From NCBI GenBank assembly GCA_004335835.1, contig RWJK01000906.1, positions 1-64,000 of the forward strand: DNA of 64,000 nucleotides. Direction: 5' to 3'. Shown in pieces: positions 1-64,000 of this stretch. This DNA is from Scenedesmus sp. ARA3. Lineage: Eukaryota > Chlorophyta > Chlorophyceae > Sphaeropleales > Scenedesmaceae. The translations under genes were made by a program, and so were the position numbers. Below the pieces are notes generated by a model. It searched no databases. It saw nothing but the letters and a program-made list of their open reading frames with translations, and was not told where the DNA came from. How positions within the stretch are numbered: position 1 is the stretch's first letter; each line of letters starts with the position of its first letter.

Positions 1-60
<60 letters not shown>
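1..60 (+). repeat. (CTG)n microsatellite at a 3' splice site
   Basis: About 19 uninterrupted GCT/CTG triplets run to within ten bases of the CAG acceptor of the first visible exon (69). They occupy the place of the polypyrimidine tract. The true length is unknown because the tract meets the window edge. Confidence 0.95.
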
Positions 61-3000
61 GCGTACAGATCCCTGGTGGTGATGTGGCTGGCTTGGTGGA
101 AGAGGCAGACCCAGGCAGCCAGGTATGCCCTGCTGCAATCAAGTGTTTCCTTTTTTATCAGTGTTGTGTGGCTGACCCTGGACATGGGCAAAGTGCAGGC
201 AATAGGCATGCCGCAGCTGCTGCGGCAGCCTGCAGCAACAGGGATCAGTGCAGGGTGCTTACAGAACCAGCTGCCGTCCCAGTAGACAAGCTAGCACAGC
301 TTTGATGTGTTTTGCATATGCTGGTGCCGCTATGTGGCAGAATAATGCAGCTAAATGCGCAGGTGGCTGCGGCGGGTGCAGTCAGCATGCCAGCTGGTAC
401 ACACGGGCAGCATACGAAACGTCACCTTTGCTGCAACCAGCTGCTGCTGTTGCTGCTGCTGCTGCTGCCAACTGCTGCTCCTCAGTTCAAGCCGGGTGAC
501 CGTGTGTTTGGCTGCAACGGTAACCAGATCTTCTGGAGCACGTACGGTGAGGGGCAGGCCAGGTGGCACAGCAGCAGGGATTTTGCTGTCAGCAGTGCTT
601 CACCCACAGCGTTGCGTCGGCTGCAGAACCGCGACATCAAATACCTGTAGTTCAACTACAGTAGTTGTGTGTCGCACCTAGTTGCCTATACCTTCTCAAC
701 AACATCTTCTGCGCCCCCTCTGCTCTGCGGGCTGCTTCCTGGCACAAATTCTCATCTGCGCTCTTTCTCTTGCCGTCCACCCACTAAACATGTTGATGGT
801 CCAACTGCATGTTGTCTCACTGCCTCTGCACACATGTTTTGTGTCCTGCTGTGCTGTACTGTCCTGGCAGGCACATACGCTGAGTATGCAGTGGCGCACG
901 AAGACAGCGTGCTGCCCATCCCTGAGGGCTGGTCCTTCAACGAAGCAGCAGCAGTGCCCCTGGCAGCCATGACAGCCTGGCAGGTGACTACTGTTTGTGG
1001 CTAGAAAGGCCGCTTTACACTGCGCCCAGCACAAGCTGTTTGCTGGACAGACACCAAAGGGGCGCACAGCTGTTTGTTGGTGTGGCATTCGTGGTGACTT
1101 GGGTCAGTGTGCCTGCGCCGCCCCTGCTGACAGATCGTCGCTGCTCCTCAAGTTGTTGTCGCCGCCGCCGTCGCCGCTTTCGCCGCCGCTGCTGCTGCTG
1201 CTGCTGCTGCAGGCTATGCAGCCGTCCATGCCGCTGCAAGGCAAGCGTGTGCTGGTGCATGCTGGAGCAGGCGGCGTGGGCAGCTTCGCCATACAGGTGG
1301 GCGCTGCTGCTCTGCCCTCGACAACGTTCTTGTAGCATGCCTCAACAGCAGCCGGCTGCAACATCATCAGCATTGTCAAATGCCAAGCAATCTATCTGTG
1401 TGCGCAGCATTTATCACTACGGATGTGTTTGCCAGCACCTGCCTTTTTGCCGGAAGCAACCTCACACTGTGGTGCCTGCGCCTGCCGCCTATGCTGTCTG
1501 TGCTGTTTTTGCAACCATACTGTGCTGCCAGATTGCCAAGGCCCAGGGCGCATGGGTTGCCACCACCTGCAGCGGCAGGAATGCTGGCTTTGTGACTGAG
1601 ACCCTGGGAGCCGACCTGGCCATTGACTACACCAAGCAGAAGTGAGCCGGCAGCATGTGCAGCAAACTCTGGCAACCTCTGAGCTCAGCAACTGCCATGT
1701 GCCGCTTCGTTCACAACATGTGGTTGATGCTCTGAGCAGCACTTCTGTTTGCTGTATCAGCGCGAGTAGGATGTGCCTGTGCGGACTTCTGCCCTGCAGC
1801 AGCATTGCCCACGTGCTAAGGTCAGGCTGCCACCCAGGGTGGTCCCTGAACTTTTGGATGACTGCAACACGTCATGCATTGAGCACTCTTGTTTGTGTTG
1901 CCAACATGCCCTACTGGCACTGCTGCACCATGCTGTAGGCATCTAAATGTGTTGTACTGCACACACTGCGCTGCAGCCGTGCCTCAAGTTTGAGCACGCT
2001 ACCACAGGCCATATAACCGGGTGATGGACCTCACTGGCAGTAATGCAACATGAAAGATGGCGTTACATGCACTGTGGCGCCTCCGCCCCGCTGCACTGCA
2101 GGTTTGAGGACGCTACCCCAGAGCCTTTGACCTGATGGTGGACCTCATTGGAGGGATCTATGCGATAATTGAATATCACATGCACTGTGATATGACTGCA
2201 ATAGATGGATATCACATGCACTGTGACGCCTCTGTTCTGCTGCACCGCAGGTTTGAGGACGCTACCGCAGAGCCGTATGACCTGGTGGTGGACCTCATTG
2301 GAGGGGACTACGAGTGGCGCAGCCTGCCGCTGCTGAAGCGCAGCGGCCACTTTGCCAACATCCTCAACAGCGGCTTCTTGCACCAGTGAGCGAGCAGCAG
2401 CACTGCTTTGGCAGATGCACTGCCGGTGCAAGCTGTTCTGGACCAATGTCTGTGCTGCGGATCGTCCATCGGCGTTGCCCAGATATGTGCGACAGAGCAG
2501 CACACGGCACGTGCATTGCATTCTGTTCTGCTCTGTAACTGCCACTGTGCGCGGTGGTCTCGCTGCATTGATGCCTTGATGCACAACAGCTGACAGCGCA
2601 GCCATCAACTTGGCATCCAGATGCATGGCTGGGCCAATAGGCACGCCATCTCTGCACCAGACCAGCAACTTGCCTGCCTGCGCCTGCGCTGTGTGCTGCT
2701 GCTGTGCCGCACCACTGACTGGCAAGCTTTGTTCCTGGGGCTCATTCTAAAACGAGGCCAGATACAACGCTGACACGAGGTCATGTCTCACTGCCCTGGC
2801 AGGTACGGCCCTGTGAAGGGTCCTGCGCTGCTGACGTACTACACGGCGCGGGGCATGCTGCTGGGCGCCATCAGCGGCCCCCGCTACACCTTCACAATCA
2901 TGAAGCACCAGGCGCGGCACGGCCTGGCAGAGGTGGGCGCCTTTGCAATACATATCAGACATGTTACACCACATATTTGCAATACGTACTATACATATTA

Positions 3001-3415
3001 CACCACATATAGGGCCGTGGGTGAGGAGAGGAAGCTGGCAGCTGGCTGGGGTCTTATCCATGTGGAATGCTGCAAATTAGGGAGTGCTGCAGCTCACCTT
3101 TTGTAGTAGGCCACACAGACTGTGCTGTGTGACGTGCGTGTCAGCCTGCCAACAAGTTCAGCACAGCCAGCATGCTGCTGCTGCTGCTGCCCTCCTGTGC
3201 AATGCTGTGACCCGCTTTTGACCCTGGACACGCTTTGTTTCACTGCTGCTGCATCGTTTGCCTTGGCATTGCAGCTGGCTGAGCTCATGAAGGCAGGCAA
3301 GCTGAAGGTGACCATCCACGAGGTGCTGCCTCTCGCAGAGGCTGCCAAGGCACACGAGATATCAGAGACTGGCCGGGTGAGGGGCAAGCTGGTGCTGCAG
3401 GTGGCAAAGGAGTGA
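1..3415 (+). CDS. Quinone oxidoreductase / zinc-type alcohol dehydrogenase-like protein (MDR superfamily), 5'-truncated
   Basis: Eight exons are visible: 69-122, 486-519, 871-983, 1213-1296, 1532-1641, 2251-2385, 2803-2932 and 3275-3415 (TGA). All junctions are GT-AG and in phase, giving about 266 C-terminal residues; the start lies left of the window. The first exon opens with IPGGDVAGLVEEADPGS, followed by FKPGDRVFG and an EGWSFNEAAAVP segment, the usual N-terminal catalytic fold. The nucleotide-binding motif VLVHAGAGGVGSFAIQ (AxxGGVG) marks the Rossmann domain, followed by VDLIGGDYEWRSLPLLKRSG and a C-terminal HEVLPLAEAAKAHE helix. The order matches NADPH:quinone reductases and RTN4IP1-like proteins, which reduce quinones or enals with NADPH. 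No structural-zinc cysteine cluster is seen. The substrate cannot be deduced. Degenerate copies of exon 6 and of the last exon lie beside the real ones. Confidence 0.9.
1986..2170 (+). repeat. Two degenerate tandem copies of oxidoreductase exon 6 within the preceding intron
   Basis: The real exon 6 begins at 2251 with an acceptor followed by gtttgaggacgct. A near-identical copy with its own CAG acceptor begins at 2102, about 149 bp upstream. It includes the acatgcactgtg flank, but a one-base deletion shifts its frame to an early stop. A third, more decayed copy begins near 1988 (tttgagcacgctacc). Both copies lie inside the intron and appear non-functional. Confidence 0.85.
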
Positions 3416-3449
3416 CAGAGCAGCAGCTGCGGGTGGTGGAAGAGTGAGA

Positions 3450-3610
3450 GCAGCTGCTGGCAGAGGCTGCCAAGGTGCATGAGGTGTCTGTGACTGGCCG
3501 AGTGCGGGGCAAGCTGGTGCTGCAAGTGGCAAAGGAGTGAGCGCAAGGATGAGGGCAGCGCAGGGGGTAGAAGAATGAGAGGTGCTCAGGTGGCAAAGGA
3601 GTGACAGCAG
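3450..3610 (+). repeat. Tandem copies of the oxidoreductase terminal exon downstream of its stop
   Basis: The last 90 or so bases of the CDS, ending in the stop at 3413-3415, recur at about 3450-3540 with a TGA at 3538-3540, an offset of 125 bp. That copy would still encode AEAAKVHEVSVTGRVRGK and end at the same codon position. A third stub, tggcaaaggagtga, ends at 3604. They lie in the 3' UTR or flank and are not needed for the protein. Confidence 0.88.
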
Positions 3611-3996
3611 CTGCAGCTGCAGTTGGCACCGTTCTCTTGTGCCAAGACACACCGTCCAGGATGGGCAGGGTTGTCAGCATGCCCTTGATTGCATTGCAAA
3701 CAAACGAGATGAGAGTGCAGCTCAACTGGCTGGCATGACGGTGGGAGACATATGCATGATGAGATCTGCAGTGCAATATGTACGCTGCTGCCAGCATTTT
3801 TGCAGCGCATGAGTCGGTGCATACTAGTACTGGTTCCCAGGTTGCTGACTTCGTGTATGCGTTCCACAGCACAAGTTGTATGCATGGCTTACCAGGACTC
3901 CTCCAGGCGGTATGTTATCACGTCAACAGGCTGTGGTGGTGTGCAGCTTGTCATGGGCGCTGCCAACCACTGGCAGGTGCTGACTTATGTTGTTGC

Positions 3997-4001
3997 TGTA
4001 A
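3997..4001 (+). promoter_or_regulatory. Candidate TGTAA poly(A) signal for the oxidoreductase gene
   Basis: TGTAA is the typical green-algal polyadenylation element. This is the first one noticed after the stop, about 580 nt downstream. The distance is long and the assignment is tentative. Confidence 0.35.
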
Positions 4002-4974
4002 TTGCTGGCTGATGCTGTTGCTACAGTGCTTTCGTCGTGGTGTACGGCGGCTCATAGGTCTTGGCTTGTTGATTGCGCGCCTAGTAAGAGGTATGCTGGT
4101 GCTGTGGCTCTGTTCAGCAGAGTTAGTTACGTCAAGTCACGTTCTTTTACATACCGTTCCGTTACATGCTCCATTCAGCCAAGGAGTGTGATTGTAATGG
4201 CGCAACCCCCAACATGAAGCTTGCTCTATTGCCAGGCAAAGGTGCCACCTTGCTGGCCGCATGACCATATGCTGCCAGCATGAACTGTGCATGGCATGCA
4301 ACAGACATGAAGCTTCGACGTCTCAACGTCTTCAGTGTGACAACTATAGGTGCCATGTTAAGAGGCAGAACACCTTCCAACCTCCAGTGCCTCATTGTGC
4401 ATGGGATCACAAACAGCACTGGTACAACCTGTACTGCAACGAAGCTCAACACAGTCCAAAGTACTTGTGCAATGCCCACCACTGAATAATAAGCTTATTC
4501 CACCACCGCCTATGTAACCTTTCCTCTTTGACAACTTCTTTTATTTGACAACTTCTGATGTGAAACACGTTAATGTGAACACATTTCTGTAGTTATGGCA
4601 GCAAGCCGCCATGGACAGCTCGAAGACTCATCAAAGCATTCTGCCAGAAGCCCAAGGTTGTGAACTGGCCAGCCACGCCCCCCTGCTACAGAAGCACAGC
4701 ACCTGCACATGCAGCCAGCACACTGCGCAGGCAACACCCTAGTCTGATACAGCATTCAACGCACTTTCCGCCTCAATGCTTCACATCTCAACTGCAAAAC
4801 CCTTTGCAGGTTACCAACAGCAGCCCCAGGGACACTGCATCTCGCCACCTCAACCCATGACACAGCACAACCCCAACCGAAGAGTGCCTCAACCATCTCT
4901 GCCTTTAGCATCGCACAAGTCTGATTGCTGGCCTAGCCACCATGGTGACCACCCCTGCACTGCTCACTGTACAT

Positions 4975-5015
4975 TGCGCAGCAGCGCCTGACTCACTGGC
5001 TCTGCCAGCAGCTCG
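4975..5015 (-). repeat. Degenerate copy of the 3' end of the kinase gene
   Basis: The plus-strand block gcgcagcagcgcctg at 4976-4990, followed by tcactggctctgccagcagct, repeats the last codons of the kinase gene around 5201-5240, offset about 225 bp. It lies past the stop codon on the gene's strand, like the terminal-exon copies of the oxidoreductase gene. Confidence 0.7.
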
Positions 5016-5188
5016 CCAAACATTGGGGCATGCACCCGTCTAGTCCAGCCCAGCCACACCGCGTGCTGCAGGAGCACATCACTTGCAACCAGCACATCAC
5101 ACACAACAGCACCTCCGGGGGATTGGCCCCTCCAGCTTTTCTATGCTCCAACCCATCCTCAACCAGCCGTCCATTCCTCTGCACTGGC

Positions 5189-7125
5189 TCACTCCAGCTT
5201 GCGCAGCAGCGCCTGGATCACTGGCTCCGCCAGCAGCTGCTGCGCAGTCACACCCTTCAGCGCCTTGCGGCTACCAAGCACAGACTGCGCAGCAACAGGC
5301 GCCACAGGCTGCTCTGCCACTACCTGCGCTGCAGGGTCCAGCGCACACCCCTCAGCTGAAAACACATCTGAGGATGCTGCCAGCGCTGCTGCTGATGAGC
5401 CCAAGCCGGCATCCCTTCCAGAATGAGCTTTGCTGGCTGCATCAGGCGCATGCTGCTGCGGCGCGTCCAGCGGCTGCATTGCTGCTGCGGCCCGTGCCGG
5501 TGACACAGGTGTTGATGTTGTGGGTGCGAGGCGCGTGAACGCGACGCCAGACACTGAACTGCCGGAGGGAGTGCGGCGCAGCAGGTCAGCGCTCTTGCGC
5601 CCCATGGGCCACTGGCCAGGAGTAGCAGGGCCTGCTGCTGCTGCTGCTGCAGGAGAGCTGAATGCACTGCCTGGTGTTGTTTCAGACAGCTCCTGCAGCA
5701 CGACTGGCCGCACCATAGACTGGATAGATCCCTGCTGCTGCTGCTGCTGCTGCTGCAGGTTGGTGCCGGCTACCAAGCGGTTCACAGCTGCAGAAGTGCT
5801 GCTTGTGACAGCAGCAGGTGAAGCAGGCGCGCCTGCTGGCGCTGGCGCTGCTGCCTTTACCGCCTGCTGCTGCACCTGCGGCTTCTGCTGCACCTGCTGT
5901 CCTGCCACACCCTGCTGCTGTTGCTGCGTCGAGTGGTGCTGCTCCTGCAGCTGCAGCTGCCACAGCAGCTGCGCCCGCGGCACAAAGTGTGCGCGCAGGC
6001 GCTTGCTGTTGGTGCAGTGTTCCAGCACAGTCAGCAGCAGCGAGACCAGCTCGATGTCTTCTGAGGGCCATGTGATGTCATCCAGCAGCCGGCACAGCGC
6101 CTTGAGCACGCGGAACACATCACCCCGGCGGTGCCAGTACCTGCGGCAAGAGCAGGCAGAGGGAAAGGGAGAGGACAAGTGCGGCAGCGGCGCGGCGAGA
6201 GCAGCGCAGTGTTGATGCCAGCAGTGCCTGGTGATGAGGCAGCGAGCAAGCTACACTGCACGTGAGGCACGGCTGGTGGTGTGCAGCACTCACATGGTAC
6301 TTGTTGCTGGTGGGCAGGAGGGCGTGGCTGAGGACGCAGAAACCTCAGACGCGCACAGTAAATATGCAGCTGGTCGGCACATGCACAGAGCATAGCAGCA
6401 GGCTGCCTGAACATTCGCTGCATCACCGCGCTAACCACAAGCACATGTCGCATGCAGCGCAACGCATCATCCCTTACCATGATATTGTTAGATACATGCC
6501 CCGGCTGTGTTCACCGCCCCCACTCACATGTGGTAGATGCGCACGCAGAAGTAGGGCTCGCTGTATTCAAACTGCGACTCATCAGCCGAGTGCGTGACCA
6601 CGCCAGGCTTGCCAGAGTTGCCGTAGCGCCTCTCGCGCTTGAGCTGCTCTGCTGCCTCTGGCCGCTGGTCCTCGGTTTGCGTCAAGTGGCGCGCGTCCGG
6701 CACATCCTTGACACTGAAGGGGTCTGGCAGCGGAGAGAGATTTGAGAGGAGCAAAGGCAGGAAGTGTTTTGAGGCAAGCACGTGTGTGACAATACTCCAA
6801 ACGACAGTCATTTGGGGCAGCATGCCGGCAGCAATGTTGACTACATGTCTGCAGCCAGGGCAAATGTGTTCAACCAACTAACCCCTCCAGTACATCTCTG
6901 AAAATAGCTGTAGCAATTGTTATCATACATCATGCCCTTAGCTAACTTTGGAACTAGCGTTGCAGTTCGGCGTTGCGTGTGTGCTTGCTGCGCACCTGGG
7001 TAGATGACTGCCGTGCCAAAGTCGAACAGCTTGAACTGCGGCACCGCGTCCAGCAGCACACGCCGCTTGGCCTCCTCTGGGTTGTCAGCGCATGACCAGT
7101 GCTCCATGATGTTGTCCAGCCTGGC

Positions 7126-7171
<46 letters not shown>

Positions 7172-7963
7172 CAGGGGTGAGTGGCGCAAGGTCATGCACG
7201 TGCACAAATTCAAGAACTTTGTCAAGACACATTGTCCAGCCGGAACTGCAGCCAGTGATGGGAACTGGCACCCTTCTGCGTGCTGGTGTGCTGTCTGCAA
7301 ACAATGCACATGCCACCTCCGCGGGTGGTCATGTGCTGCTGCAGCCTCAGCCATGTACTGCTGTGCTCTGTGCATCCAAAGGTCAAAAAAATGAAATTAT
7401 GGCCATGTGCTGCAGCAGTCCCAGCCATATGTGCTGCTGCTGCCAGCCGCGGCTCACTTGAGGTCATAGTGTGCAAAGCCCAGCACGCGCTGCGCCACAT
7501 CAAGCGCCACCAGCATGTCACGCAGCAGCGCAATCACGTAGCGCACCTGCAGCAGCAGCATTAGCAAGCAACAGCAGCAGACGTGTGCCTAGTGATAGAG
7601 ACACACTTCAGAAACATAGCAGCTGGGGGCACGCATGCGTCTACAATCAGACATGCAATGCATTGCCGGTGAATACCCCAGCAGAACCCCAGCCCAGCCA
7701 TCGCATGCCAACAGCCTTGCAGCTGTTGCACCTGTACTGATTGCACCATCATCTACCATCTGCCCTGTACTTCCAAACCAAAAAGGCATCAAATGTGCAC
7801 ATGTCTGAGCAGTCCACAGCAGTGTTGCGCGCCCTCACGTTGCAGAAGCCCTCTCGCTTCAGCGTCTTGACCACGTTGGTGCCATTGGCCTTCTCCATCA
7901 CAATGCCCCCGATGTTGTCGTTTTCCAGCTTGAGCACGCGGTGCGCCTGGCAGCAGCAGCAGC

Positions 7964-8011
<48 letters not shown>

Positions 8012-9299
8012 CCAATGCGTCAGCATAATGATGCAGTTGTCTGTTGCAGCTGTGGATCATCAAGAACACAGTGCAGGTCAGCAGGCAGCTGCAGGTACTG
8101 GGAGCATACATAAGGTAGGTGGCAAACCCCCACGGCGTACACTAACTCTGCTGCCAAGCCAAACTCATGCTGTGACTGCGCTGTTAACACCCTCACGGAC
8201 AAGTGATTGCACGGAGCTAGAGCATCACAGCAGCTGCGGCCACCTCCTCACCTGCAGGAAATGGCTGCGCACAGCAGGGTGCTCCTCACCCAGCAGGCCC
8301 TGCAGCAGGCAGCAGCAGCAGCAGCAGCAGCAGCAACATTGTGTTCAAGTAATGTGTACCAGCTGCAGCAGGAGCAGCACTAGTATCACGGATATGGGCC
8401 ATGCTGCGCTGCAAGCTGACTGAGCTGCTAATTCCACGCTGCGACGGCTCGCCATTGCCGATGCGCGCGTGTCCATCAGAGCTGCAGCCATTGGTGGATT
8501 GGCTGGCATGTACTGATAACAGCGTGGAGGATTTCAAGCCACAACATGCACAGGCTCCTTTCAAAGTAAAAATGCAGGAATGCAGGCTGCTGCTCATCAG
8601 GCTCGCACCAGGTTGTTGAAGATCTTCCACTCATGCGCCAGGCTGCGGCGTGCTGCAATGGTCTGCTTGCACACCTGCAGGGGCGCCGCACACACGACCA
8701 GGGATTATTGTTCACAGCATAGAAGCCAGAACAAGCACCAGCAAAGCAAGCAAACTTTGCACGTGCATGAGCACCACTGCCTGATGAATGAGCCAGCTTG
8801 CCAGAGGATGCCGAATGGACTAGGCATAAAAAGCAGGTAGGTTGTTTGTTAAGTTCTAAGATTGTTTTTATGAAAGTTCAAAAAAGATCTAAGAAAATAA
8901 CTTTCTTGAATATTTCTATGGGTAAGGGAATGGCCCTAGGACTGGTGCAAAACATGCACCAACACCATGCATGCATATGCATGCTGCAGGTTAGAGAGGC
9001 AAGCACCTAAAACCAAGCAGTTAACTGACAAGTACACCATCAGGACTATGCAGCTCGAACTCCAGCAGACTCACCTTGAGGGCCTGGCCTACAGTCTTGC
9101 CCCGCTCATCCACAAGGTCAAAGATGGTGTTCATTGCCAGCGCGCCCGCACCAAAGCGCTTGCCTATGAACACACCAGGCACCTGAGGCAGTGGCTGCCC
9201 CACTTTGGGCTTCCAGCCTTTCTCGATGTGTATGTCTGCTGCATACTCCGGGTTGACAAATGCAAGGAAAGGGTCCGCGCCCATAGCTGCCTCCGTCAT
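5189..9299 (-). CDS. Atypical eukaryotic protein kinase with Gln/Ala-rich C-terminal tail
   Basis: Nine exons on the minus strand: 9299-9075, 8674-8609, 8299-8252, 7946-7839, 7546-7458, 7120-6996, 6723-6528, 6327-6301 and 6140-5189, about 611 aa. Kinase subdomains appear in order. A divergent glycine loop IGKRFGAGALA lies at about 45-55. The beta-3 lysine is GQALK (K75). The catalytic loop HYDLKLDN is at about 175-182, DFG at about 212-214 and the subdomain IX Asp in RRGD at about 302. No APE motif is evident; the activation segment instead has a roughly 70-residue charged insert (about 221-294). The tail is low complexity with Gln runs, then ends in a predicted helix. It is probably an active Ser/Thr-type kinase outside the common plant families; its substrate is unknown. 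The start ATG follows caaga just after a possible 5'-UTR acceptor. Exon 8 needs an unusual donor (GTACCA) to keep frame. Confidence 0.8.
7127..7170 (-). repeat. (CAG)n tract = CTG on the kinase sense strand, next to the exon 6 acceptor
   Basis: The tract sits immediately upstream, on the gene's strand, of the acceptor at 7120/7121. As elsewhere in the window, the sense strand reads CTG and the run leads into CAG. Confidence 0.9.
7950..8010 (-). repeat. (CAG)n tract = CTG on the kinase sense strand, next to the exon 4 acceptor
   Basis: About 60 bp of nearly pure triplets abut the acceptor of kinase exon 4 at 7946/7947. A shorter tract (about 8306-8335) similarly precedes exon 3 at 8299. Confidence 0.9.
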
Positions 9300-9757
9300 T
9301 CTTGCTGGGGAGAGAGGCTGTTGCTGCTGCTACTGCTGTCGCTCCTCTCAATTACTCAGTAAGGTTAGCAAAGATGAATGTCTCACAGCAACGCCGCGCG
9401 TCCAACATGCACACATATAAAGCATGGACCAATCGCCCGGGCATGCCGCTCACGTTGATCGATAACATCGGACTTGTTACGAGCGTCACTGCTTACCACA
9501 TAGAACAACAGACGCCCCTATCATCCAAAACTAACTGTGTATATAGGAACAAGAAAACAAAGACCGTTGCTGCTCAAGCGAGGCGTTCCCGCACGTGCCG
9601 GTTCGGCATTGATGCAGACAGTGCAACGTACGGGACCTGCCTGCCTGCCTGCCTGTCTGCAGTATGCCCGGAAGTCTGCTTTACTGGGTGTGCAGCTTCT
9701 TCTGCATTGGTCTTCGTGTCATGGGCTTGCCTGCACGTCAGACACCCAGCACACTTG
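9300..9757. other. Spacer between the kinase 5' end and the transporter 3' end
   Basis: It contains the kinase 5' UTR and promoter (minus strand). A TATA-like element lies on the minus strand near 9413-9424 (tttatatgtg), about 115 nt upstream of the ATG. The 3' flank of the upstream minus-strand transporter is also here. No other gene was seen. Confidence 0.45.
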
Positions 9758-11774
9758 TCAGGATATCTGAGGAGACAGCAGGCGCCTGCTCCAGTGGAGC
9801 TGCTGGACTGCAGCACAAAGCAAGGAAACTGTTGACACAGTAGGCTCATACTCTTGGTATGTATAGCAGGGTCTGCACTGTTCTGCCTTGGCTCTCTGTG
9901 TTTCTGACTGCTGATGCGCATGTCTCACAATAGCACCACGCGCAACCTGCTGTGGTTTCAGCTGCTGAGCGGCGCTCACCTGCCACCACCCACAGCGCTG
10001 CACCAGCTGTCACCACCATCGCACCCACAGCACGCCAGTAGCTGAGGCACAAGTGCGCCATGCTGCTGCAAAAGAACCAGCTGCTGACAAAGCTGACCAC
10101 GCTGGCTCGAACAGCATTGACTAGCCCCACAGCCATCGCCCCTTGGCTGCTGAGTAGCTGCACCTGCAGCAGCTGGTGTGCTGCTGTTATGACGCCATAT
10201 AACACATGGCTGCCTGCAATGCTAGCTGCACTGTGAGAGGATGCCGCCACTGGCTGCAGTACTGCTGGGCCCAAGTTTGGCAGTGTATAGTACAGCTGGT
10301 GTGCCAGTGCTGCTACCAGGCTCACGCCTGTGACTGCTGCTGAGGCCTGCAAGGGGGGCAGACAGCACGGCAGCAGACAGCAAGGCAGCAGCATTCTTGG
10401 ATGACAGCTGGCAGCGTCTAAGGTGTTGAGGCAGCAGCCAATTACCAATTAACAACAGCACAGCACCAGCATGATTGTGCAGTGGCAGCACAAGCTGCTG
10501 GAGCACCCCGCTGGCAGGATCATACACACATCAATGCCCTTCAGTGGTAACACATACACATACACACACAGAGTCAAGACCAACATACAGAGTCAAGGCA
10601 ATGCTGTGGCTGCCACATTGCTGTAGTCTCCTTGGTGCACTGAGAGCGCGTGCATACAGACGTTTGACAGCAGCTGCGCACCTGTGCTTGCGTCACGCTG
10701 TGGGTCTGGTCATGTCAAGGCAATGCTGTGGCTGCCACATTACTGCAATGTCCTTGATGCACCAAGAGAGCGTGCATACAGACTTTTGATACCAGCTGCG
10801 CACCTGTGCTTGCGTCACGCTGTGGGTCTGGTCAGCGCTCATGAGCACTTCATACATGACGCCCAGGACACTGAACAGCAGCGCAGACAGCGCCACGCAC
10901 CCCACACCAAACATGGTGCCGCTGTCCACGCCACCTGCTGCACTGCTGCTGCTGCCAGCTGCTGCCGCTGCTGCCTTGGCGCCGCTGAACATGCTTGCTA
11001 TGCTGCTCAAGTCCAAGTCGTCTGCTGAGCGCAGCACCAGCCCTAGCGTTACTATTGTAACGGCTGCAAAGTGCTTGCGTGACAGCTGCCGGTGCAACAG
11101 TGCCACACTCAGGACCGCGCTGCTTATCTGCCCGGTGGCAGCCAACACCACTGCTGCTAGGGCCGATCCAGCTGCTGCGTAGCCAATGTTGAAGATTGCA
11201 TAGGATGCTAAATCCAGCAAGCCCATGATCAACAGTATCAGCTTGACTTTCATCAGCACTGCTGCTCGGCTGGCGGCGCATTGCTGCTTTTGCTGTGACG
11301 CATCTTGCGCAGCTGCGCTAGTGCTGGTGCTGGTGCTGCTTGCTTTGCTATGGTGGTGCACTGCCTGGCTCTCTCTGACGCAGTTGGCTGCTGAGAGCGC
11401 AAAGGCAAAGACGTATCGCATCAGCACCAGCAGCTGTGCTTTGGGGTCTATGGCAGCCTGCGTGCACAAACACATAGCTTATACATATCAATCCCTATAT
11501 TTCATTGCATGCCGGTGTTCAGCAGTACAGTGCTGAGCCTGCCAGCACGTGATTTCACCCTGCTGTATGACTGGCTCGCATCTGCTGCGCTGACCTGCAT
11601 GTTGATGTACTGGCCCAGCACCATCAGTGTTGTGCCTGTGCACAGTAGCCCCAACGGCTGAAGCGACCAGCTTCCGGCGTTACGGTTATCTGCCGGCGTC
11701 TGCAATGCTTGATCGTCATCAACCTGCTGTGCTTGTCCTGTGTGCTGCTGCTGCTTCCGGTGCCGGACCGACAT
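9758..11774 (-). CDS. DMT-superfamily transporter, nucleotide-sugar transporter type (SLC35-like)
   Basis: Exons 11774-11595, 11457-10804 and 10346-9980 are clear. The C-terminus is uncertain: splicing at the GTGAGC after 9980 joins in phase to a 16-codon exon 9807-9758, while unspliced reading ends at 9846. The product is about 415-445 aa, with roughly ten hydrophobic segments such as LILLIMGLLDLASYAIFNIGY and a Gly/Ala-rich TM containing AATGQISSAVLSVALLHRQ. Paired helices with a GQ/R-rich junction are typical of the EamA/NST fold of Golgi or plastid antiporters. A Ser/Thr/Ala-rich loop follows the second hydrophobic segment and another lies in mid-protein. Substrate is unassigned. An in-frame upstream ATG at 11894 is possible; 11774 is preferred because it is closer to the hydrophobic core and leaves room for a promoter shared with the divergent GNAT gene. 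Confidence 0.78.
10592..10835 (-). repeat. 122-bp tandem duplication spanning the transporter exon 2 donor
   Basis: Two copies, 10592-10713 and 10714-10835, start with gtcaaggcaatgctgtggc. The right copy contains the real exon 2 end and its donor at 10804/10803. The left copy keeps the same exon end and a GT donor at 10682/10681, now inside the intron. Confidence 0.9.
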
Positions 11775-12027
11775 GCTGCCTATGCTACAAAAATTGGTGA
11801 AGTTCACTTCATACGTGGGTTCGGTGCAAGCTGCGCTGTAAATGTTGCGTTGCCTGAAGCATACGCAGCTATCGTGGCAGACAAAGCGTATCAACGGCTC
11901 GGCTAGGGCTTTAGGTGTGACAGTACTGACAACGACGAAAGCGAGAACTTCTTATTGGAGTCCTTTTTCACTGATTCTGATCATCCGAGGAGCTGAAGCG
12001 CACTTACAGCAGACACTGCAGGGCACA
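11775..12027. promoter_or_regulatory. Divergent intergenic region, transporter (-) and GNAT (+)
   Basis: About 250 bp separate the two chosen start codons, so the promoters must be shared or overlapping. No convincing TATA box was recognised. If the longer N-terminus of either ORF (11894 minus, or the + ORF entering from 11842) were real, the region would be smaller. Confidence 0.5.
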
Positions 12028-13433
12028 ATGCACACCAGCTGCCGTGGCTGGCAGCACAGGGTTCTTATGGGGCAGCTGCGCTGTTCTAGCAACTGCAAGC
12101 TTCCCAAACGTTCAGCAGCAATCTCCAGCTGCAGCTCAACCCAGCAAGCCAGCTACAGGCTGCGGCCGCCACTGGCTACTGACGTGCCAAAGCTGGCAGC
12201 GATAGAGCAGCTGTGTGGAGAGTTTTCAGCCAACTGGAGCACTGCAGACATTCAGGTGAGCTCAAAACAAAGGTTGAAACTCTTGTGCAGTGGCTCCAGC
12301 CATGAGTTCAAGCACAGCAACGGCAACGGGAGAGTCAACCCCAGTACATCAAGGGGTCTGCGCACTCAGGCTGCCCCTGCAACAATGAAACAATGTCTCC
12401 AGCTGTGTGCCGGTCGACGCCATGTATCATAAATGAATCTGTACGGGTTCTGCCTTGGAGCTGCTAGAGTGGGCGTCCTGCAATGCTGCCACCGCTGCTG
12501 CTGCTGCTGCTGCTGCTGCCTGTGCTGCTGCTGCTGCTGCTGCTTGCAGGATGAGCTCGGCAAGGCCATCTCACGCGTACTGGTTGCAGCAGACAGCAGC
12601 AGCGATGAGGCACTGGGCTACATTGTGGGCTGGCTCATTGCAGGAGAGCTGCAGGTCAGCCATGGTGTATGTTCAAACATAGCACACACTTGCTGCAGCT
12701 GCACAAAACATGCCCTTGCCATCAAAGCTGAGTTGAGTGAGAACTGTTATTGCGTGCATGCTCGTAGCTGTGCCTGTACTCACCATGTTTTGCAGCTCCA
12801 CTGCAGCACTGTAAAGTTTCCTGCTGCTGTGTTATTGGCTTTGTTTTGACAAGGGCTCCTGACCTTGACCTTGACTGGAGCAGGTGCTGGAGCTGGCAGT
12901 TGATCCAGCACATCAGTCCAACGGCATTGGATCAGCGCTGCTGGCAGGCCTTATGCAGCAGTGCAGGTGCGGTGATTCTTTTCTTTCTACTGTGTGGTCA
13001 GCAGTTGAAGCTGCAGACTGGCTCTGCATGCAGGTTGTATGCGTCCATGGTCACTGGTATGCTCTATGGTGCATGCACCAATCTGCATGCCATGAGGACG
13101 CTTCAACTGCCGCGTGTTGTGCCTCAGGCACGAATTTTGCATGCTGTGTTATGCTATCGGGTCTTCAACAGAGCAAAACTGGATTGTGATCGGTTCCAGG
13201 TCTGTCATGCAAACTGCAGGTGTGATGCAGATGGCGTGGAGGTTGTCCTTGAAGTCAAAGCTCACAATACCAGGGCCATTGGGCTGTACAGGAGGCATGG
13301 CTTTGCTGATGTCGGCCTGCGTCGCAAGTACTACGCTGATGGCAGCGATGCTCTGCTCATGACACGGCATGCTGGAGCAGCAGCGGTTTCAGGGCCAGCA
13401 CCAGGTGCTGATGCCAGCACTGCTGCAAGCTGA
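12028..13433 (+). CDS. GNAT-family N-acetyltransferase, RimI-like, probably organelle-targeted
   Basis: Exons 12028-12255, 12550-12654, 12884-12966 and 13220-13433 (TGA) join in phase to give about 209 aa. The first 50 residues are rich in Ser, Arg, Cys and Gln with few acids, like a plastid transit peptide. The fold follows: LRPPLATDVPKLAAIE (beta1-alpha1), VLELAVDPAHQSNGIGSALL with the acetyl-CoA pyrophosphate loop Q-S-N-G-I-G (motif A), and VEVVLEVKAHNTRAIGLYRR followed by HGF (motif B). The ending RRKYYADGSDALLMTRH is characteristic of RimI-type enzymes that acetylate protein N-termini. In plants, plastid GNATs of this type acetylate N-termini and/or lysines; that role is inferred here. 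Transcription diverges from the DMT transporter. The start is the ATG in front of the presequence; an in-frame ORF continues upstream. Confidence 0.85.
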
Positions 13434-13697
13434 TGAGCTAGTAAGCCTGCATAGGAGATTAAGGCGCTCAACTCATCCACTTGCGCCCAGATTTTCAGCA
13501 CGGAAGGTGAGGTGGTGTCATCTAGGGCTTGCTGTTTTGATCATCCTCAACATGCTCACAATCTCCAGAGCTGCCAGCTGCTTGGGGTGTGAGCACGTTC
13601 TGGATTATTAGAGAAACAGTCCGCGACTAGCGCTCTGGCTCCCTAGCTGCACCCGGCACTCGTCAGCACTTCATCCCATCTCATTACGTTCGCCAGG

Positions 13698-16669
13698 ATG
13701 AGCAATGGAAGCCTTGCGGGTTTTGACTCGTTGGAAAAAGTGCTAGAGGTGTGTATGGTCGCAGGATTTAGGGACGAACACGGCCAATTTCCGATGTTTG
13801 CAGCAAGAGCAGTTCCTCCACGTGCACCAGTACTTGCTGTCTCCGATGTGTATTAAACTAACCTGGTTCTCGCTGCTGCTATCTGGCCTTGTTACATCTT
13901 GTTGTAGGAGTACATCCCTGCTGACAAGCTTGCAGAAGTGAAGCGTGTGCTGTATGGTGCCAACCTGAGCAAGCCAGTGGCAGCGCTTGAACTGCCAGAG
14001 GCCCTGCAGAAAGTGGCAGAGGAGCAGGCGTTTGATCTCCAGGCCTACAAGTTTGGAGCAGCAGCAGAGCAGTTCCGTGCACCCAGGATTGTGAAGATTG
14101 GTCTCATCCAGAATGCTGTGGTTGAGCCCACAACAGCACCCTTTGCAGAGCAGCGCCAGGTGGGCAGGGCGACACACATAGCAACCATGCACACGCTGCA
14201 GGCACATGAATCGTGCTTCTCTGACAGCAGGCAAGGAGCACAGCATGCCTCGCATGCTGACATGATAGTTGCAGAGATAGCAGCACCGTACTAGCCAGCA
14301 GCAGGCATAGTGAGCTTGAGACTGGTGGTTGACATTGCTCAGTGTTACTGTGGTGCTGCTGGTACAGCCCAGCTCTCACTTCAGCGCTGCATCATTGCAT
14401 GCTGCTTGCAGGGGATTTACAGCCGCGTGTCACAGCTGATTGAGGCAGCTGGCCAGGCAGGCGTCAAGATTCTGTGCTTGCAGGAAGCATGGTGAGCGAG
14501 GATGCAGTGCTTCATTGGGTCCTTGCCAGGTTGGGTCCTTGCCAGGTCGCCAGCTGCTGCTGCATCAGCAGCAGCAGCAGCAGCAGCAGCATGGCCCTCC
14601 CAACACGTGACACAGCAGCATTTTCACACCATCAGCTGTGCTCAAGACTGTTTGGACGGCGTATCACCCTCCTTTACTCAGGTGTGCATAAGCACAAGCA
14701 TGTGCCACTGCTCACCGCATGCCAATCAGCAGCTGCAGGCAGCTTCACCACCCCAGCCCTCAGAAACGCATTTGTGAGCGGCCGCGCTATGCCAGTATCC
14801 CTGCGCCTGCCGTGACGCGCTCCTGCCCTGCAGGACCATGCCGTTTGCCTTCTGCACACGGGAGAAGCACTGGAACGCATTTGCAGAGTCAGCAGAGGCA
14901 GGCCCCACCACGCAGCTGCTGCAGGGCTATGCGCGGCAGTACAGCATGGTCATCATCAGCCCCATTCTAGAGCGGGATGAGGCCCATGGGGAGACCATCT
15001 GGAACACTGCTGTGGTGATCGGCAACAACGGCAATGTGATCGGCAAGCACAGAAAGGTGAGGAGCAGCATTGCATGTGCTGCAGGCGCGCTGTGTAGCAT
15101 GCAGCTGGAAGGGCGGCGCAGCTGCGGCAGCAGCTCCTTGCACGGGCAACGTGGCTGTGCACAAAGCAGTACAGCTGTCTGCATCTCTTACTTGTGCATT
15201 TGTTCGTCATGCTGCTGCTGGGGCTGGCTGCCGTATGCGCTGCCGCTGCTCCCCCTCCCACACATCTTCCCCTGTGGCCATGCCTGGGCTCTGTCAAACC
15301 ACCATCACCTCAGAACCACATCCCGCGCGTGGGCGACTTCAATGAGAGCACCTACTACCTGGAGGGCAACACGGGCCACCCCGTGTTTGAAACAGCCTAT
15401 GGCAAGATCGCCATCAACATCTGCTACGGCCGCCACCACCCCATGAACTGGCAGGTGGGGATGCGCGGCACAGGTGGCCAGCTTGAATGGTGTTGAAAGC
15501 AGCAGCCGGCGGCCGAACTTGTTGCTCCAGTGATGGGGCAGCAGCTGCAAGCCAAGGAGTGCTGTGCACACTGCGTGACACACAATAGCGCGCGACAGTG
15601 CTGCTGCCCCTTCCATCCCTGCCACTCCTACTCCCTGTGCTGTGCCTGTGCAGGCCTTTGGCATGAATGGCGCAGAGATCGTGTTCAACCCCTCAGCCAC
15701 AGTTGGGGAGCTGAGCGAGCCGATGTGGGGCATTGAGGCGCGCAACGCAGCCATCGCCAACAGCTACTTTGTGGCTGCCATCAACCGCGTGGGCACAGAG
15801 GTCTTCCCCAATGAATTCAGCTCAGCAGATGGCAAGCCCGCACACAAGGTGGGTGGGTGTGTCAGCGGGGGTGCAGATCAGCGTCGTCTGGCATTAGCGT
15901 CAATTTGCAAATGTCCAGGCAACACACTGTGGCAGCTGCTGCGCAGAGCTGCTCTGCCGAACAAAACCTGGTGAAGGTTGAACCAAAAGGGCACCCTAGC
16001 GCAGCACGTGACTGATGTTGTGCTGCTGCGGCGCTGCTGTACCTCTGCAGGACTTTGGCCACTTTTATGGCAGCAGCTATGTGGCTGCGCCCGATGCCAG
16101 CCGCACGCCCAGCCTGTCTCGCTGCAGGGACGGCCTGATGGTGGCTGAGCTGGACCTGAACCTGTGCAGACAGGTGGGAAAGGTGGCCGGGTGGCACGTG
16201 TGTTGCATTGGCACTGTTTGTGTGGAGGCTGCTGCTCTTGGTGTGGCTGCCAGCAGCAGAACTTGCTGGTGGTGGTGCTGCTGCTGAGGGTGTTGTGCCA
16301 GCGCTGCTGCTGCGAATGGTTGCAGACGTTGCTGTGTTATGTGCTGTTGTGGTGGACAGTGTAGCGTTGGGAGGAGGACACATCAGCAGCACTTTCAACC
16401 TTCGAGTTCAATTACGCAGGCCTGGTGAAGATGGCTCACCCTTGGCGTTGATGTTGAAGAGTTGTCCTGATGCGTCTCTGCCTGCGATTGTGCGAATGCT
16501 GCTGCCCGTGTTGCTGCTGCTGCTGCCCGCGCTGCCGGCGCTGCCGCAGGTCAAGGACAAGTGGGACTTCCGGCTGACGGCGCGCTACGAGCTGTACGCG
16601 GACTTCTTCAGCCGCTACATTCAGCACGACTTCAAGCCGCAGCTGGTGAAGGACCCGTCGCTGCAGTGA
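13698..16669 (+). CDS. UPB1: Beta-ureidopropionase (N-carbamoyl-beta-alanine amidohydrolase)
   Basis: Eight phase-consistent exons: 13698-13748, 13908-14159, 14412-14491, 14834-15056, 15314-15454, 15654-15848, 16051-16173 and 16550-16669 (TGA), 394 aa, the normal length for the family. It catalyses the last step of reductive pyrimidine breakdown, hydrolysing N-carbamoyl-beta-alanine to beta-alanine, CO2 and ammonia. The nitrilase-superfamily triad is present: Glu about 126 in LCLQEAW, Lys about 199 in GKHRK and Cys about 239 in [10 protein letters not shown]. The N-terminal helix with EVKRVLYG is also family-specific, as are the [26 protein letters not shown] and [10 protein letters not shown] segments. 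No targeting peptide is obvious, so it is probably cytosolic. The last codons and stop merge directly into a 23-bp minisatellite. Confidence 0.96.
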
Positions 16670-16915
16670 ACCTTGCGCAGCTGCAGCAGTGAAGCCTGCG
16701 CAGCTGCAGCAGTGAAGCCTGCGCAGCTGCAGCAGTGAAGCTTGCGCAGCTGCAGCAGTGACGCTTGCGCAGCTGCAGCAGTGACGCTTGCGCAGCTGCA
16801 GCAGTGAAGCCTGCACAGCTGCAGCAGTGAAGCCTGCACAGCTGCAGCAGTGAAGCCTGCACAGCTGCAGCAGTGAAGCCTGCACAGCTGCAGCAGTGAA
16901 GCTTGCGCAGCTGCA
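16668..16915 (+). repeat. 23-bp minisatellite, about 11 units, starting at the beta-ureidopropionase stop codon
   Basis: Units begin every 23 bp from 16668 (16691, 16714, 16737 and so on) with consensus gaagcctgcgcagctgcagc plus agt. Subvariants alternate cct/ctt, gcg/aca and gaa/gac in blocks. Each unit repeats the CDS terminus CTGCAG...TGA. Because 23 is not a multiple of three and the unit lacks reverse stops, a spurious minus-strand ORF runs through it. Confidence 0.95.
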
Positions 16916-18434
16916 GCCGGTCTGCCACAGGCTGCTTCAAGTTGGCGGCCGCTGTCGCCTGTCGAGCTGAGTCAGCAGTGACCTTCCAGTGGTAGCTGCC
17001 ACCTGACATCACTGTGGCAAGGTCAGGGTCGTCTTTGTATGTAGCAGCCTTTCCGCAGCAAGTATTTTAAGCATTTCCTCACCACAAGAACTGTCACAGC
17101 CTGCTCGTGCTCTTGGCCTTTGTACGTTTCGAAGATATTGTAGACTGCAGTTTTTGCCAGTTGTTCGCATCACCTGCTGGGTCTGTCATGTCATGTCTGG
17201 CATACATACAGCTGAAGGGCCACTGCAGTGATTCCGCTGCACGGAGTTGTTGCGCTCAAACGCAACTGCAGGGTGATGTTGCAGATTGCAGGGCCTGCAT
17301 GCAGCGCCAGCTGCTCAATTAAGCCATTGCGTGTGTACTTTTAGTGGTGTTAACACGGAGTTTTCAGAGGTGTGGCACAGTGCTATCATGACCAAGCACC
17401 GAGCAGGTGTGCTCAATGCCTGCAGGGCTGCAAGTTCTGCGGCGTCCTGCCGTATGTGTGTGCTTTGTCCGTGACGCGCATTATGCACGTGCAACGCGAC
17501 GGCAGCAGGACAGCATGCTGCTAGCTGGTCCGTGCATGTGCTGCATTGCTTGTGAACAATATGGTGCTTGTGTATGGTTCGTGCTGGCTCTCTCTGTGAG
17601 CATGAATGCCGCACTAGGCTACAGCCCGCTACTAGCCCAGGCATCGTGGCTACTGGGAACAGCACTGACCCAGGTTTTATTTTGTTTGCAGGTAATACTA
17701 GAACAAGTAGAAGGAGCAGCAGCACTAGAGTCTGAAGTTGCAGCAGCCATGATGGCCTGGGGGAGCCGTCTACTAGCTATGTGAGTATGCATGATGCTGC
17801 ATTATGCTTGCTTGCTCGATGCTTGTAATGAATGCAATCGGCAACTTTCTTTATATACTAGGTACTGTTACAGTACACAGTGTGTAGTACACACCTGCCG
17901 TCGACCAGGCTGTGCATTGTAAGTCAGTTAGCAGGCTTGTGGGGCGCGCTCAAGCATGTCATTCACGCCTATGTTTTTTGAAGTTCAGAGCCGACATTGT
18001 GCGCACGTGCTGAATTCAGCCAAGACCTGGCTGGTGGCATGGTATCAAATGCCAACTGCCAGAACCAGCGAGCACCTGTGACAGTGATTTGATGCATACC
18101 AGCGCAGGTACAAGTTGATGTAACGTCTACTGTTTTGAGTACAATATAATTTGCAGATCCACCGTACGGATATGCTTGTGCCAGCATAAACGCTCACCTG
18201 CCACGCAGCTTCCGGGTTGTTCCGAGTCTGTAGTGTGTGTGCTTCCTTGAAAGCGGCTCGCAGAGCGCGGCACCTTGTGTTTGGTTAAACCGACCCGTGC
18301 AGGCGTGCACCTCCACACCAGCGTAAAATCTTCAGGAGCAGCAGCAGCAGCAACAGCAGCAGCAGTCTGCCAGTTACATATCTGCGAGCCTCGGACGTTT
18401 GCCTGAGTATCTTCACCAGCATCAGTAACACGAG
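16916..18434. other. Intergenic region after the beta-ureidopropionase minisatellite
   Basis: It holds the 3' flank of the amidohydrolase gene and the promoter of the PMP3-like gene. No conserved protein was recognised. A segment at 17688-17830 is shared with 19956-20083. A (CAG)n-like patch lies at 18331-18362. A TGTAA at 17824-17828 could be a distal poly(A) signal. Confidence 0.5.
17688..17830 (+). repeat. Dispersed repeat copy A (matches 19956-20083)
   Basis: It begins with caggtaatactagaacaagtag, continues with an aggagcagcagcac block, then gtgagta..gcattatg, and ends in a TGTAA (17824-17828). The second copy follows the same order with indels, roughly 70 percent identity by eye. The open frame here encodes a short peptide ending in GSRLLAM; it is not conserved in copy B. 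Confidence 0.75.
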
Positions 18435-19277
18435 ATGGGCTCAGCCAGGACTTGCACTGCCACGATTCTGGCACTCATCCTGCCCCCTGTGGCGGTCGCC
18501 CTGCAGTGCGGCTGTGGCTGTCAGCTGCTCATCAACATACTGCTCACTCTGCTGGGCTTCCTGCCAGGTAGGTTGCTATTGGCATGGATATGCCGTGTAT
18601 GTGCAGCTGCTGCGCATGTATTGCGGTGCATGGATGCAGCAGAGCTCGTGCCATGAAGAGCATTGACGCGTGCATGCTTCAACAATAGGGCTAGCTGTGC
18701 AGGAGCCGGCCGCATGGTGTCGACTGGCGCAGCGTTTGTATTTGTTTATGTGCTGCTTTTTTGCATGTCCATGAAGCCAGCACCTTGAGTTCATGCGTAT
18801 GCCAGCAGCTTGGATGCCGCACTGCCACATCTTTGTCTCTGCCAGTTTGCTTGTTGGACATCGGCACGTCATTACTCAAATGCATCACCACACTGCACTC
18901 TGAACAAACACACTGCATCTGACTAGCATCCTGCAAGGTCCCTGCTCACTCTCGCTGTGTTTCCTTCTGTCCTTGCTGTCGCTGCGTCTTCAGGCATGAT
19001 CCATGCGCTGTTTGTCATCTGCATGGCTGATGACCTAGACGGTAGGAGGGGCGACGAGCTGCCAGTGGCACACACACAGCCCGCGGCCTCACCCACACAG
19101 CAGCAGTATGCCCCACAGTACCCGCAGGGGGCACAGCCGGCGATGGTGACAGGCCAGCCAGTTGCTGCACACCCTGGGCACTACCCTCCAGTGCCACCCC
19201 CAGCTCCCACTGGCTATGTGCCTCCGCCAGTTGCTGGCTATGCACCGCCCCCAGCTGGCTACCCTACCAAGGTTTGA
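18435..19277 (+). CDS. PMP3/RCI2-family (UPF0057) small membrane proteolipid with Pro/Tyr/Gly-rich tail
   Basis: Two exons, 18435-18567 and 18994-19277 (TGA), give about 138 aa. Residues 9-58 hold the complete family signature: two transmembrane helices joined by a Cys-rich loop, with ALILPPVAVALQCGCG followed by INILLTLLGFLPGMIHALFV. These proteins sit in the plasma membrane and affect membrane potential and ion tolerance in yeast and plants. The roughly 80-residue tail (repeated PPP, GY and AP motifs, such as PPPVAGYAPPPAGYPTKV) is a long extension; plain PMP3 proteins are about 55 aa. Tails of this composition are thought to mediate assembly or interactions, but that is inference here. The intron splits the glycine of PG. 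Confidence 0.93.
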
Positions 19278-20343
19278 TTACTTGATGACAACGTGCCAAC
19301 AGTTGAACCGTAGGATGGCAGGTCGATAGAAGAGGTTTCAGCAGGGCAAGCATGTGGGGTGTGGCAGAGGCAGCTGCCGTTGCGCTGCTGGATGGGTGTC
19401 AAGAGCGGCAGCAGTTAGGAGGTGCTGCTCGTAGGTTCAAATGCTGCTGCTTGGCACGCCAGCAGGCTGTAGCACCTGTTAACATGGATTTTAAGAGTAT
19501 TAAAGCTTGCAAAGCTGTGACGACCTGTCGAAAGCAGCGCGATGGGAGAGGCAGCGTGTCCCTCGGGTCAGCAGGCATGTCTCTCAGGTTGTGTCATCAG
19601 TAGGTGGTAGGGGGTGGTCAAGACAGCTCATCTACCCCCTGGTCATGATGCATCCGTTGGTGTTGCACACTGGTGTGAAGTGTGGGCAGGCTGTGTTGAC
19701 ATCAGCAGGTTGGCTGCAGTATTTTTTTGTCTCAGCATGTGCATGATTCTGTATTAAACATTGCCCTTTTGGTCTTATCTTAGCAGTACCATAGCTGTGT
19801 AACCGCATGGAGTTGGTTTGACACATTTGGTGAAGCTCAGCGAAGCGCAGTGCAGGCTGCCAGCCAGTCACTGGCGGCAAGTGCTGGATGTGGAGGTTGT
19901 TATGGTGCTGGAAGATGCGTGCAGCAGCGGGAATTTGCATGTGCCATAGGCACTGCAGGTAATACTAGAACAAGTAGGAGGAGCAGCAGCACCACAACAT
20001 TGAAGTAGCCATGCTGATCCTGGGGGGCCCCTTCTTGCTACGTGAGTACGCATTATGTTGCATGCAATGATTGACCTGTAATGATTGACCTGCTTGCACG
20101 TTGTACCAATTTTATACTGCAGCGCCGAAGTACCTTCAGCCAGGGGGAGTCCAACAGTCAGACTGTCCAGTGTTAGAAGAATTAGGCTAGAGAAACTGTT
20201 GCCTGCCGTCGTCTTACTGAATATTTGACGTGCCCCACTGATGTAACGCAAGCTCAGTGTCAACACGGATCGCCCCGTTCCTCTCGCTGCACGCAGAGTG
20301 TGTCGCACGTTGCTGTATCTTGTCGTGTTACTGATATCAGCCT
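19278..20343. other. Intergenic region between the PMP3-like gene and the helical-repeat gene
   Basis: It contains the PMP3-like 3' UTR, repeat copy B (19956-20083) with a TGTAA at 20077-20081, and the next promoter. No other coding evidence was seen. Confidence 0.5.
19956..20083 (+). repeat. Dispersed repeat copy B (matches 17688-17830)
   Basis: It shares the opening caggtaatactagaacaagtag with copy A, then aggagcagcagcac, a gcctgggg/cctgggggg block, gtgagtacgcattatg and a TGTAA near its end. It lies 3' of the PMP3-like gene, just as copy A lies 3' of the beta-ureidopropionase gene. Confidence 0.75.
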
Positions 20344-22118
20344 ATGATGAGGTCAATCTCTTGTAGTACGCTACAAAAATTCGCGTGCGACACGGAGCCA
20401 ACACGAGCCCTGCCCTGGGGGCCAATCAGAGCAGCACGTCACTGCTGCAGACGGGCAGCAGTGTGTGGTGAGTGACTGCAAACCAAGGACAGCTCCTACA
20501 TACTACCCTAGGAGTGCACTTGATGTTTGGGAAAGCGCAATTGCCGCAATGGCAGCTCACTGTCATGACAGTGGCAGTGTTGCTGCCACTGCTGCTGCCC
20601 AGCAGCACACGCCCACCATGGGCACACCTTCCTTTTGAGTTCTGTGTGTTCAAAACCAACCTTCAGTCAGCGACGAACGTACGCTACAAAGGGATAGAGC
20701 GTTGAGCAGATGCCAGCTCGAGCAACTCTCAAGCACTGCGTGTTGCAACATCGCTGGTTTGTCTGCAGCTGCCACCAGCTCCCCAACCAATGCCTCTCCC
20801 ACGCAGCAAGACAGCAGCACAGCACTGCCGCCAAACCCATGGTCTTTCGGCTTCCAGTGCAATGAGCGCTACCTGGACTGGGACAACTCTGCACAAATTG
20901 CACTCATCAAGATATGGCTGGCGAACAAAATGGAGATCACCGTGCCAGAGGTGCGCTGGTTGTGGTTGGTCAATTTACAGGCAGAATAACAAGCGGCAGC
21001 AGCAGCGGCAGCAGCAGCACCAGCAGCACAAGGCTGTCGAGTTTGCCTCTTGCTGCACCTGCCGCAGGCCAATCTCCATCGCTGCAGTCCTGCGGGTTGC
21101 ACTCATCAGGCTGCACTGACTGCATGGGTTTCTCTCCCGCAGCATGCAGCGGATCGCCATTGCACTCGCAAGACCATTGGCCCCTGCTGTGCCCCATGTT
21201 GCTGCAGCTTGTTCCCTTTTCGAGTTATACCAGCCTATTGCCCCTCCTGCATCACCCTGCTTGTCAGAGTGCTGCCTGGTTGCCCTGCATAATTGCTGTT
21301 GCAATCGCTTGACTGTCACGACATCTAGTACTGTCCATCCATTTTCTTCACCAACTCCTCAGGTGGAAGAGCGGCTGAATGAATTAGCCAATCTGCTGCC
21401 AGACCTTGTGGGCAAGATGGAGCGGGCGCGTGCAGACGTGCTGTATGAGCTCATAAAGGACCAGGCAGCAACAGCGGAGCGGCTGCTGGCGCTGAGGGAG
21501 CTGCTGCCGCGCTGTAATGTGTCGGCGCTAGTGGCGGGGCACCCGCGGCTGATGCTGGGCATGACGGTGAGTGATTTAAAGCATTCACTTCACACGGTGT
21601 GCAAGGCATGTTTATGAAAAGAAAAGATAAGAGGCATGGCTGTTACTCTGGCAGGGCGCTTTGCATATTGGCAGGCACACTGCATGCCTGCGGCGCACTG
21701 CATCTTCCGATTTGCATGCTGGTTACTTTAGCTGCGTGCAACCAAAGCCCAATATGGGTTAGTTCATATCTGCTGCCAGCCAAAGCAATATGCCATGGTG
21801 GACTGACTGCTTCTCGCCGCGCTGTGCCTCCCTGCTGACTACCTGCCTGCTGTGCAGGTGCCCGAAGTTCGCCAAAAAGTGCAGGAGCTGCGTGCACAGC
21901 TGCCAGGGGTCGATGTAGACGCACTCATCAGCCAGGAGCCGATGCTGCTGCGTGCTGACCTGCCGCGGCTCATGTCTGAGCTGGCGCGGCTGATGCCGAA
22001 TGCAGATCCAGTGCGCCTGATTGCAAGTGACCCGCAGATGGTGCTGGAGATGGATGTGGCAGGCATGCCATCAACGCTGGAGCTGGAAGGGGTGGGGCTG
22101 GAGCAGGGGCAGCAGTGA
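20344..22118 (+). CDS. Putative plastid-targeted helical-repeat protein (mTERF-like look, family unassigned)
   Basis: Four exons, 20344-20467, 20769-20950, 21363-21566 and 21858-22118 (TGA), join in phase to about 256 aa. Exon 1 encodes MMRSISCSTLQKFACDTEP and a basic, Ser/Arg/Cys-rich stretch ending at a perfect GTGAGT donor, consistent with a transit peptide. After NPWSFGFQCNERYLDWDNSA comes a series of about 35-residue helical units. Each has a core like LRELLPRCNVSALVAGHPRL followed by ML; later units read QLPGVDVDALISQEPMLL and LMPNADPVRLIASDPQMVL. The L-P-x-x-D/N-V, then P-x-(M/L)-L pattern recalls mTERF repeats but the units are fewer and the spacing differs. A role in organelle gene expression is only a guess. 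The nearby TGTAA (22341-22345) fits a short 3' UTR. Confidence 0.72.
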
Positions 22119-22528
22119 CAGCCGCTGGCAGTGACTGCCAGGCGGCAGGCTAGAGCATGTGCCTCTGGTGTGTGGATGTGGCGGCCTGCGGGTCTGAGGC
22201 AGGGAGTGTTTTGGTGGCCCCACCATGTAAGTTGCCAACCAGTCACCGGCAGCGCAAGCTGACAGCAGACACCGGGAAAAAACACCGTTGCAGGAATGAG
22301 AGGAGTGACCCACGTGTGACCACTGTTACGATTTTGAATTTGTAACCATGCCCAGAGACTGGACGTTCGTATTGCGCCTCAGTGTTCCTGGTCGATGTTA
22401 TAAGTGCTGTCAAGGTTTTCCCAGGCATCCCTAGCGCACATAAGACACGTCAGGAAACAACTGCTTGTTCGAAGGGTCTCGCCACAAAGACGTTGCGTGC
22501 AATCGCTGTCTGACATCAATATATCACG
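22119..22528. other. Short intergenic spacer before MND1
   Basis: It holds the 3' UTR of the helical-repeat gene and the MND1 promoter and 5' UTR. The TGTAA at 22341 splits it. Nothing else was recognised. Confidence 0.5.
22341..22345 (+). promoter_or_regulatory. TGTAA poly(A) signal of the helical-repeat gene
   Basis: TGTAA lies 223 nt after the stop codon and before the MND1 start, the expected spacing for chlorophyte 3' UTRs. Confidence 0.6.
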
Positions 22529-24660
22529 ATGTCGAAACGAAAGGGTATGTCGTTGGAGGAGAAGCGGGACAAAGTGCTGGAGGTGTTCACAGAATCAGCA
22601 GACGTGTTTGTGCTCAAGGTGGGGTGGTGGGCTGACAGCACATGATGCTAAAATTGCACCCTACTCAACGCCTATGATATCCTTGCCTGTACCGTTACGC
22701 ATGGTGCGTGCATGCTAAGGTTGTCAGCATTGCACCACACACCACAGCATGCACAGCATGCCCGCTGCTGCTTCCTTCCATGTGCTGCAGGATGTTGAGA
22801 AGCTAGCCGCAAGAAAGGGAGTGGTACTGCAGTCAATCAAGGAAGTGCTGCAGGTGAGCTGCTTTGCTGCCAGTGCATGTGCAGATGAGCATGGCTACTT
22901 CGGTAAGGCGATGCTTGCACAATCATGAACTGTGCTCCAGCACTGCTCTGCAGCGTGTCAGCAGCTTGAATGGGCTGCTGCAGCATCAGAGGCGCTAGCT
23001 GACATGCCCTGTTTGTTGACCTGCTGCAGAGTTTAGTTGATGATGGGATGGTGAACCAGGAGAGGATTGGCAGCTCAAACTACTTCTGGTGAGCAGCCAG
23101 CAGCAGGAGCAGCAAGAAGTGCTGGAGTGCTGGCAGCAGCACAGCAACACCACCCGCCCTGCGCACTGTGTTGGCACGCAAATAGCGCAGCACACTTGTC
23201 ACTGAGGAACCAACCACACCAAAACAGTAATTGCTGCACTGAGCTGGCTTCCAGTCATTGTAGAGCTGCACGGATAGCACAGCACTGTACATGGTCGGGC
23301 CACTGGCTAACCTAGATTAACTGTGCTGACGTTGGCATGCAGGGCCTTTCCTGCTGAGCAGTCAACCAAGGTGAGCCCTTGGCTTGCAGAAGCAGCTTAT
23401 CTCAGCAATCATGGAGCAGCGCGACACCAGTAGCTGCTCAGGTGCATCCGCCAATGTTGATGGGCAGCACAACAAAAACTGCATTTGCTTTGCATGTGAG
23501 CTACGTGGCGTGATGCACGTTCTTAGATGGTATAGCAGCTGGCAGTAATTGCAGCCGTGCTGCCGTGGCATTGAACACCATGTGGGGCTTGCATCACAGG
23601 CATGATCCCTCAGCTGATGTGCTCTCCTTGTGTGCTGCTGCCTGCAGATCATCAACGACATAGAGCGCACCAAGAACGAAATAGCAGCAGCGGAGAAGCG
23701 GCAGCAGGAGATAGCAGCGCAGGTGCAGCAAGCCAAGCAGGGCAAGGAGGACTCGGTGAGTTGCGTGCAAATATGATCTAGCAGTGGCTGGCTAGCTGGC
23801 TGGCGTTGCAACTGCTCATGTGGCTGGAAGGGTGGCTAAGTGTCATCTGCTGGCTGTTGCCGGCTGCTGCAGCACCAGGGTTGCGAAGTGTATGCTGCAG
23901 CAGGCAGGGCAGGAGAGCAGCGTACATCAAGTGGCAGCAGCTAGTTGGGCCTGCACATCTGCAACTGCTGGGACTGACATTCATTGGCAGCTGGCATCAA
24001 CAGAAGCCGCGGTTGATGTTCTTCTGCATCAAGCCGCTTCTTGTTCTCGCTGCTGCTGCCGCCGCCACCCGTGCTGTCTGCTGTTGGTGCTGCTGCAGAG
24101 TGACCGCGAGCAGCTGATGCAGCAGCTGCGGCAGCTGCAGGCGGAGGTGGAGGCGCAGCAGCAGGAGCTGCAGCAGTATGCAGACAGTGACCCAGAGCTG
24201 CTGGCACACCTGTCGCAGGCCGCGCAGGTGATTGTGGCAGGGGGCAGGGCTGAGCGGATGGGGTGAAAGGTCACGGGCCAGCAACCAGCAATGGGGAATG
24301 TGCAGCGTACAAGTTGCAACACTTGTGCGGCTCGGCACGCACTGTGTGAGATGTGTTGATGCCAGCTGTGAAAATGCGCCCTGCTTCTGGTTACCAGCGC
24401 CAACTGTTCACCCGAACCCCCGCCTGTGCTTGCCATGACGCTGACTGCCATCTGTGCCCTGCTTGTTCTTCAACGCTGTGACCCATTGTTGTGCCCCATT
24501 GTTATGCCTGCAGTACGCGCGGGAGGCTGCCAACCGCTGGCAGGACAACGTGTTTGCGCTGCAGAGCTGGTGCAAGGCGAAGTTTGCGGGGCGCGAGGGT
24601 GACGTGGACACCTTCTTCAAGGACCAGGGCTTCAACGAGGACGCAGAGTACTTTGCCTGA
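22529..24660 (+). CDS. MND1: Meiotic nuclear division protein 1 homolog
   Basis: Seven phase-consistent exons: 22529-22618, 22791-22853, 23030-23088, 23343-23370, 23648-23755, 24099-24227 and 24514-24660 (TGA), 207 aa, the normal MND1 length. The N-terminus MSKRKGMSLEEKRDKVLEVF starts the winged-helix domain, which continues through KLAARKGVVLQSIKEVLQSL and SSNYFWAFP. A heptad-rich coiled coil (about 80-165) includes IERTKNEIAAAEKRQQEI. The C-terminus has the conserved AREAANRWQDNVFALQSWC block. With HOP2, MND1 stimulates RAD51/DMC1 strand invasion in meiosis; it occurs as a nuclear heterodimer. HOP2 is not in the window. Exon 4 is a micro-exon of 28 nt. The gene implies a retained sexual or recombination programme in this alga. 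Confidence 0.96.
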
Positions 24661-25719
24661 GCTGTGCAGAGAGTGCTTTGTGTCGATTGTGCAGAGGGAT
24701 AAGCTTGGTCTTTGCAGGGAACTTTCTGCGATCTGTACAGCGCATTGTGTGTGACCAGTGATATCTGTTGCATGCTGATAGAGTGTGACGCTGCTGGTGT
24801 ACTGCACACCCTACTTGATGGCGGTGTCTGCATTGCGCATGGCTGAGATTTTGGCACGTGTCACCTGGGTGGGTGTCACCTGTTCATCATACCAGGTAGC
24901 CAGTATCTATGCCTGACAGCTATGCTGCGTGTGCTTTGCAACTGTGTGCGTCAGATTGTGCGCCTTGCGGCAGGCGATGCGGCTTGTGGTGGCGCTGCGG
25001 GCCGGCTCGCAGGCATCAGACGTTCATAAGGGTCATAGATATGATCTTGGATACGATCATTGACAACCCTGATTGTGAGCACGCATGCTGGTTGAACATA
25101 CCTGTTGCAGTGCACCTAAATGCTGCACTGCAACATTCAGCGGCTGATCTTAAAGATGTGTGCAGCACGGTACAGGCGCGATGTGACTGGGGTGGCATGA
25201 CCATGACATCATGTCATCATGATGATGCTGGCACTCCAGTGCACTGAAACCTCAGTGACTGGCAATGCTAGGAGCCACCATCGCTCAGCCAGTGCCACGT
25301 TTGCTGTGCCACTGGGGAACATATGGTGCCAAGTCAGCTCAGTAGCCTGTGAGCATGGTCCTTGTGATGTGCGAGAGTGACGCATGCACCACAGCAGTTT
25401 GGGGTTTGGCTCTTAGGACCCCTGGCTGTCAGGCTGGTAGACTTCAGCGCGTCAGGGAGCAGTAAAGCACCAAGGAAATGCTTCTAGGGGTGTTTTTCGG
25501 CACAAGGCACTTGCAACGCACGCCTACTGGCCAGCTTCAACACACACCGTTGGAACTCAGCCTGCTTCAACAACACAAACGATCGTGTTATTGGTGCTGT
25601 TCGGCATCTAGTATTCTGTTCACTGCGGGCGCTGACCTGACACACTGAAAACGCACCCTTCTGACAGCTGAGCACAGTCACCGGCTCCCGCAAAGCACTC
25701 ACCTCCCAGCAGCATCGCA
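24661..25719. other. Intergenic region between MND1 and the F-box gene
   Basis: About 1.06 kb with no recognised coding exon; it should contain the MND1 3' UTR and the F-box promoter. A short palindromic-looking atgtcatcatgatgatg run lies near 25212-25226. No TGTAA was noticed. Confidence 0.5.
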
Positions 25720-27747
25720 ATGGAGCCTGAGCAGGAGGATCTCGACATGGACCTTGAGTCCCTGCTCGATGCGGCGCTCGGCATCGAGCCAGAGCTTGCA
25801 GCAGCGGGGCCAGCTGTGCAGGCAAACAGCAGCAGTGCACCACAGCCCCAAGCAGCCTCAGCTGCCCCTGCAGCTCTGCCAGCGCACAAGCAGCAGCTCC
25901 CACCCAGAAAGCGCTCTGCGACGCAGCATGCGTCATTTTCAGCCGTTTCATATGACCAGGCCAGCCCCAGCCCCTCTCCTGCAGCTTCGCCAGTGCACAG
26001 CAGCATGCAGCAGCACAGTCAACTGCCAGCACCATGCAGCCCCTGCTGGAGCTCAGACTCCATGCAGATGCATGCTAGCTTAGGCCACTGCAGCAGCAGC
26101 GACGCGCTGCAGCAGTGTGAGGCAGCTGTCGACCACCCTGCCTTGTATTCGCCGGTGCGGGAGCAGGCTAGCCCAGCACCAGACAACTGCTCCCCGCTGC
26201 ACCTGCCCGATCTGTTACAGCAGCAGCAGCAGCAGCAGAAGCAGCAGGAAGTGGGTGCAGCTGTAGCCACAGCACAGCACGCACATGGTCAGCAGCAGCA
26301 GCAGCAGCTGGACATCAGCAGCTTGCCGCGGGAGGTGCAGATGCGCGTGCTGTGCTTCCTGTCAGCAGATGCGCTCACGCTGCTGTCGCAGACCTGCCGC
26401 TGCTTCAGCAGCCTGTGCGCGGAGCCGGTGCTGTGGCGGCGGCTGTTTTGCTACAGATGGGGCAAGAAGAACAGGCAGCAGAACCATCTGAGCTGGAAGG
26501 TGAGGCGGCTGCCTGTTGCGTGTAGTCCATGTTGTGGGAACAGTGCAAGTGCCGCACCGTCCCTTGCATGGACACAACTATCGCGCACCGTTTTGACTTG
26601 TTGCGCATTAGCAGCACATTCGCAGGCGTGCATCTGAGCATCAGTTGCGACAGTAGTAACAAGCCACACTTGGTACCCTGCATGCTGTGGCAATGTTGTG
26701 GCAATGCCACAGCTGAAATGCATTTTCAACCAACGACGACACCACACTGTTGAGAGCTTGCCTGCACGCACACCTCCTGTGTGGATGTTCACCTGTGCTG
26801 CCGTGCTGCTGCAGGCTCGTTACATTGAGCGCGACCTCACTGAGCTGAGGGCTGCAGCAGGGGCAGGCGCAGGCTGGGCAGCAGCTGCTGCAGGTGATGC
26901 CATGCAGGACATGTTTGTGCAGGTGAGGCGCAAGAGGCGCAGGTACTGGAAGGAATTTGAAATGCATGGATTTTGTCCTGTGATTTCTGGTAGTTAAGTT
27001 GCGATGCACTGCAGGGGAGGGGCAGCAGCTCCGGCAGCCAGCAGCAGTGGTGCAGGATGGGCCATGGCGACGCTTGTGCTTCCCTGCAGGTCCTGCAGTG
27101 GCCGCCTTCTTAGCGCGACTCTTGCTGCAGTATGTCTCGGCTGCTTGGCAGTTGACTTGGCCGGCTAGCGCAAACACGCTCAGACTTCGCTATCTCTTGC
27201 TGCCTGGTCACCGCACTTGCCGCAGGCACACGTCGCACGCCGGCAGCAGGTGCTGCCCCGTGCTGCCATTGACGACCTGATGCTTGTGGATGATGATGAG
27301 GTGGCAGCGCGTGTGACAGCTTGGCGCAAGGCCCGCGGCTTTGACAGCGGGCCCGGCAGCATGCAGGCGCAGCGGCCAGCTGACATAGGCCAGGCGATGC
27401 AGCATGCGGGTTCAGGGCTTTCAGGGCAGAGAGCGGGTGTAGGTATGGGGTGCAGCAGCAGCAGCAGTGGCCCTGCATATGCGAGGAGGGGCGTGATAGC
27501 TTGCAGGCGGGCGGCAGCTGGGACTGACCAGCAGCAGCAGCAGCAGCAGCAGCCGCAGGGAGAAGTGGTGGGTGGTGGCAGCAATGCAGCAGTGGGTGCG
27601 GGCGCGATCGATATCTGTGCGACAGCGGCAGCAGCAGCAGCTGCTGGTAGTGACTGGGGAGCAGCGATGCGGCACGCAGCTGCAGGCAGCAGCACACAAC
27701 AGTCAAGTCACAGCAGCAGTGCCGCAGCAGGGAGCAGCAGCGCTGCA

Positions 27748-27779
<32 letters not shown>

Positions 27780-28749
27780 CACAAGTGGCAGCAGTCGCGG
27801 CGGCAGTGGCAGGCAGGCTGCTGCCAGCATTGCTGGGGTGAAGCGGCCGCGGCAAAGGCGGCGCTGGACTCAAATTGGCAACGTGTTCTGCGATGAGATG
27901 ACTGGATGGGTTCACGTGTGCGATGAAACATGCAGGTGCGTATGTTGGGCTGTGTGTTCATCAAGCATACGAGATGGCTGCCTGTGCAGTGCTGCTGCAC
28001 GCGGAGCTGAGGGCCGTGCATGCAGAGAACTCAGCAGCAGCAAGCTTGAACCGCATTGCGTGGCAGATGCCATATATGGGATTGCGTAACATTCCTTTGG
28101 CTGCGTGGGAGGTTGGCACCTGTATGGCTGGTTTCATGCACCTGCTACTCCTGGAAGTGTTCTGTCCTTGCTGATCCCTGCTGCTGCTGGTGCTGCTGCT
28201 CGTGCAGTACGAAGATCATCGAGCCCTGCTCTGGGCTGCTTGTGTGCTGTCCTCACTTACTCTCAACTCTGCTTTCATGCGTGCGTGCTGCTGCTGCTGG
28301 TGCTGCTGCTGGTGCAGTGAGAAGATTATCGAGCCCTGCTCGGGGCTGCTGGTGTGCCCCATCAGTGGCCAGGTCAGCGACCGCATGATGACGTGTGCGG
28401 AGGAAGCAGCCGAGGAAGGAGACAGGGGCGATGATGAGGCAAAGGCAGCAGAGGCAGAGGCACAGGAGGAGGAGTATGGCGAAAGAGGTGTGCTGGCTGT
28501 TGAGGGTGTGTACTGGGGTGTGTGTGCTATCACAGGATGTGCATTTGTTGGGCTGACGTTGCTGACGCTGGGACCGAGGACAAGTGAAAGGGTGTGGCTG
28601 TTGGGTTGGTTGCTGCATTGGGGTAAATGGCTGCTGGTGCAAGTGCTGCTGTTGGCCAGCAACTAGCCGCATGCAGAATGACACTGCATTGCTGCGGACG
28701 AACTTCATTGAAAGGAAGGTTTGCTGCTTCCGCTTGCATGCTTACTGGT

Positions 28750-28782
<33 letters not shown>

Positions 28783-28873
28783 AGGGCGCCTGGCGCGTGC
28801 CTTTGCTGCCGGCTACTACTGCAATGATGAGGAGGAGCTTCTGCGCAAATGTGGCGTGCGCCTGTCACGATGA
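25720..28873 (+). CDS. SKIP31: F-box protein, SKIP31-like (SCF ubiquitin ligase receptor)
   Basis: Five exons, 25720-26499, 26815-26922, 27226-27935, 28318-28487 and 28785-28873 (TGA), give about 618 aa. After a roughly 200-residue Gln/Ser/Pro-rich N-terminus comes the F-box: SSLPREVQMRVLCFLSADA through EPVLWRRLFCYRWG. Downstream are the blocks diagnostic of plant SKIP31 proteins, in order: RYIERDLTEL; DDDEVAARVTAWRKARGF; the Cys/His region IGNVFCDEMTGWVHVCDETC; CSGLLVCPISGQVSDRM; and a terminal RLARAFAAGYYCNDEEELLR. The conserved Cys/His pairs suggest a metal-binding substrate module. A roughly 170-residue Ala/Ser/Gly-rich insert, absent in land-plant relatives as I recall them, splits exon 3. 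The F-box should bind SKP1; substrates are unknown. A tandem copy of the exon 4 start lies in the preceding intron. Confidence 0.88.
28202..28253 (+). repeat. Degenerate tandem copy of the 5' part of F-box exon 4
   Basis: The acceptor plus exon start at 28312-28360 recurs 110 bp upstream, beginning gtgcagtacgaagatcatcg, including the CTG-rich tract before it. It still encodes KIIEPCSGLLVC in one frame but then diverges. Confidence 0.85.
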
Positions 28874-29771
28874 TGGCGCAGCAGAAGGCAGCTGGCCCCG
28901 GCAGCTGCAGCCAGCTGCCACACAGCCTTCTGCTCGAGCAGCAGACTTCATGCAGCAGAGTTTTGCTTGGCGAGTGCAGCAGAAAAGGGCATGCCCAGCA
29001 TGCAAAAGTGTGGTCCGTCAGCTTTGTATTTGTGCGGCAGGTTGGTTCTGTTGCCTTAGCTTGCTGTGCTTGTACTCGTGTGGTGGATCATCATGATGCA
29101 CTGCAGCGTGCATGTGCAATGCAGTATGTGCCTGGTTGATCTTACTGTGGCTGTGTTATTTTGATGTCATGCCACGTGTTGGACAATGCTTGCCCATGCA
29201 AGGCGTTGTTGTGCAAACACGTGCGCTTTTGCATGGAGTATGACACTGCTGACATGTGGTGTGACTGAACGGACCCGTCAAGTATGATATATAGTGTCTT
29301 ACTACGATCAAATGCCTTACCGTGCAGGCGACACTCTGTGATGTGTGTGAATTTTGCCGTCACAGCCGATTACAGCAGCTGATCAGTGACGTTCGCCAGT
29401 GACAAACAAGCCTGCAGGTCAACAGCAGTATCACAACCACATGGCAAAATTTTGTTAGCTTTGCAGAGTTTTATGAAATGGCTGGAAGGAAAGCATGGGG
29501 GATCGCCGGCCCGGCTGTTATGGTCGTCAGGTTCGTAGCATTCGGCACTCCTACCCAAGCAGAACATCAGCGGCCCCACAACCTTAACAGCGTGCAGGCT
29601 GCGCTCATAATACTTGTGGTTTCGTAGCTACTTCTACCTGCGCATCTCTGCTGTTGTGTGTGCCGGAAGAGGTAGCAGGCTCACGGGCCTCGCAGCGACG
29701 TGATCTTCCGCTGCTTACTCGTGGTGTGACATTCAAACGTTCAAGTGGTTTCTATACTTGCATCTGAAGCC
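28874..29771. other. Intergenic region before the secreted cysteine-rich gene
   Basis: About 0.9 kb holding the F-box 3' UTR and the next promoter. An A/T-rich tatgatatatagtg lies near 29283-29296, far from the ATG. No coding exon was recognised. Confidence 0.5.
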
Positions 29772-32337
29772 ATGGCAGCCACGTCGTGGCCCTGCCTAGT
29801 AGTGCTGCTGCTTGCTGTCGCTCTTGGCACCGCATCAGCTGTGCCAGCGGGCCGCACCTTACAGCAGTCCGGCGTCAGCTGCCCAGCACAGATTCCAGCT
29901 TGCACGCCAAGGCGCTGCACCACTCGCATCATGGCCAGCGTGGAGACCTATGTGTGCCTGCGCTGCCTCAGGGGCTATGTGCCAGTGAAAGGCAGCGATG
30001 GCAAGAGCGTTGTGCAGTGTGGTAAGCAGCAAGGCCCGTGCTGACCTGTGTTCTAGAGGGCTTCAAGACAGACGCCAACAGTCACAATGCAGCGCATGTG
30101 GCTCATGCACTTGCATTGTACAGCAGTGGCGACTTGGAATTTGCAGCTGGCATATGGGTGTCAATCAACACCCCTCTAACACCGTCTCTGCACAGTGACT
30201 GACAGCACATCGGTCGCCGCAATTTTCGTGCCGCAGTGTGCCCCGCTGGCACGTACCAGGTGCAGTCAGGCAGCAGCAGGAGCTGTGCGCCCTGCCCACT
30301 GGGCAGCTTCTGCCCAGGCGGCAGCCCCACAGCTCGGCGGCCCACAGACAACCTGGGCGGGCAGGCGCGCTCCTGCAACGCTAACAGCAGCAGCATTGAT
30401 GGCCTCACCACCAAGGCAGAGCGGGCCAGCAAGGCAGCAGACTGCGGTGAGTGTGTTACTTCGCTTTGCAAGTGCTGATGCAGGCTGTTCAAGGGCTCAC
30501 TGCTGCAGCAGCAAAGCAGCAGCGGCAGCGTGGGGCAGCAATGCTGATGACATGTCCCACTGGGACACTTGCGTTTGTACCACAAATAATGCACCGATCA
30601 TTTTGTTCGTCTACATGCAAAATGCAGTCTGACTGTCAACAACAGCACTGTCCCTCACAAACTCACCGCCACCTGTGCACCTGTGTTCTGCCTGCTGCTG
30701 CTCCTGCTGCTGCAGTTGCCAAGGCCGGCTACGTACTGCCCGCCTCAAGGGACCAGCCAGCAGTGGAGTGCACAGGCAGCAGCTACTCGCCAGCATACAA
30801 TCGGCTGCGGGCCTGCCTGCCCTGCCAGCCAGGCCTGGCCGCCCCACCAACCTACAGCGGCCCCCGCACAGACAGGAGCGACGTGTGCCAGGTGCCGCCC
30901 GGCAAGTTCTGGGAGCTCAATGTCGTGAGGAATTGCCCCAAGGGCCTGTACCGGCCCAGCTGGGTGCGCACAGACAACAAGACGGGCGTCGCCTGCCTGT
31001 CCTGCCTTGAGGGCTGGACCACTGCAGCAACAGCCATGATCCCAGTGGGCATGTGCAACGGTGAGCAGCTAGCTGCAACCAGTGACAGCAGCAGCCACTG
31101 TGGCACCTCTCGTGCGATGGCTGAATGATGCAGGGCTGCAGCGGTGGCAGCAGCAGCAGCAGTGAACTGGCGATACTTGCACCTGCAGCCTAACATGCTT
31201 CCAGCGGGTACCCATCTGATGCCTGGCCTCAATACAGCAGTGTTTGTCTTGTCTTTGTCATACAGCTATCATGGACCCCACTGTTGCGTGGCGCTGACAT
31301 TGCTACTGGTGCCTGTTGTCTCCTCTCCCTGCTGCCTGCAGTGCTGCTGCCCGGCTTCAAGCTTGCTGCCACCACCCCAGGCAGCGAGCCGTCACCAGCC
31401 GACGCGCTCAGCCTCAGCAGCCAATCGCTAGACGATCCACCACCTGCTGTGGCTGCCTGCCCCATCGGCTTCTACTATGACGGCGAGAGCAACAAGATGG
31501 CCTGTGTGCGCTGCCCACTGGGCTCCACCACGCAACGCAACGCCTCCACCAGCATCAATGACTGCGTGGTGCCGCCCGGCTGGTTCGTGGCGGCGACAGC
31601 GGACGGCGCGGGGCAGATGCTGAAATGCCCCACCACGCCTGAGGGCAGTGAGCAGGAGGGCTATTACAGGGCGGGCTGGAAGTCTTACAGCGAAGTCACC
31701 AGCAGCAGCGGGGACGGCAGCGATGTGTGCACCCCGTGCGGTGACGGCATCCTGAGCAGGGCCGTGGACGCTGATGAGAGCCCTGATGCTGCTGCTGACA
31801 GCAAGGTGGCAGCAAGCTCAGCTTCCTGCTGTGAGTGCAGTTGCTGCCTCAATCCTGTGTTTTCTTTCTCACCTGCTTGCAGAGCTATCTTCTTGTGCGC
31901 TCTTTTGCTGTCTTGGGGATGTCGTATCTATATGCAGGCATCGGCTGTGTTGGACAGGTGCATTACATTGCAATCACACATTGCGCCCGCATAAACAGAA
32001 TTGCGCCCTGCGCATACCAGTCACAAGCAGCCCCATTGCACAGCATGCTGTCATTCTCACCACTCTGTGTGCTGCGTGTATCTATCATTCACTCCTGCCG
32101 CAGACATCAAGGCTGGATGGGGCATGAGCTTCGACCCTACTGACTTTGCCAAGTTCAAGGCCACCAAGCCCTGCCCAGAGAACACATATGGCGTCGCAAA
32201 TGAGACCTTTGGCCTGATCAACGCGCCCTGCAAGGCCTGCACCAAGAACCTCAAGTCACCGCCAGGCTCCACCTCCTTTGCTGCCTGCAAGAACCGCGCT
32301 GGCTTTGGGTACACTTCGGAGGGAGCCAACCAGGTGC

Positions 32338-32375
<38 letters not shown>

Positions 32376-34974
32376 CTATTGTCACCTGTGCTCAGCTGTG
32401 CACACGCCTTGTTGCCTCCAGGAGCCTTGAAACACACATTCCGCCACCCACTGACGTCTCCCTTGTGCTTTGTCGCATATCCTCTCTTCCGCTGCAGTGC
32501 CCTGATGGCTTTTGGGCTGCTCAGGATGAGATGTCTCCCTGCGAGCAGTGCCCGCCCTGCCGCACCACCGACTATGAGCCTGGCAACGGCTCAAAGCAAG
32601 CCAGCATCCGGCACTGCAAAGTACAGCCGGGCTGCGGCGCTGACACAACAAGTCCATCAAGCAACAGCACAGACGTAGCGCCTGCAGACAAGTGCCCGAT
32701 TGGCTTCTACGGCCCTGGAGATGTCCCTACCGCCAACACCACAGCCAACCCTGGCTGCCTGCGCTGCCCTGCTGGCCAGAGCACTTCTGCCCCTGGCAGT
32801 GCAGCCTGCGACGGTGAGCCTTTCTGTTGTGCTCACGGCAAGAACCTGGCCATACAAAATGAGGCAGCCGAATAGTATCCACAGAACCTTGCCGACATGG
32901 TGCCATGATGCATGTAAGACACGGGATGATTGCCTTTGCAGTCTAGCTTGTGGCAACAGCCCAGGGCCCCATACAGCTGGCGGTTCTGTCAGCCTTCCTC
33001 TCAATTAATCTACTGCTGTCGAACCTTCTTCTTGCAGTGTGCGCTGCCGGCTCTGGTATCCAGGACGGCTCAGATGTGGTGCCCGCCTGCAGCGCCTGCG
33101 CTTGTGGCTCCTACTCCACTGGGCAGGGCAAGGCCTGCATCGCCTGCCCCACAACACCATTGTGAGTGCGCCTGCTTTGAGGCTGTGCGCTGGCAGGCTC
33201 GCTTGTTGCTGCTGCTGCTGCTGCTGCTGCTGTGGTTGGGAGTGGTCAGTGTACCATCAAACGCATGCTTGTTGTGAACATGCACAACTCGTGAAACCAT
33301 GCATGGCTCACACCAGTGCATTACAAAGTGTGTTACTTTACCATGGAACATCAAAGTGTGCATTCTTGGGTGTGGCTGCCAAGAAAATCTGCTTTCCTGT
33401 GTGCGTTTGCAAGTCTCCGTGCGCAAGCCGCAGCGCTTCAAACTCTGCAACACTCCCATCTGATGCTTTGCTGTCGCTGTTGCTGCCTTTGCCATGCCTT
33501 CTGTCCTGCAGCAACCACCACGTAGGCGACACGTATGTCAGTGTGGGTATGACATTCGCCAACAACGCCGCAGGCCCAGAGACATGCGTGCCACGCTATG
33601 CCCAGCTACCGGCACCTGCAGGCAACCGGCTTGCGCTGAACGACGCTGTCATCACTGCTGTACCTGCGGGCGCGGCTAGCGTAGCAGCATGCATTGAGGC
33701 GTGCCCCGACACGATGTGCTGCATCGCACAGTATGAAGCAGGCAGCGGCGGCAGCCCAGCTGTGTGCAAGCACGCAAAGCTCGCTCCGACCGGCCCTGTG
33801 AGCGCAGATGCGAGCATCCCCCGCCTGTTCTACAAGCTGCCACCCAGTGCGCTCATCGCTGCAGCCTCCGTGAGTGCCAAGACGCAGTCCTCCAGCCTCT
33901 ACATGACCTGCAACATGAGCCCATGGGGCGCCCTGCCAGGCAGCGGAGAGATCGGCACCTCGCCAAACCCTGCCCTTGTTGAGGAGGCCAAGCAGACCGT
34001 GGAGTGGGACGCAGCCGGTTGCACGGATGAGGCCAGCTGTGGGCGCAGCTGCGACGCAAACGCGGCCTGCTGGGGTTACATATATGTGCAGGGCAAGGGC
34101 TTTGCACTGCGGGGAGGGGAGGACCAGATTGGCACGCGCAGCTTCATCGTCAGCCCAGAGGTGTGCAAGTTTGGCATTGACGAGGCTATGGCTGTGCCGC
34201 CAATCATCCTGCCGATACTTCCAGTACTGCCCCCACCATCAACACCACCAACCACACCAACGCCGGCACCAGAGTCGCCAGCAACCAGCTGCTCGGTCCC
34301 CGTCACGGAGGTGACGACTGCTGGCAATGTGACAGGCACCTGCTCATGTTGTGCAGCTGGCGGCAACGCCACCTACTGCCCTGGGGAGATGTTCCAGACC
34401 ATCACGCCTTGCACACGGGAGAACAAGACTGGCATCATCTGCCTGCCACGCACAGGACGTGAGTGACAGCTTGCGCAGGTTGCAGCAGCCACCCAAGTGC
34501 CAGATGCTTGGGAGAAATGCCATGCTGCCACATGCTGGCAGCACCCTTGCAGGAGGCTTTGTCTTACGTTTGCTAAGGCTATGCATGCCCTCTGCTGCTG
34601 CAAGTGGGTGCTGCGTTGCTCATTGGGGATCAACAAAAGCCATGCCAGCTGCCTGTCTGTGTACAAGTACAGCCACACGTTCCTGACCTGCTGTGTCTGG
34701 CTGCGCTGCCTGCTGTGCCGCACCGATTGCAGTGTGCTCAAGGACTGTGAACGGGCCGTGCGCACGGACGGGACAGTGCCAATGCTTTGCTACAAAAGGA
34801 GGTGCAAACTGCAAGGCAAACAACATGTATAACTGGCCCTCAGAGCTCGACATCAATCAGCTTGGCGACGGAGGGCGGCTGTGCAGAGAACCTGTGCAAG
34901 GCAATGGCATCCAAGCAGGGATTGAGTGCATCATGCTGCCCGCTGCCTTGTGCGTCTGGAAGAAAGTAAGGTAG
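29772..34974 (+). CDS. Secreted cysteine-rich multidomain protein (GCC2/GCC3-type repeats, PAN-like and EGF-like modules)
   Basis: Nine exons, 29772-30021, 30237-30446, 30716-31060, 31342-31830, 32104-32333, 32498-32813, 33038-33161, 33512-34458 and 34733-34974 (TAG), give about 1050 aa. The N-terminus MAATSWPCLVVLLLAVALGT plus ASA is a clear signal peptide. Repeated modules of the form CPxGxYxxx...CxxCPxGs follow: CPAGTYQVQSGSSRSCAPCP, CPIGFYYDGESNKMACVRCP and CPIGFYGPGDVPTANT with CLRCPAGQST. These match the Eph-receptor/GCC2-GCC3 cysteine-rich family. Two Cys-rich PAN/Apple-like stretches (CIEACPDTMCCIAQYEAG; CGRSCDANAACWGYIYVQGK) precede a Pro/Thr-rich stalk (PPPSTPPTTPTPAPESP). An EGF-like C-terminus follows (CARTGQCQCFATKGGANC). 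No TM segment follows, so it is probably a cell-wall or matrix protein; no function is assigned. Confidence 0.83.
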
Positions 34975-35837
34975 ACGCTCGAGTGGTGTCTGCTTGGCTG
35001 GTGTCTGGTTCCAGACGGGGGCTTGTGGGGCTGCGCATCGAGGTTTGCTGACGCATTGTACCCGGCGCAACTGCTGTTGTTGCTTGTTCTGTGGTGCAGA
35101 ATGCAAGGGTGCTGCATGGTTCTAGAGTGCTTTGCAATGTGGCAAAGACAGCACTGCTGCTCGCTGTTAGCTGCTGCCCCAGCAGCAATGCACTTTGGTG
35201 TCTTTGCTGGAATCAAGACGCGCAGCAAGGTGGTGTTGCAGAACACAAAATTAGTTGGGAATCAAAAATAGGTTGGGTGTCTCTCCTTGACTTCACGACC
35301 GCGCACACCTGGTACAGCAGATAGTATGACATGTTTTCATTGGCCGGATGGTGTGCATACCTGCCTACCTTTGAGTAATGCTGTGCCTTGCTTGGCTGCT
35401 TGGTCGCCACTCATGCCAGATTGCATTGCATGCGCTTTTTGAGGCCATTGTCATTGCATTGCATCTTCTCTTCCTTTTGTAGCATGTGTTTTTTTTGCTA
35501 AAGCCTAGCCTTACAAGAAAAGGAGGGAAGAATGCTGAGGCTGCATGGCGTTTGGTGCAACTGGCACTTTCCAAAACAGGTCAAGGGAGTAAAAGCAAGG
35601 TCAGCAAGGTCAGTAACAGCAAGGGTGCTGGAGCCAATCGCAGGGTGCGGCTGTTTTTATGCCAAAAACTCCTGTTTAGTCCCTGTTCCCTGTTTGACTG
35701 GGGCCAGCCGCGTTGCACTCCTTGCTTCATTTGCGAACGGGCGTGTGTCGGATAGGCCCGTGCGCTGCAAAGCGCGCGCTGGTGTTTACTGTTGTGCTAT
35801 TGTGCAGTTCTTGTACTGATGTATCGGCCCAGTCAAG

Positions 35838-35902
35838 CTGCATGCTGTGCATGCTGTGTGCATGCTGGGCATGCTGGGTGCATGCTGTGCATGCTGGGCA
35901 CA
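35838..35902. repeat. GCATGC-containing imperfect tandem repeat
   Basis: Six or so repeats of gcatgctg(t/g)g with interspersed tgt/ggg, every 9-12 bp. Each unit centres on the palindrome GCATGC. Confidence 0.8.
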
Positions 35903-36363
35903 TGCCCCAAGCAGCGCAGTACAGCAGCACACACCTGTGGTGTGGCCATCTGAAGGTGTGTTGCAACCGAGGGGTCAGCTCTCAGGGCTGTCTCTGGTTG
36001 TGGTGCGGGGGTTGTCTTAATGCACAGAAAATGATGACGAGAATGTTGATGTTAAATGGTCCAGGCGTGTTGATCAGTCTGTGTGGCCCTATTATGCACA
36101 GATTGTGAACTAGTACTATATATGCATTACGAGGCCGCAGCATCTGTTTGCCGCTGCAGCTGACTGCAAATGCACTCAACGCACGTTAGCAGGCAATGGG
36201 GGCTATACATTGGAGGTACTGTGTTGCGGTTTTGAAGATCAGCTCATGAACTGTCTGCAGCATTCAGAGGAAATGCGCGACAGAGCCATCACTGGCCATC
36301 AGCAGTGGTTTGAGATGCAGCTGCTGCTGTGTATACACAGCAAGGCGTATTGCTGCCTTGAAT

Positions 36364-36709
36364 CAGTGCTTTGACATTACTATGGTTATGTTCTATTTGC
36401 CCACTGGTATTGAGTGGTGTTTGACGAGACTCAAGTCTTCAAAATATAGACAATTCAATGTTGTGCACAGCAGCAGGAGCAGCGGGTTTGGGGATGGCGG
36501 CGTTGCAACAATACTCTATGTGATGGTTGCCTAAAGCAGTGCTTTGACATTACTATGGTTATGTTCTATTTGCCCACTGGTGATGAGTGGTGTTTGACGA
36601 GACTCAAGTCTTCAAAATACTAGACAATTCAATGTTGTGCACAGCAGCAGGAGCAGCGGGTTTGGGGATGGCGGCGTTGCAACAATACTCTATGTGATGG
36701 TTGCCTAAA
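36364..36709. repeat. 173-bp direct tandem duplication
   Basis: Copies 36364-36536 and 36537-36709 both begin cagtgctttgacattactat or its near match. They differ at only a few positions (for example tattgagtgg versus tgatgagtgg, and atatagac versus atactagac), so the duplication is recent. No coding potential was recognised. Confidence 0.95.
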
Positions 36710-38069
36710 GCAAACAGGCGCGTTTGCTATGTAGTTTAAAGGCAAATAGACTTCTTCATGGTAACGCTTCTCTTTTCTTTCGCCTCATTCAATTCGTTCA
36801 AGTTGTTCCGGCTGTTGATGCATTGGCCAGCTCTTGCCAGGCTGCCGCAGCACTGATCGCACAGCACAAGGCATGTTGAAACTGTTTTGGCCAGAAAGAG
36901 ATGGTTATTCAACTGCCCAGCAGGCACTTCTGCACCCAGCCCAGGAAGCAACTCGGCCTTACAAGGCGGGGTAGAGTCACGTGCGACTGATCTGCCAGGC
37001 TGCGGCGGGCTCTGAGCAGGGCATGGTGCAGAGTCTGCTGTGCGATCAGATGATAGGTGCAGTTACATCAGCATCAAATCCACTCAGCCACTCTGCTCTC
37101 ACATGTGAGCCAAACGGCAGCGCTCTCACGTTTCGACGTGCGCATGAACCCACCAACATAAGGCACTTATGATTGCTAGCAAAGCAGGCCTGCTGCTGTG
37201 GCACAGCCGTCTAAAGGCCACTCATGTGGCCGCAAGGAGGCCTGCTCACAACTGTTTGAGCAGGACGCTGCACAAGGCAACAAATGCCTCTGAGCAACTG
37301 TCAGCAACTCTGCATTGCGAGTATAACGACAGCGCCTGCGCTCCAGCAAGCTAGAGTCATGCCAAGGACTGCGTCCGATGCGCAGTGCAGTGACTGAGTG
37401 CATCCAGTACTGACTCACCACCCCGTCATTGAAGCTGGAGGCAGTGGCAACCCTTTAGGGGACTCCTGTAGTGTGTAACAACTCCACCATTAAACAAAAG
37501 AATGCTTCTATTGCACCATGCTGCTGAGAACAAAGCCTGGGTGTTAACCACTTCTGCTGTTGTTCAAGTTGACTTGGGTGCATCCAGGGGTGACGCCCGA
37601 TATGCCGCGGCACGCTATACAGCTTTGTAGAGCATTTACAATGACTTACATAGTTAAGGTCTGATTGCTTATGAAGGCTGCACTGTGCCGGTGGGCGCGT
37701 AACGTTTTGGGGCAGTGTGGCTGTGCTGCTTGAACATGGACACGTGCAAGAAGTTGCGCACAATGGGGCACTTATACCATTGTCGAACAGAGTGATATGC
37801 AAGTCAAATTGCATTACTGCTTCGTGTCTTGCACATACACACCAACAGCTGCCATAGACACCCGCCAACATTCAAATCCGCCCGGTTGTCATTCAAGGCT
37901 CAAGCAGAAGCACCTTCAGCCGTGGGTTTGCAAAAGCACAGGAACGAATGGTTTGATTGCATTGTGTTGGTGATTAGTGGGATCATAAGAGGGTAGCACA
38001 CAGCACACAACTGAACATCGGTTCCCTCAGGCTTCAAAGCAGGTATGTCCAGGAACCCCGTGGCATGAG

Positions 38070-38662
38070 ATGAAGATAGACAAGTTCTTCCGCAAGCAAA
38101 GCAAGCCCCTGGCTGGAGCAACCCAGCTGCCTGACGATGCGCAAGCGACACTTGACGCTGTAGCAAAGCCTTCACAAAAAAGGGACGGGGATATCTCGAA
38201 ATCCCACCAGAGCTGTGCAAAAGTCGGTGCTGTAGATGCTGGACACAGCATGGACATCGACCAGGTGGGTTCAAAGCAGCAGAAGGGCCAGACCACCTAA
38301 TGCCTCTGCATCCGCATCAGCTGCTGCATAATGGGGCCAGCAAACGCATAACTATCTCCTGTTAGCTGCATCAAGCTACCAAGGTAGCATGTGCAGTGGG
38401 CAGAAGTTGTAACTCCCATGCTCAACATTCAGGCGCACAAGGCGAAGCAGCACAAGGTTGACAGCAGCACTGGCACGCCTCTGGCAGAGACCACCAACCA
38501 GCAGCAAGCCGCGCCATCAGTCACTCCAGCAACCGGGAGTGCTGCAAAGCCGCAAGCTGTCTTTGCGTCTGTTGCAATTGACTTGAGCAATGACTCGCCT
38601 GTCAGAACCCCCAAGCCTGCTGCAGCAGCACCAGCAGCAGCTGCCATCGCAGACGATCCAGC

Positions 38663-38715
<53 letters not shown>

Positions 38716-41700
38716 CATACCATGAACAGGACGCAGACACAAATGCTGGCACAGCTGAGCCCATGGACACTGACGAGGATGCTCCAACAGCAGCTGCTGC
38801 TGTTGCACATGCAGCAGCAGCAAGTGGGCTGCCAGCAGCAAGTGGGCTGCCAGCAACAAGTGGGCTGCCAGCAGCAGCAGGTGCTGAACCAGCCACACCT
38901 GCTGTAATGAAGGCAGCAGCCGTAGACGCTGCTACACCGGCCAGTGCTGTGCACACCTCCACAGCCAAGGCGCCAGCAGAGGCTTTCCTAACAGCAGAGC
39001 AGCGGCAGCAGCTGCTGGAAGCGTGCCTCCAGGTTTGTTTGTTTGATGCAGCTGCCGGCTTGCGGCACCTGTGGGTGCAGCTCTGCTTGCTGCACTGTGC
39101 AGTGGGGAGGGAGGTGCAGTGCTGATGCTGACAGCCACGGCTTGCATTCTTGCTGATCAACAGACGAGTGCTGCTGTTGCTGCTGGTGCTGGCAGTGGAT
39201 TCCGTGTGTTTGTGTTCACCTGTGCCAAGGAGCTGACCGCCTAACCTGTCAGGCTTGTGTTTGCCACCTGCTGCCATCTTTAGCTAACACACTGTTCTCT
39301 GCACGGATGCGTGTGCTTGGACTTTGCGTGTGCTTGCAGGAGATGCCGCTGCTTGAGGCTGAGCTTGGGGCGCGGCTTGACCTGGCAGCTGAGCTGGCAG
39401 CCTTCCAGCAGCAGCAGGTAGCTGCAGGAAAGAAGGCAGCCAGCCTGGACCTCAAATACCAGGTGAGCCGATCAGCCAGTGCGTAGAGCAGCGCGCAAGC
39501 CAGGATATACGATTCCTTGACCCCAATCACAGCAACTGACGGCTGCATGTGCTGCAGATGGCTGGCTGCTCAGCAGTGACTGTATGACGCACTACGGCAG
39601 CACATCAGGCATTCTCCAGACCATGTGCCCCAACTTTGCTGCAGTCTGTCAAGTTTGAAGGACCTGCATCACTACTACTAACGCACCAGCCACGGGTGTT
39701 GCCGCTGCTGTCACTGCAGGTGTCAGTTCTGGTGGAGGGTCAGTCCATGACGCTGACGCAGCTGGCGCAGCACATCAGCAGCATACTCAACAACAGCAGC
39801 AGCAGCGGCAGCGGGCCTGCTGGCGGTGAGGCCTCAGCAGCAGAAAGCCAGGCAGATACACAAGCAGCAGCAGCAGCAGCAGCTGGCGGAAGCGAAGTTG
39901 CAGTGACCGCGCTAGCAGTGCGCAACATCATTCAAGATGTGGCTAGCAGGAAGAGCTACGGCTTGCAGGACGGTGAGTGCTGCTTCCTGGCTTGCAGGAA
40001 CCGGAGTACTGCAAACTGCAGCTACAATGTCTGTGCTGGACGTGTGCATTAGCGCATTGCGGCTTGGCCATGCTGCATCCCAGCAACTCACTCCCTGGCT
40101 GGCTCCCTGGGTATTATCATTGCGCTGTGCTGGCTGCATCACGCCCGCCTGCACGTGCTGCAAGTGACGAGGCCCGCCAGTGTGGAGGCATGGCCTGCTG
40201 GCCCTGCCACAACTGTGCTGCAGGACTGTGCTTCCAGAGTTCCGCTGTGCTAAATTGTTTATGCCTGCTGGTGAATGCCATGTGTGCTGTGCCAGGCCTG
40301 CTGGCCAATGTGGATGCGCTTGAAGATGATGCAGCGGCCTACCACTGGTGCTGGGAGCTGCGCGCACTCACGGGTCTGCCCAAGCCAGTGAAGCAGGCAG
40401 CAGACGCAGCACGCAAGCGGCGCAAGCAGGTGCGCATGTGGCTGCATGTTTCATTTTTTGTTTGCGCAGGCTGGGTTGTGGGGCGCTCGACAGTGTGCGA
40501 TCTTTTGGGAATATCCGCGCGCAGCTGCAGCAGTGCAAGGAGAGTAGTCACCAGCAGTGCTACAGGACCCTGCTGCAACCCACCACTTGTGCAAGATGGC
40601 CTTCTATCGGGGTCAGTAAAGTTGCTGCACCAGTATGCACCACATGCGCAAGCCCATCATGCATTGTTGGTTTGCCTGCCGGCTGCTGCCAGGTGTTTGA
40701 GCGGCTAAAGGCTGCTGCTGCATTTGTGGCCCTAGCTCGGGCCTTCACCAAGTCGACTAAAACAGCAGAGGCAAAGCTGGCCAAGGCAGCAGCCAAGCTG
40801 GCAAAGCTGCCAGGGCTAACCAGCATGGAGCCAGCGGCAGCAGCAGCGTCGCCCGTGGCAGCAGGTGTGGCAGCACTGGCGCCAGCCCTGCAGCAGGCAA
40901 GCACAGCAAAGGTGCGCTGCGTGTGAAAGACGCACTAGGCGTATCATGCTTGTGCGCAGCTTGGCTGGAACGCGCAGTACAACCCACAGCAGCGCGTGCT
41001 AGTGTGTAATCAAGGTGTATGCTAGTTGATCAATGTGTGACCTCTGCTGATCCGGTGCGCGTTTCTGCTGCTGCCTTGCTGTTCCTGCCGCTGCTGCAGG
41101 CTAAGGCTGATGCAGCTGCCCAGATTGACCGGGCAGCAATGGATGCAGCAAAGCAGGCAGGCTTGGAGGTGAGCATGCTACTGCACCGCGCAGCGCTGTT
41201 GCCGCGCAACCATGTGCGTCAACCTTTCGGTGCCCTTCTGCGCATTGCCCTGCTGTTGCAGGCCAGGTGATGTGCCAACACAAACGCTGCAATGATCGAC
41301 AGCATGTGAACGCGTTGGTGCAAACCCTGTTCGACCCTGTGCGCGTTCTGCTGATCTGTTTTGTGCATGTGCGCTTGCTGCTCATCAGGCGGAGGCAGCC
41401 TCTAAGGCTGAGGCGCGCGCAGCCCGGGAGGCGGAGGCAGCAGAAAAGCAGGCGGAAAAAGAGGCGCGCGCAGCGGCAAAGGCAGCGGAGGCGGAGGAGA
41501 AGGCGCGCGCAAAGGCGGAGGCTGACGAGGTGTGAAGCAGCTGCTGCTTCTGCTGGTGCTGGCGCTGGTGTAGCAAGCTATGCGCCCGCATGGCGTTCTT
41601 GGTTGGCTGCTTGATGTGCTGTCAGGTGCAAGGAGCACAGCAGCGCCCTGAGCAAGATCAGCATTGCGCTGCTTGACCCCTGTGCCAGACTGACGACACA

Positions 41701-44700
41701 GATCCAACGAGTTTATCGCTCACCTTGCCATGTACATGACACATGTGTCACCTCGGCACCTTGCACCGTGTCGCTGCTGTGCGCAGAAGCGCGAGGAGGC
41801 GCGCCGGCTGAAGATTGAGGAGGCAGCCAAAAAGAAAGAGGAGGCCGCGCGCAAGGCCAGCGAGGCAGCCAAGAAGAAGGAGGAGGCAGCCCAGAAGAAG
41901 AAGGCAGCAGAGGCGGCCAAGAAGGGCTTCCACAGCATGAACCAGATGCAGAGCACGCAGGCGGCGTTCAGGGTGCGTACGGTTCTGCGACTGTCCCGGA
42001 GGTATCTGCTGTGTTCTGCCGCACTGAGCAGCAGCAGCTGTAGTGTCCTGGGATGTATTGCCCTTGCATGCACATCTGCTGCAGATCATGTGCGTTGCTA
42101 ACTTGTTGCACCCACGACGGTTTAGCGCAGTACCCTAGGGCTGCGGTCAACGCCCAGCAGTGGTCACTCTGCTGCCCTCCGCAATGCTCTGTTGCCTGCA
42201 CTCGCACTGCCACTCAAATTGCACTGTGCCCTGCCTGTCGGTGCTGTGCTCTGCTGCTGCTGCAGAACTTCTTTGGCATGGCGCCGCAGCGCTGCATGCC
42301 CACGCCTGCTGGCCCCAGCGGCGACACCAGCCAGGGCGCAGGCAGCCAGCACGAGGGCAGCGCGCAGCAGCAGCAGCAGCAGCAGCAGGGCGCAGGCAAG
42401 GAGCTGGGCAGGCTGTGGGCGCCACCAGCAGAGCCGCCTTCAGAGCAGCAGGTGCGGCTGGGTCGAAAGTGGCAGCTGATGCTGTGATTCTTGTGGTCGA
42501 CTATATAATTCTTGTGGGGCATTGGCCCTGATGGAAGCGCACACAGCACAAGTGAGTTGGTATCTCTCTGCCTGACACAATGCATGTGGTTGCTTGCTTT
42601 TCCTGCAGGTGCTGCTGATGCGGCAGATAGAGCGGGAGCTGCCTTTCTTTAACTGCAGCAGCACCGGCAGCGCTGCAGAGGACGCGACAGCAGGCAGCGG
42701 CGGCAACGCTGCTGCTGCAGTGCCGCCAGCGCCGGAGCTGCTGGCGTTGTTCGTGCAGCGCTGCAAGGCGGCACGCAAGGGATACAGGAAGCTGTGGGGT
42801 GAGTGATTGCTGCGTGTGCATTGCCGTGACACCTGCTCAGCAGACACTGCGTTGCACTGAAGCACGCAACACCAATCGTCGGCTTTGCAGCGTTGCAGCA
42901 TGTCAGTCGCGATGCTCAGCTTGCACAGCTTACTGTTCTGCCACTGTGCATCTGCTCATCGCCATTGTGTTTGCCCACCAGGCCTGCCGCCCAGCTGGGC
43001 GCAGGGCCCCGGCGCAGCTGGCGACGCTTCGTTTGTGACCAACACTGCCACCGCGCTGTACTCTGCGCTGCTATGCCTCTTGTCTTCGCACCTTTGCACT
43101 TCATCGCTGCTGCCAGGCCTGCCACCAAGCTGGGCGCAGCGCCCCGGCGCAGCTGGTGACGCCAGCTTTGTGACCAACACTGCCACCGCGCTGTATGGCG
43201 CTGGCGTGGAGCTGGCGCGGCTGCGCTGCTGGCGGCGCAAGCTGATCAAGCACCACGACAGCGTGCGGCCGGCCTTCTACGGCAGCATGTCGGCGCGCAG
43301 CAGGTGGGAGGGTGGTGCGGCGCACAAGGGCTTTTGAGAGCTGTGCATGCTGCCTGGCAGCTGCGTCGCAGGATTTGCTGTCAGGGCGGAGTTGTCTCTG
43401 CTGTTGTGCGTTGCTCTGGCAATGGACTGCAAAGTACGCAGCAGCTTGATGTGGCTGCCGTGTCGAGCCTGAAGTTTTTCGTTTACGTGTGTGACATGTG
43501 AGCATATGCGGCTCCTGCTGCTGCTGCTGCTGCTGCTGCCGCAGGGCTGTGCGAGGCCGCCCCCCGCTGGGCACCAAGCCTGAGCTGGATTGCGAGGTCA
43601 TGGCTCAACATTTGCTGCTGCTGCTGCTGCTGCCGCAGGGCTGTGCGTGGGCGCCGCCCCTTGGGTACCGAGCCTGAGCTGGACTACGAGGTCATGAGCG
43701 ACCAGGACTGGGAGGAGGAGCCGGAGGGAGAGAGCCTCTCGGTGCGTGTTGGTGTGGCTGGGGTTGGGACGGGGTGGTGGGGGGGGAGTGCGGCTGCAGC
43801 TGAGGTGTGGTGCATGCAGGCTGCATGTATGCGGGCAACATGCTGGAGCGCGAGAGCCTCTCCGTGCGTGTTGGTGTGGCTGAGGTTGGGAGTGGGTGGG
43901 GCGGGGGGCTGCGCTTCAACGTGTGGGATGCAGGCTGGGTGGCGTGTTGGGCTGGCATGCGCCGGCAATCTATACACTGTGCGTTGTTTGTATGCTAATG
44001 TATGCTGATGTATGCTAATGTATGCTAATGTATGCTACTGATATTGAGCCCGCTGGCTGCCAGAGTGCTGCCAGGTTGCTGCTGGTCATGCTGCTGGGTT
44101 GCAGCGTCGCCAGTTTTGATGGTGTGCTGCTGCTGTGGGCACCCTGCCTTGCTATGCTGCTCTGCCATTTGCAGGATGATGGCGAGGAGGAGGAAGAGCC
44201 CGCAGCCACTGAGGGCGAGGAAGACGAGGAGGGCTTTGTGGTGGGCGACGGCTACCTGTCAGACGATGAGGGCATGCGTGACGCTGACGAGGACGCTGCA
44301 GCGGCAGGTGGGCCTCCGACACACACAGCTCCCTAAGCTCAGGCTTCCCTAGGCATGCAGGGGTGCCCGGTTATCAGCGCTGACCATCACATTGTGAAGG
44401 CGGCGCGCAGCTGGTAGCGCCACTCGCTGTGGCGGCAGCAACCTCCAGCAGGCAGCGCTGGCGCAGCTTGAGGCTGGGCAAACACACTTAAAGTGACATA
44501 TCCCTCCTGCTGCTGTGCTGCTGCTGCTACTGCTGCTGCTGCTGCTGCTGTGGCTGTGCTGCACGGCAGTGGCCGTGGCTCTGCTGGCGGCAGCAGCTCC
44601 CGGCAGGCTGCGCTGGCGCAGCTTGAGGCTGGGCAAACACACACCTACGCAACCAACATATTCCTCCTGCTGCTGTGCTGCTGCTGCTGCTGCTGCTGTG

Positions 44701-45929
44701 GCTGTGCTGCACATGCAGATGCCGGCAGTGGCGGCGGCTCTGCTGGCGGCAGCAGCCCCCGGCAGGCAGCGCTGGCGCAGCTCGAGGCTGGCCTGGAGCG
44801 GGCGCGGCAGCGCGGGCGGCCGCTGCTGCTGGTCAACAATGCAGCGTGCCCGGGCATGAGCTGGGAGCCGTCATCAAGTGAGCATGCAGTGAGGCTGCAG
44901 GGCAAGCGTGCTGATGAGGCGCTGCAGCTGGTGCGACTAGGCGCATGCATTGAGGCTGCAGGGCGAGCAGAGCGTGCTTGTTGAATGGCAGCTGGCTGCA
45001 GCAGGGGGACCGGCAGGCAGGGGCAAAAAGCCTGGCTGCTTGGTGGACTTTGCTGGGTCAGTGAACCTGTCAAGCTGCGGGTCAACTTGCACCAGGCTGC
45101 TGCTCATTTTGGGGTGTGTAGTGAAAGGTAGCTGCACCATGTGTTTGACGATCCGGCTGAGTGTGTCCTTTGTTGATGTCACTCCCTGCAGACCTGGACC
45201 CTGCCTTGCTCATCAGTTTGAAGGGCAGCGTGCTGTGCCCAGGCCTTGTGCTGGCGCCACCCACACCCGCGCAGCTCTGGCACCTGCACCCAGGCGCAGC
45301 AGCAGCAGCAGCTGCAGCGACAGCCGCAGCTGGCAGCACAGCCGCTAACGCTGCTGCTGGCGCCGATGCCGTTGCAGCAGCAGGTGTGGCAGCTGCCGGA
45401 GCTGCAGCAGCAGCTGCAGGCGGCGCAGCTGCTGGCGATGGCGCCGCGGCAAGCGGCCGCGGGCGCCCTGCGTCTGCATTCCCTGATGTGCTGCTGTCTG
45501 CGCTTGTGGCTCACATCCAGGCAAACAGCACGCAGGCGATGGATAAGCTGGTGGCATCATTTGTGGAGGCGCAGGCAGCAGCCGGCTTCAAGGTTGCCAA
45601 GGCGCGCGTCAAAGACAAGATCAAGGAGATCACCACCATGAAGATGATTGCAAAGGCGCCAAAGTACACAGTGAAGCCAGAGTTCCTGCAGCCTGGCACA
45701 GCAGCAGCAGCAGCAGCGGCGGCGGCGGCTGGTGCTGCTGTGCCGGAGGTTGCTGCGGCAGGCAGCCCTGCGCCAGCTTCGCCGGTAGTTGCAGCAGCAG
45801 CAGCGGAGCAGGAGGCAGCAGATGCAATGCAGGTGGACGAAGCACCAGCAGAGCAGCAGCAGCAGCAGCAGCTGCAGCAGCAGCCATTGCCGCAGCAGCA
45901 AGGCGGCGGGCAGGTGGCGCTGCCATCAC

Positions 45930-45960
<31 letters not shown>

Positions 45961-48900
45961 GCCTACAGCAGGGGTGAAGCGCGCAGCTCCTGCAGATGCA
46001 GCAGCTGCACCACAGGCTGCAGCCACCAGTGCAGGCGCAGCAGCAGCAGCAGAGCCAAGCAAGCCAGAGCCGCCAGCAAAGAAGCAGAAAACGCCAGGCG
46101 GCGGAATAGAGCGCTTTTTCGGCAAGACGCCCAAGCAGCAGCCGCAGCCAGCAGCACAGCAACCGCAGGCAGATCAGCAGCAGCAGCAGGGTGCAGGGCA
46201 GCAGTATGAGACGCCTCCAAGCACGCCCAGGCACCAGCGGTCGCCATCACCCATAGGCCTGGCTGCGGTTGATACTTCAGCTGCAGCCGAGGGTGCCGCG
46301 CCTGCAGCCGCCAATGCAGTGCACAGCAGCGGCGGCATCCTGCCGATGCTCACTCCGCCGTCTCATGACGTAGCAGCGGACCGGCCGACAGTCTCTAACA
46401 GCCCTGTGCCCTTCCGCATGAACTCGGCAGCTGTGGCAGATGTGCAGGAGGCTGCAGCAGCAGCAGCAGCAGTGGAGCGGCCGCCGGTCAACCGCTGGCA
46501 TGCGCAGGCTGACTGCAGGGGCATGGGCTTGCAAGGAGGCGATGCAGGCAGCATGCCCGGCAGCCAGCAGCAGGCCGAGCAACAGCCGCAGCAGCAGGAT
46601 AGTCAGCCGTTTGCGGGGTTTGACCAGCCCCAGCAGCAACCGGAGCAGCAGCAGCCCGCGGATGAAGCTGCGGCAGGGCCTAGTGCAGCGGCTGCTGCAG
46701 CAGCAGCAGCAGCAGCAGGTGCTGCTGCGCTAGCACGTGCAGCTGCGGCACCCGCTGGCGCGGGTGGCAGGCGCGCTGCTGCTGCTGCTGCTGCTGGTGG
46801 CAGCAGCAGGCTGGGGACCAGCAACAACCCTGGCAGCAGCAGCAGCTTCACACCTGCCAGCAGTGTGCATGAAGTGCCTGCGCTGCCTGCTGATGGAAGC
46901 TTGCCGGGCTACGGCTTCTGGAAGCAGCTGGTGAGACCAGCAAGCTGGCTTGAGCATTACTTGCAGCAGACTGGGACATAGCTGCTGAGCCTTGCTGCTT
47001 GGTTTTGGCCGACAGCAAGCTGCTTTGTGGGTGCTGGGTTCATATTTCAAGCTTTAGCATCTTCCACAGCGGAGCTGCAGCAGCATCTCAGGCTGAGGCG
47101 TTGCCGTGCATCTGGGCCTCTGCGCGCTTGCGCCAAGCAGCCTCCCTCTGATGCACGGTGATCAGTTGGTTGTGATGCAGTGGTTGCGTGCTGACTCAGC
47201 CGCCTCGTTCATTGCAGCTATTCTGTTTCTGTTGCTGCTCGTTGCTGCGTTGTGCAGGCCTCCTGGATCGTGCACGCGCGGGAGCCATGCGAGCAGGACA
47301 TTGCCGCAGCATTCCAGGTCTTCAGGCAAACAGAGCAGCTGGCTGCCTACCTGCGCAGCATGCCGCAGGTGAGAGAGTCGGCAGCAGGGGAACAGGCTGC
47401 TGCTGGCCTGGGCTGGTATAGCACGTTGAGCAGATGCCGGTGCTGCTGGCGGAGCTCTGCTGATGTTGTGCAGCAGACACAGCTATGAGCCATTCTGGTC
47501 GTCATGTGTGCGATGCGATGTGAGTTGTTGGTGTTTGCGCCGCACTAGGACGGCGTATTGCATGCATCGCGCCCACTCCTGCCTGCCTGCTGGCCTGCTG
47601 TCGCACTCACTTGCCCGCTGCGCTGCCTGCTGCTGCTGCTGCTACTGCTGCTGCTGCCAGGTGGTGCTGACTGCCATGGTGAAGACGCTGGGAAGCACCA
47701 CGCAGTGCCTCGCAATGCGCACCGAGTGCGCGGCGTGCATCAGCTACGCAGCGCAGGCTCTGGCAGCGCAGCCGCACGACGAGCAGCAGCAACAGCAGCA
47801 GCCTGCCGAAGCCGCAGCCGCAGCAGCCGCATCCAGCAGTCCCCAGCAGCAGCAGCAGCAGCAGCAGCGCGCTGCACCGCCTGTCGCAGGCAGCAAGCGC
47901 AGCGCAGCAGGCATGCAAGACAGCCCCAGCCCAAGCCCAAGCCCGCGCTCAGCACCTGTGGAAGTCTCTTTCGAGGAGCTGTGTGCCGAGCCTGGCCTGC
48001 TGGGCAACCTGCTGGCCTGCATGAGCCCAGATAAGGTGCTGCTTGCGGCAAAGGAGGCGGCGCCGCGGGGCAAGCCGCAGCCGACGCACCTGCAGGCGGC
48101 GGAGCTGGCGCAGGCTGCTGTGCGCACTGTGGCGGTGATGCTGAGGGTGAGCGGGCGCGGCTTGACAAGCACGAAATGCTGATTCAGAACAGCTACTGTG
48201 CAAGGGTGGGGATGGCTTGTGGATGCGTCAGTGTGCTGTGTGTGGCCTCTTTGCTGTTGTGAGCGAGCTGAGCAGCGAGCGGCGCAGCTAGTTGATTGTG
48301 ACGCCAACAGCTTCCACATGGTTTGGAGTCACCTGTGTTTGCGCCTGCTTGGCAGCTTGTGGTTGTTGTTCACCTGCTGCTGCTGCTGCTGCTGCTGCTG
48401 CAGGTGGGGCTGCCGAACCTGGTGGTGGCAGGCCCTCCGCGGGACTGGCGGCCCTCTGCTGTTGCTGCAGCAGCGCAGCTGCGCCTGCAGCTGGCCAGCA
48501 TGAACAACTGGCGCGGCGCGCTGCGCAGTGCGGTCAGAGACGGGTAGGTGCATGCTGCTGCTGCTGCTGCTGCCGCCGCTCTCAACACTGCGTTGCTTTG
48601 CGCTGAGTGCTGTGCTGCCTGTAGATGTGGTGACAGCACCCGATCTCACCGTGTGTCACTCATCATATGCTCAGCACCACGCGTAAGCTTCCATACAAAT
48701 TCCAGAGCAGGTGCCGATGTGATTGGTGTGTGTTTGTGCTTGTGTGTGGCTGCAGCGGCGACCGCAAGCGCAGCAGCTATGCGCTGATGAGCTTGTGGGC
48801 CCTGGCAACTGATCCGGCAGCAGCGGAGAAGCTGACCACTGGCACGCGCCTGCCAGCTGTCATGCTGCGCGCTGCCACAGACTGCGCCGCCAAGGAGTGG

Positions 48901-50708
48901 GTGAGTGCAGCCGCAGCACGGGGCTGGTGGGAGGTTGCACGGCGTGTGTAGTGTTATGTTGTCATCCTGTGGCGCTGCTGCCGTTGGCTGGGATCTTGCC
49001 CAGAGGTGGTTCTTTCATTAGTTCTAGCAATGCACCATACGGTATTGAATGGCATGCCAGTTTGCACAGCTGTTGGTGCTGCCCTGCATCCATGATGTGT
49101 GCATCTGCGTGCATGTCTCTGTCATAACAGCTGCCGCACTCACTCTGGCCCACACCCTTTGCACCCGCACCCTTACTGCGCTGCCACCACACGCACACCA
49201 GGTGCTGCAGAAGTGGGGCCTGCTGCTGGCGTCAGCGCTGCTCTCAGAAGAGTCCATCCGCCAGCGAGCGCTGCCGCAGCAGCTGATACAGCCGCTGGTG
49301 ACTGGCGCAGTCGAGACGGTGCAGCTGCTGGAGGGGCTGGGTGCGCTGGCTACAGCAATTCTTGCCAGGTGGGTGTGGCTGGCGTGCATTGCAAGTTGTG
49401 TGTGGTTGCGTTTTTCGTGTGTATCAGCTCGAGAGGCAGTGACGCTGCAGCAGGGGCTGGGTGCGCTGGCTACAGCGATTCTTGCCAGGTTGGTGCAGCT
49501 GGCGTGCGGCTGGCGTGCAATGCGAGTTGTGTGTGTTTGCGCGTTTGTGTGTATCAGGCTGGCGAGGCAGTGACACTGCAGGAGGGGCTGGGCGCGCTGG
49601 CTACAGCGATCCTTGCCAGGTGGGTACGACTGGCGTGCATTGAGTGCTGTTGTTGTGTTGTGTTTGCGCGTTCGTGTGTATTAGGCTGGCGAGGCAGTGA
49701 CGCTGCTGGAGGGGCTGGGTGCGCTGGCTACAGCGATCCTTGCTAGGTGGGTGGGGCTGCATTTGGGGCTGCATTGATGCTGATGTTTGGCTGTTTGCGC
49801 GCAGCCGTGTGGTTTGGCGGGTGATTGGCTGTCGGAATTCGGCAGATGAGGTAGCTGTACGGTTGGGCTGACAGCAAGCGCGTGGCTGGATGCAGCTGCA
49901 AAGGAAGCTGATTGGTTAGGTGGCAGCAACCGCGCAGCAAAGAGCCCTGCACAGGAAGCCGCATCTCGTGTGCGGTTACTTTCGCTGCTTATGTGCCAAC
50001 ATATGTGCTGCGTCTGCTGGTGTGTTGTTCCCCTGCCCGCGCGGCTCGTGCGACTGCAGGACCGAGTGCGACCTGACCCAGCCTGGGCCTGACCGCACAT
50101 TTGTGCACAAGGCGTTGAGCATCGCCAGCCTGCTGCAGCAGGTGCTGCAGCAGCAGCGCGAGCTGAACGGCGGCCGCATGCAGCCGCAGCTGGCGTCCAT
50201 CTTTGGCAGCGATGGCACCCACAGCGACCTGAAGGCGGCGTTGGAGGTGGGTGCAGGCTGGTGGTGTGTATTGCAATCTTGAAAAGAATATGCAGATGTG
50301 TGCTTGGTGGTGGCTTTCGCGACTCATGCGGTTGGCCGCAGCGATGTTAGTCCGCACCCCTTTCTGCTGTTGTGTTCTGTCTTGCTCATGTACCAGTATT
50401 GCTGACAGTGAGGTTAGATTACACATGCATGCAGGCCACATGTAACCCAGCAGTTTACATGTGTTAAGCAAGGTAGCGTAGCAGTAGGTAAACGACACAC
50501 CTTGAACGATTGTTGTGTGTATGCTACTTGGGTGCTGCAGGAGTTCTCAATGCAGGAAGAGTGGGAGGAAGCAGCAGAGCAAGCACGGGCAATCCTGGCC
50601 ACGCTTGGCAGCACAGCGGGTGCAAGCGATGCCGCAGAGCAGGATGAGGAAGGCAGGGAGGGTGGCGAGGCACTGCAGGGGGCTGAGGTAGAGATGCAGG
50701 ATGCCTGA
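38070..50708 (+). CDS. FAS1: Chromatin assembly factor 1 large subunit (FAS1/CHAF1A) with novel C-terminal ARM-like extension
   Basis: Twenty-three in-phase exons, about 2006 aa: 38070-38264, 38433-39032, 39340-39462, 39720-39972, 40296-40429, 40693-40911, 41100-41168, 41389-41529, 41787-41972, 42266-42451, 42609-42798, 43117-43303, 43639-43741, 44175-44307, 44719-44877, 45192-46930, 47258-47368, 47661-48146, 48404-48543, 48756-48900, 49202-49368, 50060-50246, 50541-50708. Diagnostic FAS1 features are a long Lys/Glu/Arg (KER) coiled coil (exons 8-9), KLIKHHDSVRPAFYGSMS, and the acidic core LDYEVMSDQDWEEEPEGE followed by GFVVGDGYLSDDEG. The FPDVLLSALVAHIQ...KYTVKPEFL domain follows. CAF-1 deposits H3-H4 behind replication forks with PCNA. 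PIP-like boxes are MKIDKFF, QAAFRNFF and GGIERFF. Normal FAS1 would end near residue 1280; here about 470 helical residues (exons 17-23) follow a Gln/Ala linker. Exons 12, 13 and 15 have extra tandem copies. Confidence 0.9.
38662..38713 (+). repeat. Coding (CAG)n tract: polyglutamine in FAS1 exon 2
   Basis: About 17 consecutive CAG codons encode Gln between DDPA and AYHEQD. Unlike the intronic tracts, the sense strand reads CAG and the run is translated. It is expected to be length-polymorphic. Confidence 0.9.
42979..43075 (+). repeat. Upstream tandem copy of FAS1 exon 12
   Basis: A CAG acceptor at 42979-42981 is followed by gcctgccgcccagctgggcg, matching the real exon 12 start at 43117, offset 135 bp. 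The copy also encodes FVTNTATALY, then diverges before the KLIKHHD block. Both acceptors have the right phase, so alternative use is possible, but only the downstream copy leads on to the conserved domain. Confidence 0.9.
43542..43615 (+). repeat. Upstream tandem copy of FAS1 exon 13 start
   Basis: Preceded by the same CTG-rich tract and gccgcag acceptor, it encodes the block PLGTKPELDCEVM, offset 94 bp from the real PLGTEPELDYEVM at 43639 onward. It then runs into the next CTG tract. It lacks the acidic WEEEPEGE continuation. Confidence 0.9.
43730..43912 (+). repeat. Tandem copy of the FAS1 exon 13 donor region
   Basis: The exon 13 end and donor (gagagcctctcggtgcgtgt, from about 43730) plus 40 bp of G-rich intron recur 122 bp downstream, from 43852 (gagagcctctccgtgcgtgt). 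The second donor is intact. Confidence 0.88.
43989..44040 (+). repeat. 10-bp tandem repeat (gtatgctaat)n
   Basis: Five units of gtatgct(a/g)a(t/c) lie in the intron before FAS1 exon 14. Function unknown; probably simple slippage. Confidence 0.9.
44431..44800 (+). repeat. Three tandem copies (155-159 bp) around the start of FAS1 exon 15
   Basis: The block ggcggcagcagc...ggcgcagcttgaggctggg occurs at 44431, 44586 and 44745. Each of the first two is followed by a CTG-rich tract. Only the third continues the open frame into LEAGLERARQRGRPLLLVNN. The first two copies are followed by aaacacac and stops. Confidence 0.92.
49327..49748 (+). repeat. Four-copy array of the FAS1 exon 21 end plus donor
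   Basis: The block ggggctgggtgcgctggcta through cttgccag|gtgggt starts at 49333, 49453, 49584 and 49711 (spacings 120, 131, 127). The first is the real exon end (49368). Each later copy preserves the coding block GLGALATAI(L)AR, a GT donor and an upstream acg/aca ctg cag-like acceptor. Copies 3 and 4 share an extra ggctggcgaggcagtga flank. Confidence 0.95.
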
Positions 50709-52725
50709 TGCCCGTCGTGTGGATACGCTAGCGGCAGCAGCATGTGGGAGAGCGGGTTGTTGCGCAACCTATGCAGCAGCTGCACGGCGCGCCGTGAGGG
50801 GACCCGCTTGGACCTCCTGGCATGCAAAGTGGGCCTTCCTGCATGCAAAGCTCAACTGCCTCAGGCACTTGGAGGATGGCTGTGCTCCGCTGGTGTGGTG
50901 CATAGGATGCAGCGAGAAAGTTTTTTGGGTTGGTCGCGGCAGAGTAGCAGGCATGTTCCTATGTACAGTCACCTTTTCTGTTGCAGTCTAGGAGCGTTGG
51001 TTGGATGAGTGCACAAGCATGTGCTTTGTTTGCTGGTGCCTGGTGCCGGCAGTGCTCAGGCTGTAACAGCTGTTCTGAGCTGATGCAACGATGTCACTAC
51101 TGGATGGTTACGACCATTGAATACTGATGAATAGCCACACATCTCACGTCACCAGTTACTTGCTACAAACTTACGGGCACCACAAGTGCAAAGGAGGGCT
51201 ACTGTACCTGGCTCGTATACTGCTCGCCATATGCAGATGCATCTGCATGCTGTGGACAAAGCCACAGCGACTGTTGCCTGACACTGGCAATGTCGTTGGG
51301 GCGCAAACCAGTCCGCAAGTCAACCTCTGCAACCTCCTCACTTGTGCGCTTGCCGTGTAGCCAAGCAGTGTCTCCCTTCATAACAGAGTGCTGCAGATAC
51401 AAGCCAATGTTCGGCAGCAATTCTGACCCCTGGCCACCTGTTCACAGCAGCTTGTTGTAATTGTAAAGCAAGTAGCCAGCGCACGTCGTCTCAGGTAACA
51501 AACACAAATGGCATCAGGCCAGCCTCGCCATAGTCATTCACATACATACGAAATGTGACTGCTGTTCTTCGTACTAGTGTCACCCCTTTGCCGGCAGTGC
51601 AGTACGCCATCAAAACACAGTGTCTGCTTTTGCTGGGCTCTCTGCATCATGCCTGCAGTGTGCAGGCATTGCCTGATCAGTGCTCGATGCGTGCCGCCAG
51701 CATCCAAAGGTAAACCAAGGTGCAGTGCAGGAGGTATGAGGTATGATCGATCAATGACATCGCCAGTGCGCATAATGCAGTTCCCAGCTGTTGCAGCCAT
51801 CCAACAAAGCACAGGCATGCTGTGCACAACGCATCAAAAGTCAAACCAACTCTAGATTTAACAGTACAAATATCCATGAAATGCTGGCATCTTGTCAACA
51901 TGGTTGGCAGTGCCAAGCGCCGTAGCCGACAGCCTTTTGCAGTCCAGCGCAACCCTCACAGGTTGAACATTTGGCAGTGTATCACACAGCCCTGAGGAAA
52001 CCCTCATGAGCTGAATGACTGCCAGTGACACAGTGTGTTGTAGTTGCACACCGTAGTCTTTGTTCCACAAAACAGCACTGACTTGCATGCTTGTAAACGC
52101 CAACATTCAGTGCATGCAGCACAGCAAACCACAAGTCGACAAGCCCTGCGATGCGACACAAGTATTGCGATGCAACACAAGTAGGCATGCATACCAACGT
52201 CCAACCAGGATCAGGCTGAGTGGACCTTGCACAGCAGATTGCAGCACCCTGATGCGCAATTCTTGTCTAGACATACACGCTCAGCAAGTACATCACACAA
52301 GTTGAACAAGTATGCCCATTCCACATGCAATGAACAGCTTCCTCCACCGCAAAACTAACCAGCAGGCCACTGGCTGCCAGCACCATGGCACGGACAATTT
52401 GCAAATGCTGCCTACATAGCATCGCATCTTCCACGCAACAGACAGCATCACCAACTGCACACAGAATGCAGCACACCAAGCAGCCGCCATTGACATGCCG
52501 CCTTCTATCACGCCAAAGCAACTTTGACAACAGCGGGCAGCTTCAGCAGCCACTCTGCGCAGCCACGTGGCTACACAGCATGCACTCACATCTCATCCTC
52601 AAGACACAGCCGCCGGGTTGGGGTTGAGTAACAACCTAAACCCAACCCTCAGCCCTAAAACCTTGGCACAGCCACGTGGCTACACAGCATGCACTCACAC
52701 CTCATCCTCAAGACGCAGCCGCCGC
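50709..52725. other. Convergent 3' region of FAS1 (+) and the lactone oxidase gene (-)
   Basis: About 2 kb with no recognised gene. TGTAA signals on the + strand lie at 51062-51066, 51456-51460 and 51462-51466. A duplicated block adjoins the oxidase stop (52559-52735). Confidence 0.5.
51062..51066 (+). promoter_or_regulatory. Candidate TGTAA poly(A) signal of FAS1
   Basis: TGTAA lies 354 nt past the FAS1 stop. Two more copies at 51456 and 51462 are alternative candidates for a longer 3' UTR. Confidence 0.5.
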
Positions 52726-52735
52726 CTAGGCCTGC
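52559..52735 (-). repeat. 109-bp tandem duplication at the oxidase stop, with telomere-like filler
   Basis: The block agccacgtggctacacagca...aagacacagccgccg at 52561-52615 recurs at 52670-52724, ending at the oxidase stop codon (52726). Between the copies is a tract with acctaaacccaaccctcagc and ccctaaaacc, resembling degenerate telomere repeats. Confidence 0.88.
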
Positions 52736-55237
52736 TGCGCGCCAGTGCCTGCCAGGAACACAGCATCAAAGCGCTCGTTGCGCAGCAGGCGCTGCGGGTC
52801 AAACCGCGCACACTCCCGCCTGAACTGCTCCACTGGAAGCCCAAAGCCAGGCTGACTGGGCACCTCAGCCGTGTAGTACTTCGCATGGTGCGGCCTGCCG
52901 TTGTATCCTCGCAGAACCTTCTCCATGGCCCCGAAATATGCAGCCCACTCGTCCCAAGGAGGCAGCTCCGCATCCATTGCAGGAGCGACGAGCCCCAGCT
53001 CGAATGCCGCGCAGGTGGCGGAGCCGTAGCACGGGTTGAGCAGCGATGACGTGTCGCCTCCGACGTATCGAACGTGCAGCCAGAGGTGCGTCGAGGGCTT
53101 GGAGAGGCCGCGGGACTCGGCTACTGCCTGGAAGCCTTCCAAGATGGCACGGGTTGCTGCTGCCTCCCCTGCATCATCCAGAGCAACGTAGTACTCGCCT
53201 GGGGGATGGCGTGGCAGCAGCAGCGGCAGAGAACTTGGTTCAGGGTTGGTGATGGGTTCATGCTGACTCAGCTAAGGTAGAACTGTGGACAGGCGACTGC
53301 GCTGTTATGCAAAGCCATGTGCAACAATGACTTCGTGGAAGTGACCGGCGCTGCTGTCATGAACTGCTCAAGGGTTCAGGGTATGGACAGTGGTCACCCC
53401 GCTGTCTTGTAGGCAAGACACACTGCCTGCGGGAGAGACTGCCGCAAATTGAATTCAATTGCAGTGCTGCTGTGACTCACCATTCCACAGTGGCTGCTGC
53501 TCCATGTCTATGGCATGTGTGAGGGAGCGAGATGAGATGTCGCTGCAGTTGTCCTGCAAGCAGCAGCAGCAGCAGCAGCAAGGTCAGCCGCCACCACTCA
53601 GAGAAACAGTTACGCGCGTCCGTCAGACAGCACCGCTGGCGGTAGACGACAGCACGAGGATTGCAGTGCAAAGTCAGCAAGGGGCCCTGAGTAGCCATCA
53701 AGACGCGCTTCAGGTACGTGTCAACTGTACAGGTGAGGGTTAAGGGGTTGAACCCTGAAAACCTAAAATCCTAAAGGGGGGTTCACAAACCTTGAACCCC
53801 TAAAACCCTGAAACCCCACATGTGCTGCTTACCCAGCGCATGATGAGAGGCAGGCCGTCCACGCCAAACTCCTTCTCCTGGGCATCCTCCCACTGCTCTG
53901 CTGCTGTGCGGCAGCTGCGGCCCTCCGCGGCGCTCTCTGCTGCTGTGGCAGGCTCCCAGTACATCGGCCATGAGGTGGCTGTCTCGGGGTGCAGGTACCT
54001 TGAAGCAGCACACATCACGCACAAGGTAGTAGTCAAGAGTTATGCTGAGGTATAAGCATGAAGAGCTGGAGCATTTGAGCAACTTTTGAAAACCGCTATA
54101 GCAAGCACAAACAGCTGCCATAAAAAGGCCGGCAGGGCAGCTCACACAGGGCAGTCAAATGCCTTGAAACGCAGTAAGGACGCTTCCTGCTCACCAGTGG
54201 AAGCGGTCATACTGCTGCTTGAGCTGTGGCAGCTGATAGTCAAGGAAGGCGTCCGAGTCATCCACCCTCCAGCGCCTGCGCCTCAAATGGAACTCAGAAG
54301 TAACAGGCAGCTGCACGCGCGTGATGATGCCACACATCCCCAGCGCCATGCGCGCTGCACGCATTGCATCTGCATTGCTGCTGTCGTTGAGCTCGTGGGT
54401 GTTGCCAGATGTATCAAGCAGCCGGAGGCTTTGCACCACACTAGAGACGCCGCCGACTGACATCTGACTGCCGTGGAACCCAACTGACACTGCACCGCCA
54501 ACGGTCAAACCCTGGATGCCGCCTGGCGGCCACGCCAGAGTGAGGTTTAGTGCAGCGAGCTCCTGGAAGAGCTGTGCAAAACTGGTTCCTGCAAGCACCT
54601 CCACGTGTGTGTCTGTTACTTTTGTTATGCCGCTGAGCTTGTGCAGCGCCAGGGTGATGCCTGGGGTGCCATCTGAGGCGTTTGCAGGAGTGTAGAGCCC
54701 GGCCCAGCTGTGTGCAAAGCCAACAACCTTCATAGGAGGCCTGGGCTTGCCGGATGCTGCTGCTGAAGCAGCGGATGCTTTCAGGAAAGCTGCCAGCTCA
54801 TCTTCACTTGCAGGGACCACCACGGAGCTAGGAGCCCAGCTGACTGTGCCAGCCCAGTTGCTGCAGGACCACTCCTGGCTGGAGTTTGCTGCAGCACACA
54901 GTAGGCGGGGTTGGTGTGCAGGGGCGTCTGGGGCCTCCTGCTCTTGTGGCACGTCCACGTACAAGGCCTTGGGTGCTGCGGCCAGGCCGTTGGGTGTGTT
55001 GCAGGTCTGGGCCTGGTTGTTGGCAGCTGCGCAGCAGGACATTTTCAGGGTCGAGCGAATGGGTCAGCGGCTTGCAATCCTTGAGCCAACGAGAAAAAAA
55101 TTGATTCGGGTTGGCACGCCTTGGCAGTTCAGTCGGAACAGCGGCACAATTGCGCCCGGCACTACTGCTGTCGCGTGCTCACCAGCTACAGCAACCATAG
55201 TGGCCAGGAGCAGCCATGCCGCCTTTAGCACGGCCAT
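52726..55237 (-). CDS. FAD-linked sugar-lactone oxidase (D-arabinono/L-gulono-1,4-lactone oxidase type), secreted
   Basis: Five minus-strand exons, 55237-55183, 55026-54195, 53998-53833, 53553-53481 and 53198-52726 (TAG), give about 532 aa. Exon 1 encodes a signal peptide, MAVLKAAWLLLATMVAVA, cut close to the intron. The FAD domain shows VVGFAHSWAGLY, the region where the His of GLO/ALO enzymes sits, and PPGGIQGLTVGGAVSVGFHG, matching the family T-x-G-G-x-x-x-x-G-x-H-G motif. The C-terminal block GYNGRPHHAKYYTAE corresponds to the family's GRPHWAK substrate-site motif with H for W. A C-terminal acidic Cys-containing stretch (NPCYGSATCAAFELGL) precedes it. These flavoenzymes oxidise an aldonolactone with O2, giving an ascorbate-type product plus H2O2. 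A secretory location resembles plant GulLO proteins and differs from mitochondrial GLDH. The exact substrate is unknown. Confidence 0.88.
53741..53818 (-). repeat. Interstitial telomere-like repeat tract in the oxidase intron
   Basis: The plus strand contains gggttaaggggttgaaccctg, then aaaacctaaaatcctaaagg and aacccctaaaaccctgaaac. These are degenerate units of CCCTAAAA or CCCTAAA, in both orientations. The tract lies between oxidase exons 3 and 4, just left of the exon 3 donor. Confidence 0.8.
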
Positions 55238-55745
55238 GATTGTATAACAATTTAATTCTTGAAGCCGCGCTGAGGAATCAGCCTTGCTACACGCACGTCG
55301 CTGGTGCCGGAGTTTGAACAAATGCGAAAATAAGCAACGCAAAGTGAAGATCGGCGAAATCAACTCGTCTCTATGCACTGCTTGAAGTTATAAACTGTAG
55401 GTAGAAGTGCTTTGGGCTGACCCTGTTATGTGTGAGAACGAATTGACGGAGTACAGCGAGAACAGGTGCCATGATGCATGTATTTGATAATAAGCTTTTG
55501 ATGCTGCTCCTTCACATTTCTATCATCCAATACTCTGCAAATTGCCGTTCTTGAATTACAAGAGTATTTCGTGATGGACCAATCACATCAAATAGAAGAG
55601 TAACCTGAGACCTCGTGCATCTAGCTCAGCTACGCCACGCAAAGGCTCAGACCATACCGATCCGTTATTCTATCAAGTATTGAAGTTTTTTGGTGTGCAC
55701 GAACCAGACGGACCTAAAGCTGTCTTGCTGCTCGGACGTTGACAA
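55238..55745. promoter_or_regulatory. Divergent intergenic region, lactone oxidase (-) and sugar porter (+)
   Basis: About 508 bp of comparatively AT-rich sequence between the two ATGs should contain both promoters. No consensus element was clear enough to call. Confidence 0.45.
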
Positions 55746-58135
55746 ATGATGGGGCAACTTAACCCACCACTGCTGCACACATTACTAGCGGCATGCTGCT
55801 GTTCACTCGCTACAGGATGGCTCATAGGTGACCAATCTGTTATATGCTACCAGGGAGACCGTCAGCAGCAGCGAGCAGCAGCAGCAACAGCTGCAACAAC
55901 AGCAAGCAGCAGCAGCAGCAGCAGAAGCAGCAGAAGCAGCAGAAGCAGCAGAAGCAGCAGAACCAGCACCAGCACCAGCACCATAAAGTGACCTGCGCGT
56001 TGTTGAACACATGTGCCATTATGTGCATGCCATTGAGTGTTGCCATGATTTACACCTCCACAAAGAACTGATGCTCCCATGTGGCTGTGATGGAGTCAAG
56101 CCCGTGCATGTGCTGCACACTCAAGATTCTGCATGTACTGCATATCAGCGAGTGTTTAGGGCACCATGGCAACTGTCAGCTCTCATTTGATGCCTCCACT
56201 GCTTGCTGTGCAGGCATATGGGGTGGCATCACCGCCATGCCATCTTTTACAGCACAGATCTTCCCCACACACCACACTCGCAGCAGCAGCAACAGCCAAG
56301 CTGCCACACACGCTTCATACTACTGCATGTACAACGATCAGATCCTCTCCCTCAGCGGCAGCATCATCTACCTCTCAGCGCTGCCAGCTTTGGCACTTGC
56401 AGCCCGCACCACCCACAAGTATGGCCGCAAGCCGACTATGTGGGGCATCGCAGTGCTGCTGGTGGCTGGGGCGGCTCTCGGCGCAGCAGCACAGAACTTG
56501 GCGGCTGTGTTTGCTTCTAGGGCCTTGATGGGCATGGCAATGGGCTGCAGGTGAGGTGCTGCGCATGCTGCTGTAGCAAGCAGCAACAGCAGCAGCAGCA
56601 GCGGCGGCGGCAGCGGCGGGCACGTGAACAGCATGCAGAAAGCAGCATGTGCACACTGGCATAGGTAACAACGGCTGCAAGAAAGTCCCTGCTCCTCCTG
56701 TGCATGCCTTGTATGTTGCCAAATGTAAGCTTGTTGGCTCAGTTTCCACTCCAAACTGAAGCTCGTACACCTGCATGTGCAGAACAGCCGCAGCTGCAGT
56801 GCCTTCACTGCCTCCATAATTCAATATGTGAGCCCCCCCCCTCCACCTCTCCGCTCACCTTTGTCCTAACGCCACACCCCCCACCTCACACCGGACCTCT
56901 GCTCCTGCAGCTTCCAGGCCCCAACCATGCTGCTCTGCGAAGTGCTGCCGCGCCACCGCCGCGGCCTCGGCATGTATTTCTACAACATCGCACTCTCATT
57001 AGGCTTCCTGCTATCAGGCCTGGCCAACATGCTGCTGCAGCAGCCTGCCTGGGGCTGGCGGGCCAGTGTGGCGCTGCTGGCAGCACCCGGGCTGCTGCTG
57101 GCTGGCCTGCTGCCGAGCATCTCGGAGAGCCCGCAGGTGCTGCTGCAGCACGGCAAGGACGCAGCTGCAGCGCAGGTGCGGGTCTTGCTGCTGGTGGCAG
57201 TGCGAGGGAAAGAGGGAAGCTTGTACTGGATGTTGCAAACGAGCCGCGCGCAATGTGGAGATGTGGACTTGCAGGCAGTCCATCTGCAGTGCTCAGGATG
57301 AAAACAGAACTCTGCACTTGTCGCAGGCATTGTGTGAACCAGCTTCCTCAATTCTCCAAGTGTTGGGATGCTTCGGCGGTATGCTGGCAGCAGCACAGGA
57401 AGCACTCGTGCCTCCTCTGCACTCACCTGTATCAACAATCTGCTTTGCCTGCAGCTGCTGGAGCGCATCCGGCCCAAGGGTAGCGACACATCAGCTGAGC
57501 TAGCACAAATGCGCGCCGCAGCCGCACGCGCCGCAGCCGCTGGCAGGACAGCGCAGCGCCTCACTTCTTTGGTGAAGCACCACCAGCCGGAGCTTGTGGC
57601 CTCACTGCTGTGGCCGCTGGTGCTGATGCTGACTGGGCTGAATGTGCTGAGCACATGGACGCCTAATTTGTTGATGGCGCTGGGCGCTGCGCCGGCGTTT
57701 GCGCTGCGCAGCAACACCGTGATGATGGCTGTGGGGCTGGCTGCTGCGCTGCTGGGTAAGCGTCTGTGTGTGAGTGTTGGGGGAGTGCTAAGTATTGCAG
57801 TAGCTGTTCGTGCAGTGCAAGCTTTGTCTGCAGCAACACTGTGATGATGGCTGTTCGGCTGGCTGCTGCGCTGCTAGGTGAGGTTTTGTGTTTTGGAGTA
57901 TGGTGGTGGTTCACAGATATGGCAGACATTGCACTCTGGAGTTGGGGATGCCTTGCTGCTGCAAGGTTTGTGCAGTGACTCAACAGCTCCCGGACGAGGT
58001 GCTTGCATGTTTAACGTTGCATACACATCTGTAAAACTGTCTTTTCCCAGCAAGAAAGCAAGCAAGAAAGCAAGCAAGCAACGCCACGTGTACTCTGGTA
58101 GAGATGCCGACGCTGCCTGCCTCTCACACCACTGC

Positions 58136-58175
<40 letters not shown>

Positions 58176-59376
58176 AGGCACCTTTGTTGTGGAGCGCGTT
58201 GGGCGCCGCACGCTGCTGGCTGTTGGTGGCAGCGTGATTGCAGCCAGCATGGCTCTGCTGGCAGTGCTGCTGGCTGCTGTGCCTATGGGCCCGGCGCTGC
58301 TGCCAGTTGCGCTGGTGCTGCTGTGCGTAAATAGAGTGGCGCTCACGTGCACCCTGCAGCCGCTGGCAGCGACAGGTGCGTGCTGCTGCTTGCTGCACTC
58401 CCTGCCGTCTCAAATCGCCTGCCAAACACGGCGCATCTTCTGCACGCCTGAAGGTGTTTGTCGTAGCATGGACGCTGCCAAGGCGCCACAAACTGAATGT
58501 CTCATGGGTTGGTTGACTGCACCGAGCAGCGGCCAATGCTGCTATGCATCGCTACCAGACATCGCGTCTTGCCGCCAGCGTTGCCGCCAGCACAACATGC
58601 GCCTTACTCCTCTCTTAGTGCTGCGCATGCCTGCTATACTTGCGCTGCCTGCCTGCCTGCCGTCCTGCCTGCAGTGCCTGCGGAGGTGCAGCCGCTGCAG
58701 GTGCGCGCAGACACCTCCAGCCTCACCACAGGCATGCGCAACGGCAGCAGCTTCTTCGTGACGCAGTTTGCGCTGCCGCTGCTGGTGAGGCCTGGCCGGG
58801 CTGGACTGGAAGTCCTGTCTGTTGTTGCGTAATATCCTGGAGCATGTCGTTTAACTAGGCGTGGAGCACTCGCAACGGTGTGCTTGTGTCTTCTTATGTT
58901 GTGCGGGCAACATCAACAAACTGGCCACACTTGGCAGCACAGCAGGAAGATGGCTGGTGGAATGGTGTGTCTCCCTGCTCTTCATTTGTGTATCTGGCGG
59001 CACTGACTGGGCGTTGCTGCCTTGCCTGCTTGTTGCCTGCTTGTTGCCTGCTTGCCTGCTGCAGTGCGCTGCAGAGTGGGGCCTCTTCCTCATCTTTGCC
59101 GGCTGCACAGCAGTGGGCACGCTGGCACTGTTTGTGCTGATACCCGAGACACGGGGCCTTCCAATAGAAGAGGTCCACCTGGCTTGGGCCAGCCACTGGC
59201 TTTGGGGCCGCAGCCGGTGTGTGCAGCAGCGCTCAGCCGGCAGCTTTGCTGCGCATGCTGCTCCTGCCGGCAGCGACAGCAGTGTGAAGCAGCTGGCGCA
59301 GCACGGCAGCCAGAGCTGCCAAGTGACGGTGGAGATGGGGAGTGTGATGTATCAGGGCAGTGAGGGCAAGGCGTGA
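55746..59376 (+). CDS. Sugar porter of the major facilitator superfamily (plant STP/hexose-proton symporter type)
   Basis: Seven exons, 55746-55827, 56214-56550, 56911-57175, 57455-57755, 58178-58375, 58675-58784 and 59065-59376 (TGA), join in phase to about 534 aa. Exons 1 and 2 together encode the first TM, with ATGWLIGIWGGITAMPSF (the GYDxGxxGG counterpart; the usual Asp is replaced). YYCMYNDQILSLSGSIIYLS, GRKPTMWGI and ALMGMAMGC follow. Then SFQAPTMLLCEVLPRHRRG, SISESPQVLL (PESPR counterpart), VVERVGRRTLLAVGG and VLIPETRGLPIEEV (the C-terminal PETRG motif). The product should move hexoses or related solutes with H+ across the plasma membrane or a plastid membrane; the missing Asp in TM1 and the altered PESPR box make the substrate and coupling uncertain. 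Transcribed away from the lactone oxidase gene. Confidence 0.88.
55861..55985 (+). repeat. CAG / CAGCAGAAG minisatellite in sugar porter intron 1
   Basis: cagcag-rich sequence is followed by about four agcagcaga units and then four (ccagca) units. It is open in several frames but lies between the donor at 55828 and the acceptor at 56213. Confidence 0.9.
57711..57878 (+). repeat. Tandem copy of the sugar porter exon 4 donor end
   Basis: gcaacaccgtgatgatggct at 57711 onward (exon 4 end, donor at 57756) recurs at 57833 (122 bp away). The copy has its own acceptor-like CAG (57831-57833) and a GTGAGG donor at 57878. Included as a 44-nt cassette it would shift the frame. Confidence 0.88.
58136..58177 (+). 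repeat. (CTG)n tract ending in the exon 5 acceptor
   Basis: Fourteen CTG triplets lead directly into CAG at 58175-58177. It is the clearest example in the window of a triplet run serving as the polypyrimidine tract. Confidence 0.95.
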
Positions 59377-61782
59377 TGGCTGGAGACAGCTGTGCACTAG
59401 AGGCGCCTAGGCAATCAGGCGCTATCATCCAACCAGGGCTGCTTGAGGCAATGCAGGTGGGTGATGACCCAGTGCTGTGCCCTGTGTGATGTTCTGCTGA
59501 AACATGACCTTTCACAATTGCCCCTGCTGTTTTATTGTTGGTACTTGTGTGGTGACCTACTTGCAGTGCAGTGTTAGTGCCGCCATCGCTGTAGTTGCTG
59601 CAAGCGCCATGCAGGCTTGCTGGTGCAAGTGTTATCTCTGCCAACATACGCTGAGTACATGGCATGCGCTGCTGCTGTTGCTGTTTATGCCATGCAGACT
59701 GCGCCCAGCACGACCACTCACAGTCGCTTTTGGAGATGTACACAGAACAAGAGGAGGCACGCATGAGCAGCTGCTGAGCATGCTGTGCCAGACACGCAGC
59801 CGTAGCATTGCTGCTGTGCGGTGCATGCTACATGCATCAGGGCTTTCCGCGGTGCAGCAACGTCAAACAACTGCATGCAACTTGCGCAAGGTGTTGCTGG
59901 AGATGTAGCGCTGCATTTTGTGGGCACCATGAGGTTGTGCAGGCGTAGCAATGTGGCACTTGACTGCTTGCAGTTTGAGACAACCATATGTTACAATGTT
60001 GAGGCGTCATTTGTCGGCATACATGCCGTGACACAAATTCGTACACAGATCTGAGCAGGGCTACATCCCTTTATGCACCATGCAGTAACACGCGGTAAAT
60101 GCACCAGATCCATGCCACACATCACGCAACAGCAAAACAGCTACCACAGTAGGGCTACGCACTGTGTCCCACGTGTGGCAAAAGCCAACTGTTTTATCAC
60201 CATCACCATCACCGTCACCAGCCAAATCGCCATCACCATCACCAGCGAAATCACCATTAGCAGCTGCCCCAGGTATCAGGCGACAAAAGTGAGGGACGCT
60301 GCAAACTGCCCACTATTTTTGAGATACACCCCTGGAGGCAACGCTGCTGTGTGGCGGCCAGGCAGCCACCAATACCCTGCAGCCCTGTTGCAGCTCCTTT
60401 GTTGTCATGCGAGATTCTCTGAGCTGATCATTTAGCGCACTGCTAGACTGGCTGCTGCATCAGGAACTGCCAATGTTAGCCTGCTAACTTCAGCGCTGCA
60501 GCACAGCTGGGGCCACTCCCCTGCTGGGCTGCAGGCGCCTGCTGCATGCTGGCCGCGATGCTTATGCCGGTACGACGTGATGGCTACATGAAACAGGAAG
60601 TAGCAGTGCGCGCTCCATGCTTGTGCTAGCTCTTGCCCATATGTTATCCTGGCCATGTGAGGGGGAGCGGGTGGAGGGCCCATGTCAAACCACTGGCTCC
60701 ACCAAGTCCACCTCTTTAGCTGCTGCTCATACTGCTTGCAAGGGTTGAAGCCGGGCAAGCAACCCATTTCTTAAAGGATACTGACAGGGCAAGCGTGCTT
60801 TAAGCACTTAGTTCGTCTGCTGCTGCTGTCGGGCTGCTCCTGGGGGAGGCAGGGACTGCAAGTGTCACAGGCCAGCAGCAGCAGGCAAGGCACCTGCGGG
60901 ATACGGAGCATAGCAAGGCGCAACAATAAGCCGAATGTTTCTGTTCAATGCTATGCTGCAAAGATGAGCTGCGAGAGTGCTGTGCGATTGCCCACCTGTC
61001 TTCAAGGCAATTGGCGGGAGTTCTTGCGGACGCTTCCACAGCCCGTATACAGCTGCTTTATACTTGAAAAAGGGCGGCACAAAACTTCAGAAAAGAGAGA
61101 GTGCCCTATAGGGTGGCACCTGAGCTGGTGTTGAGACTACTCCGACTAGTAGTTCGATGCTTCGCTGTTGCTTCTACCTAACACCAGTGCAAGAAGACTG
61201 CTAGCTAAGATTGAAGAAGTGGATGTGAGTGTCACAGGAGCACGAGCTTTGTACCAGCGAGAGCAAGGCGGATAGCCGCACCGGCCCGGCAGCTCCGACC
61301 GGAAATGACCTCATCACCTTCGCTGCAACCGGCTCTTGACGAGCAGCTGCACGACTATGCGCGCGTTTGCCAATCTGACCACAGAATACATCAAATTATG
61401 TTGCCATTCATCTAGTTTCATCCAGTGCGCCGGCAGTGTCTAGTGCGCTGCTCATTAAGCACAGCACTGTGCGCTTCCGCCCCAGGCACTTGATCCACGC
61501 GGGTTGAACCTTTAGCTTCGGTTATGCTCACATGAACCACAATACGCATCCATCAAGCTGTCAGTTATCACGTCACATATGCATGTTGCCCGTAAAGCAT
61601 CAGTACTAACGTGTGCCAGACGCCATTGTCGCAAATCACTGCTGCTTTCTACGCGCAGCTGGCATCACAAGATGTGAATCAGCTGCAATGCAACGTCTGC
61701 TACGCAAAGGCTCCAGCTGCTGCAGCCGCTCCTTGCTTGCTGTGCCGCCGCAATCCGCAACACATTCAATTCATCACACCTC
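59377..61782. other. Convergent region between the sugar porter (+) and POLD1 (-)
   Basis: About 2.4 kb. It contains a (CAC/CAT)n block at 60195-60260 and several orphan ORFs. A minus-strand 112-codon ORF (60767-60432) with WTWWSQWFDMGPPPAPPHMA has non-random-looking composition, but no known domain, partner exon or conserved motif was seen. It is left uncalled. Confidence 0.45.
60195..60260. repeat. Hexamer-like (CACCAT)n microsatellite
   Basis: Repeats of atcacc/gccatc/gtcacc occur in two runs separated by agccaaatc and agcgaaatc. Confidence 0.85.
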
Positions 61783-63887
61783 TCACCAGTCCAGCCTATC
61801 AAGACGCAGCAGCTTGTGCTCTGCTGTTGCCACCTGACGCTCCCCAGACAGCCGAGCATACACCACAGGGCACTCCCCATTCTCACACACAATGCTGCCT
61901 AGCTGGTCACCAGAGTGACAGCTCCTGCACGCTGACTGTGCATTGCAAACCTTGGACGCTGCTTCTGAAGCCTCCTGGGTCACTGCGATCAGCACAGCCT
62001 TCCTCGTGTCATCTTCTGCGATGCAACGATCGCACAGGCCAGGATCTACCTGGTCCTGCTGCTGCTGATGCTGGTTGCTGGAGGCTGCTGCTGCTGCAGA
62101 GGGCTTTGTGTGGATGACAGCCTTGCAGCTGAGGCAGCGCGCAGACTGCTGGAAGAATGCACGCATGCCAAAGCCAGCACCTCCCTTCTTCCTGCCTGGC
62201 GACAGCGCAGCACCTGCAGCTGCTGCAGCCTTGCCCCTACCCCTGCTGCTGCTGCTGCCACCCCTGCCGCCACCCCTGCCCCTCCTGCCCCTGCCTCCTC
62301 TGCCCGCAGAGCCTGTAGCAGCCGGTTCAGCTTGAGCGCCGCCTAACTCCTGCTGCTGGGTTGGCGGCGCGCCCAGGTCTCCTGCTGTTGTGGTGCTGGC
62401 CCTGAACTTTGTGTGGTCGCCGTGCAGCAGCTGCCGCATCTGCTCAGGGTTGAGGCAGGTGCTGAAGATCTCCTTCAGGGGGATCTGCAGGACACGGTGT
62501 TGAATACCGCATCAGGATACACAACAGTATCAACTGACACCGCATTACAAAGAAGGCCGCACTAGGTTCACAGCACTGCATTCTACATATGTGTAGCAGA
62601 TGCTGCTGCTGCATTTGGTGCTGCAGCCCTGTGCTTTTCAGCAAAATGTTTTCTATGCAGCTCCGCACAGCACTGCGCAGCGCATCAAGCTGCTGCACAG
62701 CACTTTGCACACACAGTTACACACCTGCAGCTTGTTGGTGAAGTACAGCTTGAAGTTGAGCTTTTGCATAACTGATCCACCCAAAACGCACACACCACAC
62801 CACCAGCTGCTACACATACAAACATACCTGCAGCTTGTTGGTGAAGTAGAGCTCATAGTTGGGGCTCACACCCAGCTGTGCTGCTGTCAGGGGATCTTCT
62901 GCAGCCTCATCCTGCGTACGCGCACCTGCAGGGAGGCGGCAGCAGCTACACATGTGGGTGTGACGTTCTGTGGCCCTGGGAGTAGTTCAAGATGGCTCGA
63001 CAGTGACAAAGGAGTATTGCAGCAGTGCAACATGCGGCAGCAGGCTCCCATGCTACACCACGCTTGTTGGAGATCCGCAAGGTGCCCCATGCAGCGGTGT
63101 ATCAGTAGCATTTCAAACACTGCTGCTGCCTCATGTTAACAGCCACAGCTCTCCTGTATGGTGCTTGCTGTCACCATCCACCACTGCATTCATGCTACAG
63201 CCAGCCGGCTTAAAATTAAATTGTTACGTAACAAATACGGTCTACCTGTCAGCAGCACGTAGGGCAGCCGCTCCCCCAGCAGCCACTTCTTGTCAGGGTC
63301 ACGCTGACTCAGCCGCACAGCCAGCGAGGCGTGCGGGCCCTTCACATCCTCGTCACCGCCACCAGCAGCAGCAGCAGCAGCGCCGCCGCCGCTGCCGGCT
63401 GCGTTGCCACTGCCGGCAGCGTCTGCAACAAGCAGCACAGGTGGGAGCAAAGTGTGGGTGGGGCTTGGGCAGGGCAGTTGGCAAATATGCACGGCTACGC
63501 AGGTCAACACCGTTGGCACCAACACAACGTCTGCTAACAGACAAAACGATAAGGGCGGACGTTATGCTTAACGCACAGATCCTTAGATATCGTCAGCCAC
63601 TGTGGCTTGCGGGGGCGCAAGCTTCCGACCACAAGTGCTGCAGCGTCCTGCACGCGCTCATCCAAGCCACTGCCGGGCACACTTCATATGCTCAGCTGCT
63701 GCTGCTGCTGCTCACCTGCTGCTGCCGCCGCCTTCTCCAGCTGCTGCCCCGTGACCCTCCACAGCCCGCCAGTCATGACACACTCCCACAGCTCAACGCG
63801 GCCCGACAGCAGCCGCGCGATCTGGCCCTCTACAAACCTCACGGCGCCAGGCACGTCACGCTGCATCAGGATGTGCTGAAGCGCACC
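61783..63887 (-). CDS. POLD1: DNA polymerase delta catalytic subunit, C-terminal part (5' end beyond window)
   Basis: Four minus-strand exons are seen: 63887-63716, 63422-63246, 62925-62828 and 62484-61783 (TGA), in phase; upstream exons lie past 64000. Diagnostic features are LMQRDVPGAVRFVEGQIARL (thumb/palm end), then WLLGERLPYVLLTG and EDPLTAAQLGVSPNYELYF before IPLKEIFSTCL and LLHGDHTKF. The metal-binding tail follows: CysA C-L-S-C ... C-D-R-C, and CysB CRSCHSGDQLGSIVCENGEC followed by PVVY, the 4Fe-4S site for POLD2/3 binding in other eukaryotes. The enzyme is the lagging-strand replicative polymerase, nuclear. Between LLHGDHTKF and CysA sits an extra Arg/Gly-rich segment of about 65 residues including SAGRGGRGRRGRGGGRGG. 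An Ala/Gly-rich insert also lies in the exon starting at 63422. One exon end is duplicated (62725-62770). Confidence 0.93.
62725..62770 (-). repeat. Tandem copy of the POLD1 exon ending YELYFTNKLQ
   Basis: On the minus strand, a copy encoding FKLYFTNKLQ with a GTGTGT donor lies 103 bp downstream of the real exon end (62828, donor GTATGT), within the next intron. Its upstream part diverges into aaagctcaac. Confidence 0.88.
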
Positions 63888-64000
63888 CTGCAGCCAGTTG
63901 CAGTGCCATCGCATACATTCAAGTTGGAGCACACCAATCGTGGGCCATGCTGTGTCAAGACAGGCTGCTAGCAGCTGGCGCCATGTGTGCTGACAAATGC

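Follow-up and report, generated by a model that had tools for sequence, protein, structure and literature searches.

The window, a stretch of 64,000 nucleotides from Scenedesmus sp. ARA3, carries repeats in or beside nine genes and at one site outside predicted genes:

1982..2305, + strand: quinone oxidoreductase, acceptor and exon start, three tandem copies (self-BLAST, T. obliquus protein)
3332..3626, + strand: oxidoreductase, end of the last exon with stop codon, three copies, lag 125
4952..5238, - strand: 'kinase', gene end with stop codon, two copies (self-BLAST)
10592..10834, - strand: EamA-like (DMT) transporter, full-unit duplication, lag 122, 90.9% identity
16663..16917, + strand: beta-ureidopropionase (CN_hydrolase), gene end, 23-bp minisatellite, 11 copies
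28178..28357, + strand: F-box gene, acceptor and exon start, two copies, lag 110
36361..36712, no strand: tandem duplication outside predicted genes, 97.8% identity, lag 173 (self-BLAST)
42978..43195, + strand: CAF-1 large subunit, acceptor and exon start, two copies, lag 135
43519..43696, + strand: CAF-1, acceptor and exon start, two copies, lag 94
43720..43937, + strand: CAF-1, exon end and donor region, two copies, lag 122
44430..44791, + strand: CAF-1, exon segment with noncoding flanks, three copies, lag 155-159
49312..49801, + strand: CAF-1, exon end and donor, four copies, spacings ~120-130
52557..52724, - strand: lactone oxidase, segment past the stop codon, two copies (95%), lag 109
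57708..57891, + strand: sugar porter, exon end and donor, two copies, lag 122
62719..62861, - strand: POLD1, exon end (LYFTNKLQ) and donor, two copies, lag 103

We aligned the window to itself by BLAST and removed matches consisting mostly of CAG/CTG. Nineteen direct matches of at least 50 bits were found at lags of 50-500 bp and none at 500-2000 bp, and inverted matches of at least 50 bits were absent below 2 kb. The excess of short-lag direct repeats over chance in the window is clear. An inventory of nine genes with repeats, drawn up earlier from the letters alone (the sequence-only reading), was borne out: eight of the named genes have local direct repeats within or next to them and the beta-ureidopropionase gene contains the minisatellite, which is a repeat class other than the local duplications. 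The tandem arrangement of the copies and their carriage of splice sites were confirmed, as was the wide range of their ages, with best pairs 68-100% identical. The gene that had been named FAS1 is that of the CAF-1 large subunit, with repeats at five sites (42978, 43519, 43720, 44430 and 49312); a search with the FAS1 protein gave four matches, none of them named T. obliquus. The 'kinase', a name from the same reading, had no protein match in Pfam, and an Rfam search of the window, L020 and L022 gave no match.

In the oxidoreductase gene, the real exon start of the first site is 2251 and the upstream copies are intronic, the copy at 2099 bearing a 1-base deletion and a stop. At the end of this gene, the real copy extends to 3415, the second occupies 3457-3540 and the third is a fragment (3581-3626). 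The real 'kinase' end lies at 5176-5238, with the other copy 224 bp downstream, and both end in an in-frame TGA. The DMT transporter unit comprises an exon end, the donor and ~90 bp of intron. Among the CAF-1 sites, the copies in 42978..43195 differ mostly by synonymous changes when read by eye, and the donor motifs in 49312..49801 are GTGGGT or GTTGGT. The earlier claim that all copies straddle functional boundaries did not hold, as two of the 14 loci in the window fall beyond any predicted coding span. One (52557-52724) begins 2 bp beyond the lactone oxidase stop codon and has a 50-bp spacer that may resemble telomere repeats. The other (36361-36712) has no predicted exon nearby and is a counter-example to the proposed rule.

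Such repeats occur throughout the genome: in a 281-kb sample, BLAST detected 58 loci, or one per ~5 kb; if this sample is typical, extrapolation gives ~18,000 such duplications genome-wide. The smallest lag was 100-139 bp at 40 of the 58 loci (median 124, interquartile range 113-139) and 60-90 bp at just two. BLAST discards near-diagonal matches at short lags, and short-lag counts were therefore taken from ungapped scans. An independent ungapped scan yielded 42 loci, of which eight had lags below 60 bp, none had lags of 60-90 bp, 27 had lags of 90-160 bp and seven had longer lags. There is a sharp size class at ~120 bp, which the sequence-only reading overlooked. A far-lag control was almost empty (donors 0/411, acceptors 1/332, exon middles 0/657, intron middles 0/432). 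The excess is limited to short lags, and the copies are direct, adjacent and local, as in short segmental tandem duplication.

Placement relative to exon edges was counted on gene models that were ab initio throughout. A first training of the gene finder drifted to over-splicing and was discarded, and later models were used. Compared with the sole gene for which a T. obliquus protein was available, several modelled exons were exact and others were added or shifted; the gene finder tends to call copied edges micro-exons, which may inflate edge counts. Duplicates were found for 32 of 411 donor 32-mers, 23 of 332 acceptor, 22 of 657 exon-middle, 12 of 432 intron-middle and eight of 511 intergenic 32-mers, so the earlier statement that exon middles have no copies was wrong. 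In a block bootstrap, edges exceeded exon middles 2.21-fold (1.24-5.07), intron middles 2.66-fold (1.56-6.69) and intergenic DNA 4.73-fold (lower bound 1.82), and all three ratios were higher still in the 90-160 bp class. The edge to intron-middle ratio in that class was 3.78 (bootstrap 2.08-10.5; P 0.0003 for a value as low as 1.46), against the 1.34-1.48 predicted by random placement followed by decay and removal. A per-locus comparison (edges versus introns after decay, P 0.07; intergenic shortage, P 0.008) was dropped as unfair because exon and intergenic test windows 60 bp apart merge into fewer loci. Its place was taken by the block bootstrap, along with a test of where loci of the size class fall.

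By span, 45 of the 58 loci cross an edge versus 39.7 under random placement (P 0.03-0.10 over four runs), and the youngest full-unit duplications (n = 12) show no edge excess (nine versus 9.0). Both counts speak for pure search bias, i.e., that any 240-bp span touches an edge in an intron-dense genome and that edges are not special. We consider this highly improbable given the bootstrap excess of edges over every other class, which is larger in the 90-160 bp class, and given the 94-160 bp class, in which 38 of 47 loci cross an edge versus ~31.5 expected (P 0.021). The boundary preference put forward in the sequence-only reading is accordingly upheld per 32-mer, whereas edge-crossing spans barely exceed random placement; its own caveat that searching had shaped the impression proved partly right, as intron density contributes. 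Exon edges may really be favoured by duplication, unless the copied edges called by the gene finder inflate the count. Donor motifs are in mild excess in the copies (41 of 58 loci versus 34.3) and acceptor motifs are not (45 of 58 loci versus 48.3).

The 94-160 bp class includes a single intergenic locus among 47 (6.3-6.8 expected, P 0.003-0.005) and four purely intronic ones (4.6-5.0 expected), and a gene-blind process would not predict such a shortage alongside a normal intronic count. Across all 58 loci, the intergenic shortage was not significant (P 0.07-0.23). A mutational process coupled to transcription or to splicing might copy ~120-bp segments preferentially around splice junctions and hardly between genes, a tentative idea that we regard as rather unlikely. 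Under such a process, the genome would continuously make spare exon edges for splicing to try out, whether as alternative sites or as new introns.

We assessed the fate of the copies via differences in their exon parts. A total of 59 of 113 differences were synonymous, with 31.6 expected if both copies were dead, 46.8 if one was live and 89.9 if both were live. The copies mainly look like one live and one decaying. The synonymous count exceeds the one-live model (59 versus 46.8 ± 4.9, P 0.003), and second codon positions are the least changed (16/113). In paired donors, GT was changed at one of 58 positions and positions +3 to +8 at 51 of 174 (borderline against the exon rate, P 0.053); AG in acceptor pairs was kept no better than exon sequence (4/46). 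The synonymous excess and the retention of donor GT suggest that some copies may still be used. Together with the conserved second codon positions and pairs with almost only synonymous changes (e.g., 42978/43113 and L004 3398/3551), they would suit copies that are mainly functional alternative exons or edges under selection, whether mutually exclusive exons or alternative splice sites. We nevertheless find this quite unlikely as a general account: 59 synonymous differences are far under the 89.9 of two live copies, so full coding constraint on both does not hold overall, and some copies carry a frameshift or stop (the 2099 copy and the L015 4641 copy). Lags of edge-crossing loci are not enriched in multiples of three (9/45, versus 4/4 for exon-only loci, counts biased by the gene finder's preference for open frames), and the share of synonymous differences is not raised in pairs whose intronic similarity has been lost (26/21 versus 33/33 in the others, P 0.70). 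Individual loci could qualify as mutually exclusive exons. A mismatch-phase test over the best pairs was weak (largest phase 276 versus 261 expected).

In 33 of 52 edge pairs, intronic similarity exceeded the 95% threshold set by random pairs, indicating that duplication took in entire DNA units. A conserved exon part next to an unlike spacer (A-x-A') raised the suspicion of an insertion with long target duplications or of functional alternative exons. We claim neither, because the lag stays at ~120 as the conserved part varies, intronic similarity persists in the 33 of 52 pairs and the synonymous share does not differ between pairs with and without it.

Tandem duplication could also make introns actively, with copied splice sites used at once to yield new introns or micro-exons. 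As far as the accessible account of the potato RdRp gene goes, a tandem duplication across an intron-exon boundary, splice signals included, was accompanied there by a detected new intron. The geometry is the same here, as the 33 edge pairs sharing intronic sequence span an edge of the ab initio models. Moreover, 15 of 570 ab initio introns lie between similar flanks (score at least 40) versus 0.7 expected, and donor GT is retained in both copies. At least three of the 15, however, are CAG repeats or minisatellite, and all come from a gene finder that calls copied edges; the others could be imprecise births. A precise AG/GT repeat, in which the intron is as long as the lag and its donor and acceptor occupy homologous positions in the two copies (offset 0, at least 18 of 26 matches), was found in none of 499 introns, the best two reaching 16. 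The published oxidoreductase protein of T. obliquus, which is this alga or very close to it, uses one copy, and both host introns tested are present in relatives. For the oxidoreductase, an 81%-identical protein of another alga stops exactly at the junction, as expected from read-through of the GTGA donor; for an ALB3-like gene (L020), two metagenome ORFs continue beyond the junction into unrelated sequence. Active intron-making is unlikely on this evidence. Intron birth by these duplications is possible, and they seem to be raw material for new splice sites and no proof of new introns. The proposal in the sequence-only reading that they create introns or shift their edges survives in its second part, shifted or expanded edges being a fair description, and lacks the precise births that its first part implied. 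The two introns tested, compared for presence in close algae, lean towards one of the outcomes that the same reading had named as refuting it, namely that intron positions with copies are shared across green algae.

Taking together what was observed directly, i.e., the repeats, their size class, their placement on ab initio models, the one-live-one-decaying pattern and the two host introns in relatives, we consider it probable that recurrent ~120-bp tandem duplication within genes, filtered by selection, expands introns and is followed by decay. The genome (T. obliquus or very close) would undergo recurrent local tandem duplication, chiefly in genes, in units that favour a length of ~120 bp (94-160 bp for the most part, and multiples). 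Exon-internal duplications would usually be purged by selection. Edge-crossing ones would be tolerated because one copy, attached to the exon body, works and the other can decay in the intron or 3' region. Introns would thereby lengthen and hold ghost exon edges along with surplus splice sites, which now and then may contribute to a shifted splice site, an alternative exon or a new intron. The way in which introns and exon edges change has long been a subject of study, and natural cases that show it under way are scarce; these duplications form a graded age series within one species. Genomes of several strains, combined with RNA data, would allow a direct measurement of how duplication leads to splicing.

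The unit length falls in a narrow range, which offers a quantitative hint as to how the mutations arise. At the DNA level, the cause may be staggered breaks that are filled in and joined, or else slippage during replication. Patch-mediated repair in rice is reportedly of the same kind as the small tandem duplications arising from staggered breaks. The resemblance of the window repeats to several known systems is partial. According to the accessible part of one study, fill-in of staggered breaks plus end joining yields short direct tandem duplications, as seen here, at induced breaks with 43-bp overhangs in mouse cells (PMC8355091); the 120-bp mode and the gene bias are traits of the present repeats. 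The potato duplication likewise runs across an intron-exon boundary and carries splice signals along, but the account available describes a single case in which a new intron was detected, whereas here there are dozens of loci, a narrow unit length and intron gain as a candidate. In AGGT-type intron birth, as at our loci, gene segments that carry splice-like motifs are duplicated in tandem; its precise AG/GT arrangement sets it apart. In Drosophila, novel intron positions have been attributed to intron sliding or tandem duplication, the latter a source of changed intron positions as here (PMC2891723, in the portion accessible). Tandemly duplicated and mutually exclusive exons are also copied together with their splice sites, as far as the accessible text of two reports goes (PMC6071210, PMC9013439); in contrast, the lags of our edge-crossing copies lack enrichment in multiples of three, and the copies mostly decay. 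Introners, as partially accessible in PMC9860276, resemble our repeats in linking repeated sequence with introns in an alga but are dispersed, whereas three of the four units that we searched in the genome (10592..10834, 49312..49801 and 36361..36712) had themselves as sole match, a single match being no proof of rarity. The fourth, the noncoding L020:9338, matched six places on two contigs.

Because the exons of the window's oxidoreductase gene match the Tetradesmus obliquus protein OEZ85_006797 at 95–100%, alignment ends excepted, we take the source genome (87.3 Mb, 1,567 contigs) to be that of T. obliquus or of a strain very close to it; by this comparison, the first exons fall mostly beyond the window. 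A total of 281,164 bases was analysed, made up of the window (bases 1–64,000 of the 75,465-base contig 626) and 24 further stretches (217,164 bases) picked non-randomly by contig number.

Self-comparison of the window located repeats in or beside all nine genes (9/9) in which the sequence-only reading had described partial exon copies. Pfam supported five of the nine (CN_hydrolase, F-box, CAF1A dimerisation, sugar transporter, and DNA polymerase B). The lactone oxidase had an FAD-binding match, the DMT gene had an EamA match below cutoff only, and the kinase gene product had no match in the Pfam search; the stop codon of the kinase gene was read in both repeat copies. Relatives of the oxidoreductase carry zinc-type dehydrogenase domains. 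Direct matches of ≥50 bits numbered 19 at lags (distances between copies) of 50–500 bp and zero at 500–2000 bp, and no inverted matches of ≥50 bits were found at <2 kb in the window. A direct repeat of ~115 bp, 79% identical and 2.27 kb apart (17687–17802 and 19954–20063), lies well outside the tandem class. Across the 281 kb, 58 loci (local direct repeats) reached ≥40 bits, 14 of them within the window and the other 44 elsewhere. The duplications are direct, local, tandem, about 120 bp in size, of many ages and mainly in genes; the feature is real and somewhat surprising, and it extends genome-wide.

The smallest lag per locus (n = 58) had a median of 124 bp (interquartile range 113–139), with 40/58 at 100–139 bp and 2/58 at 60–90 bp. 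An ungapped 40-mer scan, used as a second scan without the short-lag blind spot of BLAST, yielded 42 loci: eight below 60 bp, none at 60–90 bp, 27 at 90–160 bp, and seven longer. Part of the long lags are multiples, as in an ALB3-like gene of the stretch L020, where about seven copies lie at 117/118 and 235 bp. Of the four units tested for other genomic places, three were found only at their own place. The fourth, a noncoding tandem element of 95 bp with spacings of ~200–310 (L020:9338–9994, and G000:C350:102266–102775 on another contig), had six matches on two contigs at 83–100% identity; a search of L020 against Rfam gave no family, and the element is possibly a small RNA cluster. In another stretch (L015:3961–4985), about five decaying copies of the last coding segment follow the stop of an SRP receptor beta gene (Pfam), several of them spaced ~125 bp and one with an internal stop.

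We measured copy rates by position using 32-mers, counted as copied when ≥24 matches occurred within 35–400 bp. After low-complexity removal, 411/508 donors, 332/508 acceptors, 657/1,026 exon middles, 432/511 intron middles and 511/569 intergenic 32-mers were kept. Copies were found for 32/411 donors and 23/332 acceptors at edges (coding boundaries), compared to 22/657 exon middles, 12/432 intron middles and 8/511 intergenic 32-mers; far-lag controls gave 0/411, 1/332, 0/657 and 0/432 for donors, acceptors, exon middles and intron middles, respectively. Exon interiors and intergenic DNA were thus not copied as often as edges, and the statement that no copies of exon middles exist was wrong; they are copied less. 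When 58 blocks of 5 kb were bootstrapped, the edge to intron-middle ratio was 2.66 (1.56–6.69) for all lags and 3.78 (2.08–10.5) for lags of 90–160 bp, and the edge to exon-middle ratio was 2.21 (1.24–5.07) and 6.90 (2.90–55.5), respectively.

Random placement was simulated with within-exon duplications removed and faster decay of noncoding sequence. Relative to intron middles, the simulation gave 1.34–1.48 for edges (observed 2.5–2.8 for all lags, 3.7–3.9 for lags of 90–160 bp), 0.6–0.69 for exon middles (observed 1.21 and 0.55), and 0.95–0.97 for intergenic DNA (observed 0.56 and 0.14). Since it predicts an edge to intron-middle ratio above one without targeting, part of the edge excess is, under this model, what random duplication, selection and decay leave behind. 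A further part exceeds the simulation; as the gene finder tends to annotate copied edges as exons, which by our estimate could inflate this part up to about twofold, we do not claim targeting of edges.

Whole loci were compared with random placement on ab initio gene models (80 genes, CDS 35%). A coding edge lay inside the span of 45/58 loci (39.7 ± 3.2 expected; P 0.03–0.10 over two gene penalties and two runs), and the excess was clearer for single copies (31/58 and 38/58 versus ~23). In the 94–160 bp class (n = 47), which was defined after the data were seen, 38 loci crossed an edge versus ~31.5 expected (P = 0.021), four were exon-only (4.1–4.2), four intronic (4.6–5.0), and one intergenic (6.3–6.8; P 0.003–0.005), the last starting 2 bp past a stop codon. 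The straddling of boundaries exceeded random placement in this class but not among the 12 youngest full-unit loci (nine observed, 9.0 expected). The low intergenic share of this post hoc class is one of two unexplained points; with all 58 loci counted, the deficit of intergenic ones did not reach significance (P 0.07–0.23).

In 33 of the 52 exon-edge pairs compared (29 donor, 23 acceptor), intronic sequence was also common to both copies, above the 95% level of random pairs, and those units therefore cross the edge. The exon parts differed at 113 sites (first codon position 36, second 16, third 61), including 59 synonymous differences and two stops. The simulated synonymous expectation was 31.6 with both copies dead, 46.8 with one live and 89.9 with both live; the counts agree best with one copy being live and the other decaying, leaving a small synonymous surplus unexplained (P = 0.003). 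The donor GT differed at 1/58 positions versus 51/174 at +3 to +8 (P = 1e-6), or P = 0.053 against the exon difference rate of 9.8%, and the acceptor AG at 4/46, like exon. Some of the donor copies might still work; plainly dead single copies exist, such as the 2099 copy in the oxidoreductase, with a deletion and a stop.

No creation of introns by tandem duplication of AG/GT segments was demonstrated. After a precise birth, both splice sites of an intron would sit at corresponding positions of the two copies; at a threshold of 18/26 matches this held for none of 499 testable introns (619 predicted), the best two reaching 16. By looser similarity of donor and acceptor flanks, 15/570 introns qualified on ab initio models (0.7 expected); at least three are CAG repeats or minisatellite, and the others are mostly duplications with a micro-exon called by the gene finder. 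Those other than simple repeats are predicted candidates for imprecise gain of the potato type, described in PMC4974935, and intron creation stays a candidate only. Two host introns were assessed for lineage specificity. Read-through of the oxidoreductase donor AA|GTGA in T. obliquus gives lysine and a stop, and P0019, a transcript-derived protein of another alga (81% identical), ends exactly at this junction, the outcome expected if an intron in that position were left unspliced. For the ALB3-like gene, two metagenome ORFs (95% identity) continue beyond the same junction into unrelated sequence. Because P0019 ends at the junction and these ORFs run past it, both introns are present in relatives, which may or may not carry the copies.

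A DNA-level process could underlie the duplications, such as slippage, or the fill-in and joining of staggered breaks outlined in PMC8355091; the present data do not separate the two, and neither accounts for the size of ~120 bp. Introns would likely grow as a consequence, with spare splice sites steadily supplied. Among the open-access matches listed, no paper concerned such a size class, or duplicated exon edges in Scenedesmaceae.

Past the lactone oxidase stop, the spacer between duplicated segments (52616–52665) resembles what we take to be a telomere repeat (CCCTAAAA-like) and looks as if added in break repair. In the stretch L019 (1840–2310), an acceptor and exon start occur four times, each joined to a CTG repeat, at a lag of ~140, which suggests that CTG/CAG repeats can act as short homology at duplication junctions.
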